The notes below the pieces were generated by a model, which was given only the letters and a program-made list of their open reading frames with translations, was not told where the DNA came from and did no database searches. DNA of 64,000 nt from Metaphire vulgaris (lineage: Eukaryota; Annelida; Clitellata; Crassiclitellata; Megascolecidae): contig CM030833.1 in assembly GCA_018105865.1 (NCBI GenBank), positions 16,441,381 to 16,505,380 of the forward strand, given 5' to 3'. Numbering within the stretch: position 1 is the first letter of the stretch; every line of letters starts with the position of its first letter. Positions 1 through 64,000 of the stretch are shown here, piece by piece. The translations under genes and the position numbers were made by a program.

Positions 1-17
1 TCAAAAGAAAAACTTAC

Positions 18-166
18 GAAACTGTATTATGACCTTTGACCTTAACTGTACATACTCCATCACGACAGTCTTGGCCGACTAGGTTGTGAGGGTGTGGTGC
101 ATATGGCTTGTCTTTCATAACACATGACACTACTACAATTGCAGCCGGGCCATTGAAATTATGAAT
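18..166 (-). CDS. Rel: Rel/NF-kappaB factor, Rel homology domain exon (second visible)
   Basis: This exon continues the Rel homology domain of the gene whose preceding exon lies at 1328-1644. It reads in phase 0 from a TTTGTTTAG acceptor and ends at a C|GTAAGT donor, leaving two bases of an open codon. The translation contains NFNGPAAIVVVSCVMKDKPY, then PHPHNLVG and DCRDGVCTV, which align with the part of the N-terminal Rel fold that follows the recognition loop. PHPH..LVG is typical of the RelA/c-Rel/Dorsal class, whereas DGVCTV is more like the p105/p100 class, so class is not certain. The rest of the domain lies beyond the left edge. Family identity is secure from the motif series; exon borders are inferred from splice consensus and phase. 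Confidence 0.9.
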
Positions 167-1327
167 CTAAACAAAACAGATCAACAAAACATTTACATCA
201 ATTTTGAAATTTTATCTAACCACTGAGTAGAACATTCACAACTTTCATTTATATTGATGCTTTACAACTTGCTTCACCTTCTGCTCATACTCAATATTAC
301 AGAATGTTGTCAATATCACTGGTCATTTATTAATAATCTTGGTCTTTTGGAGAAGTTTATACCAGTATATAATATAATATTCCTGCAACCAAAGCATAAT
401 GACAGTCACTTTCAAAGTACGCATATTGCAGTAAAGCTTTCAGTGCCAGTTACCCATAACTGATGCTTATTAGAAGGTACTTTAGTCTTAAAATCCCTCT
501 AAAATGAAAATCCAAAATCATTTTAAACAAAACATACGTAAAAAATTGACTATATCTTAAAAATCATCTTAAATGCAGCAAAACTGATCTAGTGTTGGTC
601 TGCTGATTAAAATTATAAATCCTCATACAATACATATTACAGCAAATTCAAAGTATTTTCTGTATGTCCATATATTACAATGGTTCCATAAAAACAATAC
701 AACTGAATTTTTAATAAGCATAAAACTTCATAATTTGAACAAAACTGTTTAGGATATAAAATATGACTATGATGACAGCTATTAAGATGACCAATAAGCA
801 TGGATTCAAACATCTATGGTGCATAAGCCATGTAGTTCATTTCTTTGAGAAGTGCATAAATGTCAGTATTTAGAACAAACTGAAATCAAAGAATCATTCA
901 CCAATAATGACAGGACAATGCCATACATAATTCAATGGAAAGTGTATCTTCTGCTACCACCATTCAACTTAAATATCCTTTCTTTGTTATTTGAAAGCAA
1001 TTTTTGCATTATGGCCTGAGCACATTGAGCAATAAGACCAATATATCATTTTGAAAATAAGTACGGGAATATAAGTTTCTGGTCATAAAGATTTATAAAT
1101 CAAGAATTACTTAAGTAGAAGCTATTGCTTTATGTAAGTAAAAGCTGGCTCACATGCCAGTTACAAAGCCAGTTTACTGGATAATATGCCAGATACAAAG
1201 TAACTGTAATTCACAACAGCCTAAGTATAACGCAGTTCTGTTAATGCAAGCAGCAAGACAAGATATGGTTCTCAAATAACTTGAGGCTATAATATATTAA
1301 CAACATCCAGTGTAAAAAAATCTTTAC
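167..1327 (-). other. Rel gene intron
   Basis: AT-rich sequence between the two Rel exons. The only long open frame (254-463) has no coding character. I see no repeat with recognisable ends here. Confidence 0.75.
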
Positions 1328-1644
1328 CTGAATGGTGGGAAATGTTTTCTTCTCATTTGTACTCAGTTCTCCAGGTATGCTCCCAGCTGATCGACCTTCA
1401 CATTTATATCGAAATCGCAGACCCCGTGCCTTTGGCTGCTCTACTATGGTCACATGTGGCTCACTAAGGCGGCCCGGTGTGACTGCGGCTTGAGTGATCT
1501 GTGACTGTTGTTGCTGGATTGACACAGGAACTGATGACAAGGATAACTGTTGCTGATGCTGAACCTGACGCTTCATAATCTCTGCCTGCAGAACCTTTAG
1601 GTCAACGGTATTCAGGTTAACAAACATCCCCCGTTCACTGCCAC
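1328..1644 (-). CDS. Rel: Rel/NF-kappaB factor, exon with start of the Rel homology domain
   Basis: Rel-family proteins are dimeric transcription factors that bind kappaB sites and act in immunity and development. The exon encodes a glutamine-rich lead-in followed by [13 protein letters not shown] and then [17 protein letters not shown], the DNA-recognition loop of the Rel homology domain with the invariant R.RY.CEGRSAG residues. It ends at CAG|GTAAAG in phase 0, matching the next exon at 18-166. The first in-frame ATG is at 1627. A GTTAG acceptor just upstream keeps the frame open to 1644, so the ATG may be internal and an earlier exon may exist. The recognition loop is of the class II type (c-Rel/RelA/Dorsal). 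No ankyrin repeats can be seen because the 3' half of the gene is outside the window. Confidence 0.9.
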
Positions 1645-1794
1645 CTAACAGTATTACAGCAGACTATTCAAATATAATCATATCCAAAATGCTGAAAACT
1701 TCTACCAAGCAGCTAATTTATCATTCTTTAAACAGAAACCCATAGCTCTTTTGATCTTCTGTGACATTCAGATATTCAAGCAGAACAGATAAAA

Positions 1795-1875
1795 CAGAGG
1801 TTTTCAAGCTTTTACAAGTTGCAGACCCCCTTGGCCTGTCTTGCTATGTGAGAGACCCCCACCCCAGAAGCAAAA
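1795..1875. mobile_element. hAT-type terminus fragment
   Basis: The sequence starts CAGAGGTTTTCAAGCTT and runs into a GACCCCC-rich stretch, like one end of the 'CAGNGGTTCTCAA' type of hAT element. A plausible opposite end lies at 2836-2912, but the flanks do not form a clean duplication, so I do not join them. Confidence 0.4.
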
Positions 1876-2264
1876 CCAATTGACAATTCATGTATGGAAT
1901 TAGAACAAGTGTAGGTCTACTACATTAATACAATACCGTAACTACATTCTAATCTAGTCGAGTGCAGCGCTGCATATACCGATAAAAAAGTAATTAGATA
2001 ATGCAAAATTCAAAATAGTAACAAGTAATTAAGACAGTTATTAAAACTGAGATGAACCTTTGGTCAGTGTGAAGGAAGTGCCTGCTCTGCACCAGAGTTT
2101 CTCCAAACATGGTGGTATGTTCAACAAACATATGCGAATACCAGCCTCTATGTTCAGTCATGATCTGTATTTGGTTTTTATGGCAGACTGTAAAAAAGCT
2201 GATTTGCACAAGGAGGTGGTTGCAAATGGTTGCAGAAGATTGAAGGCTGTCTCAGACAACAGGG

Positions 2265-2535
2265 CGGGAAGTTAGCAGAGTGGTAACAACGTTGGACAAT
2301 GGAGCAGGAGGTTGTGGGTTCGAGTCCAGCAGGAGCCCTAAGGTCAACTCATCCTTTTTCGTGGTGGTAAAATGAGGAGCAGTGGTAAAAATCCTTGCGA
2401 TAAGTCAAACAGGTACGCTACGTGATGCACTAGCCCCATATCCGCGACATTGCACACCTGGCTGAGGGCTATAGCAACGGAGATCAGCGCCGCCCTATGA
2501 GCCCGTTAGGCTTGGGAAGGACTTTGACTTTGACT
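2265..2535 (+). mobile_element. tRNA-derived SINE with 13-bp target duplication
   Basis: The head has a pol III A box (GTTAGCAGAGTGGTAAC) and a B box (GGTTCGAGTCC), followed by a tRNA-unrelated body and a short GACTTT-repeat tail. The copy is flanked by a perfect 13-bp direct repeat, TCAGACAACAGGG, at 2252-2264 and 2536-2548, showing a retrotransposition event. A minus-strand relative is at 45000-45259, and its 3' end matches the fragment at 5046-5110. Confidence 0.85.
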
Positions 2536-2835
2536 TCAGACAACAGGGGATAATCCAGAGAACATGCCATCCAGAATGACAACAGTGACTTTCTGTTAAA
2601 CTCCAAGCAAAGTGCTCTGTCAGATGATAATTCAGCCAGTTCTTCTTGTTCCCATCCAATTAAATTGGTCAACTGACATTGAAATGGATTGGTAACCCAG
2701 TCAAACATGCTTATGTCATCATTACTAAAATACTTATGGAAATAGTGTGACAACCATTGCCTATTCTTAGAGGCTTAGCCTTTCCTAAAATACCTATGGG
2801 AAAGTGAATGATCTAAAACAAATTAAAACTTTCCA

Positions 2836-2912
2836 TGGCATATTCGCGGACCCCTTGGCATCTTGCAGCGGACCCCTGGGGGACTGGACCACAGATTGAA
2901 AACCACACTATT
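2836..2912. mobile_element. hAT-type terminus fragment
   Basis: A GACCCC-rich segment ends in GACCACAGATTGAAAACCAC, resembling the inner-to-outer end of a 'fallen-over' CAGTGGTTTTCAA hAT terminus. No partner with a matching duplication was found. Confidence 0.35.
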
Positions 2913-3072
2913 CAAGGACACATAAAATTCAGCATCAACGAAATAATAACTAGAATCACGACAAAAGGAATGCTCTAAAATCGCATCATAAATATTTAGG
3001 TAGAAACTGTGCACAAAATGAACACATTTTCAAAAGATGCTAAAACGCCAGAATATTTTGGTATCACATTAT

Positions 3073-3664
3073 AGCCGCCCCAGCTATTACCGCCCCAGTT
3101 ATGACCGCTAAAGTTATGACCACCCCGGTTATGACCGCCCCAGCTATGACTGCCCTGGTTATGACCGCACCAGCTATGACCGCCCTGTTATGAGCGCCCC
3201 AGCTATGGCTGCCATCAGTATCGTTTAGGGTTAGTGTTTCATGTCTAGTTTATGGTGTGGGTAATGATTATATGACCCCGTACGGGTTAGGGCAGCGGTT
3301 CCCAAACTGTGGTCCGAATACCGGAGGGGGTCCGCAGAGGATCTGGCGGGGGTCCGTGAAAGCTTCCCAAAATTAGGGTTAGGGCTAATCCTAACCCTAG
3401 TTGCTTGTAACTACATTTAAGAGGTGATGACCTTTTGTTTTGCTTGTCACTATGTTAAGGAGGAGCTGACTTTTTTTTGCTTGTCACTACATTTTAGGAG
3501 CTGATGGTCCGCGAGATCAGGTGGGAACAAAATAGGGGTCCGCGATTTAAAAAGTTTGGGAACCACTGGGTTAGGGTACACTGCTTTTCGTCAAAACCCA
3601 AAGAGTAACTAGGGCGGTCATAACCGGGGCGGTCATAACTGGGGCGGTCATAGCTGGGGCGGCT
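3073..3664. mobile_element. Foldback-like element with minisatellite arms
   Basis: The left arm is a tandem array of a roughly 15-bp unit (TATGACCGCCCCAGT and variants) from 3073 to about 3205. The right arm (3611-3664) is the reverse complement of the same unit, so the termini are inverted repeats flanked by TA. Between them is a unique core that begins CAGTATCGTTTAGGG and a hAT MITE (3293-3568) inserted later. The same core sits at 38315-38389 inside a second element whose arms are built of a different unit. Confidence 0.65.
3293..3568. mobile_element. hAT MITE, 8-bp TSD GGTTAGGG
   Basis: The ends are CAGCGGTTCCCAAACT and AGTTTGGGAACCACTG, flanked by perfect 8-bp repeats at 3285-3292 and 3569-3576. 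It carries no coding capacity. The interior has two copies of the GACCTTTTTTGCTTGTCA-type motif (near 3425 and 3465). It is nested in the foldback-like element. Confidence 0.9.
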
Positions 3665-3828
3665 ACCACCTGTAACCGAATATTTCTGTTCACTGCTTCG
3701 CCGATCGTCAAATGTCAAATAGACTGATGCTAACTGCAATACTACAATTGGCGCTAACGAAGTTCATGAATGATTGCGCTAAATAAATAAATACAATGAT
3801 TATAATAACAACACAAAGATAAGTCAGG

Positions 3829-3851
3829 GTTAGGGTTAGGGTTAGGGTTAG
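3829..3851. repeat. Short interstitial TTAGGG run
   Basis: Four tandem copies of the metazoan telomere hexamer, too few for a telomere. It probably reflects an internal telomere-like tract. Confidence 0.8.
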
Positions 3852-4569
3852 GTGCTGTGTAAACGAAGTAGATCTGATTTGATGGGTCATTCTCACCACT
3901 TCCCTGACTCATGACAATCGTCGAGGCGCTTAGACTCCTTCAGTTTCCTGCGAAAAATTACTGTGATTACTGATTAGCCGACAACAAAGACAACGACGGT
4001 GCACGAGAAATTCCTAGTTTTCCGTCGAAATTCCCCTTTTCCCAAGCGAAAACACAATGTCCACCATAGATTTATTATAATATGATATTAAAGTCTATGA
4101 TGTCCACGGCACACTCCGAGTTGTAAAAATCTAGTAGATCATCTTCTAATAAAAGTTCAGAAGATACAGGGACAGAGCAAAATAATATTCCAAATGTAAA
4201 AATAGAAACATTTTAAAAATTACAGTGTACTTGCTATTTGTCTCTTTCAGGCTGAAAGTTTTGCGCAGTTACTGAAACTTTTTGACAACTTTTTCAATGT
4301 GCGACTGTAAGTTTGGAGGGTCACACCGTCACAGCCACATATTACATTTTCAGTAATTTCAACCCTCAAATTTATGTCTACCTATTTTTTCCGAAGCAAA
4401 AATTTACAGCGACTTTTAAGTATAACAGCATTAAGATAATTTTTAATAGGCGCATAAACGAAATTCGTAAACGATTGAAGCAAAATCCAGTAGAATCGAG
4501 TTGATTATCTGGAAATCAGGGAGAATTTAATCTAAGCGAAACTTGGTTGTCAAAATTAGGCGGTGGAGG

Positions 4570-4869
4570 TAGGGTTGCAACTTGCCAGTCTGCCAGATAT
4601 CCAAAGTCGAAATACGGGAGTTTGTTTCCGCGATCAATGCGCCCACTTCACGGTCCAGTTCATGAGTTCATTGTGAATTATTATGGCTAGACCCGCTAGA
4701 GCTATACTCCACTACAGTATAGAGTATAGACTAGGAAAAAGCGATAAACAACACTGTTCAATGCACTGCATCATCTGCGTGTAGTGAATCAATATTACAA
4801 ACAAGGAGGCGGGAGACTGGGGCTGAAATACGGGAGTTCCCGTAAAATACGGGAGATCTGGCAACCCTA
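4570..4869. mobile_element. hAT-type MITE, TSD GGTGGAGG
   Basis: The ends TAGGGTTGCAACTTGCC and GATCTGGCAACCCTA are inverted repeats, flanked on both sides by GGTGGAGG (4562-4569, 4870-4877). The interior repeats AAATACGGGAG. It has no open frame of note. Confidence 0.85.
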
Positions 4870-5045
4870 GGTGGAGGGGAGCACGCCCCACGATCAGAGC
4901 AAATGATCGGAGAACGAGTGAAACAACTGACATGTTGAATACTCCAGAAGGACTAGAACTCGCATTTTAATACTCTAGTTCATCGCTCCACTCTATCACC
5001 AAGTCTCTCCGTTTTCCACGTCCGCCTGCCTACTCTAGTAAGTAA

Positions 5046-5110
5046 AGTCCTTCTCGAGCTCTGAAGGCTCCTAGGGCGGCGCTGATTTCAATCAATCAAT
5101 CACAAATTCA
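5046..5110 (-). mobile_element. SINE 3' end fragment with (ATCA)n tail
   Basis: Its reverse complement matches the 3' body of the tRNA-derived SINE at 2265-2535 (GATCAGCGCCGCCCTA ... AAGGACTTT). It carries an ATCAATCA-type tail instead of GACTTT repeats, and the 5' part is missing. Confidence 0.6.
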
Positions 5111-5362
5111 CAATTTATTTTTTATTTCAATCAATCACAATTTATTTTTCTCATTAACGTCCAAAATAAACATGTATCAATATGAAGCAAGGCAGGGGCG
5201 CCCACACAAGGGGGAAAGGAAGCAAATGCTTCCTAAGAAACCTAGGGGGAAGAAATTTCCCCCTGAGTTTTGGTATCACGTCCCAATCAACACAGTTTGT
5301 TGGCCCTATCATATGGCCAATGAATTTTTTGAGGGGCCAATGTCAATAATTGCTATTTTTCT

Positions 5363-5527
5363 GCAGTGGGCCCTCAAAGATTTTGCAAATTGGTCCTTTA
5401 AAGGCCCTACATGTCGGGCCATCAAATGGCCCTCAATTCATATTTGCAGTGGGCCCTCATAGATTTTGCAAATTGGTCCTATAAAGGCCCTACATGCCCG
5501 GCCATCAAAGGGCCCTCAGTTCGTATC
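5363..5527. repeat. 83-bp direct tandem repeat, two copies
   Basis: Each unit begins GCAGTGGGCCCTCA and contains GATTTTGCAAATTGGTCCT and AAAGGCCCTACATG. The copies differ at a few positions. The surrounding 5150-5870 also holds a CAGGGGCGCCCAC hAT-like start near 5193 and an AGTGTTTATTCTAGGCC end near 5705, both unpaired. Confidence 0.75.
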
Positions 5528-5871
5528 TGTATCCGGCCTTCAATGGCCCTTCAATGGGCCAGCATATTATACTGCACCATCCCACCATATATAAACTCTC
5601 ACACCCTTCACTTCTAAAACACAACATATTCATTTTTTTTTAATCGATGACAAACATAGTCAGCATACAACTTACAAAACAAGACCGATGATCAATTGTG
5701 ATAGTGTTTATTCTAGGCCTTCTCTGGGGGGAATTCCCCCACCCAAAATTTTATAATTTCCCCCAAAAGTGTGAGGATGGGGGGCTTTTTTGGAGAGGGC
5801 AAAATGTAAGAATGATGACAATTTATTTGGTTGCCAGGGCATTTGAGAAGGGTATATGAGAAGGGTCAAGG

Positions 5872-6145
5872 CAGAGACGTCATTTCACTGTTTTTCAGGG
5901 GAGGGAAACACTTTCGACTTGACAAGTTACAAGTTTGCGAAAAAGCTGACGACCTTTTTTTTTGCTTGTCAGCCAATTTTCACGGTTAGTTAAAGTACTT
6001 ACTTCAAATTACTCGACATCATCAAGCACTCCTTTAGGGCGTGTAAAATCTAAATAGCAAATAACACAAACATTGGCAACAAAAATTTTCCCCCTCAAAA
6101 TCAGGGGGGCAAATGCCCCCCCTGCCCCCCCAAATGACGTCCCTG
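5872..6145. mobile_element. hAT MITE, TSD GGTCAAGG
   Basis: The ends CAGAGACGTCATTT and AAATGACGTCCCTG form inverted repeats, with perfect 8-bp duplications at 5864-5871 and 6146-6153. One copy of the GACGACC(T)nGCTTGTCAG motif lies inside. Confidence 0.9.
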
Positions 6146-6502
6146 GGTCAAGGATATTAGGAAGGATGCATATGAGCTACTTCGGTGCTTCTTTTGAAAG
6201 CGCTATAGAAATTAACGAGATTTTACTTACTTTTTACTTTACAGAGTTTGCGGGCAGTGGCATGCAGAGGCTGGTTGGTTGATGCACGGAACCAACTTGT
6301 TCAAGATTGAAAATCGTAACCAACATTTTCGGGAATAGGGACGGTACATCAAAAAAGTTTCTGGCTTTTAAGTGCAAAAAGCATTTACGAGCAGCAAAAT
6401 GTTGCAAGTCAACCAAAATTTTCTGTGTCTCTTTTATTTCTTAATATTTGCAATTTATATAGGTCTATCATGTACCCATATTTGACCTCTCATTTGGATG
6501 CC

Positions 6503-6827
6503 CAGTGGCGTAGCCAGGATTTCCGGAATGGGGTTTAGGTTTTTGGTTTCGATCGTGATCAAACTTTGAACAAATCTTGGACAAGCAAAAAACTCCTCTA
6601 ATTTTTTTAGAAGCTGACAAGCAAAAAAGTAGTCACCTTCCTGACTTCTTTGCAATCTTTCTATTTTCTGTTGCACTTAGAAATTTTTTCGGTCGACAGT
6701 CAGCCAAAAGGGTTTGACTCCCAAAGTCGCGTCCGAAAATGAAAAATGTATGGAAAAGCATGTAACAAAATTTTTCGTCGGCACCCAAGAGGGCTTAACT
6801 CCCCAAACCCCCTTGGCTACGACACTG
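6503..6827. mobile_element. hAT MITE, CAGTGGCGTAGCCAGG type
   Basis: The ends are CAGTGGCGTAGCCAGG and CCTTGGCTACGACACTG. The flanks TGGATGCC and CGGATGCC match in 7 of 8 bases. Two minus-oriented copies of the GACAAGCAAAAAA motif lie inside. Confidence 0.85.
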
Positions 6828-7217
6828 CGGATGCCCCCATCTGGCTGACTGCCTGTAGTAATTGTGTCTTTGACTGAGACTATTCAATTAGTAATAATGT
6901 CCAGATGGCTCATTCTGTGGATCGTCAGTTCTGGCCTGGGTGAACCGTCAGCCAGGGTTAAATTCGCGGGCGCTAGCATGTCCGCCGGCACGGTGTAGAC
7001 TGCAGACAAACGTCTGTGCAGTGTTTTAGGAGGCAGCGCGATGACTAGCACATAGTTATCAAAGAGCTATATAAATTGAACGTTTTCATTTTTACATTTG
7101 AAACTAATAGGCCCCATTAATATAATTAAGCGTGGCCTTAATTTTTACTGCACTGCCGTGAAATTTCCTGGGGTCCAGACGTCTTGGCACTTGAATAAAA
7201 CCTGCAACCATTATACA

Positions 7218-7424
7218 CAGTGGCGTCGAGAGGGGTACGGGGGGTGCGGACCGCACCGGGTGACACCATCTAGGGGGGTGACACCAAAGAAGGATGACCT
7301 CTTTTTTGCTTGTCACGGTATTTGAGAAGGGAAAATAATAAAGATTTAGAATAGGCCCCAAGTCTAAATGGGTGACACCACGATTTTACCGCACTGGGTG
7401 ACACCAACCCTAGCGACGCCACTG
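7218..7424. mobile_element. hAT MITE, TSD ATTATACA
   Basis: The ends CAGTGGCGTCGAGAGG and CCCTAGCGACGCCACTG are flanked by perfect ATTATACA repeats. The interior repeats GGGTGACACCA and carries one GATGACCTC(T)nGCTTGTCAC motif. Confidence 0.9.
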
Positions 7425-7528
7425 ATTATACATCATGAGATTCATGACTCTAGGGAGTCTAGGACGATGAACAGACTATGTCCATATACTGTAGCAGCTA
7501 TGGCTCTGTCGTCCTCTGGAGATTCTGG

Positions 7529-7811
7529 CAGGGATATCTTACACACACCCCTAACACCTCCCAACACATTCCTCCCAATTTGAGGTCGACACCCCCTCAA
7601 GCTTTGGTAATGTGACAATGGTATGCATACAAATTGCATATTAATTAGCCCTGAACGCCCCCAAATGGAAAAAGACACCCCCAACTTTTATCCTCGGATG
7701 ACCCTTTTTTGCTTGTCAGACTTTTTCGGTAGAGACTTCCAAACTCCGACACCCCCCCCCCTCCCCGATTTTCCTGACACCCCCAAATTCACAATCCTAG
7801 AAACAACCCTG
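7529..7811. mobile_element. hAT MITE, TSD GATTCTGG
   Basis: The ends CAGGGATATCTTACAC and GAAACAACCCTG are flanked by perfect GATTCTGG repeats. The interior is rich in GACACCCCC and has one motif followed by ACTTTTTCGG. Relatives are at 8612-9050, 30572-30754 and 56405-57050. Confidence 0.9.
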
Positions 7812-8611
7812 GATTCTGGTCAGTTCGAGGACAACAATAAGCGATGTATTCAATGCATAAGCATTGCCAGGGTATAAATGAAAAAATGTATTCAGTGCAT
7901 TTTGTTCAGGAAGACAGAGATCCGTTTCATTGCCTCTTAATTTCTCTGACAGAATTTTCGAACAGTTTCTGTCCTCTCCATTCCAAGAACAGACAAGAAG
8001 TAATGCTTAGCTTTTGTCAATTAATATTACCTCGCGAAAGAGTTGCATCGCGCCTCCGTTAGCCTACCGTGTGCTGTCCTCCAGAAATGTTTTGTCTAGT
8101 GGTTCCTCCGACCTATACGTGCGATCGAGGGTCGGCTATAGAGTTCTAGCAATATAGGCGGCGGCGGCTGTCATTGTCATGCCGCCCTCTCAGTTATCTC
8201 AAAGGAGAATACGCAGAAACGAAATAATGAAGAGGTCATTCTGTCAGATTCCGGTATTCAGGTCTCTTTCAACGCTTCAACATTCGTCCTTTAGTTCATT
8301 TCCGGTCTTGATTAAACGAAGAGCGAACGACCTGTCGACAGCTATACACACCGATGGACTGAAAAACATAGGCTCACCACACAAAGCTAATGAGAGAGAC
8401 CTTGGTACACTGTTAAAAAATTTTCCTGCATAGAACGGAAAAGTTCCGGCAGCAAACTTGCCGGAACTTTCCGTATCTTTTACGGAACTTTCCGTAGTAT
8501 TAGCTTCGGAAATTTCCGTTGATTAACGGAAAAAGTACGGAACGTTCCGGCAAGTTTGCTGCCGGAACTTTTCCGTAAATTTACGGATTCCTACCCTTGG
8601 ATCCCGGCAAC

Positions 8612-9050
8612 CAGGGATAATTTTACTCCCCCCAACATCACCCCCCCTCCCCATTTGGGACCGACACCCCCAACCGAAGCCAGGGATGACCAACACCCCC
8701 ACAATTCGAGACCGCCACCTCCCCCCCACAAATGAGCCATGGATGACATTTTTTGCTTGTCAGCAGTGTTTATTCTAGGCCTTTCCTGGGGGGGATTGCC
8801 CCCTCAAGTTTTAAATTTCCCCAGATTTTTTTGACAATTTGGCAAGTAGTATGACCTCCCCAATGTCTGTTCCCCCAAAATTTTAAACTCCCCCAATGTC
8901 TAGGTGCATGGCTAGAATAGCCATGGCTTGTCATAATATTTTAGGTAGGGACAAGAGTAAATCGGTGGAGCCTGGATGACCTTTTTTGCCTGTCAGACTT
9001 TTTCAGCAGGGACCGACACCCCCAAATTGATAATCCTACAAATAACCCTG
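8612..9050. mobile_element. hAT MITE with a nested hAT MITE
   Basis: The ends CAGGGATAATTTTACT and ACAAATAACCCTG are flanked by CCGGCAAC and CTGGCAAC (7 of 8). It contains motif copies near 8742 and 8975. The first is interrupted by the element at 8763-8925. Confidence 0.8.
8763..8925. mobile_element. hAT MITE nested in a motif copy, TSD GCTTGTCA
   Basis: The element runs from GCAGTGTTTATTCTAGG to CTAGAATAGCCATG. Its 8-bp duplication, GCTTGTCA, is the end of the dispersed motif itself, so this insertion landed inside a motif copy of the host MITE. Related ends occur near 5705, 12818 and 19719. Confidence 0.75.
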
Positions 9051-9201
9051 CTGGCAACTGTACAGCAAGGCTGTGTAAAGCATAGAAAACAATCATGAGT
9101 CAAAGCATGAACGTACATGCAAGCCAATCGTAAAAAACGAAACTTTAGTCCAGAAAATTATATGAAGTATCAATAATGTCCACAAGTAAACATTAAGAGG
9201 C

Positions 9202-9205
<4 letters not shown>

Positions 9206-9237
<32 letters not shown>
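9206..9237. repeat. (AT)n microsatellite
   Basis: About sixteen perfect AT units. Confidence 0.9.
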
Positions 9238-9241
<4 letters not shown>

Positions 9242-9475
9242 GTTAGTTAACAGGCATACATTAAAATTAATAAATGATGCTTAATTCAAAACTCGTGAAA
9301 ATTGACCATAATGTCAGAACAATAAGACCTGCACAGCACAACACAGCTCTATACAATAGCATATGACTACTAAATATTCAGCACAGAACATTTTAAACAT
9401 CTTGGCAGTACATTTGTAACATGAAGAGTTTAATATGGTAACTTCCCCACTAAGCAGACATTATAACAGGTTATG

Positions 9476-9828
9476 CAGTACAGTGGCTATAACAGTGGCT
9501 ATAGTTGCAGGGGTTTAAACCTCCCCCTTGGACTAGGACAGATTTTGTTGGCACGGACAAATTTTTTATGTGTTCTGTGCATTTTCTATTTTTTGAGGCG
9601 ATATTTGGGTGAAGCCTCCCCTTGGTGGTTATCGACAACCTTTTTTTGCTTGTCAGTGCATTTGAAAGGATGAAAGGAGAGACTTCGATGACCATTTTTT
9701 GCTTGTCAGCTCAAATGGAAAGGAAAAAAGTGGAGATTACCTTTTTTTGCTTGTCAAGATTTGTTGGGAGTTGGTCATGACCAAAACAAACCCCCCTTCC
9801 GGAAATCCTGGTTATGCCACTGAGGTTA
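9476..9828. mobile_element. hAT-like MITE, left end uncertain
   Basis: The right end AATCCTGGTTATGCCACTG is typical. The left end is one of two overlapping CAGTGGCTAT copies. Possible flanks AGGTTATG and AGGTTAAG match in 7 of 8. Three motif copies (near 9632, 9687, 9735) make it the densest carrier in the window. Confidence 0.6.
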
Positions 9829-10091
9829 AGCAAAACAAAATCTGATGTTTACAAAACAGCAGTCAAACACAGTAAAATGAATCAAATCACTGAAAAATAC
9901 AATAAGCTGGAAATATTTTTTAAAGTTATCAACGCTGCTCACGATAAATGCAATAGTTTAAAAAGATACCGCACATGACCGGCTGCATACAATAACTATC
10001 AAGTTAGTTAGCACAGGTACAAAGTTGTGACTTTCAAACATAATTGACTTGTGTCAAGTCAACTCACTAAAACTGGATAGGAAGAAGAACT

Positions 10092-11777
10092 TCATATCTG
10101 AGGAACAAACGGGAATGCAGCAAATCGCTTCAGGAATGTGATGATTCTTGCACAAACAACGACTCCTTTTTTCCGCCCTTTGCCAGTCTTTGAACCACTT
10201 TCTGGGTCGATATGCAGCAGATCTCTATCAGTAACCATCAAAATGACAGAAATGTATGAAAGCCAAACAGTTTGCATTAAGATACTACAGATACAGCACA
10301 TATCAATTAACCTAAATCAAGATTCGATAATGCACAACAGCATGTTGCAATGAAATTAACAGTTAAAATGAAAATCAGAATCGAGATTCCAAACAGGAAT
10401 AATGCTGCATCACTGTAAAACGTAAACATGCATGAACATTATCATTATGTATAATTGTATATGCCAGTAAACAATGTCAACGAGATAGAATATGTTAACA
10501 GTTTGTTATTGGGTACATTTAATATCGCCTTACATGCACAATGCTTTCAATTTAAAATGTTTTATAACTAATGTCATTGTACTTGTGGCATACCTTTGAA
10601 CATATTCCAGTGTTGCAGCCAGGGCTGAATTGTACTCCAGGTTAAAGACGAACCTTTGGAAGGCAGGCAGGAACGAATTCAATTCCGTTTTCAGGAGCTG
10701 ACGTTCAATACTCACGTAGTATCTGCTGCACCGATTAACATTCTTTCCTGTAACAAGATATTATGGAGTGACGTGAATTTTGGAAAACTATAAACACACA
10801 TACTTGACAAAGAAATGAACAAGTTTGGTATGGTCTTGCACTTACCTAATCCTATTATGATTGGTGTCATGGGCACACTTGAATCGACTTGATAACATTT
10901 CTTCAGACAATGCAGTTGTCTCCTGAAACAACAAGTTAACAATAACAAACACAATTACTGTTGTATACCCATTTTGACATATATATATATGCCACGAACC
11001 ATTAAAATCTGCATTACATAAGACAGCTGTACACACATAGAGGCTGCACAGGCAAGGTTCCAGAAAAGTCTCAGATGTTCCAGTTTATTAAGTACTGTGT
11101 TAGTCTTTATTGACAATAATGTGCAGAACTAGAGGACAGTTTTGTGTTTAGAGTCTTGTACTGTCTGAAGCAGTCAACATTGGAACTATTAACTTAAGAG
11201 TCATTCACAAACTAATGCAGCCTAAAAACAACAAATTAAACCTTTAAAATGAACAGTCTACAGTTACTTTTGGATGACTAATTATTCACATATTATAATG
11301 CACACAACTTATATCAAAAACACCAAAAGATGATTCTGTTGTTCTCGAAATGTGCTTATCAGCAGCATGAAACTGCCTACCATTGGTCTACACTTCTAAC
11401 GGACTCTGTTGTTGTCAGTTCAGCTTCACGAACAATTTTAATTACTTCTGCATTCTTGGCATGGTTAATTTTGCAGAAGACAACTTTTCAAGTTTTTCTT
11501 CGACTGAACTGAGTAGCAATGACATTTGAACACCAGCTAATTTCTCAAAATGTCTAATCAAGAACTCCTGTTCCCGTAACAGTGGCCATGTCTTCAGCAA
11601 TTCTTCCACTGGCAGATTATTATTGATGTCCTGCCTCTGTAAACTGTATGTTTCCTCCATGGTCTGAAAAATGTTCAGCATATCACGCTGGCTTCTGACA
11701 AGCAAGTTCTGCTCATTGAGAAACGCTTTCATCCCATCAGTGCCAACACTTACATATACAACTGGTTGCCACTCCAC
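10092..11777 (-). CDS. Four-exon gene of a SAMD3-like uncharacterised family
   Basis: I assembled four exons with matching phases: 11446-11777, 10846-10922, 10594-10747 and 10092-10224, ending in TGA. Acceptors are GTTGTTTCAG, CTTGTTACAG and ACTGATAG; donors are AA|GTAATT, AG|GTAAGT and AG|GTATGC. The joins complete AAG, GGA and AGA codons. The first in-frame ATG is at 11732, giving about 216 residues. Landmarks in order are LLKTWPLLREQEFLIRHFEK, VPMTPIIIGLG, FNLEYNSALAATLEYVQR and HIDPESGSKTGKG. These resemble, from memory, the C-terminal region of a large family of animal proteins often labelled 'sterile alpha motif domain-containing protein 3-like'. No SAM domain is present, so this is an N-terminally short version. 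It sits inside the CACTA-like element at 8408-12163 with only about 390 bp upstream. The function is unknown. Confidence 0.65.
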
Positions 11778-12358
11778 TCTAAATAGGCGCTATACAAATG
11801 TAGTTAACCTTACGGGTCTCTCGAAGCTCCGATACGACCAAGCTTGTATACCTTTTATCGTATTTCCGACGTTGTAAGCTGGAGTTCGAAGTTCGACGAC
11901 CGCGAGAAGTGAGTCGAACGGCAAAGAGAAACAATATTTCAACTGTCGATACGCAGATTAATGTTGTATGGAGTTATTGATTCAAAAACAAACGCCGTTG
12001 TAACACACAGGAAGTATCATTTCGATGACTACGCATGCGCGATCCAACGGCATATACTGCGTTCCGTAAATGAACGGAAAAACAATTGACGGAAAGAGTT
12101 CCGTCGGAAATACGGAAATATACGGAAAAATCTTCCGTAAATCTACGGAAATTTTTAACAGTGTAACCCAGCCAACGAAAGCTGCATTATTGAGCAACAA
12201 CATAACAATGACGAAATATTATATATGCTTATATACAAATATTATATTTATTATACATGCCTATATAAACTAACGAATGATATAAGAATCGATCAAATAA
12301 ATATATTAAAATAAAAAGCAGGTCTATATATAATCACTATAATTAATGGGTGGGACAC

Positions 12359-12515
12359 AGAGCCGTAGCTAGGGGAGTGGGGGAAACCTCCCCGGGCGCC
12401 GACCGGTGTGAGAGAGGGCGCATTTTGGATGTGAAAAGAAAAAAGGTCATCACCGAAATTTAGGGGCGCAAAATATGAATCTTGCCCTGGGCGCCGAAAA
12501 CCCTAGCTAGGGACA
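12359..12515. mobile_element. hAT-like fragment, GTAGCTAGGG type
   Basis: The start CAGAGCCGTAGCTAGGGG and an inverted AACCCTAGCTAGGG near 12500 enclose GGGCGC-rich sequence with a degenerate GAAAAAAGGTCATCACC motif. The right border is unclear. Confidence 0.5.
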
Positions 12516-12817
12516 TTTTAATGTTCTCCAATTTTTTGACTGGGGACACAGACGACGATCTGTCACAAAACTCGGGGTGTCCAGTATCCAGATCTCCCGT
12601 AAGATGGACCATTTCCCTCCTTCCGTTCTAACGGTGCCCCGCAAATTTTCTACGGTTTTAGAATTCAGAAAGTGAGTTTTAGTACCGCAGTTTAGACATA
12701 GGGCCTAAATCGCGTCCTTTAGGCCTAATTATAAACTGTGTATTTTGTTGTCTATAAATCCTGTCAATCTGTCATACAATGGACCAGAAATCTTAAGACA
12801 GGAGTCATCCCTCGATC

Positions 12818-13005
12818 CAGTGTTTAATCTAGACTCCTGGGCTCCGGGGGAACTGACAAAGCCGGGGGAATTTGAAATTTCCGGGGGGAATTCTGCTAGT
12901 GGCTGCTGTTAGTCCATGTAGTATGCCAAAATTTCCGGGGGGATTTGAAATTTCCGGAGAGAAAAAAAGGGCAATTCCCCCCGGAAACGGCCTAGATTAA
13001 ACATG
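12818..13005. mobile_element. hAT MITE, TSD CCTCGATC
   Basis: The ends CAGTGTTTAATCTAGACTCC and GGCCTAGATTAAACATG are flanked by perfect CCTCGATC repeats. The interior is GGGGGAATTTGAAATTTCCGG-like low complexity. A truncated relative is at 33269-33390. Confidence 0.88.
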
Positions 13006-13439
13006 CCTCGATCGACTTACTAGCCATTATCGTAGATAATCGTTAGGATTTTCATTTTTTTCAATCCTTAGTGTGTAGTATGAAATGGCTCGGAGGTGTC
13101 CCATTTCTAGCGCTAGTGGTCAAAATTGAGGTGGCCAATATAAACAATTCTTGACAGTTTTAAGTAGTGAAGATGGGAACAAATGAAACTGGTTTTTGTG
13201 GGAGAATTTCTTCAATTCGCCGAAATATTTACTTATCTATAGGCCCTATACACCCGCTGTTCAATAGGCTTTCTTCCATTGGCTATGTCACACCGCGAAT
13301 TAGCGTCACTGACTTTGTTGCTAACAGAGAAACTTGAGGCAATTCTTGTAAATGTTAGAATTGCAGCGATTAGGCGGGGATGCCCAGCAGCTATTGGACA
13401 CCCCTTGGCTCAAACCTGGGGTGTCGTGGCACCCTCAAT

Positions 13440-13700
13440 CAGGGCCGCCGAGAGAATTTCCGGGCCCCGGTGCAAAAAATTGTCACGGGCCCCTGACCTG
13501 CCAAGTGTGTGAAAAAGTTGACATTTATTGCTTGTCGGTCTTTTTCAAAGCAGAATTCCGGGTCCTCGTTTCAAGTACAAGTCTGAAAAAGTGTGCCGAT
13601 GACTTATTTTGCTCGTCAGTCTTTTTATGACTTATGGCATTGATAACTTAACACCATCAGTCCGGTCCCCTAAGCAGACATTCGCCGGGGCCCTGAGCTA
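13440..13700. mobile_element. hAT-like fragment with two motif copies
   Basis: It starts CAGGGCCGCCGAGAGAATTT and carries motif copies near 13519 and 13598, each followed by CTTTTT. A possible right end, CCCTGGCTACGCCACTG, lies at about 14030, but the borders do not pair convincingly. Confidence 0.45.
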
Positions 13701-14269
13701 ATGACGAAGATGACCTTTTTCCGTTGGCAAAATCATTTTCAGGGTTCACGCTATTGTTAATACATCATCATCACCGGACCCGGGACCCTTTGAGCTCCAT
13801 ATGGGCCCCGAAACAATGTACCGGCTCACCCTCTCTACTCAGGCCTGCCCCCAATACCCGCTTGATCGCCGCTTATGACTGGCTCCGCCTCAGACCCCAT
13901 TAAGGAATCGCATCACACCCCCTCGATAGTTCAAGCTCCGTAGTGAGTAGGCTACTAGAAATGTCGGCCTTAGAATCCTAGTTTCCCAGCTTGTTCCCGC
14001 CCCGTATTCCGGAACCCTGGCTACGCCACTGTCTGGCCTAATGTCCACTGACTTCGAATCGTTGAGTCATTTGCGCGATGACCTCGATTGTTAATTAGCC
14101 TTTCTCCATCAGGTACAGTTGTCACTTGACCAGTATGACTCTCCTGACCGTCACTTCCAGGAAAACCGGGAAAGAGGAAAGATCATCATCGCCTCAACCA
14201 CGCCCCCAAAGCACAGAGCAGCCAATGGAGGACTGAGGAGTCTCGGATCCTCTCCGTTGCGTCGCCCAG

Positions 14270-14490
14270 CACGGCAGCCAATTACAGACAGCGCAGCTGA
14301 TCAAATGAGAACGAAACAGCATAGAGACGGAGAGACACAGAGGTTTATAAATAGCCAAAGAGCTGCATCCGCAAGCGAGGCGTCTGTTCCAGGCCTAAGT
14401 AAATGCGAAGAATAGAAAATTCAAAATTTGCCGAAGAAACAGAGAAAGACGACGAAGCAAAAATTAATAAAGAGGTTTTTAGAAGTAAGT
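14270..14490 (+). promoter_or_regulatory. Candidate SIX4/5 core promoter and first non-coding exon
   Basis: A TATAAATA box at 14346-14353 follows a CCAAT sequence (near 14277). A strong donor, AGAA|GTAAGT, lies at 14484/14485. The SIX exon at 17702 begins after a TTTCTCTCCCTTAG acceptor, so a 5' untranslated exon ending at 14484 would splice to it. The arrangement is suggestive but untested; the TATA could be fortuitous. Confidence 0.4.
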
Positions 14491-14547
14491 TCGAAATAAG
14501 GTATTGATTTAAGCTTGAACTTTCCAATCGTAATTAGGGTAACTTAT

Positions 14548-14951
14548 GGGCCATCCATAAATGACGTAACGCACTTAGAGGAGGGGGTTCAAACATTTGT
14601 GACGATGTGACGACGGGGGTGTTCTAGAAATGTAACGTCACATAATACTAAATAATTTTATTATAACCGCAATGCTATGTTACCGCAAAATTTTACTTAT
14701 TTTACACTTAGAATTATTATACACTTCATTTTTAAAAAAAGAATTTTAAAAATTTTGTAAATATTGTTTCAGCTATAATAATTATAATGAATATTTTCAA
14801 ACGAAACGTTAATTTTGACATTGGAAAGACGACAAGAGGAGGGGTTAACGCGTCGTTACGTCATATTTGAGGGGTCTGATTTTTGTGACGAGGTAGAGGG
14901 GTAGGCCTACAAAAACTGCCAAAATCGCGTTACGTCATTTATGGATGGCCC
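14548..14951. mobile_element. TIR element, GGGCCATCCATAAATGACGT type
   Basis: The inverted ends GGGCCATCCATAAATGACG and CGTCATTTATGGATGGCCC are about 19 bp, flanked by CTTAT on both sides. There is no coding capacity. Similar GGGGCTGTCCATTAATTA ends occur at 32428 and 40750. The superfamily is uncertain (ISL2EU/Kolobok-like by appearance). Confidence 0.75.
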
Positions 14952-15331
14952 CTTATGCCTGTTAATCGCTTACGTAAAAAATTAAAATATTTCGAAGCTT
15001 AAAGTGAGAAGCTAGAAGATTAATTTCTGGCCTTATTTTGCAGGGGTTAAGCAAAGGGATTTTATAATGTAGGCCTAATAGACAATACAATTTTCGTTGT
15101 CGAAGTTCAACAATTTCCGTCGGTGAGGACACAAAAACAAAAGACGAAGAACAGTATGCCTTATTTTTTATGAAGACATATATCACGAAAGCCCAGCAGT
15201 AGGCCTATACTGTGTTTTATCATTTCGGAGGAATCTAAAGACTTACTTGTGCAATAAATCATGCAAGTGACATTTGTTAAATCGCCCTAGACTTTGGCCT
15301 CGGCCATGATCATGGCGTTACATAAGTTGTC

Positions 15332-15332
15332 T

Positions 15333-15413
<81 letters not shown>
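15332..15413. repeat. (GAT)n then (AAT)n microsatellite
   Basis: A GATGAT run passes directly into an ATAATA run, followed by TATGTGTATATTTTTATATAT. Confidence 0.9.
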
Positions 15414-15415
<2 letters not shown>

Positions 15416-15684
15416 TGTGTATATTTTTATATATAACGAAAACGATAAAACTCCTGGCATAATTCGATTAGCACTTCTTGATAAACTGCAATAGCGGGGA
15501 AATTTTGTGTCATTGTTTCTGGGAGACTGTTTCTGAAAAGATTGTTGTTAGTGCTGATGCGTTAGATTTGAATTCTGACAATTCTTCTGTGATAAGGTAG
15601 ATCAGAATTAAATTTGAAAGACAATTTATCTTGAAAGTGAATTCTTAGAGATTCAAATCGCTTTCATGCATGCAGAGAGAGACA

Positions 15685-15686
<2 letters not shown>

Positions 15687-15736
<50 letters not shown>
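15687..15736. repeat. (AT)n microsatellite
   Basis: About 25 AT units. Confidence 0.9.
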
Positions 15737-15738
<2 letters not shown>

Positions 15739-16040
15739 CAACCTCTGCACTAAATTATTTCAAGCCTACTTCAATAAATTCTTAAACTGTGTTTTATATA
15801 GAATTCAATATTCGCAAGCAGATAAAATATGTTTTGCTGGAAATAATTTTCCAGGTTCGTGAAAGAATAGGCGTGATGGTTATTTTAATTGGACCTTGAA
15901 GCTTTGTGTATAAAAAGTAGTTGACGGCTGACGAGGAAAGAGGGAGAAAGAGGAACCGGAGAGGAAGGAGACAAAAGAATAAGGAGAAAAATAATAAAGA
16001 GAAGAAAGATCGTCAAGAGAAGCGCAGCGTTGACCAAGGC

Positions 16041-16215
16041 CAGTGGCGGCTCCACGGGGGGGGGTGCCCTCCCTATTGAGTGCCTGGCCCCCCAGTGGCC
16101 CCTGTTGGTACCCTACACTTAATACTACATACCTAACAACAAATGGTTGCCCCCATGATTAGAAGTTGCCACCCCAACGGCCCCCCACACTTGCCAAATC
16201 ATGGAGCCGCCACTG
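16041..16215. mobile_element. hAT MITE, TSD ACCAAGGC
   Basis: The ends CAGTGGCGGCTCCACGG and CATGGAGCCGCCACTG are flanked by perfect ACCAAGGC repeats. It is the same family as 32146-32334 and 36682-36864 (shared GTTGCC/CAACAAATGGTTGCC segments, here partly inverted). Confidence 0.9.
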
Positions 16216-16330
16216 ACCAAGGCATGTCTTTATTCCCGAATTAGACGTCTTCTTGCAGAGGGTGTAATTGCAGGCGTCTGGTTGCGTAACTAATTTGCGC
16301 ATTTCGAGCTAACTAGAGGTCATGTATCGT

Positions 16331-16514
16331 CAGTGGCGTCGCCAGGAATTGTTGGTTGGGGGGGTGCAAAAGGGGCTAGCGTGTCAGAGTCCTTACCCAC
16401 CCCTCACCCTCCTCCACAGAAAACTTTCTCACCGGGTCTGTGTGAATCTGGTAGGTGGTCTGGGGCAGGTTGGGGGGGAGTTGCCTCCATTTGCCCCCCG
16501 TGGCGACGCTAATG
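16331..16514 (+). mobile_element. hAT MITE, TSD TGTATCGT
   Basis: The ends CAGTGGCGTCGCCAGG and GTGGCGACGCTAATG are flanked by perfect TGTATCGT repeats. An inverted sister copy is at 57294-57484 with its own perfect duplication. Confidence 0.9.
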
Positions 16515-16588
16515 TGTATCGTTTATTTGGAAGATTCGTTGGTGCTATGTAAAAGACCAAAATGCGTAAGAAATTATTAAGCGACATG

Positions 16589-16985
16589 TAGGGATGTGAG
16601 CTCGGAAATTTCCGGAAATTTCCTCCGAAATTATTCCGGAAATTTCCAGAAAAATAGCTGTACTTTTCCGGAATAATTCCGGAAAAGTTAATTATTATTA
16701 TTATTTATTATTAGTATTAATGTTTATTATTATTTATTACTATCTATTACTATTACTACTATCTATTATTATTATTTTTATACTGTATATTATCATTATT
16801 ACTATTTATTACTATTCATTTGTTGGGCATTTGTTAGCAACTGTCAGGATTGTAGCGCTATATAATATTTCTATGGACATACGCGCGGCATTTCCGGTTT
16901 AATTTTTCCAGAAATTTTCGGAAATTTTCGAAAATTTCCGGAATAATTCCCAAAATTCTATTTTTCCGGAAAAGTTACAACCCTA
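16589..16985 (+). mobile_element. hAT-type MITE, TSD GCGACATG
   Basis: The ends TAGGGATGTGAGCTCGG and AGTTACAACCCTA are flanked by perfect GCGACATG repeats. The subterminal regions are dense in TTCCGGAAATT. The middle holds ATT-rich DNA and a segment (TTGTTGGGCATTTGTTAGC) shared with the larger copy at 34449-36174. Confidence 0.9.
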
Positions 16986-17029
16986 GCGACATGATAGAGG
17001 TAAAATGAACATTAATGTAAGGAGAGGAC

Positions 17030-17200
17030 CAGGGCGCGATTTGCGAGGGGGAAGAGGGAAATCTCCCCCACTGCCCAACTGCATCCCCTACTGCTACATC
17101 CCCCACCACTACATCCCCCCACTGCTACAGTTTCCAACAACTACATCCCCCCAAGCTCGACATATTCCACCCACTGCTCCAGGTCACAAATCGCACCCTG
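17030..17200. mobile_element. hAT MITE, TSD GAGAGGAC
   Basis: The ends CAGGGCGCGATTTGCG and CAAATCGCACCCTG are flanked by perfect GAGAGGAC repeats. The interior repeats CTACATCCCCCC. A partial relative begins near 22209. Confidence 0.9.
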
Positions 17201-17701
17201 GAGAGGACAATAAGGATTTTAAAACTCTGAAGATAATTGTGGTTAAAACTCCAATTTATACTTTGTCGTAGAAAGATTTTAAAAGAGCGCATAATGAATA
17301 GAAATGAAAATTTAATTCAAGCGATATAGGCGCAAATAGCCAAGCTTACTTTACGAACCCTAGGCTACGAGACCATAGACTAGTTCGACCGAAGACACGA
17401 TGTATTTTGGAATGAATAATTCACGTTATTCAGAAACCTGCAAGTAGACCTATTGATTTTGATGTGACTTGGTTTCTCGACAGTTTTTGCAGCCATTAGT
17501 GCTGTTCGAAAGTTTTCATGCCCAGGTCTATTCTCCGATCTGACTGCCTGTGAAGCAAGAAATTAAATGCCCTGCAGGGCCAAAAATCTAATCGTAACAC
17601 CAATAAGAGGCCAACCATTACTTCTTACGAAATTTTACTTACTTATTATTATGTCTTGACGAATTGCGCTCGTTTCAAACCTACTACTTTCTCTCCCTTA
17701 G

Positions 17702-17823
17702 GCCTATATCAGGACGCTGAACCCACGATGAATCTCAAGACCGGGGATTGCAAATCGCTTTATGTTGGAGGCCTGGAGGATGTCACAGGCGCAGTGGAGG
17801 AGGGTCGATCAAACGAAAACTTT

Positions 17824-17856
<33 letters not shown>

Positions 17857-18593
17857 CGGTCCTCTGCCGTGGATCCGATCCGCTCGGGGCCGCCGACGTC
17901 GCCGGCGACAGAGCCTCTCGTCGGAGTCTCGCCTCCTCCTCCTCCTCCTCCTCCTCCTCCTCCTCCTGCCGCCGCCGCCGCCGACGATGGAAAGACACTG
18001 ACCTTCACTCCGGAGCAGGTGGCCTGCGTGTGCGAGGCTTTGCAGCAGCGGGGCGATGTAGAGAGACTGACGAAGTTCCTGTGGTCGCTGCCGCCCGGCG
18101 AGGTGCTCAGGAACAACGAGTCGGTGCTGAAGGCGAGAGCAGCCGTCGCCTTCAATCAGAGCAAATTCCGCGAACTGTACGCCATACTCGAGAGTCACGA
18201 GTTCGATGCCTCGAATCACGCCTTTCTCCAGCACCTGTGGTATAAGGCGCATTACATGGAAGCACAGAAGACGCGCGGTCGGCTGCTCGGTGCCGTCGAT
18301 AAGTACAGGCTTCGACGCAAGTACCCTCTGCCGAAGACGATCTGGGATGGCGAGGAGACGGTCTACTGCTTCAAGGAGAAGTCGCGTCAGGCGCTGAAAG
18401 AATGCTACAAGAAGAATTTCTACCCCACCCAGGACGAAAAGAAAGCGCTGGCGAAGAAAACCGGTCTGACCCTGACTCAGGTTAGCAACTGGTTTAAGAA
18501 CCGCCGCCAGAGGGACAGAACGTCACAGCAGCAACAGCATCACCACCACCATCATCACAGTCACCACGGCAACCACCACTTTCAGCACATCAG
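17702..18593 (+). CDS. Six4/5: SIX4/5-class homeobox transcription factor, exon with SIX domain and homeodomain
   Basis: SIX proteins are nuclear DNA-binding factors of the Pax-Six-Eya-Dach network. Translation likely starts at the ATG at 17728 (A at -3); the frame stays open back to a CTCTCCCTTAG acceptor at 17701. Low-complexity Gly (about 33-41), Pro (about 69-80) and Ala runs precede the SIX domain, from about residue 91 ([17 protein letters not shown]) to about 204. The homeodomain follows to about 264 and ends [35 protein letters not shown] and [16 protein letters not shown] mark the Six4/5 class rather than Six1/2 or Six3/6. A Gln/His-rich tail follows. The exon ends AG|GTTTAT in phase 2, which fits the acceptor at 29455/29456. 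The donor is weak after GTTT; without splicing, a stop comes within 12 codons. Confidence 0.95.
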
Positions 18594-18643
18594 GTTTATT
18601 TACATCATTTATTTTTGCTCATTATTGTAATCAACCACACATA

Positions 18644-18645
<2 letters not shown>

Positions 18646-18683
<38 letters not shown>

Positions 18684-18752
18684 CCTATATATATATCGCA
18701 CACATACATACATACATACATACATACATACATACATACATACATACATACA
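18646..18752. repeat. (AT)n and (CATA)n microsatellites
   Basis: An AT run, interrupted by AGGCCTATATATATCGCA, is followed by about thirteen CATA units. They lie directly after the SIX exon, in the intron. Confidence 0.9.
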
Positions 18753-18913
18753 TGAAGGTATGAAGGTGCACTCCATGGGCTCAGCACCCGTACGGAGAAC
18801 CGAAGCTGAGTCGACTGGGGGCACTTGGGACAGAAACAACCGAAAAGTTTCTGCCACGGACCTCAAGATTGACAGACCACTGCTCCACCGCGCACCACCA
18901 CATACATGCATAC

Positions 18914-18915
<2 letters not shown>

Positions 18916-19003
<88 letters not shown>

Positions 19004-19022
19004 GTGTGTGTGTCTGTGTGTG
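18916..19022. repeat. (AT)n then (GT)n microsatellite
   Basis: Roughly forty AT units pass into a GTGTGTCTGTGT stretch. Confidence 0.9.
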
Positions 19023-19340
19023 TGCTTTTAAACTTTTTTAAAGCTTAATTCTGCTTCATTGCTTTCCGTTTACACGCCTTCGTTTTCTTCAGTCACTTGC
19101 GCACAGATCGTCTTCGGCGTTTTTAGGGAATGTCAGTTTTTCTGCCATTTTCTATATAACAACTATTTTTGTCTCATATTGAAACCCTGATTGTAACATG
19201 CAATAGCCTGCCTCTTCGTTTCCGCTACTTCTTTATTTGCCTAATAATATTGTTGTCGCTATTGTTTTTGCCTTAGAGCTTTCTATTTGAGATTCTGTTC
19301 TTGTTCTTGTATTTTAGGACAGAGGTGTAACATGTTTGAC

Positions 19341-19527
19341 AGGCACCCTGCTCCGAGATTTGCAAGCGGGGAGGCAGTTAGGGTGGCAATTGCTAAGCAT
19401 GGAGGCCAACTACTTGTTGCTAGGAACAAAGTACTAAGCATAGGGGTCCCAACTGGGGCCACTGTGGGGACAGGCATTTAATAAGGCGGTGCGGGCCCCC
19501 GGCCACTTCCATGTGGAGCCGCCACTG
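19341..19527. mobile_element. Degraded hAT MITE of the GGCGGCTCCA family
   Basis: The right end TGTGGAGCCGCCACTG is intact. The body aligns with the copy at 36682 (GATTTGCAAGCGGGG, GGTGGCAATT, TTGTTGCTAGG). The left end is decayed and no duplication is seen. Confidence 0.7.
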
Positions 19528-19559
19528 CTTAGCCGGAACTAGAAGCATAGACTGATTGC

Positions 19560-19719
19560 TCAGTGCCTATCTTAGCCACCTAGACATTGGGGGAGGTTGT
19601 TTTTTTTGGGGGGGGTGCATACATTACGAGGTCATACTACTTGCCAAAATGTAAAAAAAATTGTTGGGGAATTCAAACTTGGGGGAATTCCCCCAGAGAA
19701 GGCCTAGAATAAACACTGC
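19560..19719. mobile_element. hAT MITE of the CAGTGTTTATTCTAGGCC family
   Basis: The right end GGCCTAGAATAAACACTG is clear. The left end is CAGTGCCTATCTTAGCC. The flanks CTGATTGCT and CTGATCGCT are nearly identical. The interior is G-rich and T-rich low complexity. Confidence 0.65.
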
Positions 19720-19761
19720 TGATCGCTGGGTTTTCAACTACGAACTACCATGGACACGATC

Positions 19762-20131
19762 CAGAGACGTAGTTAGGGTGTCTGGCGCCCGGGGACAAAA
19801 CATACTGATGGCGCCCCCGTAAGCTTCAGAAAAAAATTCGACTTCACAAAAATCCCTGACAAGCAAAAAGGTCGTGACTGCGCGATGTGTGTGTGTGTGT
19901 GTGAGCGTGGGTCGGCTTATACAACGATATTGCTCCTTGTCAGAGACGCCCGGGAAAATCATCCTGATGGCACCCCTCGACTTCATGAAAACCCTGAAAA
20001 GCAAAAAGGTCGTCACAACCATGTTGATGCTTCTTTTTACTTTTTTTGCTACCATAAGCCCGATTTTGGTGCCCTCCCCACCCCTCGGCGTCGGGGACAT
20101 ATGTACCCCGCCTCCTCTAGCTACGCCTCTG
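19762..20131. mobile_element. hAT MITE, GACGTAG/CTACGCC termini
   Basis: The ends CAGAGACGTAGTTAGGG and CTCTAGCTACGCCTCTG have degraded flanks (ACACGATC and ACGAGATC, 6 of 8). Two minus-oriented motif copies (near 19857 and 19994) and a short GT run lie inside. It shares body sequence with 24251-24554. Confidence 0.75.
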
Positions 20132-20444
20132 ACGAGATCTTCGACTATAGTTTCATACTGAAGCGACCATCGATTGATGCAGGTGCACTATTACGATGGC
20201 GCTAAAGAAGCCTGACGATTGATTGATTGATAATTTCGCTGCTAAAATTGAAACTAATTAAGCGTAGCGGGGCCCTTTAGACTCGAAAGTCCCTGGCCAC
20301 GACTCCCACGAGCCGTCTGGGTCACATCGATGGTTCGCCGACGGTCTTATCTATTAATTATATGAAACTGGACTCTTAGATATGCGATTCTAGTTCTAGC
20401 AACCTTCCCGCTCTCTGCATTTAAAACTTTATACGTGACTTCGT

Positions 20445-20759
20445 ACCCGGCCTACTTGGCGCTGTGCGATCGGTTCCCGTCAGAACACCGAAGTTAAGCA
20501 ACGCCGAGCGCGGTTAGTACTTGGATGGGTGACCATCCCGGATTTTAGCCGTGGTGCCGGCGGCCAACCAAGCCGTTCATCGCTTAGGCGTCGATAAATT
20601 GGTAGCAGCGTTAAGCTGCGAAGGGTAAAACATGTATCTAGAGAAAGTAATGGCAACCTACTCTAGATTAATGGCGCAAGCCACCTGCGTTGCTGCTTGC
20701 CTAGTAACCGGAGATCAGCACCGGCCCCAACGCTCGAAAATCGAGTATGGGACTACCTT
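20445..20759 (+). mobile_element. 5S-rRNA-derived SINE with 13-bp TSD
   Basis: The first 120 bp are a diverged 5S rRNA copy: GCCTAC start, CACCGAAGTTAAGCAACG, and GGTTAGTACTTGGATGGGTG (the internal pol III promoter). A non-5S body and a 3' end GAGTATGGGACTACCTTT follow. Perfect 13-bp duplications, TACGTGACTTCGT, flank it (20432-20444, 20760-20772). The 3' body matches the minus-strand SINE at 37668-37905, which has a different head. Confidence 0.88.
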
Positions 20760-21067
20760 TACGTGACTTCGTTATCGTATTTTAGTCAATTACGAGATTG
20801 CTTGAAAGCACTATTGAAATTGATTAATTAAATGGAGGAAATTCTAACAGATTAGAGGACTTTAACGAGAAAACGTTTGCTTAACGTCTTCCCTAAGTTT
20901 CGGCTAACATGCTTGTGCGTGTCAAATACTGTAAGCCTAGTTCTAGAATTAAAACATGCATAGTGATTTTATCGACAGTTAAAAACAAACCAGGAGCTTT
21001 TCGAAAACATTTGAAGACAATCATTTATTTATTAACCATATTTGCCACGCCATTTGCCATTAATATC

Positions 21068-21330
21068 AGTGGCATAGCGTGGGGACCAGAGGCGGCCGCC
21101 CCGGGCGCAACATTTTAGGGGGCACAAAACTCCAAGTGAAACAGTCCAAGTAATATTAAATAAACCTAGGTAGGAAGACACATGTCTGAAAATCTGTTAT
21201 TATTGGGATGCTGAAAATACGACCGCTAAAGGCAAGGACCTTTTTTGCTCGTCGAGACTTTTTGTGGAGAAAAGGAAAAGTTGGAGGAGCAAATTACTCG
21301 TTTGACCCGGACGCTTCCAACCCACCCTAT
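21068..21330. mobile_element. hAT-like fragment
   Basis: It starts CAGTGGCATAGCGTGGGG and carries one motif copy (GGACCTTTTTTGCTCGTCGAG near 21236). The right end is not clearly defined. Confidence 0.5.
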
Positions 21331-21810
21331 GTTGTCACTGCGAAATATAAAACCGGGCGTGAGTAGGGTCTAATGGTCTATTGCACTAGAGTATGTATAT
21401 AGTTGTTCTAATAGTAATAAAACGGAAGCTTAACTGTAATGTTAGTTAGAAGGTTCGTAGTGAAACCAGTGTTCAGTGAAATTGGCGAGCTTCCTGCCCT
21501 TGTCTGTAGCTGTGAGATAGCGATCATTCTGTTCTATCTGCAACGTCGCAGGCTTTGCGAGCTTCCTGGATGAACCGATCTCAGTTATACGACTCTTGAC
21601 TCTTTCGTTACTGAGTGCGTATGAACAGCTGCTGACATCCTGGTTTTAGTATTAGGCACTCCTTAGCCGGAACCAGGCATTTTAGGGCTGACCAAAACTT
21701 TATTTTCAACCACGAACTACCAAAAGGAGGAACGATTTCCTAGTTTGATTCTTACTCTGAAGCGAACATCGTGATAAGTGCATTATTATTAAGGCGAGAA
21801 AAAATTTATA

Positions 21811-21873
21811 TTAGATGGATGGATGGACGGACGGATGGACGGACGAATGGATGGATGGTTGGATGGATGGTTG

Positions 21874-21908
<35 letters not shown>

Positions 21909-21930
21909 CGATAGATAGATAGATAGATAG
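21811..21930. repeat. (GGAT)n then (GATA)n microsatellite
   Basis: GGATGGAC-type units give way to about twelve GATA units and a short GATTGATT tail. Confidence 0.9.
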
Positions 21931-22208
21931 ATTTGTCGATTGTTTGACTGATTGGCTGTTTGAATTGATTGATCGATTGACCACGAAAACGTCTCACTTG
22001 TCATTGAACTAGTAAGAAAGTCGTTTGTTGTCAACAGATGGTGTGGCGCATTTGGTAGTAGGCGTCATTGTGCAGTTGCACGACTGTGGTATAGCATCCA
22101 TAACATAATGGCTGCAATTATTTGGCACCGTCATTAACAGGAAGATGTATTACCAGCCAATGAAATTTTCAACCATCTAGGTACTGGGTAGTTATTCTGG
22201 GACGTGCT

Positions 22209-22330
22209 TATGGTAGCCAGGGTGCGATTTGTAGGGGGTAGGGGGATTTTCCTCACCACTGCCCAACTACACCCCTACTGAGGTGGCTACTGACATCCCA
22301 GCCATGGAAGTCGATCTTCCCCACCACTGT
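22209..22330. mobile_element. hAT fragment related to 17030-17200
   Basis: It starts CAGGGTGCGATTTGTAGG and continues TCACCACTGCCCAACTACA as in the intact copy, but no matching right end is present. Confidence 0.5.
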
Positions 22331-22569
22331 GACAGGAAAATGCATTCACCGTCAGCAGAGGGAGACAATTTTTTTCGGCGCTTCGCGCCGAGCATGAGCA
22401 AAACAAATGCAAAACAAATGCAACTTGATGTTCGGTGGTAACTAACCGTAACCTTCATTTTAACCTTTGAAAAAGTTAACCGTTATCTTAACCTTTGAAA
22501 AAAGTTATATATGCTGCTGATTAAACCATTTGTACATCGTCATGATCTGGTAATAAAATTGACAGATTT

Positions 22570-22890
22570 GGTGACAAATTTGGTGATAAGGCAATAGCTT
22601 ACCTAGCAGAACTGTGCGAAGTAGATCGGTTACAAGCATTGGATCAGTTCCGACAGTACAAGAACAATGTGAAAGTAATCGAGAATGTGCTTGCTTCGGT
22701 ACTCCGTAGAATTCAAATTCTGCCTATCTCGTCAGCTGAATGTGAGCGGGGCTTCTCGTGCATGAATATAAATGATACACCATCTCTTGTTTTTACGAAG
22801 GCTAATGGGCCACCACCAACACTGTTCAATTCTGCCACAGTTAATGTATGTTGAAAAATGGGTATGCTATGGCGATTGGCGACATGCTGC
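22570..22890 (+). pseudogene. hAT transposase C-terminal dimerisation domain relic
   Basis: The frame reads IQILPISSAECERGFSCMN, the hallmark of the hAT C-terminal dimerisation domain, then KANGPPPTLF. The trailing YVEKW segment is in another frame, so a frameshift lies near 22840. The catalytic core is absent. A hAT MITE (22894-23422) inserted just downstream. This is the only hAT transposase sequence I see among the many hAT MITEs, and there is no evidence it mobilised them. Confidence 0.75.
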
Positions 22891-22893
22891 CTC

Positions 22894-23422
22894 CAGACTT
22901 GGAACCGGGTCACATTTCGAGACCCGGTGACCCAGTGACCCGAAATAAAAGTGACCCAGTGACCCGGTGACCCAGTGACCCGGTTCCATTATAACTGTAA
23001 CTCTAATATATTCTTCACTTTAGCACACGAGCAAAACTTTAAATATAGGCCTATTGTTTTTAAACCAATAAATATTTGAATATTTATCAATCACGTCAAG
23101 TAAACGTTGTCATCACACCATAGAAGTTTTCATTAGGCCTACATTTTATAACATTCCATAGAGTAATAATACCAATATCCCTCAGTGATAAAATCAATTA
23201 CTTGTATCTGTGGACCTAACTAATATCAAGCGGACAGTCTCTTCAGCCTTTCCGGTCAATTCGGGATCGATGAACCTGCATGCTTAGCATCTGAAGAAGA
23301 TTTTAATTAACACCGGGTCTATAACCGGGTCATAAAGATGACCCAGAGACCCGGTGACCCGTGACCGGTGGACAAATGTGACCCGAATGACCCAGTGACC
23401 CAGTGACCCGGTTCCAAGTCTG
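22894..23422. mobile_element. hAT MITE with GACCCAGT repeats, TSD GCTGCCTC
   Basis: The ends CAGACTTGGAACCGGGTC and GACCCGGTTCCAAGTCTG are 18-bp inverted repeats flanked by perfect GCTGCCTC. Subterminal blocks at both ends are runs of the 8-mer GACCCAGT and its variants. Confidence 0.92.
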
Positions 23423-23533
23423 GCTGCCTCACATGCACCAATTACTGGCAAAAAACTGACAAGACACCTGCGTCGATTCCTGCCATGTTCTACGTTCTCC
23501 TTTGAATATTGGGAAAAGCAAAATATGCATTTG

Positions 23534-23587
<54 letters not shown>

Positions 23588-24250
23588 TCCCCACCTACGA
23601 GTAGTTGCGCGTGTCATCGTTGGTTGCTGTTTGGTTGGTCGGAGGCTTCGGTCGGTCACAAAAGTGTCGTCAAATTTCTGTCTTGAAACAAAAGCCGAGG
23701 AAAACAGACACCAAAGAGAACGCCTCTATCACGCCATCTGACGTCCAGTACACGCATCTAGCTACGCCTGTCGAACCTGAAACAACTACAGTACAATACT
23801 TAATAGGCCTATGAATAGTGAAAATTATCATAGGTGGCTTAGTCAAATAAATTATCAGATCATAGCTTCGAAAATTATTCCGAAGGTATAAAGTTAACAT
23901 CAGAACTATCCTTGTTGAAGTTGTTGCATTATTAAATGAAGTCGGTGCAGCCAAATGGTACTGAACCAGACATGTTTAGGTAGCCAATACCGTAAATTGA
24001 GAGAAGGTTGAAACTTAAAGGCTGAAGTACCGGTATTAGCCTAGGCCCTATACGCAGTGGCGGCTCCACCGGCGGGGGGGGGGGGGCAGGGGAGCCATAG
24101 TTTAGCGACGCTTTTAAGCTAAGGATAGATTGCCGCGTAGGTTTCGTAGGTCAGAGGCCTGCAGGATGCGACGCTGACGGAAGAAATTGAACAATGAACA
24201 CTTTCCGAGAACACCAGTTTTCCCAAGCAAATTGATTTAGGCCTAGTAGA

Positions 24251-24554
24251 CAGGGGCGTAGCGAGGGTACAGTATCTGGCACCCTGGGACAATGTCTACT
24301 GTTGGCGCCCCCCACCCCTCCCGACAACACAACATCCGTCAAACTGCCGATAAGCAAAAACGTCATCACCTGCGTTCTCTCGGCGCCTCCTCAACTCTCT
24401 ACGGCGCCCCTCTCCCTGTGCTCCTGACGAGCAAAAAAGGTAGTCGCAATTGCTTCTTATTTATTTAACTAACCACCAAAACCCGATTTTGGTGTCCCCT
24501 CACCTCGGCGCCCCGGGGCATATGCTCCTCTGCCCCATCCTCGCTACGCCTCTG
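24251..24554. mobile_element. hAT MITE, TSD CTAGTAGA/CTGGTAGA
   Basis: The ends are CAGGGGCGTAGCGAGGG and CCTCGCTACGCCTCTG, with a 7-of-8 duplication. Two minus-oriented motif copies lie near 24348 and 24424. Confidence 0.85.
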
Positions 24555-24584
24555 CTGGTAGATGGTTTAAAATATTTAACTAAT

Positions 24585-24637
<53 letters not shown>

Positions 24638-24993
24638 TCCCCACCTACGAGTAGTTGCGCGTGTCATCGTTGGTTGCTGTTTGGTTGGTCGGAGGCTTCG
24701 GTCGGTCACAAAAGTGTCGTCAAATTTCTGTCTTGAAACAAAAGCCGAGGAAAACAGACACCAAAGAGAACGCCTCTATCACGCCATCTGACGTCCAGTA
24801 CACGCATCTAGCTACGCCTGTCGAACCTGAAACAACTACAGTACAATACTTAATAGGCCTATGAATAGTGAAAATTATCATAGGTGGCTTAGTCAAATAA
24901 ATTATCAGATCATAGCTTCGAAAATTATTCCGAAGGTATAAAGTTAAAATCAGAACTATCCTTGTTGAAGTTGTTGCATTTAGGCCTAGTAGA

Positions 24994-25297
24994 CAGGGGC
25001 GTAGCGAGGGTACAGTATCTGGCACCCTGGGACAATGTCTACTGTTGGCGCCCCCCACCCCTCCCGACAACACAACATCCGTCAAACTGCCGATAAGCAA
25101 AAACGTCATCACCTGCGTTCTCTCGGCGCCTCCTCAACTCTCTACGGCGCCCCTCTCCCTGTGCTCCTGACGAGCAAAAAAGGTAGTCGCAATTGCTTCT
25201 TATTTATTTAACTAACCACCAAAACCCGATTTTGGTGTCCCCTCACCTCGGCGCCCCGGGGCATATGCTCCTCTGCCCCATCCTCGCTACGCCTCTG
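24994..25297. mobile_element. Second copy of the 24251 hAT MITE, by tandem duplication
   Basis: It is identical in ends, interior and flanks to 24251-24554. It was copied as part of block B rather than by transposition, because the flanking sequence is duplicated too. Confidence 0.85.
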
Positions 25298-25526
25298 CTG
25301 GTAGATGGTTTAAAATATTTAACTAATAGAGTATGACAGTGACTTTGCATAATATCGCACAATTTAATAACGGAAGATTTTCATATAGTGGCAGTTGTTT
25401 GTGAAAAGTAAAAACCAAGTCGACGAAGTTATCATTTCTCTTAATAGTTTTCATGCAATCACTCTCGTGCTTTTTGTTCATTTGCGCACCACGCGTGACC
25501 ACTGAACGAAGAACCGACTCAAACAG

Positions 25527-25755
25527 GGGCGTCATTGAGGGGGCAGGGGCCGTGCCCCTAAGGAAGTGAAGAAATAAGGTATAATGTATTAAATAAAGAA
25601 AGAAATTTGCACAAAATCGCCCAAAATTTGCCCAAAATAGTTCAAAAATTTACAAATTTGCCCAATTTGGTCCAAAAATTGCCCAAAATTTGCCAAAAAT
25701 TTGCCAAAAATTGGCCAAAATGCCAAAAATTGGCCAAAAATTGGCAAAAATTATC
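25527..25755. repeat. hAT left end and GCCCAAAATTT low-complexity tract
   Basis: A CAGGGGCGTCATTGAGGGG terminus is followed by about 150 bp of imperfect CCCAAAATTTG/GCCAAAAATT units. No right end was found. Confidence 0.55.
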
Positions 25756-25759
25756 TCTC

Positions 25760-27270
25760 CCAAGAAAAGTGTGAAATGGCACTAATGGACTCAAAGTATT
25801 TATGCAGTCATAATGGTGGCAGGGCATGGTAAAGTTAGTCCTCATAGTCAAGCCAGATTGGATTAAATTATGGGCAAAAGGTCAATCAAGTGATTCAAGA
25901 CTGCATCAGATGATTTGACTTAACGAACATGGTTTCCTATGTCCGGACGGAATTCGAAACCACAATCTCCAGAACTTTTACCGTATCACCATTAACTCTT
26001 AGGCAGCCATGTTGTTTTTAGAGAATTTACCCCTCCACAGTTTCCCAAAATGTTTTAATTCGAATATCATAACAATATTGACAATGTATATATCAATTTA
26101 AAGGGCTTTTGATTATCTACAAGAATATGAAAAGAAAAATATAACATTTGCAATGACATTCTTCATATTTCATGAGAAGATATAAAAATTAAAAATATTA
26201 AAAATTAAAATTGGACTTTGAAGTTCATTAAAAATTGTGTAAGCAACAAGACAGTGTAAGAAAGCTATCTGAAATATGCACACATATATAATAAACATTT
26301 AAAAATTTAAATATAGATGTAAAAATGTCATATTTTAGTTTACAGAGAATTTAGTGTGAAAGGTCACAAAGAAATTATGACATATGTATTTTTGGCACTT
26401 GGCACTTGTCGCAAATGCTCCTAAAAGATTTTATCAGCAACAAGACATGCTGCAATTTTGCGGGCTGCCCGCAAAATGTCACTGCCTATGTAATCGACGT
26501 TAAAAATTATGTAAAATGTGATATTTTAGTTTAGAAAGGATCTTGTGTGAAAGATGTCGAAGCAATTATGACATACATATATTTGACAATTGTCAAAAAA
26601 GTTCAAAAACTTGGTTTTTTTATACTTTCCAGCAGAATTTGTTCGGTTTCGTTATCATCGGACCTGGAAATACCCATGTCATCAAACTTACCATTTTCAA
26701 TCGCTTCTAAACCTTCTTTAGTTGAATAAAACATCTGCCCCTGTGTGTATAGAAGGGCATTTAAAATTTAAATGCCAAAAGGACCGCAAAGCTCGCCTAC
26801 GAATCGACATATTCTCGCCGTTGTTTTCCTTAGTGTCGTTTTCACCTTGCATTTTCTCAGATCTTGCCAAAAATGTATCCATTTCAAATTTCATAGGGCT
26901 AAATCTCGGTAAAAGCATCAAATTCAACTGTTACTATACTTATAGTTACCCTACTATTGCAACATCTCAACACATGCAATGTAATAATTTCAAAACGGTA
27001 ATTGGGTCAAATGTATCCTTGCGCGCTCAGACGCTGTTGTTTTTACATTGTAAAGGTCGCAAGGACGGTGACGTCAACGAAAGACGTTAATTTCTGGCAG
27101 TTGTATCGTTGCGCGCGCAACGTTATATAAAAAAATGGATGTCCGATATATTGTATTGTAGGCTGTGCCGCAGGCTGGTGTGAGGTTCTATATATGACGC
27201 CATTTTTACACTTGCTCATCCGGCAAAATTTTTAGGAAGGGAACAAAAAAATTAAAATAATAGTAAAATT
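25760..27270. other. AT-rich intronic sequence, nothing identified
   Basis: SIX4/5 intron. Two segments (26100-26350 and 26500-26600) share phrases such as GAAATTATGACATA, suggesting an old direct repeat. Open frames at 26718-27090 on both strands match nothing I know. Confidence 0.5.
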
Positions 27271-27274
27271 CTGA

Positions 27275-27347
27275 AATTCTTTCACGGCACAGCTGGAATC
27301 TCTAGCGGCACACTAGTGTGCCGCGGCACACAGTTTGCGAGACACTG
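27275..27347. mobile_element. hAT terminus fragment, GTGTGCCGCGGCACAC type
   Basis: The end GCGAGACACTG follows a palindromic GTGTGCCGCGGCACAC block, like the CAGTGTTTCGCAAACTG class of hAT ends. The other end is missing. Confidence 0.55.
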
Positions 27348-27959
27348 CTATAGGCGGTCGGTTTTAGAAAGAAGCTCCTGCGTCTCAAGCAATATAGGCC
27401 TACAGGGCAGGTTGAATTTTGCACGGTCTAGTGAAAGACGAATTTAACGTGTCTAGGAACGGCATAGGCCTACATCATGAGCAGCAATGAATTCACACTG
27501 TAAGTGTCGGTTGGGCATAAGTAGGGCACATGTTGCAGGGCATGTTTCGTCGTCGGTTTACCAGGAAACTGTAAAACTGTGAAACCAGATACTGTAATTA
27601 CTTGTTCTAAAGAAATGTGGTATCACATTCTGCGATATAAATTGCATAGAATAGGCCTAGCGACTAATCCCACTCGTTCCACAAGGAACTTCCACTTTAT
27701 CTGATCGACCAAATGGGGCCTTGAACGGTTGAACCCGGCACACAAGAAGACAGAAAACTGAATTGATATTTAGATTGTTACAAAATTGGGAGATACTTCC
27801 ACGCCAATACTTGACTAACGCTAGCTTCTGATCATCTGATGTGAGGTCAGTCTCTTGAGCTAATGATATGGAGTTCATGAACAATGACACGCTGTGCACA
27901 AAAAGACGTCTCGACAGAAAAAAATATTTTTTATCAACCGTGGACTGACTCCCTGAGCG

Positions 27960-28197
27960 CAGGCACGTCGGAACGAATTTTTGGCAGGGGGTGCAGATTT
28001 TCCGAGGTGTTTGGTTGTCAAATTTTTCTGCGGACAAGCAAAAAAGGCCATTTCCTATATATTTTTAAGTCGACAAGCAAAAAATCCAGGAGTGCAGATC
28101 TGCACCCCAGCCTCGTCTTCCAAGGGGTGCGCTGCACCCCCTACTTTTTTCAGAGGGTGCAGCTGCACCCCCTGCACCCCTACTTCGTACGGGCCTG
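27960..28197. mobile_element. hAT MITE, degraded TSD
   Basis: The ends are CAGGCACGTCGGAACGAA and CTTCGTACGGGCCTG. The flanks CCTGAGCG and CCTAGGCG match in 6 of 8. The interior repeats GGGTGCAG/CTGCACCC and has two minus-oriented motif copies. Confidence 0.75.
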
Positions 28198-28934
28198 CCT
28201 AGGCGATTTATTTATCTCTCTCCCTCTTTGTCTCACCCACCTACACACGCGCACGCGCATTTCCATTCGGCCGGTTTAATCTCTTTGTATTTCATTGGGT
28301 TTAAAGTGCAAGTAGGCCTATATGGTGGATGCGAAACAGCTGATGTGAGACGAGAGGAGATGTCGCCAATCGCGTGAACAAAAGTCAGACGACGGTGACA
28401 TACAGTATGATGAGGGCAAGCGTGTCTGTGTGTGTGTGCGTGCTTGCGTGCATGTGCTGGCGTATCTGTTGCGACGCCACAGCACACCCACCCCATGAAG
28501 AATAAAGATAGAAGGCCTGTCAACCATACAGTGACTTGGAGTTGATGATGCATGTCCAGACGAAATCATCACACCTGAGACTCAATCACGCCATTAAACT
28601 TAAAAACACTGAAACCTCATAAATTGTGTGTTAGAGGGTGGGGGGGGGGTCTGGAAAAGCGACTTCAGATGCAGCCGAAGAAGGCACGTCAAACATTGTA
28701 CCATGTGTAATGCCTTCGAAAATTTCAGCTCAGCCTCAATATTTAGGCGCGGATTGATTTGTTTGTCAGCGCCATATAGGCTTACTAAAAAAGGAGTAGG
28801 GGAAGCCCCCGACTGGTTTTTAACCTCCATTTTGACAATATGGCGCAGGAGGCATCCTGAGTCAAGGGCGATAATGTAATATATTTGTAGCTTTTCACTA
28901 AACACGCATTTTATGATCAGTACCTTCTCCTCTC

Positions 28935-28938
<4 letters not shown>

Positions 28939-29000
<62 letters not shown>
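28939..29000. repeat. (CA)n microsatellite
   Basis: About thirty perfect CA units. Confidence 0.95.
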
Positions 29001-29002
<2 letters not shown>

Positions 29003-29168
29003 TATACACAGTACAAATGTATAGTTTTTAGCTTTTCTCAATATTCAAGGGAGAACGTAGAACATTTTTAAAAATTCAAGCTTTTTCTTTGCCAGCATAA
29101 TGAGAAAAATGACCTTAATGTTCTTATATTTTATGCAAAAACATTGAGACCAAGTTTAATACATCCAT

Positions 29169-29399
29169 TGGCGTAGCCACGGCTGGGGCACGGGGGCGGC
29201 CCCCTATTCTGGCTGGGACCGGTCGCAGAATATGCGCAAAACCGTTGAGAAATTTGGGCGGACATAGGCCTATAGCATGATGATGATCAAAGAGAATACG
29301 TGAATGTGCGAAGACCTTGACGATCTTTTTTCCTGCCGGCGACTTTTACCCGAAAATGTCGGCGGGTCCTTCCTATTCCGAAACCCTGGCTATGCCGCT
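29169..29399. mobile_element. hAT-like MITE just upstream of the second SIX exon
   Basis: The ends are CATTGGCGTAGCCACGG and CCCTGGCTATGCCGCTG, with poorly matching flanks. A decayed GACGATCTTTTTTCCTGCCGG motif lies inside. The right border is only about 55 bp from the exon acceptor. Confidence 0.6.
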
Positions 29400-29455
29400 G
29401 TTAAGATCTAGACGAATTTCAGTCCCAATCTTGCAGTGACGATGATGTGTTTCAG

Positions 29456-29663
29456 ACCTTCCGCTTCATTCGCCTGCGAGAGTCGTGCCGTGTTCCCGTC
29501 GCATCAACTGATTTCCAGTGCACATCATCCGAGCAACCGATCGATCGGATTGCACGGCGGCGCGTCGACCGCCTGCGACGGGCGGACGCCCTCCGACCGC
29601 CTGATGCGTCTCAGCTGCACGTACCAGGACCTCGACAGCTCGTTTGAGAGCTACGAGCGAGCT

Positions 29664-29697
<34 letters not shown>

Positions 29698-30035
29698 ATA
29701 TTCGTCACGGACTGATTCACAGCACCGAGGTCGAGTATAACGGCGGCGGCCAGCCATGCGGTTTCGAGTTTCGAAGCTTGAGATTCAATGGCGGCTCTCC
29801 CGACAAAGAAGACCTTGTGGTCGGGAATGACATGAGCGCTAGAAAGTCCCACGATCGTCTGCGCCATTCCGTAGAAAACCACGGTTTGCTTCGCCGCTCT
29901 TCGGACGGTGTTCATTCGCCGTCTGCCAATAGCACCGATCAGACGACCGATGCGACCTGTGTGTTTGGAAATTCTGGGTCTCAGTGGGTTGTTCACCAAT
30001 CGGCCCACCAAAAGTCTTTGACTTTCTCCTTTTAA
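29456..30035 (+). CDS. Six4/5: SIX4/5, probable second coding exon
   Basis: The acceptor GTGTTTCAG at 29455 gives a phase-2 entry that exactly completes the AG left by the exon ending at 18593, producing AGA (Arg). The frame then stays open for about 192 codons to TAA at 30033-30035. It is GC-rich against an AT-rich intron, with a proline run and serine/histidine-rich segments as expected for the poorly conserved C-terminal region of SIX4/5. No conserved motif proves membership. An internal donor to a further exon cannot be excluded. If it ends here, the protein is about 481 residues. Confidence 0.6.
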
Positions 30036-30571
30036 CGGGTTCATTTCAGCAGCGGATTTCTCAAAATTGTAGGAGTCGCAGAAAACACCGCCTCTATGGC
30101 TATGTGCAAGTAAACCTAATGCTATACAACTGCGGTTGCTACAAAAAAATAACCACATGCTTATGTTTTGAGCATGCCTAGTTTGGGCAATGATGGCAAT
30201 CATTGTGGGAGATTGAAAGCGAGTGAACTCTCTGAACTGACATACAAAGGAAATCGCAAACGTTTCATTCTGGATTGCGAGTTTCCCAAATAGACCTGTG
30301 AGTTATAGGGATATTCACGTGCACAACATTCCGAATTAAAATTAGGCTCACTGAAGTAGGGGCATCTCGAGGCTTCTATACAGAGTTGCATTTCCCTTTT
30401 CGACTAAAGGCTTAGGGGCGTCTTGAGCTCTCCAATCGGGTCTGACGGTCTGACCTTCAAATGTATGGTATTATCATATCCAATCACCCTATCTACCCAG
30501 TGATAAAAGTTTTTCATCGTTTTCGCATGAAGCTGACTACCAATCTAGGCCCAAAATCGAATAATGGAGAC

Positions 30572-30754
30572 TAGGGATATTTTTACACCCATCATAACAC
30601 CCCTCCCCAACACCCCCAATTTGAGGTCGACACTCCCCAAATTTAGTAATGTGACAATGGTATGCATACAAAATGCATACTAATTAGCTCCGAACACCCC
30701 AAATTGAGGTCGACACCCCCTCCCCAAATTCACAATCCTCTAGAAATACCCCTG
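30572..30754. mobile_element. hAT MITE, TSD ATGGAGAC
   Basis: The ends TAGGGATATTTTTACACC and AGAAATACCCCTG are flanked by perfect ATGGAGAC. The interior shares AATGTGACAATGGTATGCATAC with 7529-7811. Confidence 0.88.
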
Positions 30755-32145
30755 ATGGAGACGCCCCGTGTCTCCTCGTGGCTACTATAGTAGCCATTGT
30801 CTACCTTAGCGAGGTCTGGGGAGCCCAAGCCGCCCCTAAATTAAGGTCAACACTAGATTCAAATCTTGAACTTCGGAGGAAATTCACAGACCCCGTGTGT
30901 AACAGCTATTCGGCCAGGCCTCTTCACCTACCCAATTAGATGCAATTTATTAGCGTTTCAATAAAAATCACACAACTACACTTGGCCTGAATAAAGGGGG
31001 CTCGAAGCACCTGTCTCTCTAATGGCTGTGCCATTGGGCAGCCAAAAACAGATACGCGCGTCGCATTTATTCCGACTAAAGGGCTTGGGGGAGCGTCGTG
31101 AGCTTCCCCAACGGGTTCTGGTACGGAATTCCAATCGCAGAAATTTTGAATAATAGCCCATGAGCTCCGATGCGCACTTGAGACTTTAATTGCGATTTAT
31201 TACTTAATGCCTGTAAGTTGCCTCCAACAAGTAATTCTACAGCGATGAATACGCGAACGAGTGAAGACTGAGATTGAAACCATAACCCTACTTTTATAAG
31301 CAGTGCTATATCTGTTGAATCTGAGACAATAACGTTCAAATCAGTGATTTAAGGATTCAATGATTTTTTTCAATTGATCAAATGTACAGTTGTGTATGTT
31401 TATAGGACATGACTGTAGACAAATTCATGTTAGCTAGATTTGTGACTCTTAATAGTGTTAACTTGTGAGTTGTGATCATTGGCGCAGTCGGCTTTCAAAT
31501 ATTGGAGAAGAGCGGCGTTACGAGCTAAATCTCTGGCTGAGACTAAATCTCTAAAGTTCTAAACTATTTTAAGGCGTTAATAGCGCTCCTCTGCCAACAC
31601 ACGATTTTTAATATGTTTCTTTGGAGGTCCCTTTGTGTCCGCCCGCCCGCCCGCCCGCAGTGCTCCTCCTCTGTCTTCTAATCCATCAATTTAACCGAAT
31701 ATTTTAATAAGCCGGGCAATTTAAGAACACTCGGCGCACCGGCATTGGAAGCGACTCGGTCGTGTATCGGTCGTCGGGGGCCTAATCGACGTCGAAACAG
31801 TATCTCCTCGCCGCTAGATGACCATGTAAGCCGAGACGCCGTCTGCTGTTACCGACGGATATGACCCGACACAGCGGCGGGTGTCATCGGTAAGCTACAA
31901 GTCTCGACGCCGCCGCCACAGTCGCATGCGCTGCCCGTCATTTCGCACGTCATGCGCACGTGCACTGCCCAGTCGTCGTCGTCGACAGAAGAGATACGTG
32001 TCGTGAGACGACAAGTTTTGCCGCCAGTCATTTTCGAAATTCAGTACCGTACGAACTGAAGCGCATTCTTCTTTTATGTGGGACACGCAATGGATTGGAG
32101 CGGGAAGATAGGAGAGTGGTATCCTAACATCATTGGACTGTAGAG
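30755..32145. other. Non-coding sequence 3' of SIX4/5
   Basis: No gene seen. A diverged direct repeat (TTCGACTAAAGGCTTAGGGG near 30397 and CCGACTAAAGGGCTTGGGGG near 31071) and a short (CCGC)n tract near 31641 are the only structures I see. Confidence 0.5.
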
Positions 32146-32334
32146 CAGTGGCGGCTCCAGGATTTGGCAAGTGGGAGGTGGCGCGTTGGGGTGGCAACTT
32201 CTAATCATGGGGCAACTATTTGTTGTTTAATGTGTGTAGCATTAAGTATAGGGTCCAAACAGGGGGGCCACTGGGGGGCCAGGCACTCAATAGGGGCCAC
32301 GGATCCCCCGGGCGCCCCGGTGGAGCCGCCACTG
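32146..32334. mobile_element. hAT MITE, TSD CTGTAGAG
   Basis: The ends CAGTGGCGGCTCCAGG and GGTGGAGCCGCCACTG are perfect inverted repeats over 14 bp, with perfect CTGTAGAG duplications. Confidence 0.92.
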
Positions 32335-32427
32335 CTGTAGAGCCGACAGAAGCGAGTTCGAGACCCGCAAGAACTAGAGATGTGTGGTTTGGGTACAGCA
32401 AAATGCCTACCCTATCCGTACCCGCTA

Positions 32428-32822
32428 GGGGCTGTCCATTAATTACATCAGCAATGTAGGGGAGAGGTTTGAAAAGTTTGACAGTTGTTGACAGGGGGAG
32501 GGGGTCAAGAGAAGTTGACGTCAATAATTTCACTTTTTACAAATAATCAAAAAATAGGACATTCCATGGAATACTAGGCCTACTTATTACAGTGGAAAAA
32601 AGCATGGCAAAAAGGTCATCACCACCACATGTTGAGTTGTTGACACTCGATGAGCAAAACAGAGGGAAAATGGTCATCACCGCAAAAAATAATAACCTTG
32701 TTATTGGGACCTGTCATTGATCTGGGGAGGAGGGGGGGGTTTCTGAAAGTTGACAGTTGTTGACAAGGGGGGAGGGGGTCAAAATTGTCCAAAAATTGTT
32801 GACATAATTAATGGACAGCCCC
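32428..32822. mobile_element. TIR element, GGGGCTGTCCATTAATTA type
   Basis: The ends GGGGCTGTCCATTAATTAC and ATAATTAATGGACAGCCCC are flanked by TA. Internal pairs of GTTGACAGTTGTTGACA and AATTGTTGACAT are present, plus degenerate GGTCATCACC motif copies. A second, more decayed copy lies at 40750. Confidence 0.8.
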
Positions 32823-33268
32823 TATGCGCGTAAGCGAAGCGCGTATACGCTTATAAGCGCCGATGCGAGCCCGAGTAATTATTCGTCTGGACTCTGGAGT
32901 ATATTTTTTTGTTTTACGTCAACTAGGAGCCTAGGAATAGGCCTACGGTCTGAAATTAGGCTAAAAGGCTTATTTTGCGTGTCTGGAATAGTAAAAAAAC
33001 TACATTCTGTGCCGCGACATCTTGTGCGCGATAATTTGAAGCGCGATGTTAGGCTAATATTGACGTAAGCTATTACCGGAATCATCCCATAGGCCTAAAC
33101 ATCTTGTTCGCATCTTGCCTTCCATATTTGCGGCTTTTTAAGGAGGACACTTGCCCTCAGAAAATTAATATCTATTTTTGTAACTAACTATATTTTGGCT
33201 TTTAACCAGTATTAAGTCATTAACCGTTGACATCGTGTTTTGCCCGCTGAAAAATTTTCTGTGGGTGC

Positions 33269-33390
33269 CCAGGGTTTAATCTAGGCCGTTTCCGGGTAAA
33301 AAATCGCCCTTTCCCCCCGGAAATTTCAAATTCCCCCCGAAATTTTAGCATGCTATATAAGCTAACAGCAGCCTTGTTTCGAGTTCGCGC
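33269..33390. mobile_element. hAT fragment related to 12818-13005
   Basis: The start CAGGGTTTAATCTAGGCCG is followed by the same CCCCCCGGAAATTTCAAATT interior. It is truncated. Confidence 0.6.
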
Positions 33391-33439
33391 AACAACGGGT
33401 GAACGGACAACATCCTGGCTTTAAGAAAGCGCCGCAAGA

Positions 33440-33652
33440 ACTATTAAGGTGTAGTCTGGCAGCAAGTGATGTGGTGCCCATAGTCCCATATGGTGAGCAA
33501 TATTAACCTCTATTTTCCCAACGTTCCCAAATGTGAACATTGGGCTGAAGGTGATGTAGCCAGTGAACCAAGCTATAACATCGGGTTTCTCGTTCCCTTA
33601 GCTCAGAGAACGCGTCTGTAGTTGATTTCAATCAATCAATCAATCAATCAAA
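33440..33652 (+). mobile_element. SINE-like sequence with (ATCA)n tail
   Basis: It ends in GTTGATTTCAATCAATCAAT like the tail at 5110, after a roughly 180-bp body. No clear pol III boxes were seen. Confidence 0.4.
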
Positions 33653-34579
33653 GTCAAAACCAAAAATCGTCAATATCACAATTCTGAGCGAGAATTTGGT
33701 AACCTCCTAGTCCAAGTATAGTCCTATAAAATAACGGTAATAACCGGTCCTATAGCAAACATTGTTATTTTCCCAAGCTCGGTGGGGGGCCGGTCCGGTC
33801 GGATGAAACTGCCAGTTGGACAGCCCTGGTTTAAGTGGATACGCTGTAAGTGGATAATTCGCCTAACTGGATACTGTACTTGAAGCAGAATTTAAATTAA
33901 GGAATCATTCGTTTATTTCTCAACAACATCAAAAAAGAACTTAACTATCAGTGCTTTTTTGGAAAAAAATAGGTGCCGGTACTCACGGTGGATTGCCTGA
34001 CTTTTCCATTACGATTATGTGGTCTGTGGCTAGAATTTAACATAGAAGTAACAATTTTCAAATAATTCCATTTTAACAAATAATAGTAAGTTAGTAATAC
34101 AAATTAATAATAAACGTTTAAGCACAAGAAAATTTTTTTTTCACACCTTGAAAAAGGTTCCGGTACGCCGTACCGGCGCGTACCGTCACAAAAAGCCCTG
34201 TTAACTATTATAGATTAACAGAGTAAATATATCAGCATTATATTATAAACCAAAAAGGTAAAGTTGTATTAATCTGAACAGTCTCAATTGCACAATGACA
34301 CCAGAGATGCTGTAGTTTGATAGATAGATAACAACATATTTGACCAGTGCCACAGTACATAAATAATGTATAGTCTATTTCATATTTCTTATTCTTTAGG
34401 TTCCAAGCATGGGGTAGTTATAATTTGGTAATTTAGGGTAGTTATCATTAGGGTTGTAACTTTTCCGGAAAAGTAGAATGCCCGAAATTATTCCGGAAAT
34501 TTCCGAATAAATGCAGCCGGAAGCGCAGCTTGCATGTCCATAAAACATTATATAGCGCTACAATCCTGACAGTTGTTAA

Positions 34580-35094
34580 TGTAGCGAAATTATTAATAGC
34601 ATATAATAAGTTAGTTCATTAGGTAGTCCCCAGGGGGCGCTGTTAGCCATTAAGTAGTCGCAATAGAAAGAACCATTAATAATACGTGGGAGGTCGGTGG
34701 CCTAATAGTATAGGAAGGCTAGAAGGCGAGGGTTAGATGGATAGAGCCAAGAGCCAGGAGAAGGACGGCTATGATTGGCTGGCGAGGTTAGCACACCCCA
34801 CTCAAGCCTGTCCAACACCGTATAAATAGCGATCCGAACAGTAGTCAGGACCCATTGCCGAGGCGGCGTGTGTGGTGAAGGAGAGGTCCTGTGAAAGAAA
34901 GGGTACACGGACCACACGGTACATGGTACACGAAGAGTGGTACACGGGTAGGCCTACACGAGAGATAGGAAGGTACACGGGTACACGAAGAGAGAAGGGT
35001 ATACGGCCGGTACACGAGAGCCATAGAGTGTGAGGCGTATTAAGAGAAGAGAGGAGAGACTGATGAGTAGTCAGCCCTATATATATATATATAT

Positions 35095-35154
<60 letters not shown>

Positions 35155-35194
35155 CATAGGCATAGGCTTTCTTATATAATATATAGGCATAGGC

Positions 35195-35279
<85 letters not shown>

Positions 35280-35408
35280 AAAGCCTATGCCAAAAAGCTA
35301 GGTCGACCCCCACGCGTCCATATGAATATTGATTACCCCTTTGTAGCCAGCCGGGCCTAGGCATCCTGGGAACGCTATAGTTAAGTAGTGAAGGCCTGGT
35401 TCGCCACA
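34580..35408. mobile_element. Solo-LTR-like insertion flanked by TTAA
   Basis: The segment begins TGTAGCGAA and ends TTCGCCACA (TG...CA with a 9-bp imperfect inversion) and interrupts sequence that is continuous in the 16589 copy. It holds a TATA-type promoter (CCGTATAAATAGCG near 34820). No retroelement coding region or second LTR is present. TTAA flanks would also fit another TTAA-targeting transposon. Confidence 0.55.
35082..35278. repeat. (AT)n blocks with an inverted AGGCATAGGC spacer
   Basis: Three AT runs are separated by TATAGGCATAGGCTTTCTTATA-like segments. The whole can fold back on itself. Confidence 0.85.
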
Positions 35409-35475
35409 TTAACAAATGCCCAACAAATGAATAGAAATAAATAATAATAATGATAATAAAAATAATAGATAGTAG

Positions 35476-36004
35476 CAGTGTTGTGATCAAGTCCTTTCTC
35501 TGGAAGTCCAAATCCAAGTTCAAGTCCAGGACATTCAAGTGCAAGTCCAAGTCAGTGACCGCGAAGTCCGAGTCCAAGTCCAAGTCAGAGCGTTCCATTT
35601 TAAACAAAGCATCAACCATTGATAACCACAATAATTTCGTTCCATGCAGTGTTGCCACTCTGATGTTTTAATAAAACTACTTTCGGACATAAAACAATTA
35701 AAATTTGCCCGACGTTTTTGATAATAATTCAAATTAGGAAATTTATAAGTTATAACATAACCTTTATATCAGTAAAATGATAAGATCGCTAAATTTATTA
35801 TAATATTATATTAATAATATTAATAAGTTAAGCAGTTTAACATGAGAACCAAGTCCTCTTTCTGGAAGTCCAAGTCCAAGTCTTTGACCATCAAGTCCAA
35901 GTCCAAGTCTAAGACCGGAATCGTCAAGTCCAAGTACAAGTCCAAGTCCGCAATTTCTGGACTCGAGTCCGCTTCAAGTCCAAGTCCAAGTCCTCGCATC
36001 ACTG
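35476..36004. mobile_element. hAT MITE filled with AAGTCC hexamers, TSD GATAGTAG
   Basis: The ends CAGTGTTGTGATCAAGTCC and AGTCCTCGCATCACTG are flanked by perfect GATAGTAG. Both subterminal blocks are long runs of AAGTCC units. Confidence 0.9.
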
Positions 36005-36403
36005 GATAGTAGTAATAAATAGTAATAAATAATAATAATAAACAAAATAATAATAATAAATAATAACAATAATCAACTTTTCCGGAATTATTCCGAAAAG
36101 TACCGCTATTTTTCCGGAAATTTCCAGAATAATTCCGGAGGAAATTTCCGGAAATTTCCGAGCTCACATCCCTAGTTATCATATTTCAAACTCTACGCGC
36201 TACTGGCGTTGACGTCTAGATTCACGCAGCCTGAGCTAGAAATTACGTAATGCCGTCTCCTGGGATAACTCCATGGTTCCAAGCGTTTTCCGTTTGAAAA
36301 CGTCAGATTTGATTTTAAAACTTTCGAATACAATGAAATAAGACGAAATATTTGCACTTGAAATGGCATTTTAAAAATATTTGTTCTGCCGAAATAGTTC
36401 GGT

Positions 36404-36638
36404 ATGGCGCCGCCTAAGCCTGATCAGGCCAAACCTGGTCAATCGCCCGATGCGAAGCCTGGTTTGTTAGGGTGGATCAGGTTCAATCGCACGCCTGGTC
36501 AGGCTCCCGCTGCTAAGCCTGTTGAGGCGCCAGCTAAACCAGGTCAGGCGCTGAAAGTAATGAAACCAGGCGAAATGGCTATACCAAGTGCAAAGTCGAT
36601 CCAGAGCTTCGAACGCTTAATTGCTCGTCAGAGAGCCA
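36404..36638 (+). CDS. DCST1: DCST1-like exon 1, candidate
   Basis: The ATG opens 78 codons rich in KPGQ/AKP repeats (MAPPKPDQAKPGQ). A strong CCA|GTGAGT donor leaves one base that completes AAA with the next exon. The cytosolic N-termini of these proteins are not conserved, so the link rests on phase and position. A hAT MITE sits 44 bp into the intron. Confidence 0.5.
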
Positions 36639-39600
36639 GTGAGTACGATAGAAGGATTTCCACTCAATTGTGGATCAAAAGCAGTGGCGGCTCCAGGATT
36701 TTGCAAGTGGGGACCGTTGGGGTGGCAACTTCTAATCATGGGGGGCAACCATTTGTTGTTAGGTATGTAGTATTAAGTATTGGGTCCCAACAGGGGGGCT
36801 ACTGGAGGGCCAGGCACTCAATAGGGGGGCACGGCCCCCCGGGGCCCCTGTGGAGCCGCCACTGATCAAAAGCTGATTTTTGTAACAGAAAGATCCATGA
36901 CTGAGACCTCAATTGGGCCTATACTATAGACATGCCACTTTGTGGTGTATTGGCGATATAAAACGGGGTCTGGAAAAATTTAACTGTTGACCTCAGTCCT
37001 TAGAGTAGTGTAGTTTGAAAAACTGACACTGATATTAAATACCGAATTCGGTTCGGTAATCAGTTTTCACCATATTTCCGTGCATGTATAACTAATCTGC
37101 ATTTACTACGAGTATGATCCGACTGATAATGTGAAACTGACTAGAAGATTTCAAATCCCAATCGATTTGATTTGTAACAGACGTCTGAAGCGTTTACTGT
37201 TACTGTTTAGCAAAAAATGTTTGTGGTATTTTAATGTAAGAATCAGAAATTGTATACTTGTAATAATATGGAATTGCTTCTCATGTTGTGCAGTGTGCAG
37301 TCACCTGCTTTACTAGTGAGTGACTAGACAGTATATATGGCCTATCTGCATGTGCATGTATCTTTGTGTGATAGCCAACCTAACTTGACTATTTGATGTT
37401 ACAGTAATTCAGCCATTTCTGTTTAGTATGACTCCAGCACCAAGATTTTTGGATTCCAGTGGGACTGTCAGACCAGTGGCATACTGGGCAACCAAATGGG
37501 GCCTGCAAATTGTTGACTTCAGGGCCCACCAGTCACAGTTGCAGCATTCCTGCTTGAGTTCATTGTTATTCTGTGGTCCAGTTATGACACATTTTATTAG
37601 ACTAACATACATTAAGTTACTAGAATAGCAAAATAGTAGTATGTATAGTGTATACATATGCAGTTTAAAAAGGTAAAGGGAGTCCCATACTTGATTCAAG
37701 CTTTGGTGCTGGTGTTGATCTCCAATTGCTCAGGCTTGTAGTGATGCAGGTGGCTTATGTCATTAATCTAGAGTAGAAAGCCAGTCAAACTTCTAGTCCT
37801 AGGTTTACCTTTGCAGTTTAATGCCACTCCTTGGCTTAACCACCGCCCTCTAGTGAGTAAGGTGGAGTTGACCTTAGGGTCTCCAGCAGGACTACCGGTA
37901 GATCTTGTTCAATCAGTGTGTCTTCAGTGTTTTACCAATCTGCTATCGGCCTCGACTGCCTGCCCCTGCAGTTTAATGGCCCATATAGTCTATTACCCTC
38001 AGGGGTCCCGGAAACTTCCTATGTTACTACTTGGCCAGTATGTTTTGGGTCAGACAGTTTAAAACCAAAATTTTTTACCCAAACTTCAAGACTCAATCAT
38101 TCAAGACCCAGACTGAGACAAAAACAGCATGGTTTAAAGTGGCTTAGGAGGCATAACTGCCTGTGTGAAAGGGTATACGGACATTCTCTCTCCTGGACAT
38201 AATCCCCCCTGGACATTATCACCCCGGACATTATCCCCCTGGACATATTTCCCCCCATAAAGAAGTACCGGTAATAGATCTTAATTTTAAAAGGTACTTA
38301 TCGGTTATCTGATGCCATGGCTGCCGTCACGTCAGTATCGTTTAGGGTTAGTGTTTAGTGTCTGGTTTATGGTGTGGGTAATGATTATAGTCAAAGTCCA
38401 TAGAGAAAACAAAGGGGGGATTATGTCCGGCTGTGTCATTTCAAAGGGTGTACCGGGTGGGGGATAATGTCCATGGGGGAGAAGTCCTACAAATCGTGTG
38501 AAAGCCACTAGGTGTGCTAACGGGGCTTGAACCCCCTCATCAGCCTGCAGCTCCAACACATAACCCACTTGACCATCTTCCACCTCTGACAAGAGACAAG
38601 ACTTTGAAGTTCAAGACCAAGACTCAGGTCTTTAGTGTGGATGTCAGCTACACTCAATGTTGAGTCACTGGCATTCCTTTGGTTCAATGTTAGTAGAAAT
38701 TATATAGGCCCTCAACAAGCTACTTAAACATTTTTCCTTATTATTATACTAATTTCAAGCTCTCAATGTCTGCTCTGCACTAATAAATAGCATCAATTAT
38801 TGGCTGCTGTACCAATAATCATCCAGTTCACAGTCAACATTTACCAATTTGCAGTCAGTAAATGTTTGTTTCTGGCTGTTTTTACATCATTGACATCATT
38901 ATTTCATTTTATTGGCATTGGACTACACCTTTGCATAAGCCTGCCATAATTCGGTGCTTAGTCATTACATTTTGCATTGAAGTGTTTGGTTCAAGAGAGG
39001 CTTATGGCTTTGTTACTGCACTTAGTTTGCCAGAAACTGTTACTTTTAGATACTCTGATATTCTAGAGTTAGGGTTATGTATAAAGACTCTGATTACGGT
39101 ATGTTATTATTAAGAGAAATGCTAACAAGGGAAAATTCAGGTTGGTGATGGTATCCATCTCAGGATACCTTTGAATAATTGGTGTGACTTATTAACCCCA
39201 TACACAAAAAGAATGCACAGTATGCCAAAATGTGTGTATATTGACACCCTATAGGTACCTAAAAGCAATTTACAATGACTCATTGCATCTTTAAATTTGG
39301 GTAAAACCAAGGGTTTGGAACCATTCTATGGCAGTTGTGAGGGTTCACAATAGTTATAGTATAATTATTAAATTGAAGAATGCACTGGTGACAACACAGA
39401 GCTTAATTGTATTCACTCTCTTCTTTGATGTCTTTATATTAGAAGTGAAAGGCAAATATAAACAGACACTTTACAGAAGAGTCTTGGAGTCTGATGCTAC
39501 AGAATATATGGCTTTCAAATTCTTCTTTCACTTTCCTATTGGACTTGTTATTGGTTATTGTAAGTAATTGTTATGCAGTGTTTCAGGGTATATTTGATAA

Positions 39601-39901
39601 CATTGTGGTAGCTTCAAACTTATTCAGTTTAAACATGTCTAAACGATGGAAGCTGCATGTTAACATCTTGTTGAACAATTTGAGCCATTTAAGACATATT
39701 TTCTGTATTGTCATAGTCAGCAAATAGCAAATCAACTTGCACATTGGACAAATACAGATGCTTCAAAGCAGGTCTGGACGATAACCCCAAGGCTGGCATA
39801 GTTGCACCTCATTTTGTATCTAGCTTCATATATGACACTCTTGTTAAGCACTCTTGACTTGAGCCTTCACTATGCTTACTGCTCTTTATAAATTGTCATT
39901 A

Positions 39902-39946
<45 letters not shown>

Positions 39947-42900
39947 CTAAAGAGTGGTTCTGCAGGAGAATGCTAAAAGTTCCATGGATGGATAAAAGAG
40001 CCAACAAAGAAATTTTATAGATGAAGGAAGAGGAACAAACATTGATGGCTACCATCAAGCTAAGGCAGATTAAATTTTTTGGGCACGTGATGAGGAAAGA
40101 TGGACTCGAGAACTTGGCAGTGACAGCCTGGTGGAAGGTAAAAGATCAAGAGGAAAACAAAGATCAAAATACACAGACAAGCTAAGAGATGGACTGGAGA
40201 TAGACAACTACATTGAACTTCTGAGGAACACCAGAGATCGTGAAAAGTGGAAGTCCATGGCTGCCGACGCAGCGATGCATGGTACCTGGGAAGAAGAAGG
40301 TATAATAGACGGACATGCACATTTGTCCAAACCGAAATTTGGCTTTATATAACCCGGAATTGGATATATCGAAACTCGAATATATCGAAGTATTTATCAT
40401 GGTCCCTTGAGCTTAGATATAGCGGGATTCTACTGTAACGTTGTAGATTTGAGAGATTCAATAGTTTATCAGATTTTATTTTAATTCTGATGTTATTTTT
40501 GTAGGTCTGTTCAAGATAACACTTGATCGTTTGCAATTTGCTCCAGATTTTGCTGTTCCACTTTCTTTGGTTTTCATTTTTGCTTATGCCTTCAGCTTCT
40601 CAATGTTTGTCTTATTTCGATGTGTGGCACTTTTATGTTTTCCTTATATGTTTGGAGAAATGGGTCGCATGTACATCTACTTAATAACATGCTCTTTCAT
40701 ACTTACTGGTTTGTGGCTCTTACTGAGTTCTTTATTATTGTTAGAATTAGGGGCTGCCCATTAATTATGTCACCAAAATAGGGGTGAGGATTTGAAAAAG
40801 TTTGACAGTTGTTGACAGGGGGGTAGAGGGGGTCAAGAGAGGTTGACATCAGCAATTTCACTTTTTACAAATAATCCAAAAAATAGTAATTTCATGGAAT
40901 ACTATTTATTGCAACGAAGAAAAGCCTGGCAAGCAAAAAAGTAATCATTTTGACACTTGATGAGCAAAAATGGGGGAAAAGGTCATCACTGCAGAAAAAA
41001 TAATAACCTTCTAAACTTTTTAGGGGTCCCGTCACACTGATCTTGGGGGGGGGGTCAAAAGTTGCTGACATAATTATAGGGGGTCACTGGAGGTTGACTG
41101 CTGTAGACAAGGGGAGGAGGTCAAAAATTGCCCAAAAATTGTTGACATAATTAATGGACAACATCTTATTTAGAATCATTATTGGTGAACTTCTATAGTG
41201 CCAGTTTAGTAATGCACTTGACTTCAGGCAACTGTCACTTTGGAGTTGAATCATAATCTCCTATTGTCAAATCCAATAAGGCAGTACAATTTTCCATTCT
41301 CGGTTATGGCAGATAGGCAATTGAGAACAGTCATGTTTTGAGTATTAATCAACTTGTCATTCAGTGTCTTATCCAGACTCCAGGCCTTTGGGGTGGTGGA
41401 GGAATTTGAGGCTTTCGGGGGAAAATCGACTTGGTTGGAGGGGAAAAGACACAGTTCAATGCAAAATTTGTGTAAGTGCTGGGTTTGGGGGGGATTTTGA
41501 GGTTTTTTGTAGGGGGGATCTCCCCTCCTAACAGGCTTGTATAAAACACTGTTGTGTCATTAGACTTGGTGGAGCAGACCAATGCTGTGAGAAAATTCCA
41601 TGTTCTTGGTCCATCATCATCATTTTGCTCTCTGCCAACTCTTTAGTGGCAATAGCATAGCTAGACACAAAATGTTTCCAAGAAGTTCTATTATATGTTA
41701 ATCATCTTCCATCTACAATTGAATTTCCTTTCATGTTCATATCTTCTCCGATGTTGTCCATCCACTTTTTCCTGGGTCTTCCTCTTCTTTTATTGCTTCC
41801 ATTTGAGTGTAGAATGCCTTGTATGGTAGTCTCCTTTCATCCATTCTGTTGATGTGTCCATACTAGTTGAGTCTTTTGTTTCTAATTTTGTCAATAATTG
41901 TATCCTTTAGGTTGAGATGAGCAGTTGAGACAGCAGTCTGATGTCTTTGTTTCGTATCTTTTGTAGCAGTGTTACTCCAAGGATTCTCCGTAAGCAGGTC
42001 ATTTTGACCACTAGCAGCCTATGTTCATCTGTTTCTTTCATGCTCCATGTTTCTGCACCATATATTATTTGTGGGACTACTATGATGTTGTATATCATGA
42101 CTTTTGTGTTTATGTTTATGCCCTTGCTGCTTCTTGATGTTTTGATATACCTCTTTTTGTTTTGTTTTTGTTGTGTTTCTCTTTTTGTTTTTGATTGATG
42201 TTTTGATAGATCTCTGGTGATTTTGCTTTCTTGTGTATAATTTTAAAAGAATATTACTTTTATGCTTATTTGCTGCTTCAGAATTTTCATAATCTCCCCA
42301 TCGTTTGCAATCCTTTGGCGATTTTTTGTTTAATATCCTCTTGATAATTCCCATTACTGACAATTTCTCCTCCAACATAGGTGGAATTTTCGACTTGTTC
42401 AATTGTTGTATTACCTAATGCTATTTTGATTTGAGCTCTTCCATTTCTGCTGACTGCCATGGTTTTTGTTTTCTTGGGGTTAATTGCAAGTCTGAATTTT
42501 TGCTTGTCAGATTGCCTTCATTGGTCCAGCCACTGAAAATGTGCACTTACCAAAAGTGGTTCAAGTGTACAGCATCTGCAGAGTTAATGCATCAGAAGCC
42601 ATCACGGGGGGGGGGTTCGATCAAGACTTGAAATATATCTGTTCTCTATTGCCTATCCACCATAACTGGGATTGAAAAATTGGAAGTTCTGAAGGCAGCA
42701 ATCACATTCTATGTCACTGATTAAATGAAACTGAAGCAGATGATGAAGAATAATGTGTTTATAAATATGTGAAATGTATCAATTGCTTATTAAGTATGAA
42801 ATATGTATAAAAAGAAATAACAAATGTAAAAAGCATGTTTTTTCTGAAAATGTAAAAAACATTGCGAAAAATGTTCATTTACTTTTTAGGCAACACAAAA

Positions 42901-43991
42901 TTTAACTTATTAATTTTTTACAGTGTTGGCATAATGAGTTTATAAACAAAGAAAAACAAGACAATGAGAAACATTCATTAGTCAAAGGTTGACCAATTTC
43001 TCTCGCAGGCTGAGGCAGATGTCACCTGTGCTAGTACTCTAACCTCAACTTGTACCATGATATGCATAATGTGTAATGTGTCTTGTTTTACCATATCATG
43101 GTACAAGTTGCAGTTAGCGTCTTATCTTTTATCTCTTATCATTATTAATATTATTGTCAAAGCTGTTGAAAAACACTTTTTTGTTGTTGGAGAATAACAA
43201 AATGAGAAAAACGCTTGTGGCATCTATGGTATATGTAATTGCTGGATAACAGAACTGAGTTAAGAGTTTCACTCAATCATTTATTGCATTTAGTGTTGGG
43301 ATAAAATTATGCTTTATAATTATTTTTATCACAATATTCCTAGGTCCAGTAGCCAATGTATTTCTGAATGTTGGAGAGGTTATAAGAAGCATGGGCTGTA
43401 ACTTTGAAATTTTTGTTAACATGACAACTACACGCATTGGTATTCGGCTTATTCCACTTATTGATGTTTTGATAGATCTCTTGGTATGTACAATTGGTAT
43501 TATTTATGCAAGCGTCTAGTGCTGAAATCTCTAACATAATATATCAGCAGTCATCAGGAGTCAGTTGAGATTAGAGTTAGTCAGTAGTTGCTGAAGAATA
43601 CTTTCTAATAGGTGTGTTGTTTTAAGAATTTCTGTATTGAACCCATTTTAAGACTTTGTAGTTGATAGACCTGTGTTTTATATAATTTTCTTGATTGTTT
43701 GAATGAGAGTTTGATTGACAGGTTATGAGCAAGTCCTTTATTCATTAAGCCAGATTCAGGTGGTTAATTGTGTGAAAGGATAAAAATTTCTCTTGTAACT
43801 GCTGTCCAGGCCTGGGTTTGACCAGTCACTTCTCATTTTCATTTTAAAAATGTTGGCCCTTTGCTGGATTTATTTCATTAACATATTAAGCATTGAATTG
43901 GGTGAAAATGGTAATTTTGGTCTCTTGTGAATAGTATTAAAAGAATATTAATTTTCTTACACAGGGCAGACCTCTTGAAACACTTTTAACC

Positions 43992-44073
<82 letters not shown>

Positions 44074-44146
44074 GAACATTGATTGTTATTATTATGTGAA
44101 AGTTCAGCGGAAGGCGACAGCGTTAAATCTGGAGTGTCACGGATAT

Positions 44147-44202
<56 letters not shown>

Positions 44203-47200
44203 TGTATGTGTTATATACAATTGCACTTTCATGTGTCAATCATTTGACTTCTTGAACACCATTATGATTAGGCACTTAGGGGTGAAAACTGTAGTCAGTA
44301 ACTATGTTAGTTCATGGTAGTTAATATACAGGGGATCAGTCAAAAACCGCTGATTTGAATTGTAATAATGTGGTTGTTCTGAGCCATAGCACTACACCAG
44401 TGGTTCTCAGACCATTTTGCCTTGCGGACTACTTTTGAAGGTTAAAAATTTGTCGCGGACAACCTGAAAATTGAGAAAAATCATGACAAACAAAAAAGTC
44501 ATCGCGTATGCGTGTTATCTTCGTCCCTATCCAGTGCCCCGACAAGCAAATAAGGTTGTCACCTTACTTAATTGTGCTGCTTGCTCTATGGAAAATTTAT
44601 AGGCCTACATCTCATATTTATTAACGTTTTTCAGAATTTGCTGTGGACCACTAGACCTCCTCTCGCGGACCACTTTTGGTCCGCGGACCACGGGTTGAGA
44701 ACCACTGCACTACACAGACCGTAGTAATGATCACTCAATGCTTGGAATATATAAATACCTCAGATGTTGACATCACTGACTCCCAAACCCCCAAGTCTGA
44801 ACTTGATTGGGCAGGATGGCTCTGTGCAAAGCTGCCTAACTATTGTAGTTATTTATGACCAAGGGTGGCTAACCTTTTGTTACAAGGGGGCCATTATAAA
44901 TTTTGATAAACACACGGAGGGCCGCATGTTTTTGTTGTACATTGTTTTCAACAATAGTGACAATCATTGCAGTCATGTAACCATAGTAACTGGTTAAAAG
45001 TCAAAGTCCTTCTTGGGCATCACTTGCTCATTGGGCGGTGCTGATCTCCTTTGCTAGAGCCCTCAGCCAGGCATACAATGCGATAGAGTGAATCGCGTAG
45101 CGTGCCTGTTTGACTTATCACAGCCTTTTACCACTGCTGCTCATTTCACCACTGCCCTCTAGCGATTAAGGCTGAGTCGAGCTTAGGGCTCCTGTGGGTC
45201 TCGAACCTGCAACCTTCTACTCTATCACTCAACGTTGTTACCACTCTGCTAACTTCCCGGTAACAGTTGCAATTAAGCAGCAGCTTAAAGTAAACATACT
45301 ATTTTACTAAATTAAGTATGGGATTCATGACTCAATATTGTATACATTAATAGGACCAATAAAATTTATTTAGAAAGATGCTTGTGGGCCACCAATTAGC
45401 AGCCAGCGAGCTGCATGCGGCCCACAGGTTGGCCACTCCAGTTCTGGACTATTACAATATTTCTTTGTCACTAGCTGTATTTCCACCAATGTTTGATGCA
45501 TCTTGTGTTTGGCATATACTGTATCAGCGGGGGTTCCAGGAATTGTTGGTGGGGGATGAAAAAAAATTATAGGAAGTTGGTGGGGGGATGCAAAGTGAGG
45601 AAGAAAAAAACAAAAAAGATCACTGTTAGTGTTTTGCCTAGTAAATGTTAATAAACCTTGCCAAAAAAGGCCGACAAGCAAAAAAGGTCATTTGCAGTGT
45701 TTTTCACTAATTTTTTTAAAAACTCGCCGGAAAATAGGTTGCCAAGCAAAAAAAGCTCATCTGTAACCCCGATGGGGGATACATGATCCCAGTCATCGAC
45801 ATGGTGGAACCGCCACTTTACTGTATATGTTAAATAGCAATTAAGCAAGTAATTACTACAAGTGGAAGCCACACATATTGGCAACAACAGTCAATTCATT
45901 TTTGAGAGCATTTGTACTTTACTTTCTTTTACTTTAGCACTGTTGAGATGTGAATTTGAGAAATAATGATGAACTATCAAGACTTGTTTATGAGCAGCCA
46001 AATCAATTTATTAATATCAAGATCAGTATCAAATATTGTTAATAGGCCTATTACAATTGAATATAGGAAAAATAGTTATAAAGACAGATGCAAATATATT
46101 TCATATCCTGAAATTAGATCATAATTTGATTTTAAAATTGACGTAAAAAAGAATTAGGATCCTAAAAGGAAGAAGCTGGATAAGAGAAACAATCTCTGTC
46201 TAAAACCTGCTTTCCCTATGAAGCAATATACAAGATACACATTCAAATATTCAAGGTACAAATGCAATTTTTTTAAACCCCTTAACCGGGAATTTAAATT
46301 TTAGACGTTGTTAAAGTGTTGGGAAATTATTCAAAACTGAATAATGTGAGATCCTTGGTTTGGGTGACTTTGGTTGGTTTCGAGATAGAGTCTTTCCTTA
46401 CATAAATTTTGCCTTTATAGATCCATGTAGAATGTATTTTTTTCATTCTTTGAAGGGTATGAGTTTGGAAATATAAGTCAGAGTTTTTCTTGGTAAGTCT
46501 TTCGTTGTAAAATTAGATGGTCAACAATTGGCCTTTTTCTGAAGAAGTCTGGTTTTGTGAATAACCTCATATTTTTTAGCACATGAGATGAAATTTATCA
46601 TTATTGATGATCGGATTTGACCCTCTTTTTTGTTCTTGTTTAACTTGTATACATAATTTATGTCATTTGGTGAAATTTGCATCTCAAGATCATTTTTTAA
46701 ATGATCCAGAACCAGTTCAAAAAGCTCTTTGTTCATATCCTGATGTGCTTGATTCTTTGACGCATCATTTCCTTTATCCATACTATTTCTTGTTAGACCA
46801 ACAATTTTCAAGTCATTTTTAATCAAATTTGCTTCCAAAACATCAATTCTTTCATCAACTGAAAATAGGTCATTTCTGATTGGAATTAAAGATTGGTTTG
46901 TTTTTTCTTCCACAATCTTGTCAATTGAAATCTTTAATTTTTCATTCATCTCCTCAATCAATTCGTTAAATTTCGACTCTAATTTGGAATTTACTTCACT
47001 CGTTGTTTTGTCCAGGAATTTGCTTAGGACTCTCTCATCACAGAGAGCCTCTATGTGTATGATTCTTGTAATCCAAAGTTAATGGGACAATTCTTAGCTT
47101 GGAAATATCTTCATCTAATATGTCTTCATTCATCTCTGGCATATTGTAGTCACATGTGATATTTTCAAAACGAACACGGAATTTACTTCCACTGCTACAA

Positions 47201-50200
47201 TTCACTACAAAATGAGGCCAGAGAAACTTGAGGGTCCATAGGTGGATCCATCCAACCAACGTTTTAAACAGATTTCTCAAAGGCAATTAATTCATTTGTA
47301 TGCAGCATACATATAAACCAATTGACTGAATGTTGCAGCATGCAATTGTCATTTGCTCTGACGAATCCACAAAACAAATCAGCACATCTTGCAAGTGTCC
47401 TAATCAGTGTCCTAATCCATACAAGGCACTCTACACTCAAATAGAAGGAAACAAAGGAAGACGACCCAGGAAAAAGTGGATGGACAACATCAGAGAAGAC
47501 ATGAACTTGAAAGGAATTACAATAGTAGAAGACGATTGACAGAAGATAGAACTTCTTGGAAGCATTTTGTGTCTAGCTATTGCCGCTGATGAGCTGGCAG
47601 AAAGCAAAGATGATGATGATGATTATTATTATTAGATTTCCCAACATGCATTACAGAACATTTATGGATATTGAAAAGCATCTGCCAGTCTACAGACCAC
47701 TGAAAGAATTTCCTTAGATCTTCCTGTAAAATTTGAGCATCATCCTCTTAGTCTACATTTCTGTATATCTTTGTATCATTGGCAAACTTTGAAATTTTGG
47801 ATAGTAATCCTTCATCAATATCATTTATATATATATTAGAAAGAGCAATGGCCCAAGCACTGAGCCCTGAGGCACTCCACTAATAACTCTTGCCCATTCC
47901 GAATGGCCACTCCTAATGCCAACCTTCTGTCTTCTTCCCTTCAACTAATTTTGAATCAATCTGAGAATATTCCCCTGTATTCTGCAGGGCTTCAGTTTGG
48001 CAGCCAGCCTTAATAGATCAACAGAGCTAGTGAAAATATGCAAGATCAGTTATTATGCCAAAACCAAAAATATGTTTTGTTTTCACATTATTTCTGACAG
48101 AGGCTCATGGCAGCTGTACAAAGGGATGTTGGCAGAATTTAGAGCCACATACTGAAAACAGTGAATGCCAAGGATTACCGGTATTCAAATATGTGCAATA
48201 AGAGAGACCTGCTGAGTATCAAAAGGGGTGATTTTTTGGTTAAGTGATAAGTGGTGCTTGAAGGTACAGTAGCAGGGCATACTGTATAACAGGATTTTAT
48301 AAACCCAAGACAGTTGTATATCTAATTATTGCTCAACAGAAAGCCAATGCAAAACCTTTTGAACAGGACTGATTATGTTCATATCTGGAACAACTGCTGC
48401 AGGAATAATTTTGGACTCTGGACTTTCTGTAGGCTTCATTTTGAAATGTCAAAGATCAGAAAGTACAATAGTCTAGTTGACCACATAAAAATTCATTTGC
48501 CAGCTGAAAGAAGCTTTGTGTATGAATTGTCTTACTCAATAAAGGTTCAGATCTGCAGATGAAATTTATTTGATATGTGAATGATAGAAAGAAGAATACA
48601 AAGTTACAAGTTATGTGCAGGTGTATTTTATATAGAAGTAGAACACTCTAAGCCTCTATGCATAATTGTCAACAAATTTCTTTCTGAACACCCTAATTTT
48701 TATGTTTATGGTAGTTATGCTAATTTTTGTATTGACGCTATTTATGTAGACTGCCTCAAGTGAATTGAATGGCATCTAACTGATTTGCCTGTTTTACCTA
48801 AATTGTGCTATTTTGTCAGAGCTGTTTTGTCAGGCCATGATTCTTGGATTGGGTAACTGAAAACATTTTCTTTGTGACTGTAGAGAAGTCAGTTAGATTT
48901 GGCTAATGCAGCCATGAATTTTGTTGATAATTTTCTACCACTTCAGCAAGAGGCAAGGCATAGTTCTCTTTATTTTTAAGTCTTTCATGTTCTTTTAAAT
49001 GCTTCTTCCTCGGCATAGAACAGATTCATGATTTCAAAGTTTAGTGCAAATTATGTGATGATGTTTCTTGTAGTTGAGAATGCACTTGGTATGATTTTTA
49101 AATTACTTTTTACATTTCTTAATTTTGAGTCTGAATAGAGAGCTTACAGTTTGTGAAGCAGGCTAGTGATAAGATTGCACAGATGAAGAATAATGTTCTC
49201 TCTTAAAAATCGTTTACTGCATAAACCCAGTAGGCTATGCTATAATTCGTTTTTATTATAACTTTGCCTGATAATGAAACATCACTTTGGCTATTGTGAC
49301 TTTAATTTTACTGCTCTAATTAATAAGTAAATATTTGTGCCTGTCTATTAATAATTGTTATCAATTTTCAGCTAACTCTTAAAGAAAGCGACAGAAATCG
49401 AGTCCAGTCAGAGATAGAAGATAATGAATTCCGGTTGGAACATAACTCTAGGGTACAAGCAATTGAAAACAAGTATAGAAATAATGGACAGATGTCTTAT
49501 TTGAAACGCAGACAAAAGGAATATCAAGAAAAGTTGACACTGCAATGTGAAGGTATGACAAAATGAAAAGTTGTATTGTAAAAATACTATAACTAATTTC
49601 ATGATTATTGATTTTTGCATTTGTAATAATTATGATTCATTGACAGGCTTTGTTTTAAATTTGATATGTGATATGTGGTATTTTCCTTGCTTTATAGTGG
49701 TGGTGGATCCATAAGGGGATTGGTAAGCCTGGTAAGGAGAGGTGAGACAATTGTCCACACACTGAAAATTTGAGGTGCTAGCCAGGTTACATACTGTATT
49801 TGCTTTTGCACTGAAAGTATTCATGCATTTTGCAGGCCTCATACTTTTTCCTGATTTTCAAAAATTTGTTCTATAGATTTTTTCTTGATTTAAAGAAAAG
49901 TGTTGTTTATGAATGACGAGTATTCACAAGCTTTTGGATGACAAGTTTGAGAACTGAGTGCATCTTGCTAACAATTGCCGACTTCTAGGCAGTAAAACAC
50001 CATTGATTCCTGTGTCCATCGCTATTTTGCAAAGCAACAGTTATCTATAGAGCTCAGTAAATAAAATTAAGATTTCGTATAAGTGGAAAATAATTGGTAA
50101 GAAGCTGAATTATTTTATCTTAATGCATGCACTTTCACCTTTGTTTATACTGTGGAGTGCCAAATAAAAGTGCTCGAAAATCTAGTTCCTAGTCAATGAA

Positions 50201-51366
50201 TTTACAAAATCAACAGTGAGTGATACTACAAGATGATGGCATTCAACTCCTGGGCCATGGCATTTGTATGCTGACTAGCACAGAGTGGGAAATGTTGATA
50301 TATTATGTAGGCAGATGTATTGCACCTCTTCTGAAAAATCACTCCAAGGTGTTCTTGCAGCAATTACTGCATAATGATAAATACCGATATATTGCATTAT
50401 AGTAATTTGATCATATGGTTTGCATAGCCCTATAAAAGCAAGGTGCTATGTGGATATAAGATTTGCATTTTTTATTTGGATGCACTAAAGCCAGTAACTT
50501 GTTGTTACTAGTTACTAGTTAAGTACCGGTAATACTTTGGTAATCAATATTTTACTATGTAATGTAGAAACTTGCTGTTTGCAGACTATGCATGCTGTCT
50601 TACATACATAGTTATTGAAAGAAATTCTGGGTATGATCCTGTAATTGCCATTGACTAATTTAGCAGTATTTGCTTTCTAAAATGAAGTGATTGATACATT
50701 TATATTAATTTATTTTTCAAAGTTTTGATACAGTTATCACTATGTCAAGAAAAGCTAACTCAGTGATCATTAGTTGATGCCATCAGTAACTGATAGAAAT
50801 GCTGGCAGAGTTACAGACTGTTGTTGGAAGACAGCTGCAGATAAATATTGAGCATATTGCAGATAAATACCGGCATTGAGCACTGTACCAATCAACATTA
50901 AATATTGCAAACACAGGCATGGGTCAAATTCGGGCACATGCTAGCAATAAGAACAGTCAACTTGCTGCTGAGCAAAGAGATCAAACACTTTTTACCAGTG
51001 ATGTTAATCCTTGTCCTGGTCCTTGTCCTTAAGGACTCCTTAAGGACCAATTTGAAGTCCTTGTCCTTGTCCTCATCTTTGATGGATCAGTCCTCGTCCT
51101 TGGGGGCTCGGTCCTCGTCCTCGCAGATCGGTCCTTGTCTTGGTCCTTGTAACTTAATCCTTGAAAAATCCTTATAAGGATCAAATTACTTACTTACCAT
51201 TTTCATTTGTTCTGATAATTATGTTCCAAGGTAAGAGTAGTATGTGGATTTATATTTACATACTTGCTTTGAATTATTCTAAATACGTAGTCTTTGTTCC
51301 CTTTATAATACCAGTTGAGCAGCTGAACTTCCATTTCCTGTTTGAAAGCGTATGAACAAGACGGAA

Positions 51367-51419
<53 letters not shown>

Positions 51420-54400
51420 ACGACAATTTATATAGCACTATCTGCCTGGTGAAGGCCATAGTCAGGAGCGCTTTACAAAGACATCTTATATGAGATTTTA
51501 AATAGGTGCGTCTTAAGTTTCTGTGCAAACCTATCTTGTGTAGTAGACAGAGGACACGACAGTAGACACAATCCGAAGGAGAAGACTACCCGGTACAGTG
51601 GTTTGGACATGTGACAAGAATGGGAGAAGAAAGACTGCCTCAGAGCTCTACACTGTCATATTGAGGGAAACAGAAGTAGAGGAAGACAAGCTAAGAGATG
51701 GATAGATTATACAGACCTAAAAGAAGATGTTGGAAAACAAAATCATTTCTTGCTAAGATTAGATGTGTTCGAGTTATTATCTCACAAGTAGGCTACACCA
51801 GACCGGGTAGTGACCTAGATTATTTTGTAAGCCTATCTTTCTAAATTATTTTCCCCAAATTATTTGTAAATTCGCTACAGTTATTCTGAAAAGAAAGATT
51901 GTTACATATTTGTTGACTCATTGTCTATTTCTATGCAATATATTGACTTATGCTACTGAATTACTTTATATTTATATTAAAATTAGCATTATATTTATAT
52001 TAAAATTAGCATAATTTAAATTTAAGCAATCAGTAATTTGCTGTATGTGATCTGGTGATTCACTATAGAAATTTTGAATGTGGGAGTCAGAGGATGTTCC
52101 TTATCAATGGGAAATGCTTATAAGAAATGCATGAAAAAACTAAGTTTTTTTGGCTATCTTGTCTGTTGGCCATGCAAACTGACGTTCTTCTGCCAAGTGT
52201 TTAAAGGTTAGTTCTAGTATTGCAGCTTTGATTTGACCTTTAGGACTTGGATCTTTGGCCCGTTTCTAAGCTTAGCCATGGAGTTACAGTGGATAAGCAG
52301 TGTGATGCGGCTGATGCCAATTGATACAGCTATGACAGCCATGAAACCAGGTAGTCACACTCAGAAATGAACTCTCAATGCATTCCAAGCAACCGGAAGT
52401 TGATGACGTCACTACTTATTTAATTAACAAATTAACGTGTATCCATTGAGTTGCTAATGCAATAGCATCTATTACATGCTGCAACTGGAGTTTGCACAAT
52501 AATACAGCTATAGCAGCCATGAAACCTGGTAGTCACGCTCAGAAATGAACTCTCTTATGCATTTCAAGCAACCGGAAGTTGATGACGTCACTACTTATTT
52601 AATTAACAAATAAACAGATTAATGTGAGTCAATTGAGTTGCTAGTAATTGCTGCAGCTGCAAATTAACAGCTGTATCATCAAATGTGCTTGATGATACAG
52701 CTATGTTATTTTGTTAATTAAATAAGTAATGACGTCATCAACTTTCGGTTTCCTGGTATGAGTAGAGAGTTCATTTCTAAATGTAACTACCAAGTTTCAT
52801 AGCTGTATCATTGTGCAAACTCCAGTTGCAGCATGTAATAGATGCTATTGCATTAGCAACTCAATGGTTACACGTTAATTTGTTAATTTGATGATTAGAT
52901 AAATAATGACCTCATCAACTTTTGGTTACCTGGGATGGGTAGAGAGTTCATTTCTGAGTGTGTTTACTAAGTTTCATAGCTGCAAACTCCAGTTGCAGCA
53001 TATAATAGATGCTATGGTGTTAACTCAATGGATACACGTTAATTTGTTAATTAAATAAGTAATGATGTAACCAAGTTTGCAGACCCGAGCGCGCTCGCCG
53101 ACAGTCCTCTACTTAAGGGGTCTATGCTTCAAGGCTCTTGCACACGTCATTGGAACTCCAAAGCTAAGACTTTTTCTTTGACCTTTAGTCCACTGTCTTA
53201 GGTTTTAAAACACATGTCCTGCACACTTTATGTGGTGCCCAAGGTTTTTCATGGTCACTCAATTTAGCTCTGAAATATGCATCATATGCTTTATGCACAT
53301 ATTCAGACACATCTCTCAATCAACCAATCAATCAATCAACTTCTATAGCGCCACTATCATAAAATTGCCAATTGTAAATCCATGCTGACTGTCTTAACAA
53401 TTTTATGCCTAGTTCGTGGTTTTCACACAAACTTACTTAGCCTCTTAACCTTTTAAAAGGGGAATTAAATTTTTAAAGTCATCCCGCGTCAGGGGAATTA
53501 ATTTTTGGAAAAGGCGTTCGTATGAAAACGTGAACATATACGTTATAAACTATATTTCAGGCTATATAGAAGCTAGAAAGATGCGGTTTGCACCGTTGTT
53601 GAGAATTTTTTATTGCTCTTTCTATCCATCCGTGCCAAAAGAAAAAAGTTGGGGGTAGGGACCACTCTACACCCCAAAATCGGTCCCCTCCCCAACATTT
53701 TATTCAAATTTTGATCAAAGGTCAATAGCAAAACGTCTTCAGCGGTAAACCTCCAGATGTGAGCGATAGAGTTCTAGAGGAGTGTAATTGGAACAGAATG
53801 GTGCAAAAATTTTGAAGATCGGACCATATTTGGGGTAGTTATGGAGTTTCATACCCAAGTACCAATTGCTTGCTGAAATGACAATTACGCAAACGGATTT
53901 TCAATGTGAAAAACCGAACAACTCGGTATATTTCAGGCTATATAGAAGCTAGAAAGATGCGGTTTGCACCATTGTTGAGCATTTTTATTGGGCTTTCGAA
54001 CCATCCATGCAAAAAAAAATTTGGGGGGTAGGGTCCACTCTACACCCCAAAATCGGACCATCTAAGACAAAAAATTTTCAAAGCTCAATTAAAAAAATTT
54101 CAGCGGTGACCCCCCAACTGTGAGCGGGAAAGTTGTTGGGAGGTATATTTGGGACAGAATAGTGCAAAAATTTTGAAGATCGGACCATATTCGGCATAGT
54201 TATGGCCATTCTAGCCTCCGGCTGAAGATTTTTCCTATACATTTTCCAGCCTTGGTCAGTCTACAGTCAATATCCCTTGCATATATAGTCAGTATTATCG
54301 AAAACGGTGCTGCCGCCTATCGAATAGATGTGAACTAAATTGGTTGCCGCGTTGGATTTTTGAAAATCGTGCAGGTCCGCAGTACACAGTCGCTTATATA

Positions 54401-54498
54401 GAGCGCCGTTTTAAGACGGCTAACGCCGTTTGGTCAAAGTTTTCTTCCGCCGTCTTAAAACAGCTAACCCGAGGAAAAGGTTAAACCACTTAAAATCA

Positions 54499-54547
<49 letters not shown>

Positions 54548-55780
54548 AATGTTCCAATACCTCAATGCAAGGACCGGCAGTGCTCAGCCACATTCATGAT
54601 GAGTGTCTGGCAGATGACCTCCCTCAGGTCAGTGGCAGTCTCAGTGATAAGAACAGGTGTGTTTCCTCCAAGCTGGAACCAATACTGTGTGTTGACAATC
54701 TCTTCTGGCTATGATTATTAACCTTGGAATACAAATCGCAGATGAGTGTCATTTTACCTTGTATTCGAATATCAAAATCATTAAGATGCATGAATACGGT
54801 AGATATGCTGAAAATGCTAATTTCCAAAGCCATTCCCGAATTTATGTGGGCACATCAATGGACGGTTCTTGTATTTTAAGAATATTTCAATCTCACTTTG
54901 AAGATCAAAAAATCAAGCCAAGACATTCCCATAGCTAAGCCATCACTGGAGTCTGGTAATGTACCATGTCTGGAAACTCAGATTTGATTTCCATCAGGAA
55001 ATTATGAAATTGGCGATGTCTGAGTCCATGAGCTATCGTATATCTATGGTAAAGGGTAAGACAGCTGAAAGTTGATGCAAGTTGAAATTAAAGTCTATAG
55101 ATGTCTCTTTGACACAGACAGACTGCGTAAAAGATTCCTTTAACAGATTTGCGCATGTTACTCATTTCGTAAAAGATTCCTTTAACAGATATGCACATGT
55201 TACTAATTTCTTGTTGCGGGCCGGATTAAAGACCTTGGCTGGCCATGTCTGGCCCGCAGGCCGTACTTTGGAGACCCCTGCTCTGTAAGGGCAGATTGAT
55301 GCTGTGGATAAGTTAGCTGCAGATTTGGACAAGAAGTTTGAAACAGGCATATAGTATATGGTACTTTTTATAATTTGCATACAAATATTGATCTTGATCT
55401 GTTTAATTGTCACATTTGGGTGCATTTATTTTTAATGTTTATCTTTTTCTTCACAAGTTTTTTGATTCTTATTCACATGTCTTAGATATGCAATCCATTA
55501 CTAATGGATGGCACTTGGTGATGATGATGATGATGATGATGATGACGACGACGAAGACGATGATCAGTCATCATGATCAATCATGATCATCATAGTCATG
55601 GTGAAGGTGATGATGACAATTGTCTTGGGTATGTTTTATTTTGAAGCATTAAATGATTTGATTGGCCTTAATTGTGATGCTACAAAAGTGGTACCTAACA
55701 CTCTAGAAGGACAGATTGATGCTGTGGATAAGTTAAGTGCAGACTTGGACAAGCAGTTTGAAGCAAACATGCAGTATGAG
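36404..55780 (+). CDS. DCST1: DCST1-like multi-pass membrane protein (gene span, 3' end missing)
   Basis: DCST1 and DCST2 are sperm membrane proteins needed for fertilisation (Drosophila sneaky, nematode spe-49 relatives); vertebrate DCST1 also has a C-terminal RING-type domain. I joined seven exons: 36404-36638, 39443-39559, 40505-40708, 43344-43483, 49372-49552, 52069-52206 and 55647-55780. All borders are GT-AG and all phases agree, giving 383 codons without a stop. Key matches are FRCVALLCFPYMFGEMGR with the following GPVANVFLNVGEVIRSMGC, the cysteine series LQCEE, GCSLS, KKCMKK and CWPCKLTFFC, and NCDATKVVPNTLEGQ. Human DCST1 is about 700 residues, so roughly half, including the later membrane segments and RING, should lie beyond 55780 and was not found here. 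Exon 1 is the least certain. The introns hold most of the LINEs in the window. Confidence 0.85.
36682..36864. mobile_element. hAT MITE, TSD ATCAAAAG
   Basis: The ends CAGTGGCGGCTCCAGG and TGTGGAGCCGCCACTG are flanked by perfect ATCAAAAG. It is the best-preserved copy of the GGCGGCTCCA family in the window and creates a spurious 153-codon open frame with the upstream exon. Confidence 0.93.
37668..37905 (-). mobile_element. tRNA-type SINE sharing its 3' body with the 5S SINE
   Basis: Read on the minus strand, it begins CTGGAGACCCTAAGGTCAAC like the tRNA-derived SINE at 2265. It then continues through CTCTAGATTAATGAC and ends CAAGTATGGGACTCCCTTT like the 5S-derived SINE at 20445. This is a chimera of the two designs. 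Confidence 0.7.
38194..38488. mobile_element. Foldback-like element with GGACATTATCCCCC arms
   Basis: The left arm (38194-38256) repeats GGACATTATCCCCCT. The right arm (38412-38488) carries the reverse complement. The core (38315-38389) is nearly the same as 3205-3272 in the other foldback element, although the arm units are unrelated. Confidence 0.65.
39443..39559 (+). CDS. DCST1: DCST1-like exon 2
   Basis: It reads VKGKYKQTLYRRVLESD and then AFKFFFHFPIGLVIGY, the first hydrophobic segment. The acceptor is CTTTATATTAG and the donor T|GTAAGT, phase 1 at both ends. Confidence 0.75.
39902..39943. repeat. (ATA)n microsatellite
   Basis: About fourteen ATA units, abutting the LINE fragment at 39955; probably its degenerate junction tract. 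Confidence 0.9.
39955..40315 (+). pseudogene. LINE ORF2 C-terminal fragment (RTE-like)
   Basis: In mixed frames it reads WFCRRMLKVPWMDKRANKEI, IKLRQIKFFGHVMRKDGLE, EGKRSRGKQRSKYTDKL and EKWKSMAADAA, the conserved tail downstream of the reverse transcriptase in many animal LINEs. Stops and frameshifts make it dead. It lies in DCST1 intron 2. Confidence 0.8.
40505..40708 (+). CDS. DCST1: DCST1-like exon 3
   Basis: It encodes two hydrophobic segments around the family signature FRCVALLCFPYMFGEMGR, ending in LITCSFILTG. The acceptor is TTATTTTTGTAG and the donor CTG|GTTTGT. The entry codon is TGT, shared with exon 2. Confidence 0.9.
40750..41160. mobile_element. Decayed TIR element related to 32428-32822
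   Basis: It starts GGGGCTGCCCATTAATTATG and ends ATAATTAATGGACAACATC. It shares GTTTGACAGTTGTTGACAGG and the ACTTTTTACAAATAAT segment. It contains GGCAAGCAAAAAAGTAATC. Confidence 0.75.
41362..41553. mobile_element. hAT-like MITE
   Basis: The ends are CAGTGTCTTATCCAGACTCC and GGCTTGTATAAAACACTG. The flanks TTGTCATT and TTGTGTCATT are related but out of register. Confidence 0.6.
41605..42480 (-). pseudogene. LINE ORF2 3' half (RTE-like), minus strand
   Basis: Motifs in order on the minus strand are KTMAVSRNGRAQIKIALGN, YNIIVVPQIIYGAETWSMKE, VVKMTCLRRILGV and a 3' end CTATTGCCACTAAAGAGTTG, then a GAT-rich tail. Frameshifts are present. The same 3' end occurs in plus orientation at 47410-47640. 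Confidence 0.8.
43041..43115. other. Short inverted repeat, hairpin with 19-bp perfect arms
   Basis: CAACTTGTACCATGATATG (43046-43064) is exactly inverted at 43092-43110. The stem extends through CTAAC/GTTAG after a 2x2 internal loop. The loop is 27 bases. It lies in a DCST1 intron about 230 bp before exon 4. It could be a pre-miRNA-like hairpin or a MITE remnant. Confidence 0.75.
43344..43483 (+). CDS. DCST1: DCST1-like exon 4
   Basis: It reads PVANVFLNVGEVIRSMGCNF and NMTTTRIGIRLIPL, matching the GP.AN..N...V..S.GC segment and the following glycosylation site of DCST1. The acceptor is ATATTCCTAG and the donor TTG|GTATGT, leaving phase 0. Confidence 0.9.
43991..44201. repeat. Two (ATT)n microsatellites
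   Basis: About 27 units at 43991-44073 and 19 units at 44145-44201 flank a 70-bp segment containing GAAGGCGACAGCGTTAAATC, a common LINE or SINE junction phrase. Confidence 0.9.
44398..44707. mobile_element. hAT MITE, TSD CACTACAC
   Basis: The ends CAGTGGTTCTCAGACC and GGTTGAGAACCACTG are flanked by perfect CACTACAC. Two minus-oriented motif copies (GACAAACAAAAAAGTCATCG near 44484, GACAAGCAAATAAGGTTGTC near 44541) lie inside. Confidence 0.92.
44864..45439. mobile_element. hAT element split by a SINE
   Basis: The ends GGGTGGCTAACCTTTTG and CACAGGTTGGCCACTCCAG, with GGGCCGCATG and CTGCATGCGGCCC inside, belong to the CAGGGGTGGCCAACC class. The SINE at 45000-45259 interrupts it. The flanks do not match well. 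Confidence 0.7.
45000..45259 (-). mobile_element. tRNA-derived SINE, minus strand
   Basis: On the minus strand it reads GAAGTTAGCAGAGTGGTAAC, then GGTTCGAGACCC, then AGGGCTCTAGCAAAGGAG and an AAGGACTTTGACTTT tail. It is the same family as 2265-2535 and nested in a hAT element. Confidence 0.85.
45525..45818. mobile_element. hAT MITE, TSD TACTGTAT
   Basis: The ends CAGCGGGGGTTCCAGG and CATGGTGGAACCGCCACTT are flanked by perfect TACTGTAT. Two minus-oriented motif copies lie near 45670 and 45740. Confidence 0.88.
46521..47000 (-). pseudogene. LINE ORF1-like fragment
   Basis: The minus-strand frame encodes a coiled-coil stretch (MIEEMNEKLKISIDKIVEEK, then DERIDVLEANLIKNDLKIVG) followed by an RRM-like part ending RSSIMINFISCAKKYEVIHK, as in ORF1 of Jockey/L1-type LINEs. 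It is open for 147 codons but isolated from ORF2. Confidence 0.6.
47410..47640 (+). pseudogene. LINE 3' end fragment
   Basis: It reads QIEGNKGRRPRKKWMDNIRED and then a stop, with CTAGCTATTGCCGCTGATGA and a GAT/ATT tail matching the 3' end of 41605-42480. Confidence 0.75.
47645..48045 (-). pseudogene. LINE reverse transcriptase fragment with mutated catalytic motif
   Basis: The minus strand reads VISGVPQGSVLGPLLFLIYI then KISKFANDTKIYRN. The usual FADD is FAND, and stops follow. It is a dead non-LTR reverse transcriptase core in a DCST1 intron. Confidence 0.85.
48050..49371. other. DCST1 intron sequence, nothing identified
   Basis: AT-rich with several short open frames (48329-48562, 48581-48763) that match no family I recognise. 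Confidence 0.5.
49372..49552 (+). CDS. DCST1: DCST1-like exon 5
   Basis: A charged, probably coiled-coil stretch (LKESDRNRVQSEIEDNEFRL, then YLKRRQKEYQEKLTLQCE) corresponds to the extracellular segment before the first conserved cysteine. Only the phase-0 frame is open. The acceptor is CAATTTTCAG and the donor G|GTATGA. Confidence 0.85.
50994..51180. repeat. GTCCTT/GTCCTC hexamer-rich tract
   Basis: It begins CAGTGATGTTAATCCTTG and is packed with TCCTTG and TCCTCG units, resembling the AAGTCC-filled hAT MITE at 35476 in inverse orientation. No clean right end or duplication was found. Confidence 0.6.
51368..51418. repeat. (ATT)n microsatellite
   Basis: About seventeen ATT units, followed by ACGACAATTTATATAGCACT, a phrase also at the 3' end of the LINE at 58390. 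Confidence 0.9.
51545..51790 (+). pseudogene. LINE 3' end fragment
   Basis: In mixed frames it reads QWFGHVTRMGEERLPQSS and then GKQK and the AAGCTAAGAGATGGATAG segment typical of the region downstream of LINE reverse transcriptase. Broken. Confidence 0.6.
52069..52206 (+). CDS. DCST1: DCST1-like exon 6
   Basis: Entry after CACTATAG in phase 1 yields EILNVGVRGCSLSMGNAYKK, CMKKLSFFGYLVCWPCKL and TFFCQVFK. The spacing of the cysteines follows DCST1 exactly (C..........C........C). The donor is AAG|GTTAGT. Confidence 0.9.
52323..53065. repeat. Large hairpin of four related ~180-bp units
   Basis: Two direct units (from 52323 and about 52501) are followed by inverted copies (about 52695-52850 and 52850-53065). 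Shared blocks include CAGAAATGAACTCTC, GTTGATGACGTCACTAC and GCTGCAACTGGAGTTTGCA. The symmetry centre is near 52690. It probably derives from a DNA transposon that duplicated head to head. It is intronic. Confidence 0.8.
53449..54480. mobile_element. TTAA-flanked non-autonomous element with internal duplication
   Basis: TTAA flanks CCTTTTAAAAGGGG at the left and GAGGAAAAGG at the right (CCTTTT inverted ends). Two diverged direct repeats of roughly 350 bp (from about 53560 and 53935) share ATAGAAGCTAGAAAGATGCG and TACACCCCAAAATCGG. It resembles piggyBac-type targeting, but the inverted ends are short. A fragment of the same left end is at about 46279. Confidence 0.45.
54500..54545. repeat. (ATT)n microsatellite
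   Basis: About fifteen ATT units. Confidence 0.9.
55115..55490 (+). pseudogene. Shadow copy of DCST1 exon 7, truncated by a hAT end
   Basis: 55286-55490 repeats the second half of exon 7 and its downstream intron (CAGATTGATGCTGTGGATAA ... GTACTTTTTATAATTTGCAT) about 420 bp upstream of the true exon. It has an in-frame TAG after GGCATA and lacks the first half. A hAT right end (GGCCCGCAGGCCGTACTTTG then GGAGACCCCTG) abuts it at 55214-55285, and a 44-bp tandem repeat lies at about 55125-55212. Confidence 0.8.
55519..55563. repeat. (GAT)n/(GAC)n microsatellite
   Basis: GAT units pass into GACGACGACGAAGACGAT, followed by palindromic ATCATGATCAATCATGATCA. Confidence 0.9.
55647..55780 (+). CDS. 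DCST1: DCST1-like exon 7
   Basis: It enters in phase 1 after TTTTATTTTGAAG and reads LNDLIGLNCDATKVVPNTLE, GQIDAVDKLSADLDKQFEAN and MQYE, matching the segment after the LC.P.K...FC motif. The donor is GAG|GTACTT in phase 0. No following exon was found up to the right edge. Confidence 0.85.
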
Positions 55781-55929
55781 GTACTTTTTTATAATTTGCA
55801 TAAAAATATTGCTCTTGATCTGTTTAATTGTAACATTTGTGTGCAGTTATTTTTGAACTTTATATTTTTTCTTCACAAGTTTTTTGATTCTTACTCACAT
55901 GTCTTTGATAGGCAACTGATGAATGACAT

Positions 55930-56400
55930 CTGATGATGCGGTCACTAGACCTCTGTTATTTACTCTCTATACAACCCCTTTGGGTTCATTTCTTGATGAT
56001 CATCAAGTGCTTTATCATATTTTTGCTGATGATACTCAAATTCTCATCTTTTCTGGTCACTCCTCTTCAAACTCATCCCTTGAGACTTTATCCAGTGCCT
56101 TCACTAATATTCAGTCATGGGATAGATTCAAATATACTTCTTCTAAATTTGGCATAAGCCGAGTTCTTGCTATTAGGTACTCCAGCTCAATTAACCAAAT
56201 TTGAATATCTGAAATCTGTAGTACTAGGAGATTCCACTGTTGTCCCTAGAAGTACCGGTACCTCTACTCGTAACCTTGGTGTGACATTTAACTCTTCCCT
56301 CTCTTTCACTAGTCACATAAATTCAGTCCGCAAAAGTTCTCATTATCATATTTGGGACATCTATCGCATCAGACCCAAGCCTGTTCTTATTCATTTAGCC
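55930..56400 (+). pseudogene. LINE reverse transcriptase fragment (CR1/L2-like)
   Basis: Mixed frames give TRPLLFTLYTTPLGS, YHIFADDTQILIFSG (intact FADD) and STRNLGVTFNSSLSFTSHIN. It is 5' and 3' truncated and frameshifted. Confidence 0.8.
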
Positions 56401-56404
56401 AATG

Positions 56405-57050
56405 CAATTTGAGGTCAACACCCCCCAAATTTGGTAATGCGACAATGGTAGGTATACAAAATGCATATTATACAAAATGCATATTAATTAGGTCAGAACA
56501 ACCCCAATGGAGAAGGACACCCCAAGTTTTGTAGTCGGACTAGAGAAAAGATGCTCGCTTCGCTCGCTCTCGCTTCGCTCGCAGTGCAGGATAATACTAA
56601 TATCTATCCACATCGCGCAATGCTCGCTTCGCTTCACTCGAGGCAAGGAATATTCCAGAATGACCAATCAGAACGCTTGAAGGTAACCAATGAGAACATC
56701 ACACAGCCACCCAATCAAAACGCTCACACAGCCAAGCAATCAGAACGCTTGAACGCTTGACAGAGAAAACACAATTCGATTGCGCAACGTCGATTGCGCA
56801 ACGTCGATTTCACCGCAACGTCAACCAATGAGAACGCTTGAAGGTAACGGGGCACAGATGAAGGATTTTAATATGATAGATGACCTTTTTTGCTTGTCAG
56901 AGGTTTTCTGAGACTTTTTAAGGTTTTTCGGTTGGGTTTTGGACCTGATGAGTTTTTTTGCTTGTCAGCCTTTTTTGGGCAGAGACTTAAAATTTCTGAC
57001 ACCCCCAGATTGTTCCAACACCCCCAAATTCAAAATCCTAGAAATAACAC
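56405..57050. mobile_element. hAT fragment of the GACACCCCC family
   Basis: It shares AATTTGAGGTCAACACCCCC, GCGACAATGGTAGGTATACA and an AGAAATAACACTG right end with 7529-7811, and carries two motif copies (56879, 56945). The middle (56560-56860) holds CTCGCTTCGCTCGC and AATCAGAACGCTTGA repeats not seen in other copies. The left end is missing. Confidence 0.65.
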
Positions 57051-57055
57051 TGGCA

Positions 57056-58205
57056 ATAACTCGACAGTCTCTCAAGCTCTGTGAGCTGGAGCACCATCTT
57101 GTTGGAAGATGAAATATTCCGTTACCTTATGAATGTCTGGCAAAAGGCCTTACATTAGTAGAACATCTCGGTAGTATTGTCCGTTAATCTTAACACCTGA
57201 CTCGATAAAATGGATATTTTTACAACCAAGTGCAGAGATTCCGACAGATATGATAAGAGATTTGCTTGTGCGTAAAAGACGTTTTGCTGGAACCATTAGC
57301 GTCACCACGGGGTGTCAAATGGGGGCAACTGCCTTCCCCCCAACCTGCCCCAGACCACCTACCAGATTCGTGCAGATCCGGTGAGAAAGTTTTCTGTGGA
57401 GGGGGGAGTGACGGGTGGGTAAGGAATCTGACACGCTAGCCTCTTTTGCCCCCCCCCAACCAAAAATTCCTGGCGACGCCACTGGCTGGAACATCTCTCT
57501 TCCTTATATTGACGAATACGTAAAAACGATCATTTTGAATATTACTGGGTGCTGCATCAGGGAATAGTTTTTCATCGGTAAACCAGATGAAATTGACTAG
57601 GCTTTCAGGATACAACCTCAATAATTCCCTGGATAGTTGAATTCTTGTTTGTTTGTTAGCTTCTGTAAGATCATGAGCCCACTGTTTCTTCAAACATTGT
57701 AATTGCAAATCTTTTCTGATGATTCTTCTAACTGATGATGGGCTGATTCTTCGCAAGCTTTTTGTCTCTGTGTTCGATGCATTTGCTGTTTATCTTCCTG
57801 GCTGATTACAAGCATTTCAACCTGTTCAATGTTTTCAACCATTCTGGCCATTTGCTTGCGACCGCTGCCTGGTTGACGAAGAAAAGATCCTGTCTTATCT
57901 ATCTTAGAAAGGAGAGCATTTAACCCACCAAGTGTCCACCTTTTCTCTGGAAAATCCTGTCAAAAACGTTTTGCACCATAATTTTTATTCTTTCTCAAAA
58001 ATGTTATAACTTGTTTATCTTCTTTGCTGAATGCCATTTTTTAAAGTTTTTGTGACATAGCTTAAAATAAATTTCATAAGATTTTTTTATAGCTTAGTTA
58101 TAAAATCAGGATATGTTATTCTGAAATTTCTTTAAAATTGATGTTTATCTGCATGAATTATGGTACATTAAATTAGTTAACGTTTTATTTTGACTCACCG
58201 TGTAT
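57056..58205 (-). pseudogene. Tc1/mariner-family transposase, broken
   Basis: The start MAFSKEDKQVITFLRKNKN (near 58038) is followed by an in-frame TGA, frameshifts, SPSSVRRIIRKDLQLQCLKK, NFIWFTDEKLFPDAAPSNIQ (first catalytic Asp) and FIFQQDGAPAHRA (second Asp), with a stop right after. A hAT MITE interrupts it at 57294-57484. The outer end GACTCACCGTG at about 58200 is probably one terminal repeat. The third catalytic residue region is lost. Confidence 0.88.
57294..57484 (-). mobile_element. hAT MITE inserted in mariner, TSD GCTGGAAC
   Basis: It is the inverted sister of 16331-16514, with ends CATTAGCGTCACCACGG and CTGGCGACGCCACTG and perfect GCTGGAAC duplications within the transposase frame. 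Confidence 0.93.
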
Positions 58206-58380
58206 AAGAAATACCAGCAACAGAAAATGGAGAAGATATGGAAAATTTCATGATAGATGAAGTAGAAAAAGAAATTGTAAATTTAGGAGGAAATAAAGTT
58301 CCAGGAGCAGACAATATAACAGCAGAAATGATCATTGCCAGAGGAGAGACATCAATAAATATACTACATACATAAATGTA
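58205..58380 (+). pseudogene. LINE reverse transcriptase N-terminal fragment
   Basis: It reads DEVEKEIVNLGGNKVPGADN and ITAEMIIARGETS, the conserved 'KAPGPDGI' region preceding LINE RT domains. About 55 codons remain. Confidence 0.75.
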
Positions 58381-58389
58381 ACAAAATAT

Positions 58390-59283
58390 GGGTCATCCAT
58401 ATTTATTTATGTATTTATTTATGAACAATTTATATAGCACTGTAGACAAGGCTAACGCCTACAACAAGAGCACTTAACACAGTTCATATCCAATATTAAA
58501 TAAATGTGTCTTCAAATTTCTAATGAAAAGTCCAGCTGAGACTGCTCCAGTCACATTGTCTGGAAGAGAGTTCCACAGGGCGGGATTCCCCCACGTGAAT
58601 GATCTTTCCCCAAACTTAGGGGTCTTGGACGGGGGAGGGACCAACAACTGCACTCTCCGACTGGACCTGAGAACCGATCTCTTCTCGATCACAGTCGATC
58701 TTCGTACAAGCACAGATAGATAATCAGGACAGAGTGGATCGCGTAAAGCCCGAAACGTAAGCCAACAGCGCTTGTAGATGATGCGCTGTGGAACACGGAG
58801 CCAGTGGAGTCTATCTCTAAGGAGAGGAGTGACGTGGTCACCCCAGCGACAGCCGAAAATCACTCGTGCAGCCTGGTTCAGCACTGATTGTTTGCGGTTC
58901 AGTCTAGTATCCGGAAGTCCAAGAAGCACGCCGTTACAGTAATCAATTCGTGTCAGTACCAGCACTAACTTGACAGCCGCGCTCACTGGCAGGTACCGTC
59001 GAATTGACCTCACTCTCCGCAGTTGGTAGTGGCAGGAGCGTATCAGATTGCTAACGTGCGAATCAAAGGATAGAGTCTCATCTAGGAGCACTCCCAGAAG
59101 ACGTAAGCTCTCGGAGGGAGCAATGGCTGCATCTCCCACCACAAACAGGGCATGACTTAGCAGATACCTTCTCCTGGGGGTGCTCATCCACAAAAATTCA
59201 GTCTTGACCGGATTCAGTGCGAGCCGATGCTCTTCCGTCCACGTAACAACAGCTGCTATACAGTCAGTGAAACAAATCCGTAG
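58390..59283 (-). pseudogene. LINE reverse transcriptase C-terminal part (CR1/L2-like)
   Basis: An open frame of 239 codons (58474-59193) has SLRLLGVLLDETLSFDSHV, RIDYCNGVLLGLPDTRLN, LRDRLHWLRVPQRIIYKRCW and LWNSLPDNV in the family order, ending FIRNLKTHLFNIGYELC. It is the best-preserved LINE frame in the window but is 5' truncated before the FADD motif. The 3' tail ATATAAATTGTTCATAAATA is also hinted at near 51420. Confidence 0.88.
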
Positions 59284-59869
59284 TCGCTAAACTAATCTAT
59301 ATATTAGCATCATCCTATAACTTTCACAGTGTTTGCAGCTTCTGATTGTAATTTTGTCAGCATTAAACTGTATTAGCTTGCTTGATAATTTTCTCGCTGG
59401 CTAACAACTTAATATCCGTGGCACTAAAGTCTTGTTCATACAGTAGTAATGGTTTCTGTATTAGCTTGGTATCAACTGCTTGTTTCATTCAACTTCTTGT
59501 GTTTTATTACTAATGTTGAACAACAAAACAAATGAAATGAAACTGTATGTGTAGAAATAAGTAGTTAAACTTTTAGTTGCAAACTAACTTTCTAAAATAC
59601 CTGGTAGTCAATTAAGCTAAAAAATATGGTTAAACTTTTTGCAACTAATTTTACAACTATTTCCCAGGTATCAAGTATGTGTTCATGAAATATAGGCGAT
59701 GCTTGCAACATGAACATGTCAGTCAATGAACCATCGAATTCATTAATCATTGTCTATTTAATATTTAAGTCTTAGTCTAGACTGCAGGAAAACAAGTTTG
59801 TCAAGTTTGTTTGGAAAAAATGACCCAGTAAGGAATAGATAAAAAGGGTACTGCTATTGAGAATTCGGG

Positions 59870-60240
59870 GCACCAACTAAAACGTTTTAGTTAAACTATT
59901 TAGTTATTGACTAAAATTTTTCAGTTAAACTATCATTTCAACTAAACTTTTTATATTTGAACTATGAAGATAACTAAAAAAAATTTTTAAACTTTCAGTT
60001 AGTAACCATTTAACTAATTGCCCATCGCTGATTCCACAATTGGTACTATCAGTATATTGTGGACTTTGTACAGTAGTGTATTTTTAACTACAAGTAACTT
60101 TAACTGTAACTAGTTACTTTGCAAGTAACTGTAACATTAACTAGTTACTTTTAAAAAAATATCTTGTAACTGTATCTAGTTACTTTTTTACACAGTAACT
60201 TGTAGCTGTAACTAGATGCTAATAAAAAGTAACTTATCCA
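59870..60240. repeat. AGTTAAACT and AGTAACTAGTTACTT low-complexity tracts
   Basis: The first block (to about 60010) repeats TAGTTAAACT-like units. The second (from 60071, starting CAGTAGTGTATTTTTAACTA) repeats self-complementary AACTAGTTACTTT. The second start looks like a hAT end, but no partner was found. Confidence 0.6.
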
Positions 60241-60249
60241 TCATGTCTG

Positions 60250-61515
60250 TGATTGGTATTGCAAATTGTATGAAGACACTAATGTATCTCCCTTAGCACC
60301 AAAATTCGCGTGTGCAAAAAATTTGACGCCTTCAACTAGTGGTGTATGCAGCAAGTTTAATCTGGGTGACTTTACTAACATCTAGGCCGCCTATTCATTT
60401 GCCTTGGACTATCTAAGCCTTAGTTCAGAGAACTCTAACACCCAGGCCATGAGCAACCGTCTCTTCCATAGTCAGAACATCTACAACATTTTGGGAATCC
60501 TGCAAGAACTACTTCTGCAGAGAATCATCACAGACGACGCAGAGTGATTAAGGCACACCTTGGCCTTCCCCCGCCCCGACTGTACACGACCATGGGCCGA
60601 CTATCAGGCACTTGGACTTGGTGGATAACAAATACCTCCAGCCATTTGGTCTGCAAGCATCTTGTAGACGTACTTTTTACATGTTGATTATTGTTATAGA
60701 TGAGTGGTGCACACCTTGAGCTGGGGCCACAAACAGACTTTACATAACCATTGGGAACCGCAAAGAGAGTGATATCAAATTTGTTCCACAGTTGTTTCAC
60801 ATATGATGGACATCACATTTATGAACACAACAAATACAATTACAATCATTACATCAAAGAGTTTGCTTTATATTTTAACTTCTAAAAAATGTTATGATAC
60901 AGTACATAAACATACACTAGGTCAGTGGGGCGGGTGGTGCTGCATGCAATGCATAAGCTTAGAAATTTCTGGCTTGATGTTTGCTGTTGAAAGAGGCAAA
61001 GCTGTGCCCAGGTGACCATCATTCAGCTGATTGAAAGTGTTACTTGTGTTCAGTTTCATTGGCAAGAAAACCTGTTCACAGCAGTATATGTGCTGCCAAA
61101 CATTCTGGTGTGGAGAAATGTATTCAGGTTGGTTGTGAAATGAAATCAGTCAATTTGTCCGCTGCCAAAGAGAAGTAGACAAAGTTGGCTGCTTTATTTG
61201 CATGCTTTCTTGTCACGTCTTTTACAGGCTTGAAATTCTTTGTTGAACTATAGCAACCCACCCCGCCACCTCATAGATACACTGACCTTTGCCCAGCCGA
61301 CAACATTCCATGCCCACAGCTATCACTATACTACTTTCCAAAACACTATATAAATATCAGAGATTTTACTTACTTATGGTTCAAATTCACTGTCTGTATG
61401 TAACTTGCGAACAGCTTCCATACACAACTTCTCCGATGTGATAGGCATACATTGCTTTACAAAATCACCATCACAGAACGGTCATCCAGATTTCATTATC
61501 ATCAACGAATTAGTA
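60250..61515. other. No gene identified
   Basis: Mixed AT-rich sequence. Open frames at 60528-60800 (minus) and 60803-61015 (plus) show no recognisable domain. No later DCST1 exon was found. Confidence 0.5.
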
Positions 61516-61517
61516 TA

Positions 61518-62133
61518 CCGTCTATATTCGTGATAAAGTCGAGAAATTCAAGGCCAATTCACAGGTTATATATCCTGACCTCGACTTATACTCGAGGCAC
61601 TAACTGTTGAGTAAAGTTTCCATACATAACATGTCGAAAATAATTAATTTAGCTAACTCTGCGTAATTATTTTCAACATTCGCTACGGCACCTAAATAAA
61701 AGTTGACATCAGCGCTTTTAAGATTGGTAATATATAGGCGCCACATAAATATTAATTAAATATTGGCGCTACATAAATATTAAAAAAATTCAAGATTACC
61801 GGTAATTAAGATTTTTATGTTGTCAAGAATGAGCGAATAGCAAGTTTAAAATTTTCTTAATCGTCAGGAATCAATCTGGGAATGTCAAAATAGTTCAGTT
61901 TCTCGATAGTTCAAAGCTAAAACGCAGTTTTTCAATCAAAACAATGGCGCCGCTGCCGCCACATGCCCACTTCGCGTCCGCCATTGTTCCGACTCTCACT
62001 ATCACCTCAAGAGGGTTCACCGCGGTGATGTCACTTCGACTTATAGCCAGGTCAATGACTTTAGACACCTTCAAATACCCAAAATCTAGGGCTCGACTTA
62101 TACTCGGATCGACTTTATCTGAAGTATATACGG
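61518..62133. mobile_element. TA-flanked MITE (Tc1/mariner-like)
   Basis: The ends CCGTCTATATTCGTGATAAAG and the inverted CTTTATCTGAAGTATATACGG are flanked by TA. The subterminal CTCGACTTATACTCG sequence is repeated on both sides. The non-coding interior is GC-rich in its right half. Confidence 0.7.
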
Positions 62134-63830
62134 TAACTGACCTCACAGACTGTACCAAAATCTGCTAACTGTTTTGAAGAAGAAAAAACGTTCTGCTAGA
62201 GATTGAGCGAGTGTCAGAGATTCAATCAGAGCTCTTCATTCATCATCGACAATTTTGTGGAAATCTTTATGTTTTAACTCATGGTTGTGTACTACTTTTT
62301 TATGCTGTGCTTGTCACGAATAACGATGATTATAATGATGCTTTACATTGGCTATTTTCCCCACTGCTTCTGTCAAAATACACAGCAGACAAATCATGTT
62401 CTTCTCTTGAACAAAACAGTAATATTGCTTAATCTACTCATCATGAAACTGCTGAGTTAAATTGTCGACTTTTCTTTTGTGATTAGCTGCCAATTTTGCA
62501 AAGAAACTAAATCAAAACAAACAGGAAAATGTAGCAAAAGATGTTGTGCTTGGGGTTAACGGCTTTTGTACAAATTTTCCTGCCAAAGTTATGCTCAGGG
62601 TTAAATTTTTCAAGGAGGTCAATGGCAATGCTGCCAGGCAAGTTTCACAGCCAGTTTATGAAGAATGTGTCATTTGTATGTGCTTTCCTGTCAGACATTG
62701 TGGGCCACTCGGTGACTTGTTGTGAGCCTGATTTGGCCATTGGACCTGAGTTTGTGCACCATTATTATGGTAAAGACGGTTAAAGACAAGACATTACAAG
62801 ATACTATTAAAGATACTATTAAAGAATACCAGTCTGCATTGATTTGGTGTGTTGTTGTCTTGCTTAGGGCGACGAAAATGATGATCCACAAAAAATAATG
62901 CAAGCAGGCATTGGCACGGTGACTGAGAGTACTCTTTGGCAATTTAAAATTAAGAGGGACGTCTTCACACTTGCGTTCCAAGTTGTTCAAAGAGTTTGTG
63001 TGCTAATATTTATCTTTATTGTCTACAGGTTAGATGCTTGACATATCTTGTATTTGATTTTGCCACGTGGAACAACAGGGAGTGACAATTTTATTGTGTA
63101 AAAATCTTTGGTATCTGTCTATCTGAGGGATGAATCAGAATAGATTGATATAATTCAGTTCCTTAAAATCTGGTGGGAATTTGCTACCTTCCAATATGGT
63201 GGATGATAGCATGTATTTCATATCCACCTGAAAACGATCAATTTTGTAGCGCCAGTTGGATAATGAAATTTGATTTAATCAATGAATGCTCTAGTCAGAC
63301 ATGAAATTCAAAGCTGTTGTTCAGTTTATTCAATATCAGAGTCCAGGTAAAGCTATAGAAGCAACATATCTGGGCATAAAAATGGTACAAAATGAACAGC
63401 AGCGCCAAGGACAAATTGACAAAATAGCCCCAACAAATCAACCAGGACAACCTTACGGGATTCTCATCCCTTAGGTTATCCCTCACTCATTGTAGTATGA
63501 ACAACCTCTGATCAGCTAATTGACTATCACTTTCTATGCTAAATTATAAACTTAACTATTTTAGTTACTTAATTAATTTGTATTCGAGTTTTAACTTTGA
63601 CTTCTCTAGTATAAGTTAGTTAAGTTTCTTGCATCATTATGTATTTCTGTTTATTTCTTGCGTCGTTATTATGTATTTCTGTTTATGTTGCTGAATTTTG
63701 CTGAATAAACGCAAAATTTGGATAAACATATTGACAAAGCAGTCCAGCAATAGGGTAACTCGTGAAAACCAACCCAACATACCTCATAGTAGGAAGCTAA
63801 GAACCGGTTTAAATGTGAGTTGGAAATTTT
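62134..63830. other. No gene identified
   Basis: An open frame around 62487-62730 (NFAKKLNQNKQENVAKDVVL in one reading) has no family I can name and is broken further on. The rest is AT-rich without recognisable exons. Confidence 0.4.
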
Positions 63831-63940
63831 GTGTACCATATTATCTCGGGTATAATACGCACCCTGAGTTTCAAAAATTTTCATAATGCAAAAATCTTTA
63901 AACCTATGTATAATACGCACCTGAAATTTTGAGAACCAGC
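63831..63940. repeat. GTATAATACGCACC repeat fragment
   Basis: Two copies of TATAATACGCACC about 60 bp apart suggest a MITE terminus that may continue past the right edge. Confidence 0.45.
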
Positions 63941-64000
63941 GGTCAACTTTCCAGTTTGAATGAGGCAAAACGGACCACCTTTAACTTCTCGGCTGCTGTA

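Follow-up and report, generated by a model that had tools for sequence, protein, structure and literature searches.

A related internal module in hAT-type MITEs and in MITEs with other ends in the genome of Metaphire vulgaris

A short sequence motif is very common in the genome of Metaphire vulgaris, and comparison of its carriers shows that a related module is common to hAT-type MITEs of ten or more sequence groups and to two MITE families with other ends. Our preferred reading, to which we give a probability of about 0.45, is that the motif is the core of a conserved internal MITE unit of about 40 bp, probably protein-binding as DNA, that was kept in the source elements. An earlier note on this DNA had described the motif; its genome-wide scale, the one-strand rule within elements, the unit of about 40 bp, its absence near element ends, and its presence in carriers outside hAT are additions to that description.

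Abundance and architecture of the motif

In the window (the whole 64-kb stretch of DNA analyzed, positions 16,441,381–16,505,380 of contig CM030833.1), the 15-mer TTTTTTGCTTGTCAG occurs on the two strands in 28 copies at up to two mismatches and in 38 copies at up to three. Because 200 letter-shuffled patterns gave means of 0.33 and 4.24 matches at these thresholds, about 34 of the 38 copies are above chance, close to the earlier count of about 35. All 14 positions listed in the earlier note hold a copy, with the one at 24348 found only at three mismatches. The plus-strand positions in that list are 7–11 bases before the start of the core, because counting there began at GACC, and those on the minus strand are within two bases of the core. 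The 19-mer given in the same note has 16 matches at up to three mismatches in the window, compared with 0.01 expected.

Across the 728-Mb genome, the 15-mer is present at up to one mismatch in 79,000 copies (39,917 + 39,083), compared with 78 copies (38 + 40) of the reversed pattern. At this threshold the window holds 19 copies in 64 kb, or about 0.30 per kb, compared with 0.11 genome-wide. The genome was also sampled in nineteen 10-kb stretches at 5-Mb steps along contigs 1–3, where 12,500 of the 190,000 bases are N. These stretches contain 38 copies at up to two mismatches, with 11 of the 19 stretches occupied and 13 copies in a single one (L036), and none of the reversed pattern at the same threshold. 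The window and the stretches together form a 254-kb sample, of which the window part is richer in the motif than the genome overall. Among the non-simple 12-mers of this sample, TTTTGCTTGTCA is the most frequent, occurring 34 times over 29 bins of 200 bp; the runner-up unrelated to it, CAGTGGCGGCTC, is a MITE-family end and occurs 18 times. The shuffled and reversed controls rule out a chance or low-complexity origin, and the motif is real. A search of the open-access literature for the exact text of two motif 15-mers gave no match, with subscription papers and Repbase outside its reach.

The core of the motif is TTTTTTGCTTGTCA, 14–15 bp long and often followed by G, and it is embedded in a unit of about 40 bp that reads roughly GAYGACC-T6-GCTTGTCAG-nnTTTTT. 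In an alignment of 144 copies on TTTTGCTTGTCAG, the strongly conserved stretch begins with roughly six T and ends at the final G, and there is little conservation past 25 bases on either side; the copies were picked by the core, so the height of the core is inflated, whereas the sharp edge is not. The T-run is 4–14 bases long, mostly 6–7 (148 copies). The upstream GAYGACC and the downstream T-run are weak preferences, and the GAT before and CTTTTT after the motif in the earlier description stand as such preferences only. Where units follow one another, the later copies are often preceded by GGAGA..TGATAACG, and GATAACG stands before the core in 8 of 50 later copies compared with none of 102 first copies. 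The GGAGA..GATAACG spacer recurs across carriers with different TIRs, and spacers of the GGAGA..TGATAACG type are found in carriers ending in CAGGGATA, CAGGCCC, CAGTGGCGTAGCC, and CAGTGGCGTAAC. What the carriers share is thus the unit of about 40 bp with a firmer core.

Each element carries one to four direct copies of the unit, located mid-element. Orientation was compared in 152 copies from the window, the nineteen stretches, and 28 of the 30 loci centred on the motif at the start of contig 1 (L002 and L011, which overlap L001 and L010, were left out of the orientation, framing, and within-family sets). Neighbouring copies up to 150 bp apart are on the same strand in all 50 pairs, at spacings of 32–138 bp (36–41 bp in 18 of the 50), and neighbours 150–1000 bp apart are on the same strand in 20 cases and on opposite strands in eight. 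Among 29 hAT-framed elements with 45 copies, in which the elements starting at 24251 and 24994 are two halves of one duplication, so that one element is counted twice, copies come no closer than 80 bp to an upstream end and 61 bp to a downstream end. None of the 45 copies is closer than 61 bp to an element end, compared with 19.8 expected under uniform placement. Copies within an element thus follow a one-strand rule, and they avoid the terminal 60 bp or so.

Carrier elements

Strict hAT frames were defined by an 8-bp TSD with at most one mismatch and a 14-bp TIR with at most three. The 37 frames found (38 rows minus one that joined two copies) cover 11,450 of 254,000 bp (4.5%) and hold 18 of 66 motif copies (p = 5e-10 if copies are independent); in the window, 12 of 28 copies are inside such frames. 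The motif is present in 13 of the 37 frames and absent from 24, and some frames may be chance. With relaxed frames (8-bp TSD, TIR beginning CAG, score of at least 18), 45 of the 152 copies are framed, compared with 3.1% of 608 control positions. Both measures bear out the proposed concentration of copies between hAT TIRs. A general-purpose search for TIRs with 18-bp arms was too coarse here and showed no clear difference (7 of 53 motif copies and 13 of 159 control positions). Common hAT MITEs that lack the motif also exist (CAGTGGCGGCTCCA).

With the motif masked, the 29 hAT-framed carriers form 10 groups, some of which mix different TIRs since any 40-bp alignment was accepted as a link; unmasked, 26 of the 29 join. 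Families thus resemble one another more closely in the internal region than elsewhere, as the earlier note had proposed in calling the motif more conserved than its carriers, and the 10 masked groups rule out that all carriers form one family. The different carrier termini reported there (CAGTGGCGTAGCC, CAGTGGTTCTCA, CAGCGGTTCCC, CAGGGATATC, and CAGGCACGTC) are all present.

On the plus strand of the window, a hAT-type MITE at 3293..3568 has TSD GGTTAGGG, TIR CAGCGGTTCCCAAACT, and terminus CAGCGGTTCCC, with cores at 3436 and 3473. Single cores are found in the elements at 5872..6145 (TSD GGTCAAGG, TIR CAGAGACGTCATTT; core 5958), 7218..7424 (TSD ATTATACA, TIR CAGTGGCGTCGAGAGG; core 7302), and 7529..7811 (ends CAGGGATATC and CAGGGTTGTTTC, with TSD GATTCTGG read by eye at either end; core 7705), all three of the hAT type. 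A hAT-type MITE of the CAGGGATA family at 8612..9050 (TSD with one mismatch) has cores at 8749 and 8982, and an interrupted element of the same family at 56402..57052, with its left end unframed, has cores at 56886 and 56954. Two further plus-strand elements were delimited by eye, namely a degraded CAGTGGC... hAT-type MITE at 9481..9822, in which no TSD was seen (cores 9642, 9695, and 9743), and a CAGGGCCGCCGAGAG-type hAT MITE with approximate ends at 13440..13847 (cores 13524 and 13605).

On the minus strand, hAT-type MITEs are located at 6503..6827 (TSD with one mismatch, TIR CAGTGGCGTAGCCAGG, terminus CAGTGGCGTAGCC; cores 6578 and 6614) and at 44398..44707 (TSD CACTACAC, TIR CAGTGGTTCTCA; cores 44483 and 44539). 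The element at 24251..24554 (TIR CAGAGGCGTAGCGAGG, TSD with one mismatch) has cores at 24347, at three mismatches, and 24424; its second copy at 24994..25297 (cores 25090 and 25167) arose by tandem duplication and is identical over the 300 bp compared. Ends were set by eye, and are approximate, for a CAGAGACGTAGTTAG...CTAGCTACGCCTCT hAT-type MITE at 19762..20130 (cores 19856 and 19994). A CAGGCACGTCGG...GGGCCTG hAT-type MITE with terminus CAGGCACGTC at 27960..28197 (cores 28031 and 28070) was likewise delimited by eye, and its flanks are alike at 6 of 8 bases. An element without framed ends, also on the minus strand, spans 45671..45753 and has cores at 45671 and 45739. By eye, most window copies outside the scripted frames are between CAG...CTG-type ends, the exceptions being 40926, 42496, and the pair 45671/45739. 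Around the copy at 42496 no MITE ends are visible by eye, and this copy may be a chance match.

The motif is also found within MITEs that end in GGGGYYGTCCAT... and are flanked by 3-bp repeats, and it is therefore not confined to hAT elements. Carriers with GGGG ends and such repeats rule out a hAT-only motif; the earlier statement that it is common to hAT MITEs holds for most framed carriers but is too narrow. The copy at 40926 sits on the minus strand in a MITE of about 420 bp (40748..41168), whose left end is GGGGCTGCCCATTAATTA and whose right end is decayed. A sister copy at 32426..32824, also on the minus strand, has a slot that is four bases shorter and without a core (GATGACCTTTTTGCCATGC). 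In the family of these two elements, the GGGGCTGTCCATTAATTA family, the core is present at up to two mismatches in four of ten aligned copies, and the other six have the slot four bases shorter and no core, which indicates that the family multiplied without it. Full-length copies without the core are 79–82% alike to the window copy at 32426, compared with 69–75% for those with it. A younger subfamily may thus have lost the core, although this order of events is our inference.

Outside the window, a second such element at L022 1374–1778, with ends set by eye, is flanked on either side by TAA; its inverted end, GGGGTCGTCCATAAATTACGTCACGC, is long, and it contains an exact core. Inspection by eye of 12 places for 3-bp flank repeats found TAA in L022, L043, and L049, TTA in L004 (2045–2472), CTA in L030 and L048, ACA in L021, and no clean repeat in the other five. 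Among the places with clean repeats, the core is present in L022, L004, and L021 and absent from L030, L043, and L049. A TWA TSD is given as a mark of PIF/Harbinger elements in PMC4482050. The label PIF/Harbinger-like, assigned by ends and flanks only, is tentative, whereas the non-hAT status of these carriers is firmer and independent of that label.

Possible origins and roles of the unit

Under the preferred reading, the unit would act as DNA, its copies serving as arrayed sites to which a protein binds, and this putative protein would more likely be a host protein than a transposase. By opening chromatin, blocking silencing, or aiding synapsis, for example, the unit may have favoured the multiplication or persistence of source elements, and it would have been kept for that benefit while the termini of the elements diversified. 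Once inserted, copies would decay in nearly the same way as the sequence around them. We infer the binding, the host origin of the protein, and the benefit to the element. In favour of this reading are the excess of copies over the reversed pattern, the sharp-edged core, the joining of 26 of the 29 carriers once the motif is unmasked, the one-strand rule, the avoidance of element ends, the spacer that recurs across TIRs, and the non-hAT carriers. Copies of one family were paired by their two flanks, without using the motif, and over 107 non-independent pairs, core-less and some misaligned copies included, the difference was 16.0% in the motif compared with 20.3% in the flanks. Matching on two sides was used because a motif-selected test is biased and a one-sided version mixed in unrelated matches. 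These values suggest that inserted copies are hardly protected and that the constraint, if any, acts on source elements. The absence of the core from 6 of 10 aligned PIF/Harbinger-like copies, from common hAT MITEs, and from 24 of 37 strict hAT frames speaks against the preferred reading, as does the consideration that shared spacers could come from exchange and not from selection.

A serious rival to a selected module is neutral shuffling, in which template switching or gene conversion moves a functionless unit of about 40 bp between MITE families. The proposed route would be, for example, interrupted gap repair after excision, with the T-runs and the copy number giving microhomology. Such shuffling is possible, if somewhat unlikely. 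The spacer between cores is recognizable across families, copies sit between the ends required for transposition, and direct copies at about 40 bp resemble local tandem duplication; the 6 core-less copies among 10 and the nearly equal decay of motif and flanks within families also fit. However, between families the core aligns and the rest does not, and neighbouring copies are on one strand in 50 of 50 pairs. Somewhat unlikely, too, is the idea that one host-protein unit was taken up and kept by non-autonomous DNA transposons of two superfamilies, which would make the most frequent non-simple 12-mer of the 254-kb sample a chromatin or mobilization "passport" whichever transposase is involved.

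The unit might instead be the binding site of one hAT transposase clade, kept by all families that the clade mobilized, and would then have been captured secondarily by the PIF/Harbinger-like carriers. The tips of many carriers are related and follow the pattern CAGNGNCG......GG, and repeated subterminal sites are used by hAT transposases, as described in PMC10368747. The genome also has many intact hAT transposase frames: at least 150 matches to the hAT dimerization domain (150 scored of 3,124 candidates) and at least 113 to DUF4371 (150 scored of 178) were obtained, and many hAT transposase matches are in long open frames. Two autonomous hATs were read, both without carrier-type TIRs. One, at L171 825–3420, is a complete DUF4371-type element with TSD GTTATATA on both sides, TIR CAGGGTTGCCAAC, and an open frame of 696 aa containing DUF4371 and hAT dimerization domains. 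It has no core at up to two mismatches, and its TIR matches no carrier. Its 3' end scored 26 against the unit spacer (TTTTTGGAGAGTT), where shuffles gave a 95th percentile of 23 and a maximum of 29, and this score was not used. The other, a BED-type hAT gene (L170) without clear ends, has no core within the gene, and the only match at up to two mismatches (5201) is outside it. The subterminal site of one hAT master suggested in the earlier note is disfavoured by the carriers with non-hAT ends flanked by 3-bp repeats, by the motif-free terminal 61 bp in all 29 framed elements, and by the core-less autonomous element, albeit one whose TIR matches no carrier. In addition, the sites described for Hermes in PMC10368747 span a few bases, fewer than the 14 bp of the core. 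Overall, a transposase site is unlikely.

The same note had likened the motif to a compact 3' splice site, in which a TGAC branch point, a pyrimidine tract, and CAG would exonize or protect insertions. The layout and the single strand per element fit this idea, but a working 3' splice acceptor cannot lose the G of its AG. In 50 copies found by TTTTTTGCTTG alone, without using the G, the following bases are T in 47, C in 48, A in 43, and G in only 29, which makes this G the least conserved base of the core. Across the genome, 17,927 of the 79,000 copies depart from the 15-mer only at the last G; the other 61,073 comprise exact copies and those with a single change at one of the remaining 14 positions, each of which is changed at most 4,362 times on average. 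Moreover, G bases within the supposed pyrimidine tract are kept at 92–94% in the 144 copies chosen by the core. The motif thus loses its final G more readily than an average core base, and a role as splice acceptor is highly improbable.

Relation to known systems

MITEs are normally defined by their ends. If an internal unit outlives those ends and is found in elements with ends of different kinds, more than end recognition would help determine the success of small transposons. Copies in the tens of thousands would also form a natural titration array for any binding protein, which should make such a protein easy to look for. The gypsy-type insulator is an array of direct zinc-finger sites, and the unit described here, known from sequence alone, resembles it in having direct, spaced copies of a long site in a mobile element.

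Sites repeated within a hAT element, in part with a single orientation, are also a feature of Hermes, whose subterminal repeats are bound by BED fingers according to PMC10368747; unlike these, the core described here is at least 61 bp from the ends and is also present in non-hAT elements. The highly conserved domains of SINEs, such as the V domain found in the MER6 MITE, are conserved across animals according to PMC6887750. The likeness consists in a conserved internal domain common to otherwise different transposons, one DNA transposon among them, whereas the carriers here are DNA transposons and were seen in one genome. The nearest precedent is the CMITE group of Acropora corals, piggyBac-like MITEs for which PMC2872659 reports TTAA TSDs, tandem arrays, about 1,600 estimated copies, and a 75-base internal region that varies less from family to family than the TIRs do, its origin unexplained there. 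In the present carriers, too, families are most alike in their internal region. In contrast to CMITEs, with their TTAA TSDs and piggyBac-type ends, the present motif is a 14-bp core in a unit of about 40 bp, with 79,000 copies at up to one mismatch, and its carriers are of the hAT type with 8-bp TSDs or PIF/Harbinger-like with 3-bp repeats.

Duplications, inverted repeats and coding frames in the window

Two pairs of 300-bp sequences with 100% identity, spaced 743 and 1050 bp, are present at 23534–25277 and represent recent tandem duplications. One of these two duplicated pairs includes a motif-bearing MITE. A cluster of long inverted repeats, including one of 100 nt with 94% complementarity, occupies 52335–53077. 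A 5S rRNA-like sequence is found on the plus strand at 20443–20565 (Rfam RF00001, 42.8 bits), and a motif-bearing MITE lies a few hundred bases away. Among the four open frames tested with Pfam, only the plus-strand frame at 17554–18630, an exon of a SIX1/2-type homeobox gene (SIX1_SD and homeodomain), had a match. The 270-aa minus-strand frame at 58474–59286, which by eye resembles the tail of a reverse transcriptase, had no Pfam match at 1e-3.

hAT elements lacking the motif

A complete autonomous DUF4371-type hAT, with an intact 696-aa frame and a perfect 8-bp TSD, is located at 825–3420 of L171, a locus elsewhere in this genome. In the window, the common hAT MITE CAGTGGCGGCTCCA (about 185 bp) lacks the motif in the frames found (16041–16215, 32146–32334, and 36682–36864).

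Motif copies outside evident MITEs

In L036, a 10-kb sample stretch from outside the window, three cores with ≤2 mismatches each lie within positions 7500–7780, together with a fourth unit that matches less well. MITE ends are not evident around this cluster, and by eye the host sequence looks like a broken coding region. This cluster might offer a view of the unit's entry into new sequence.
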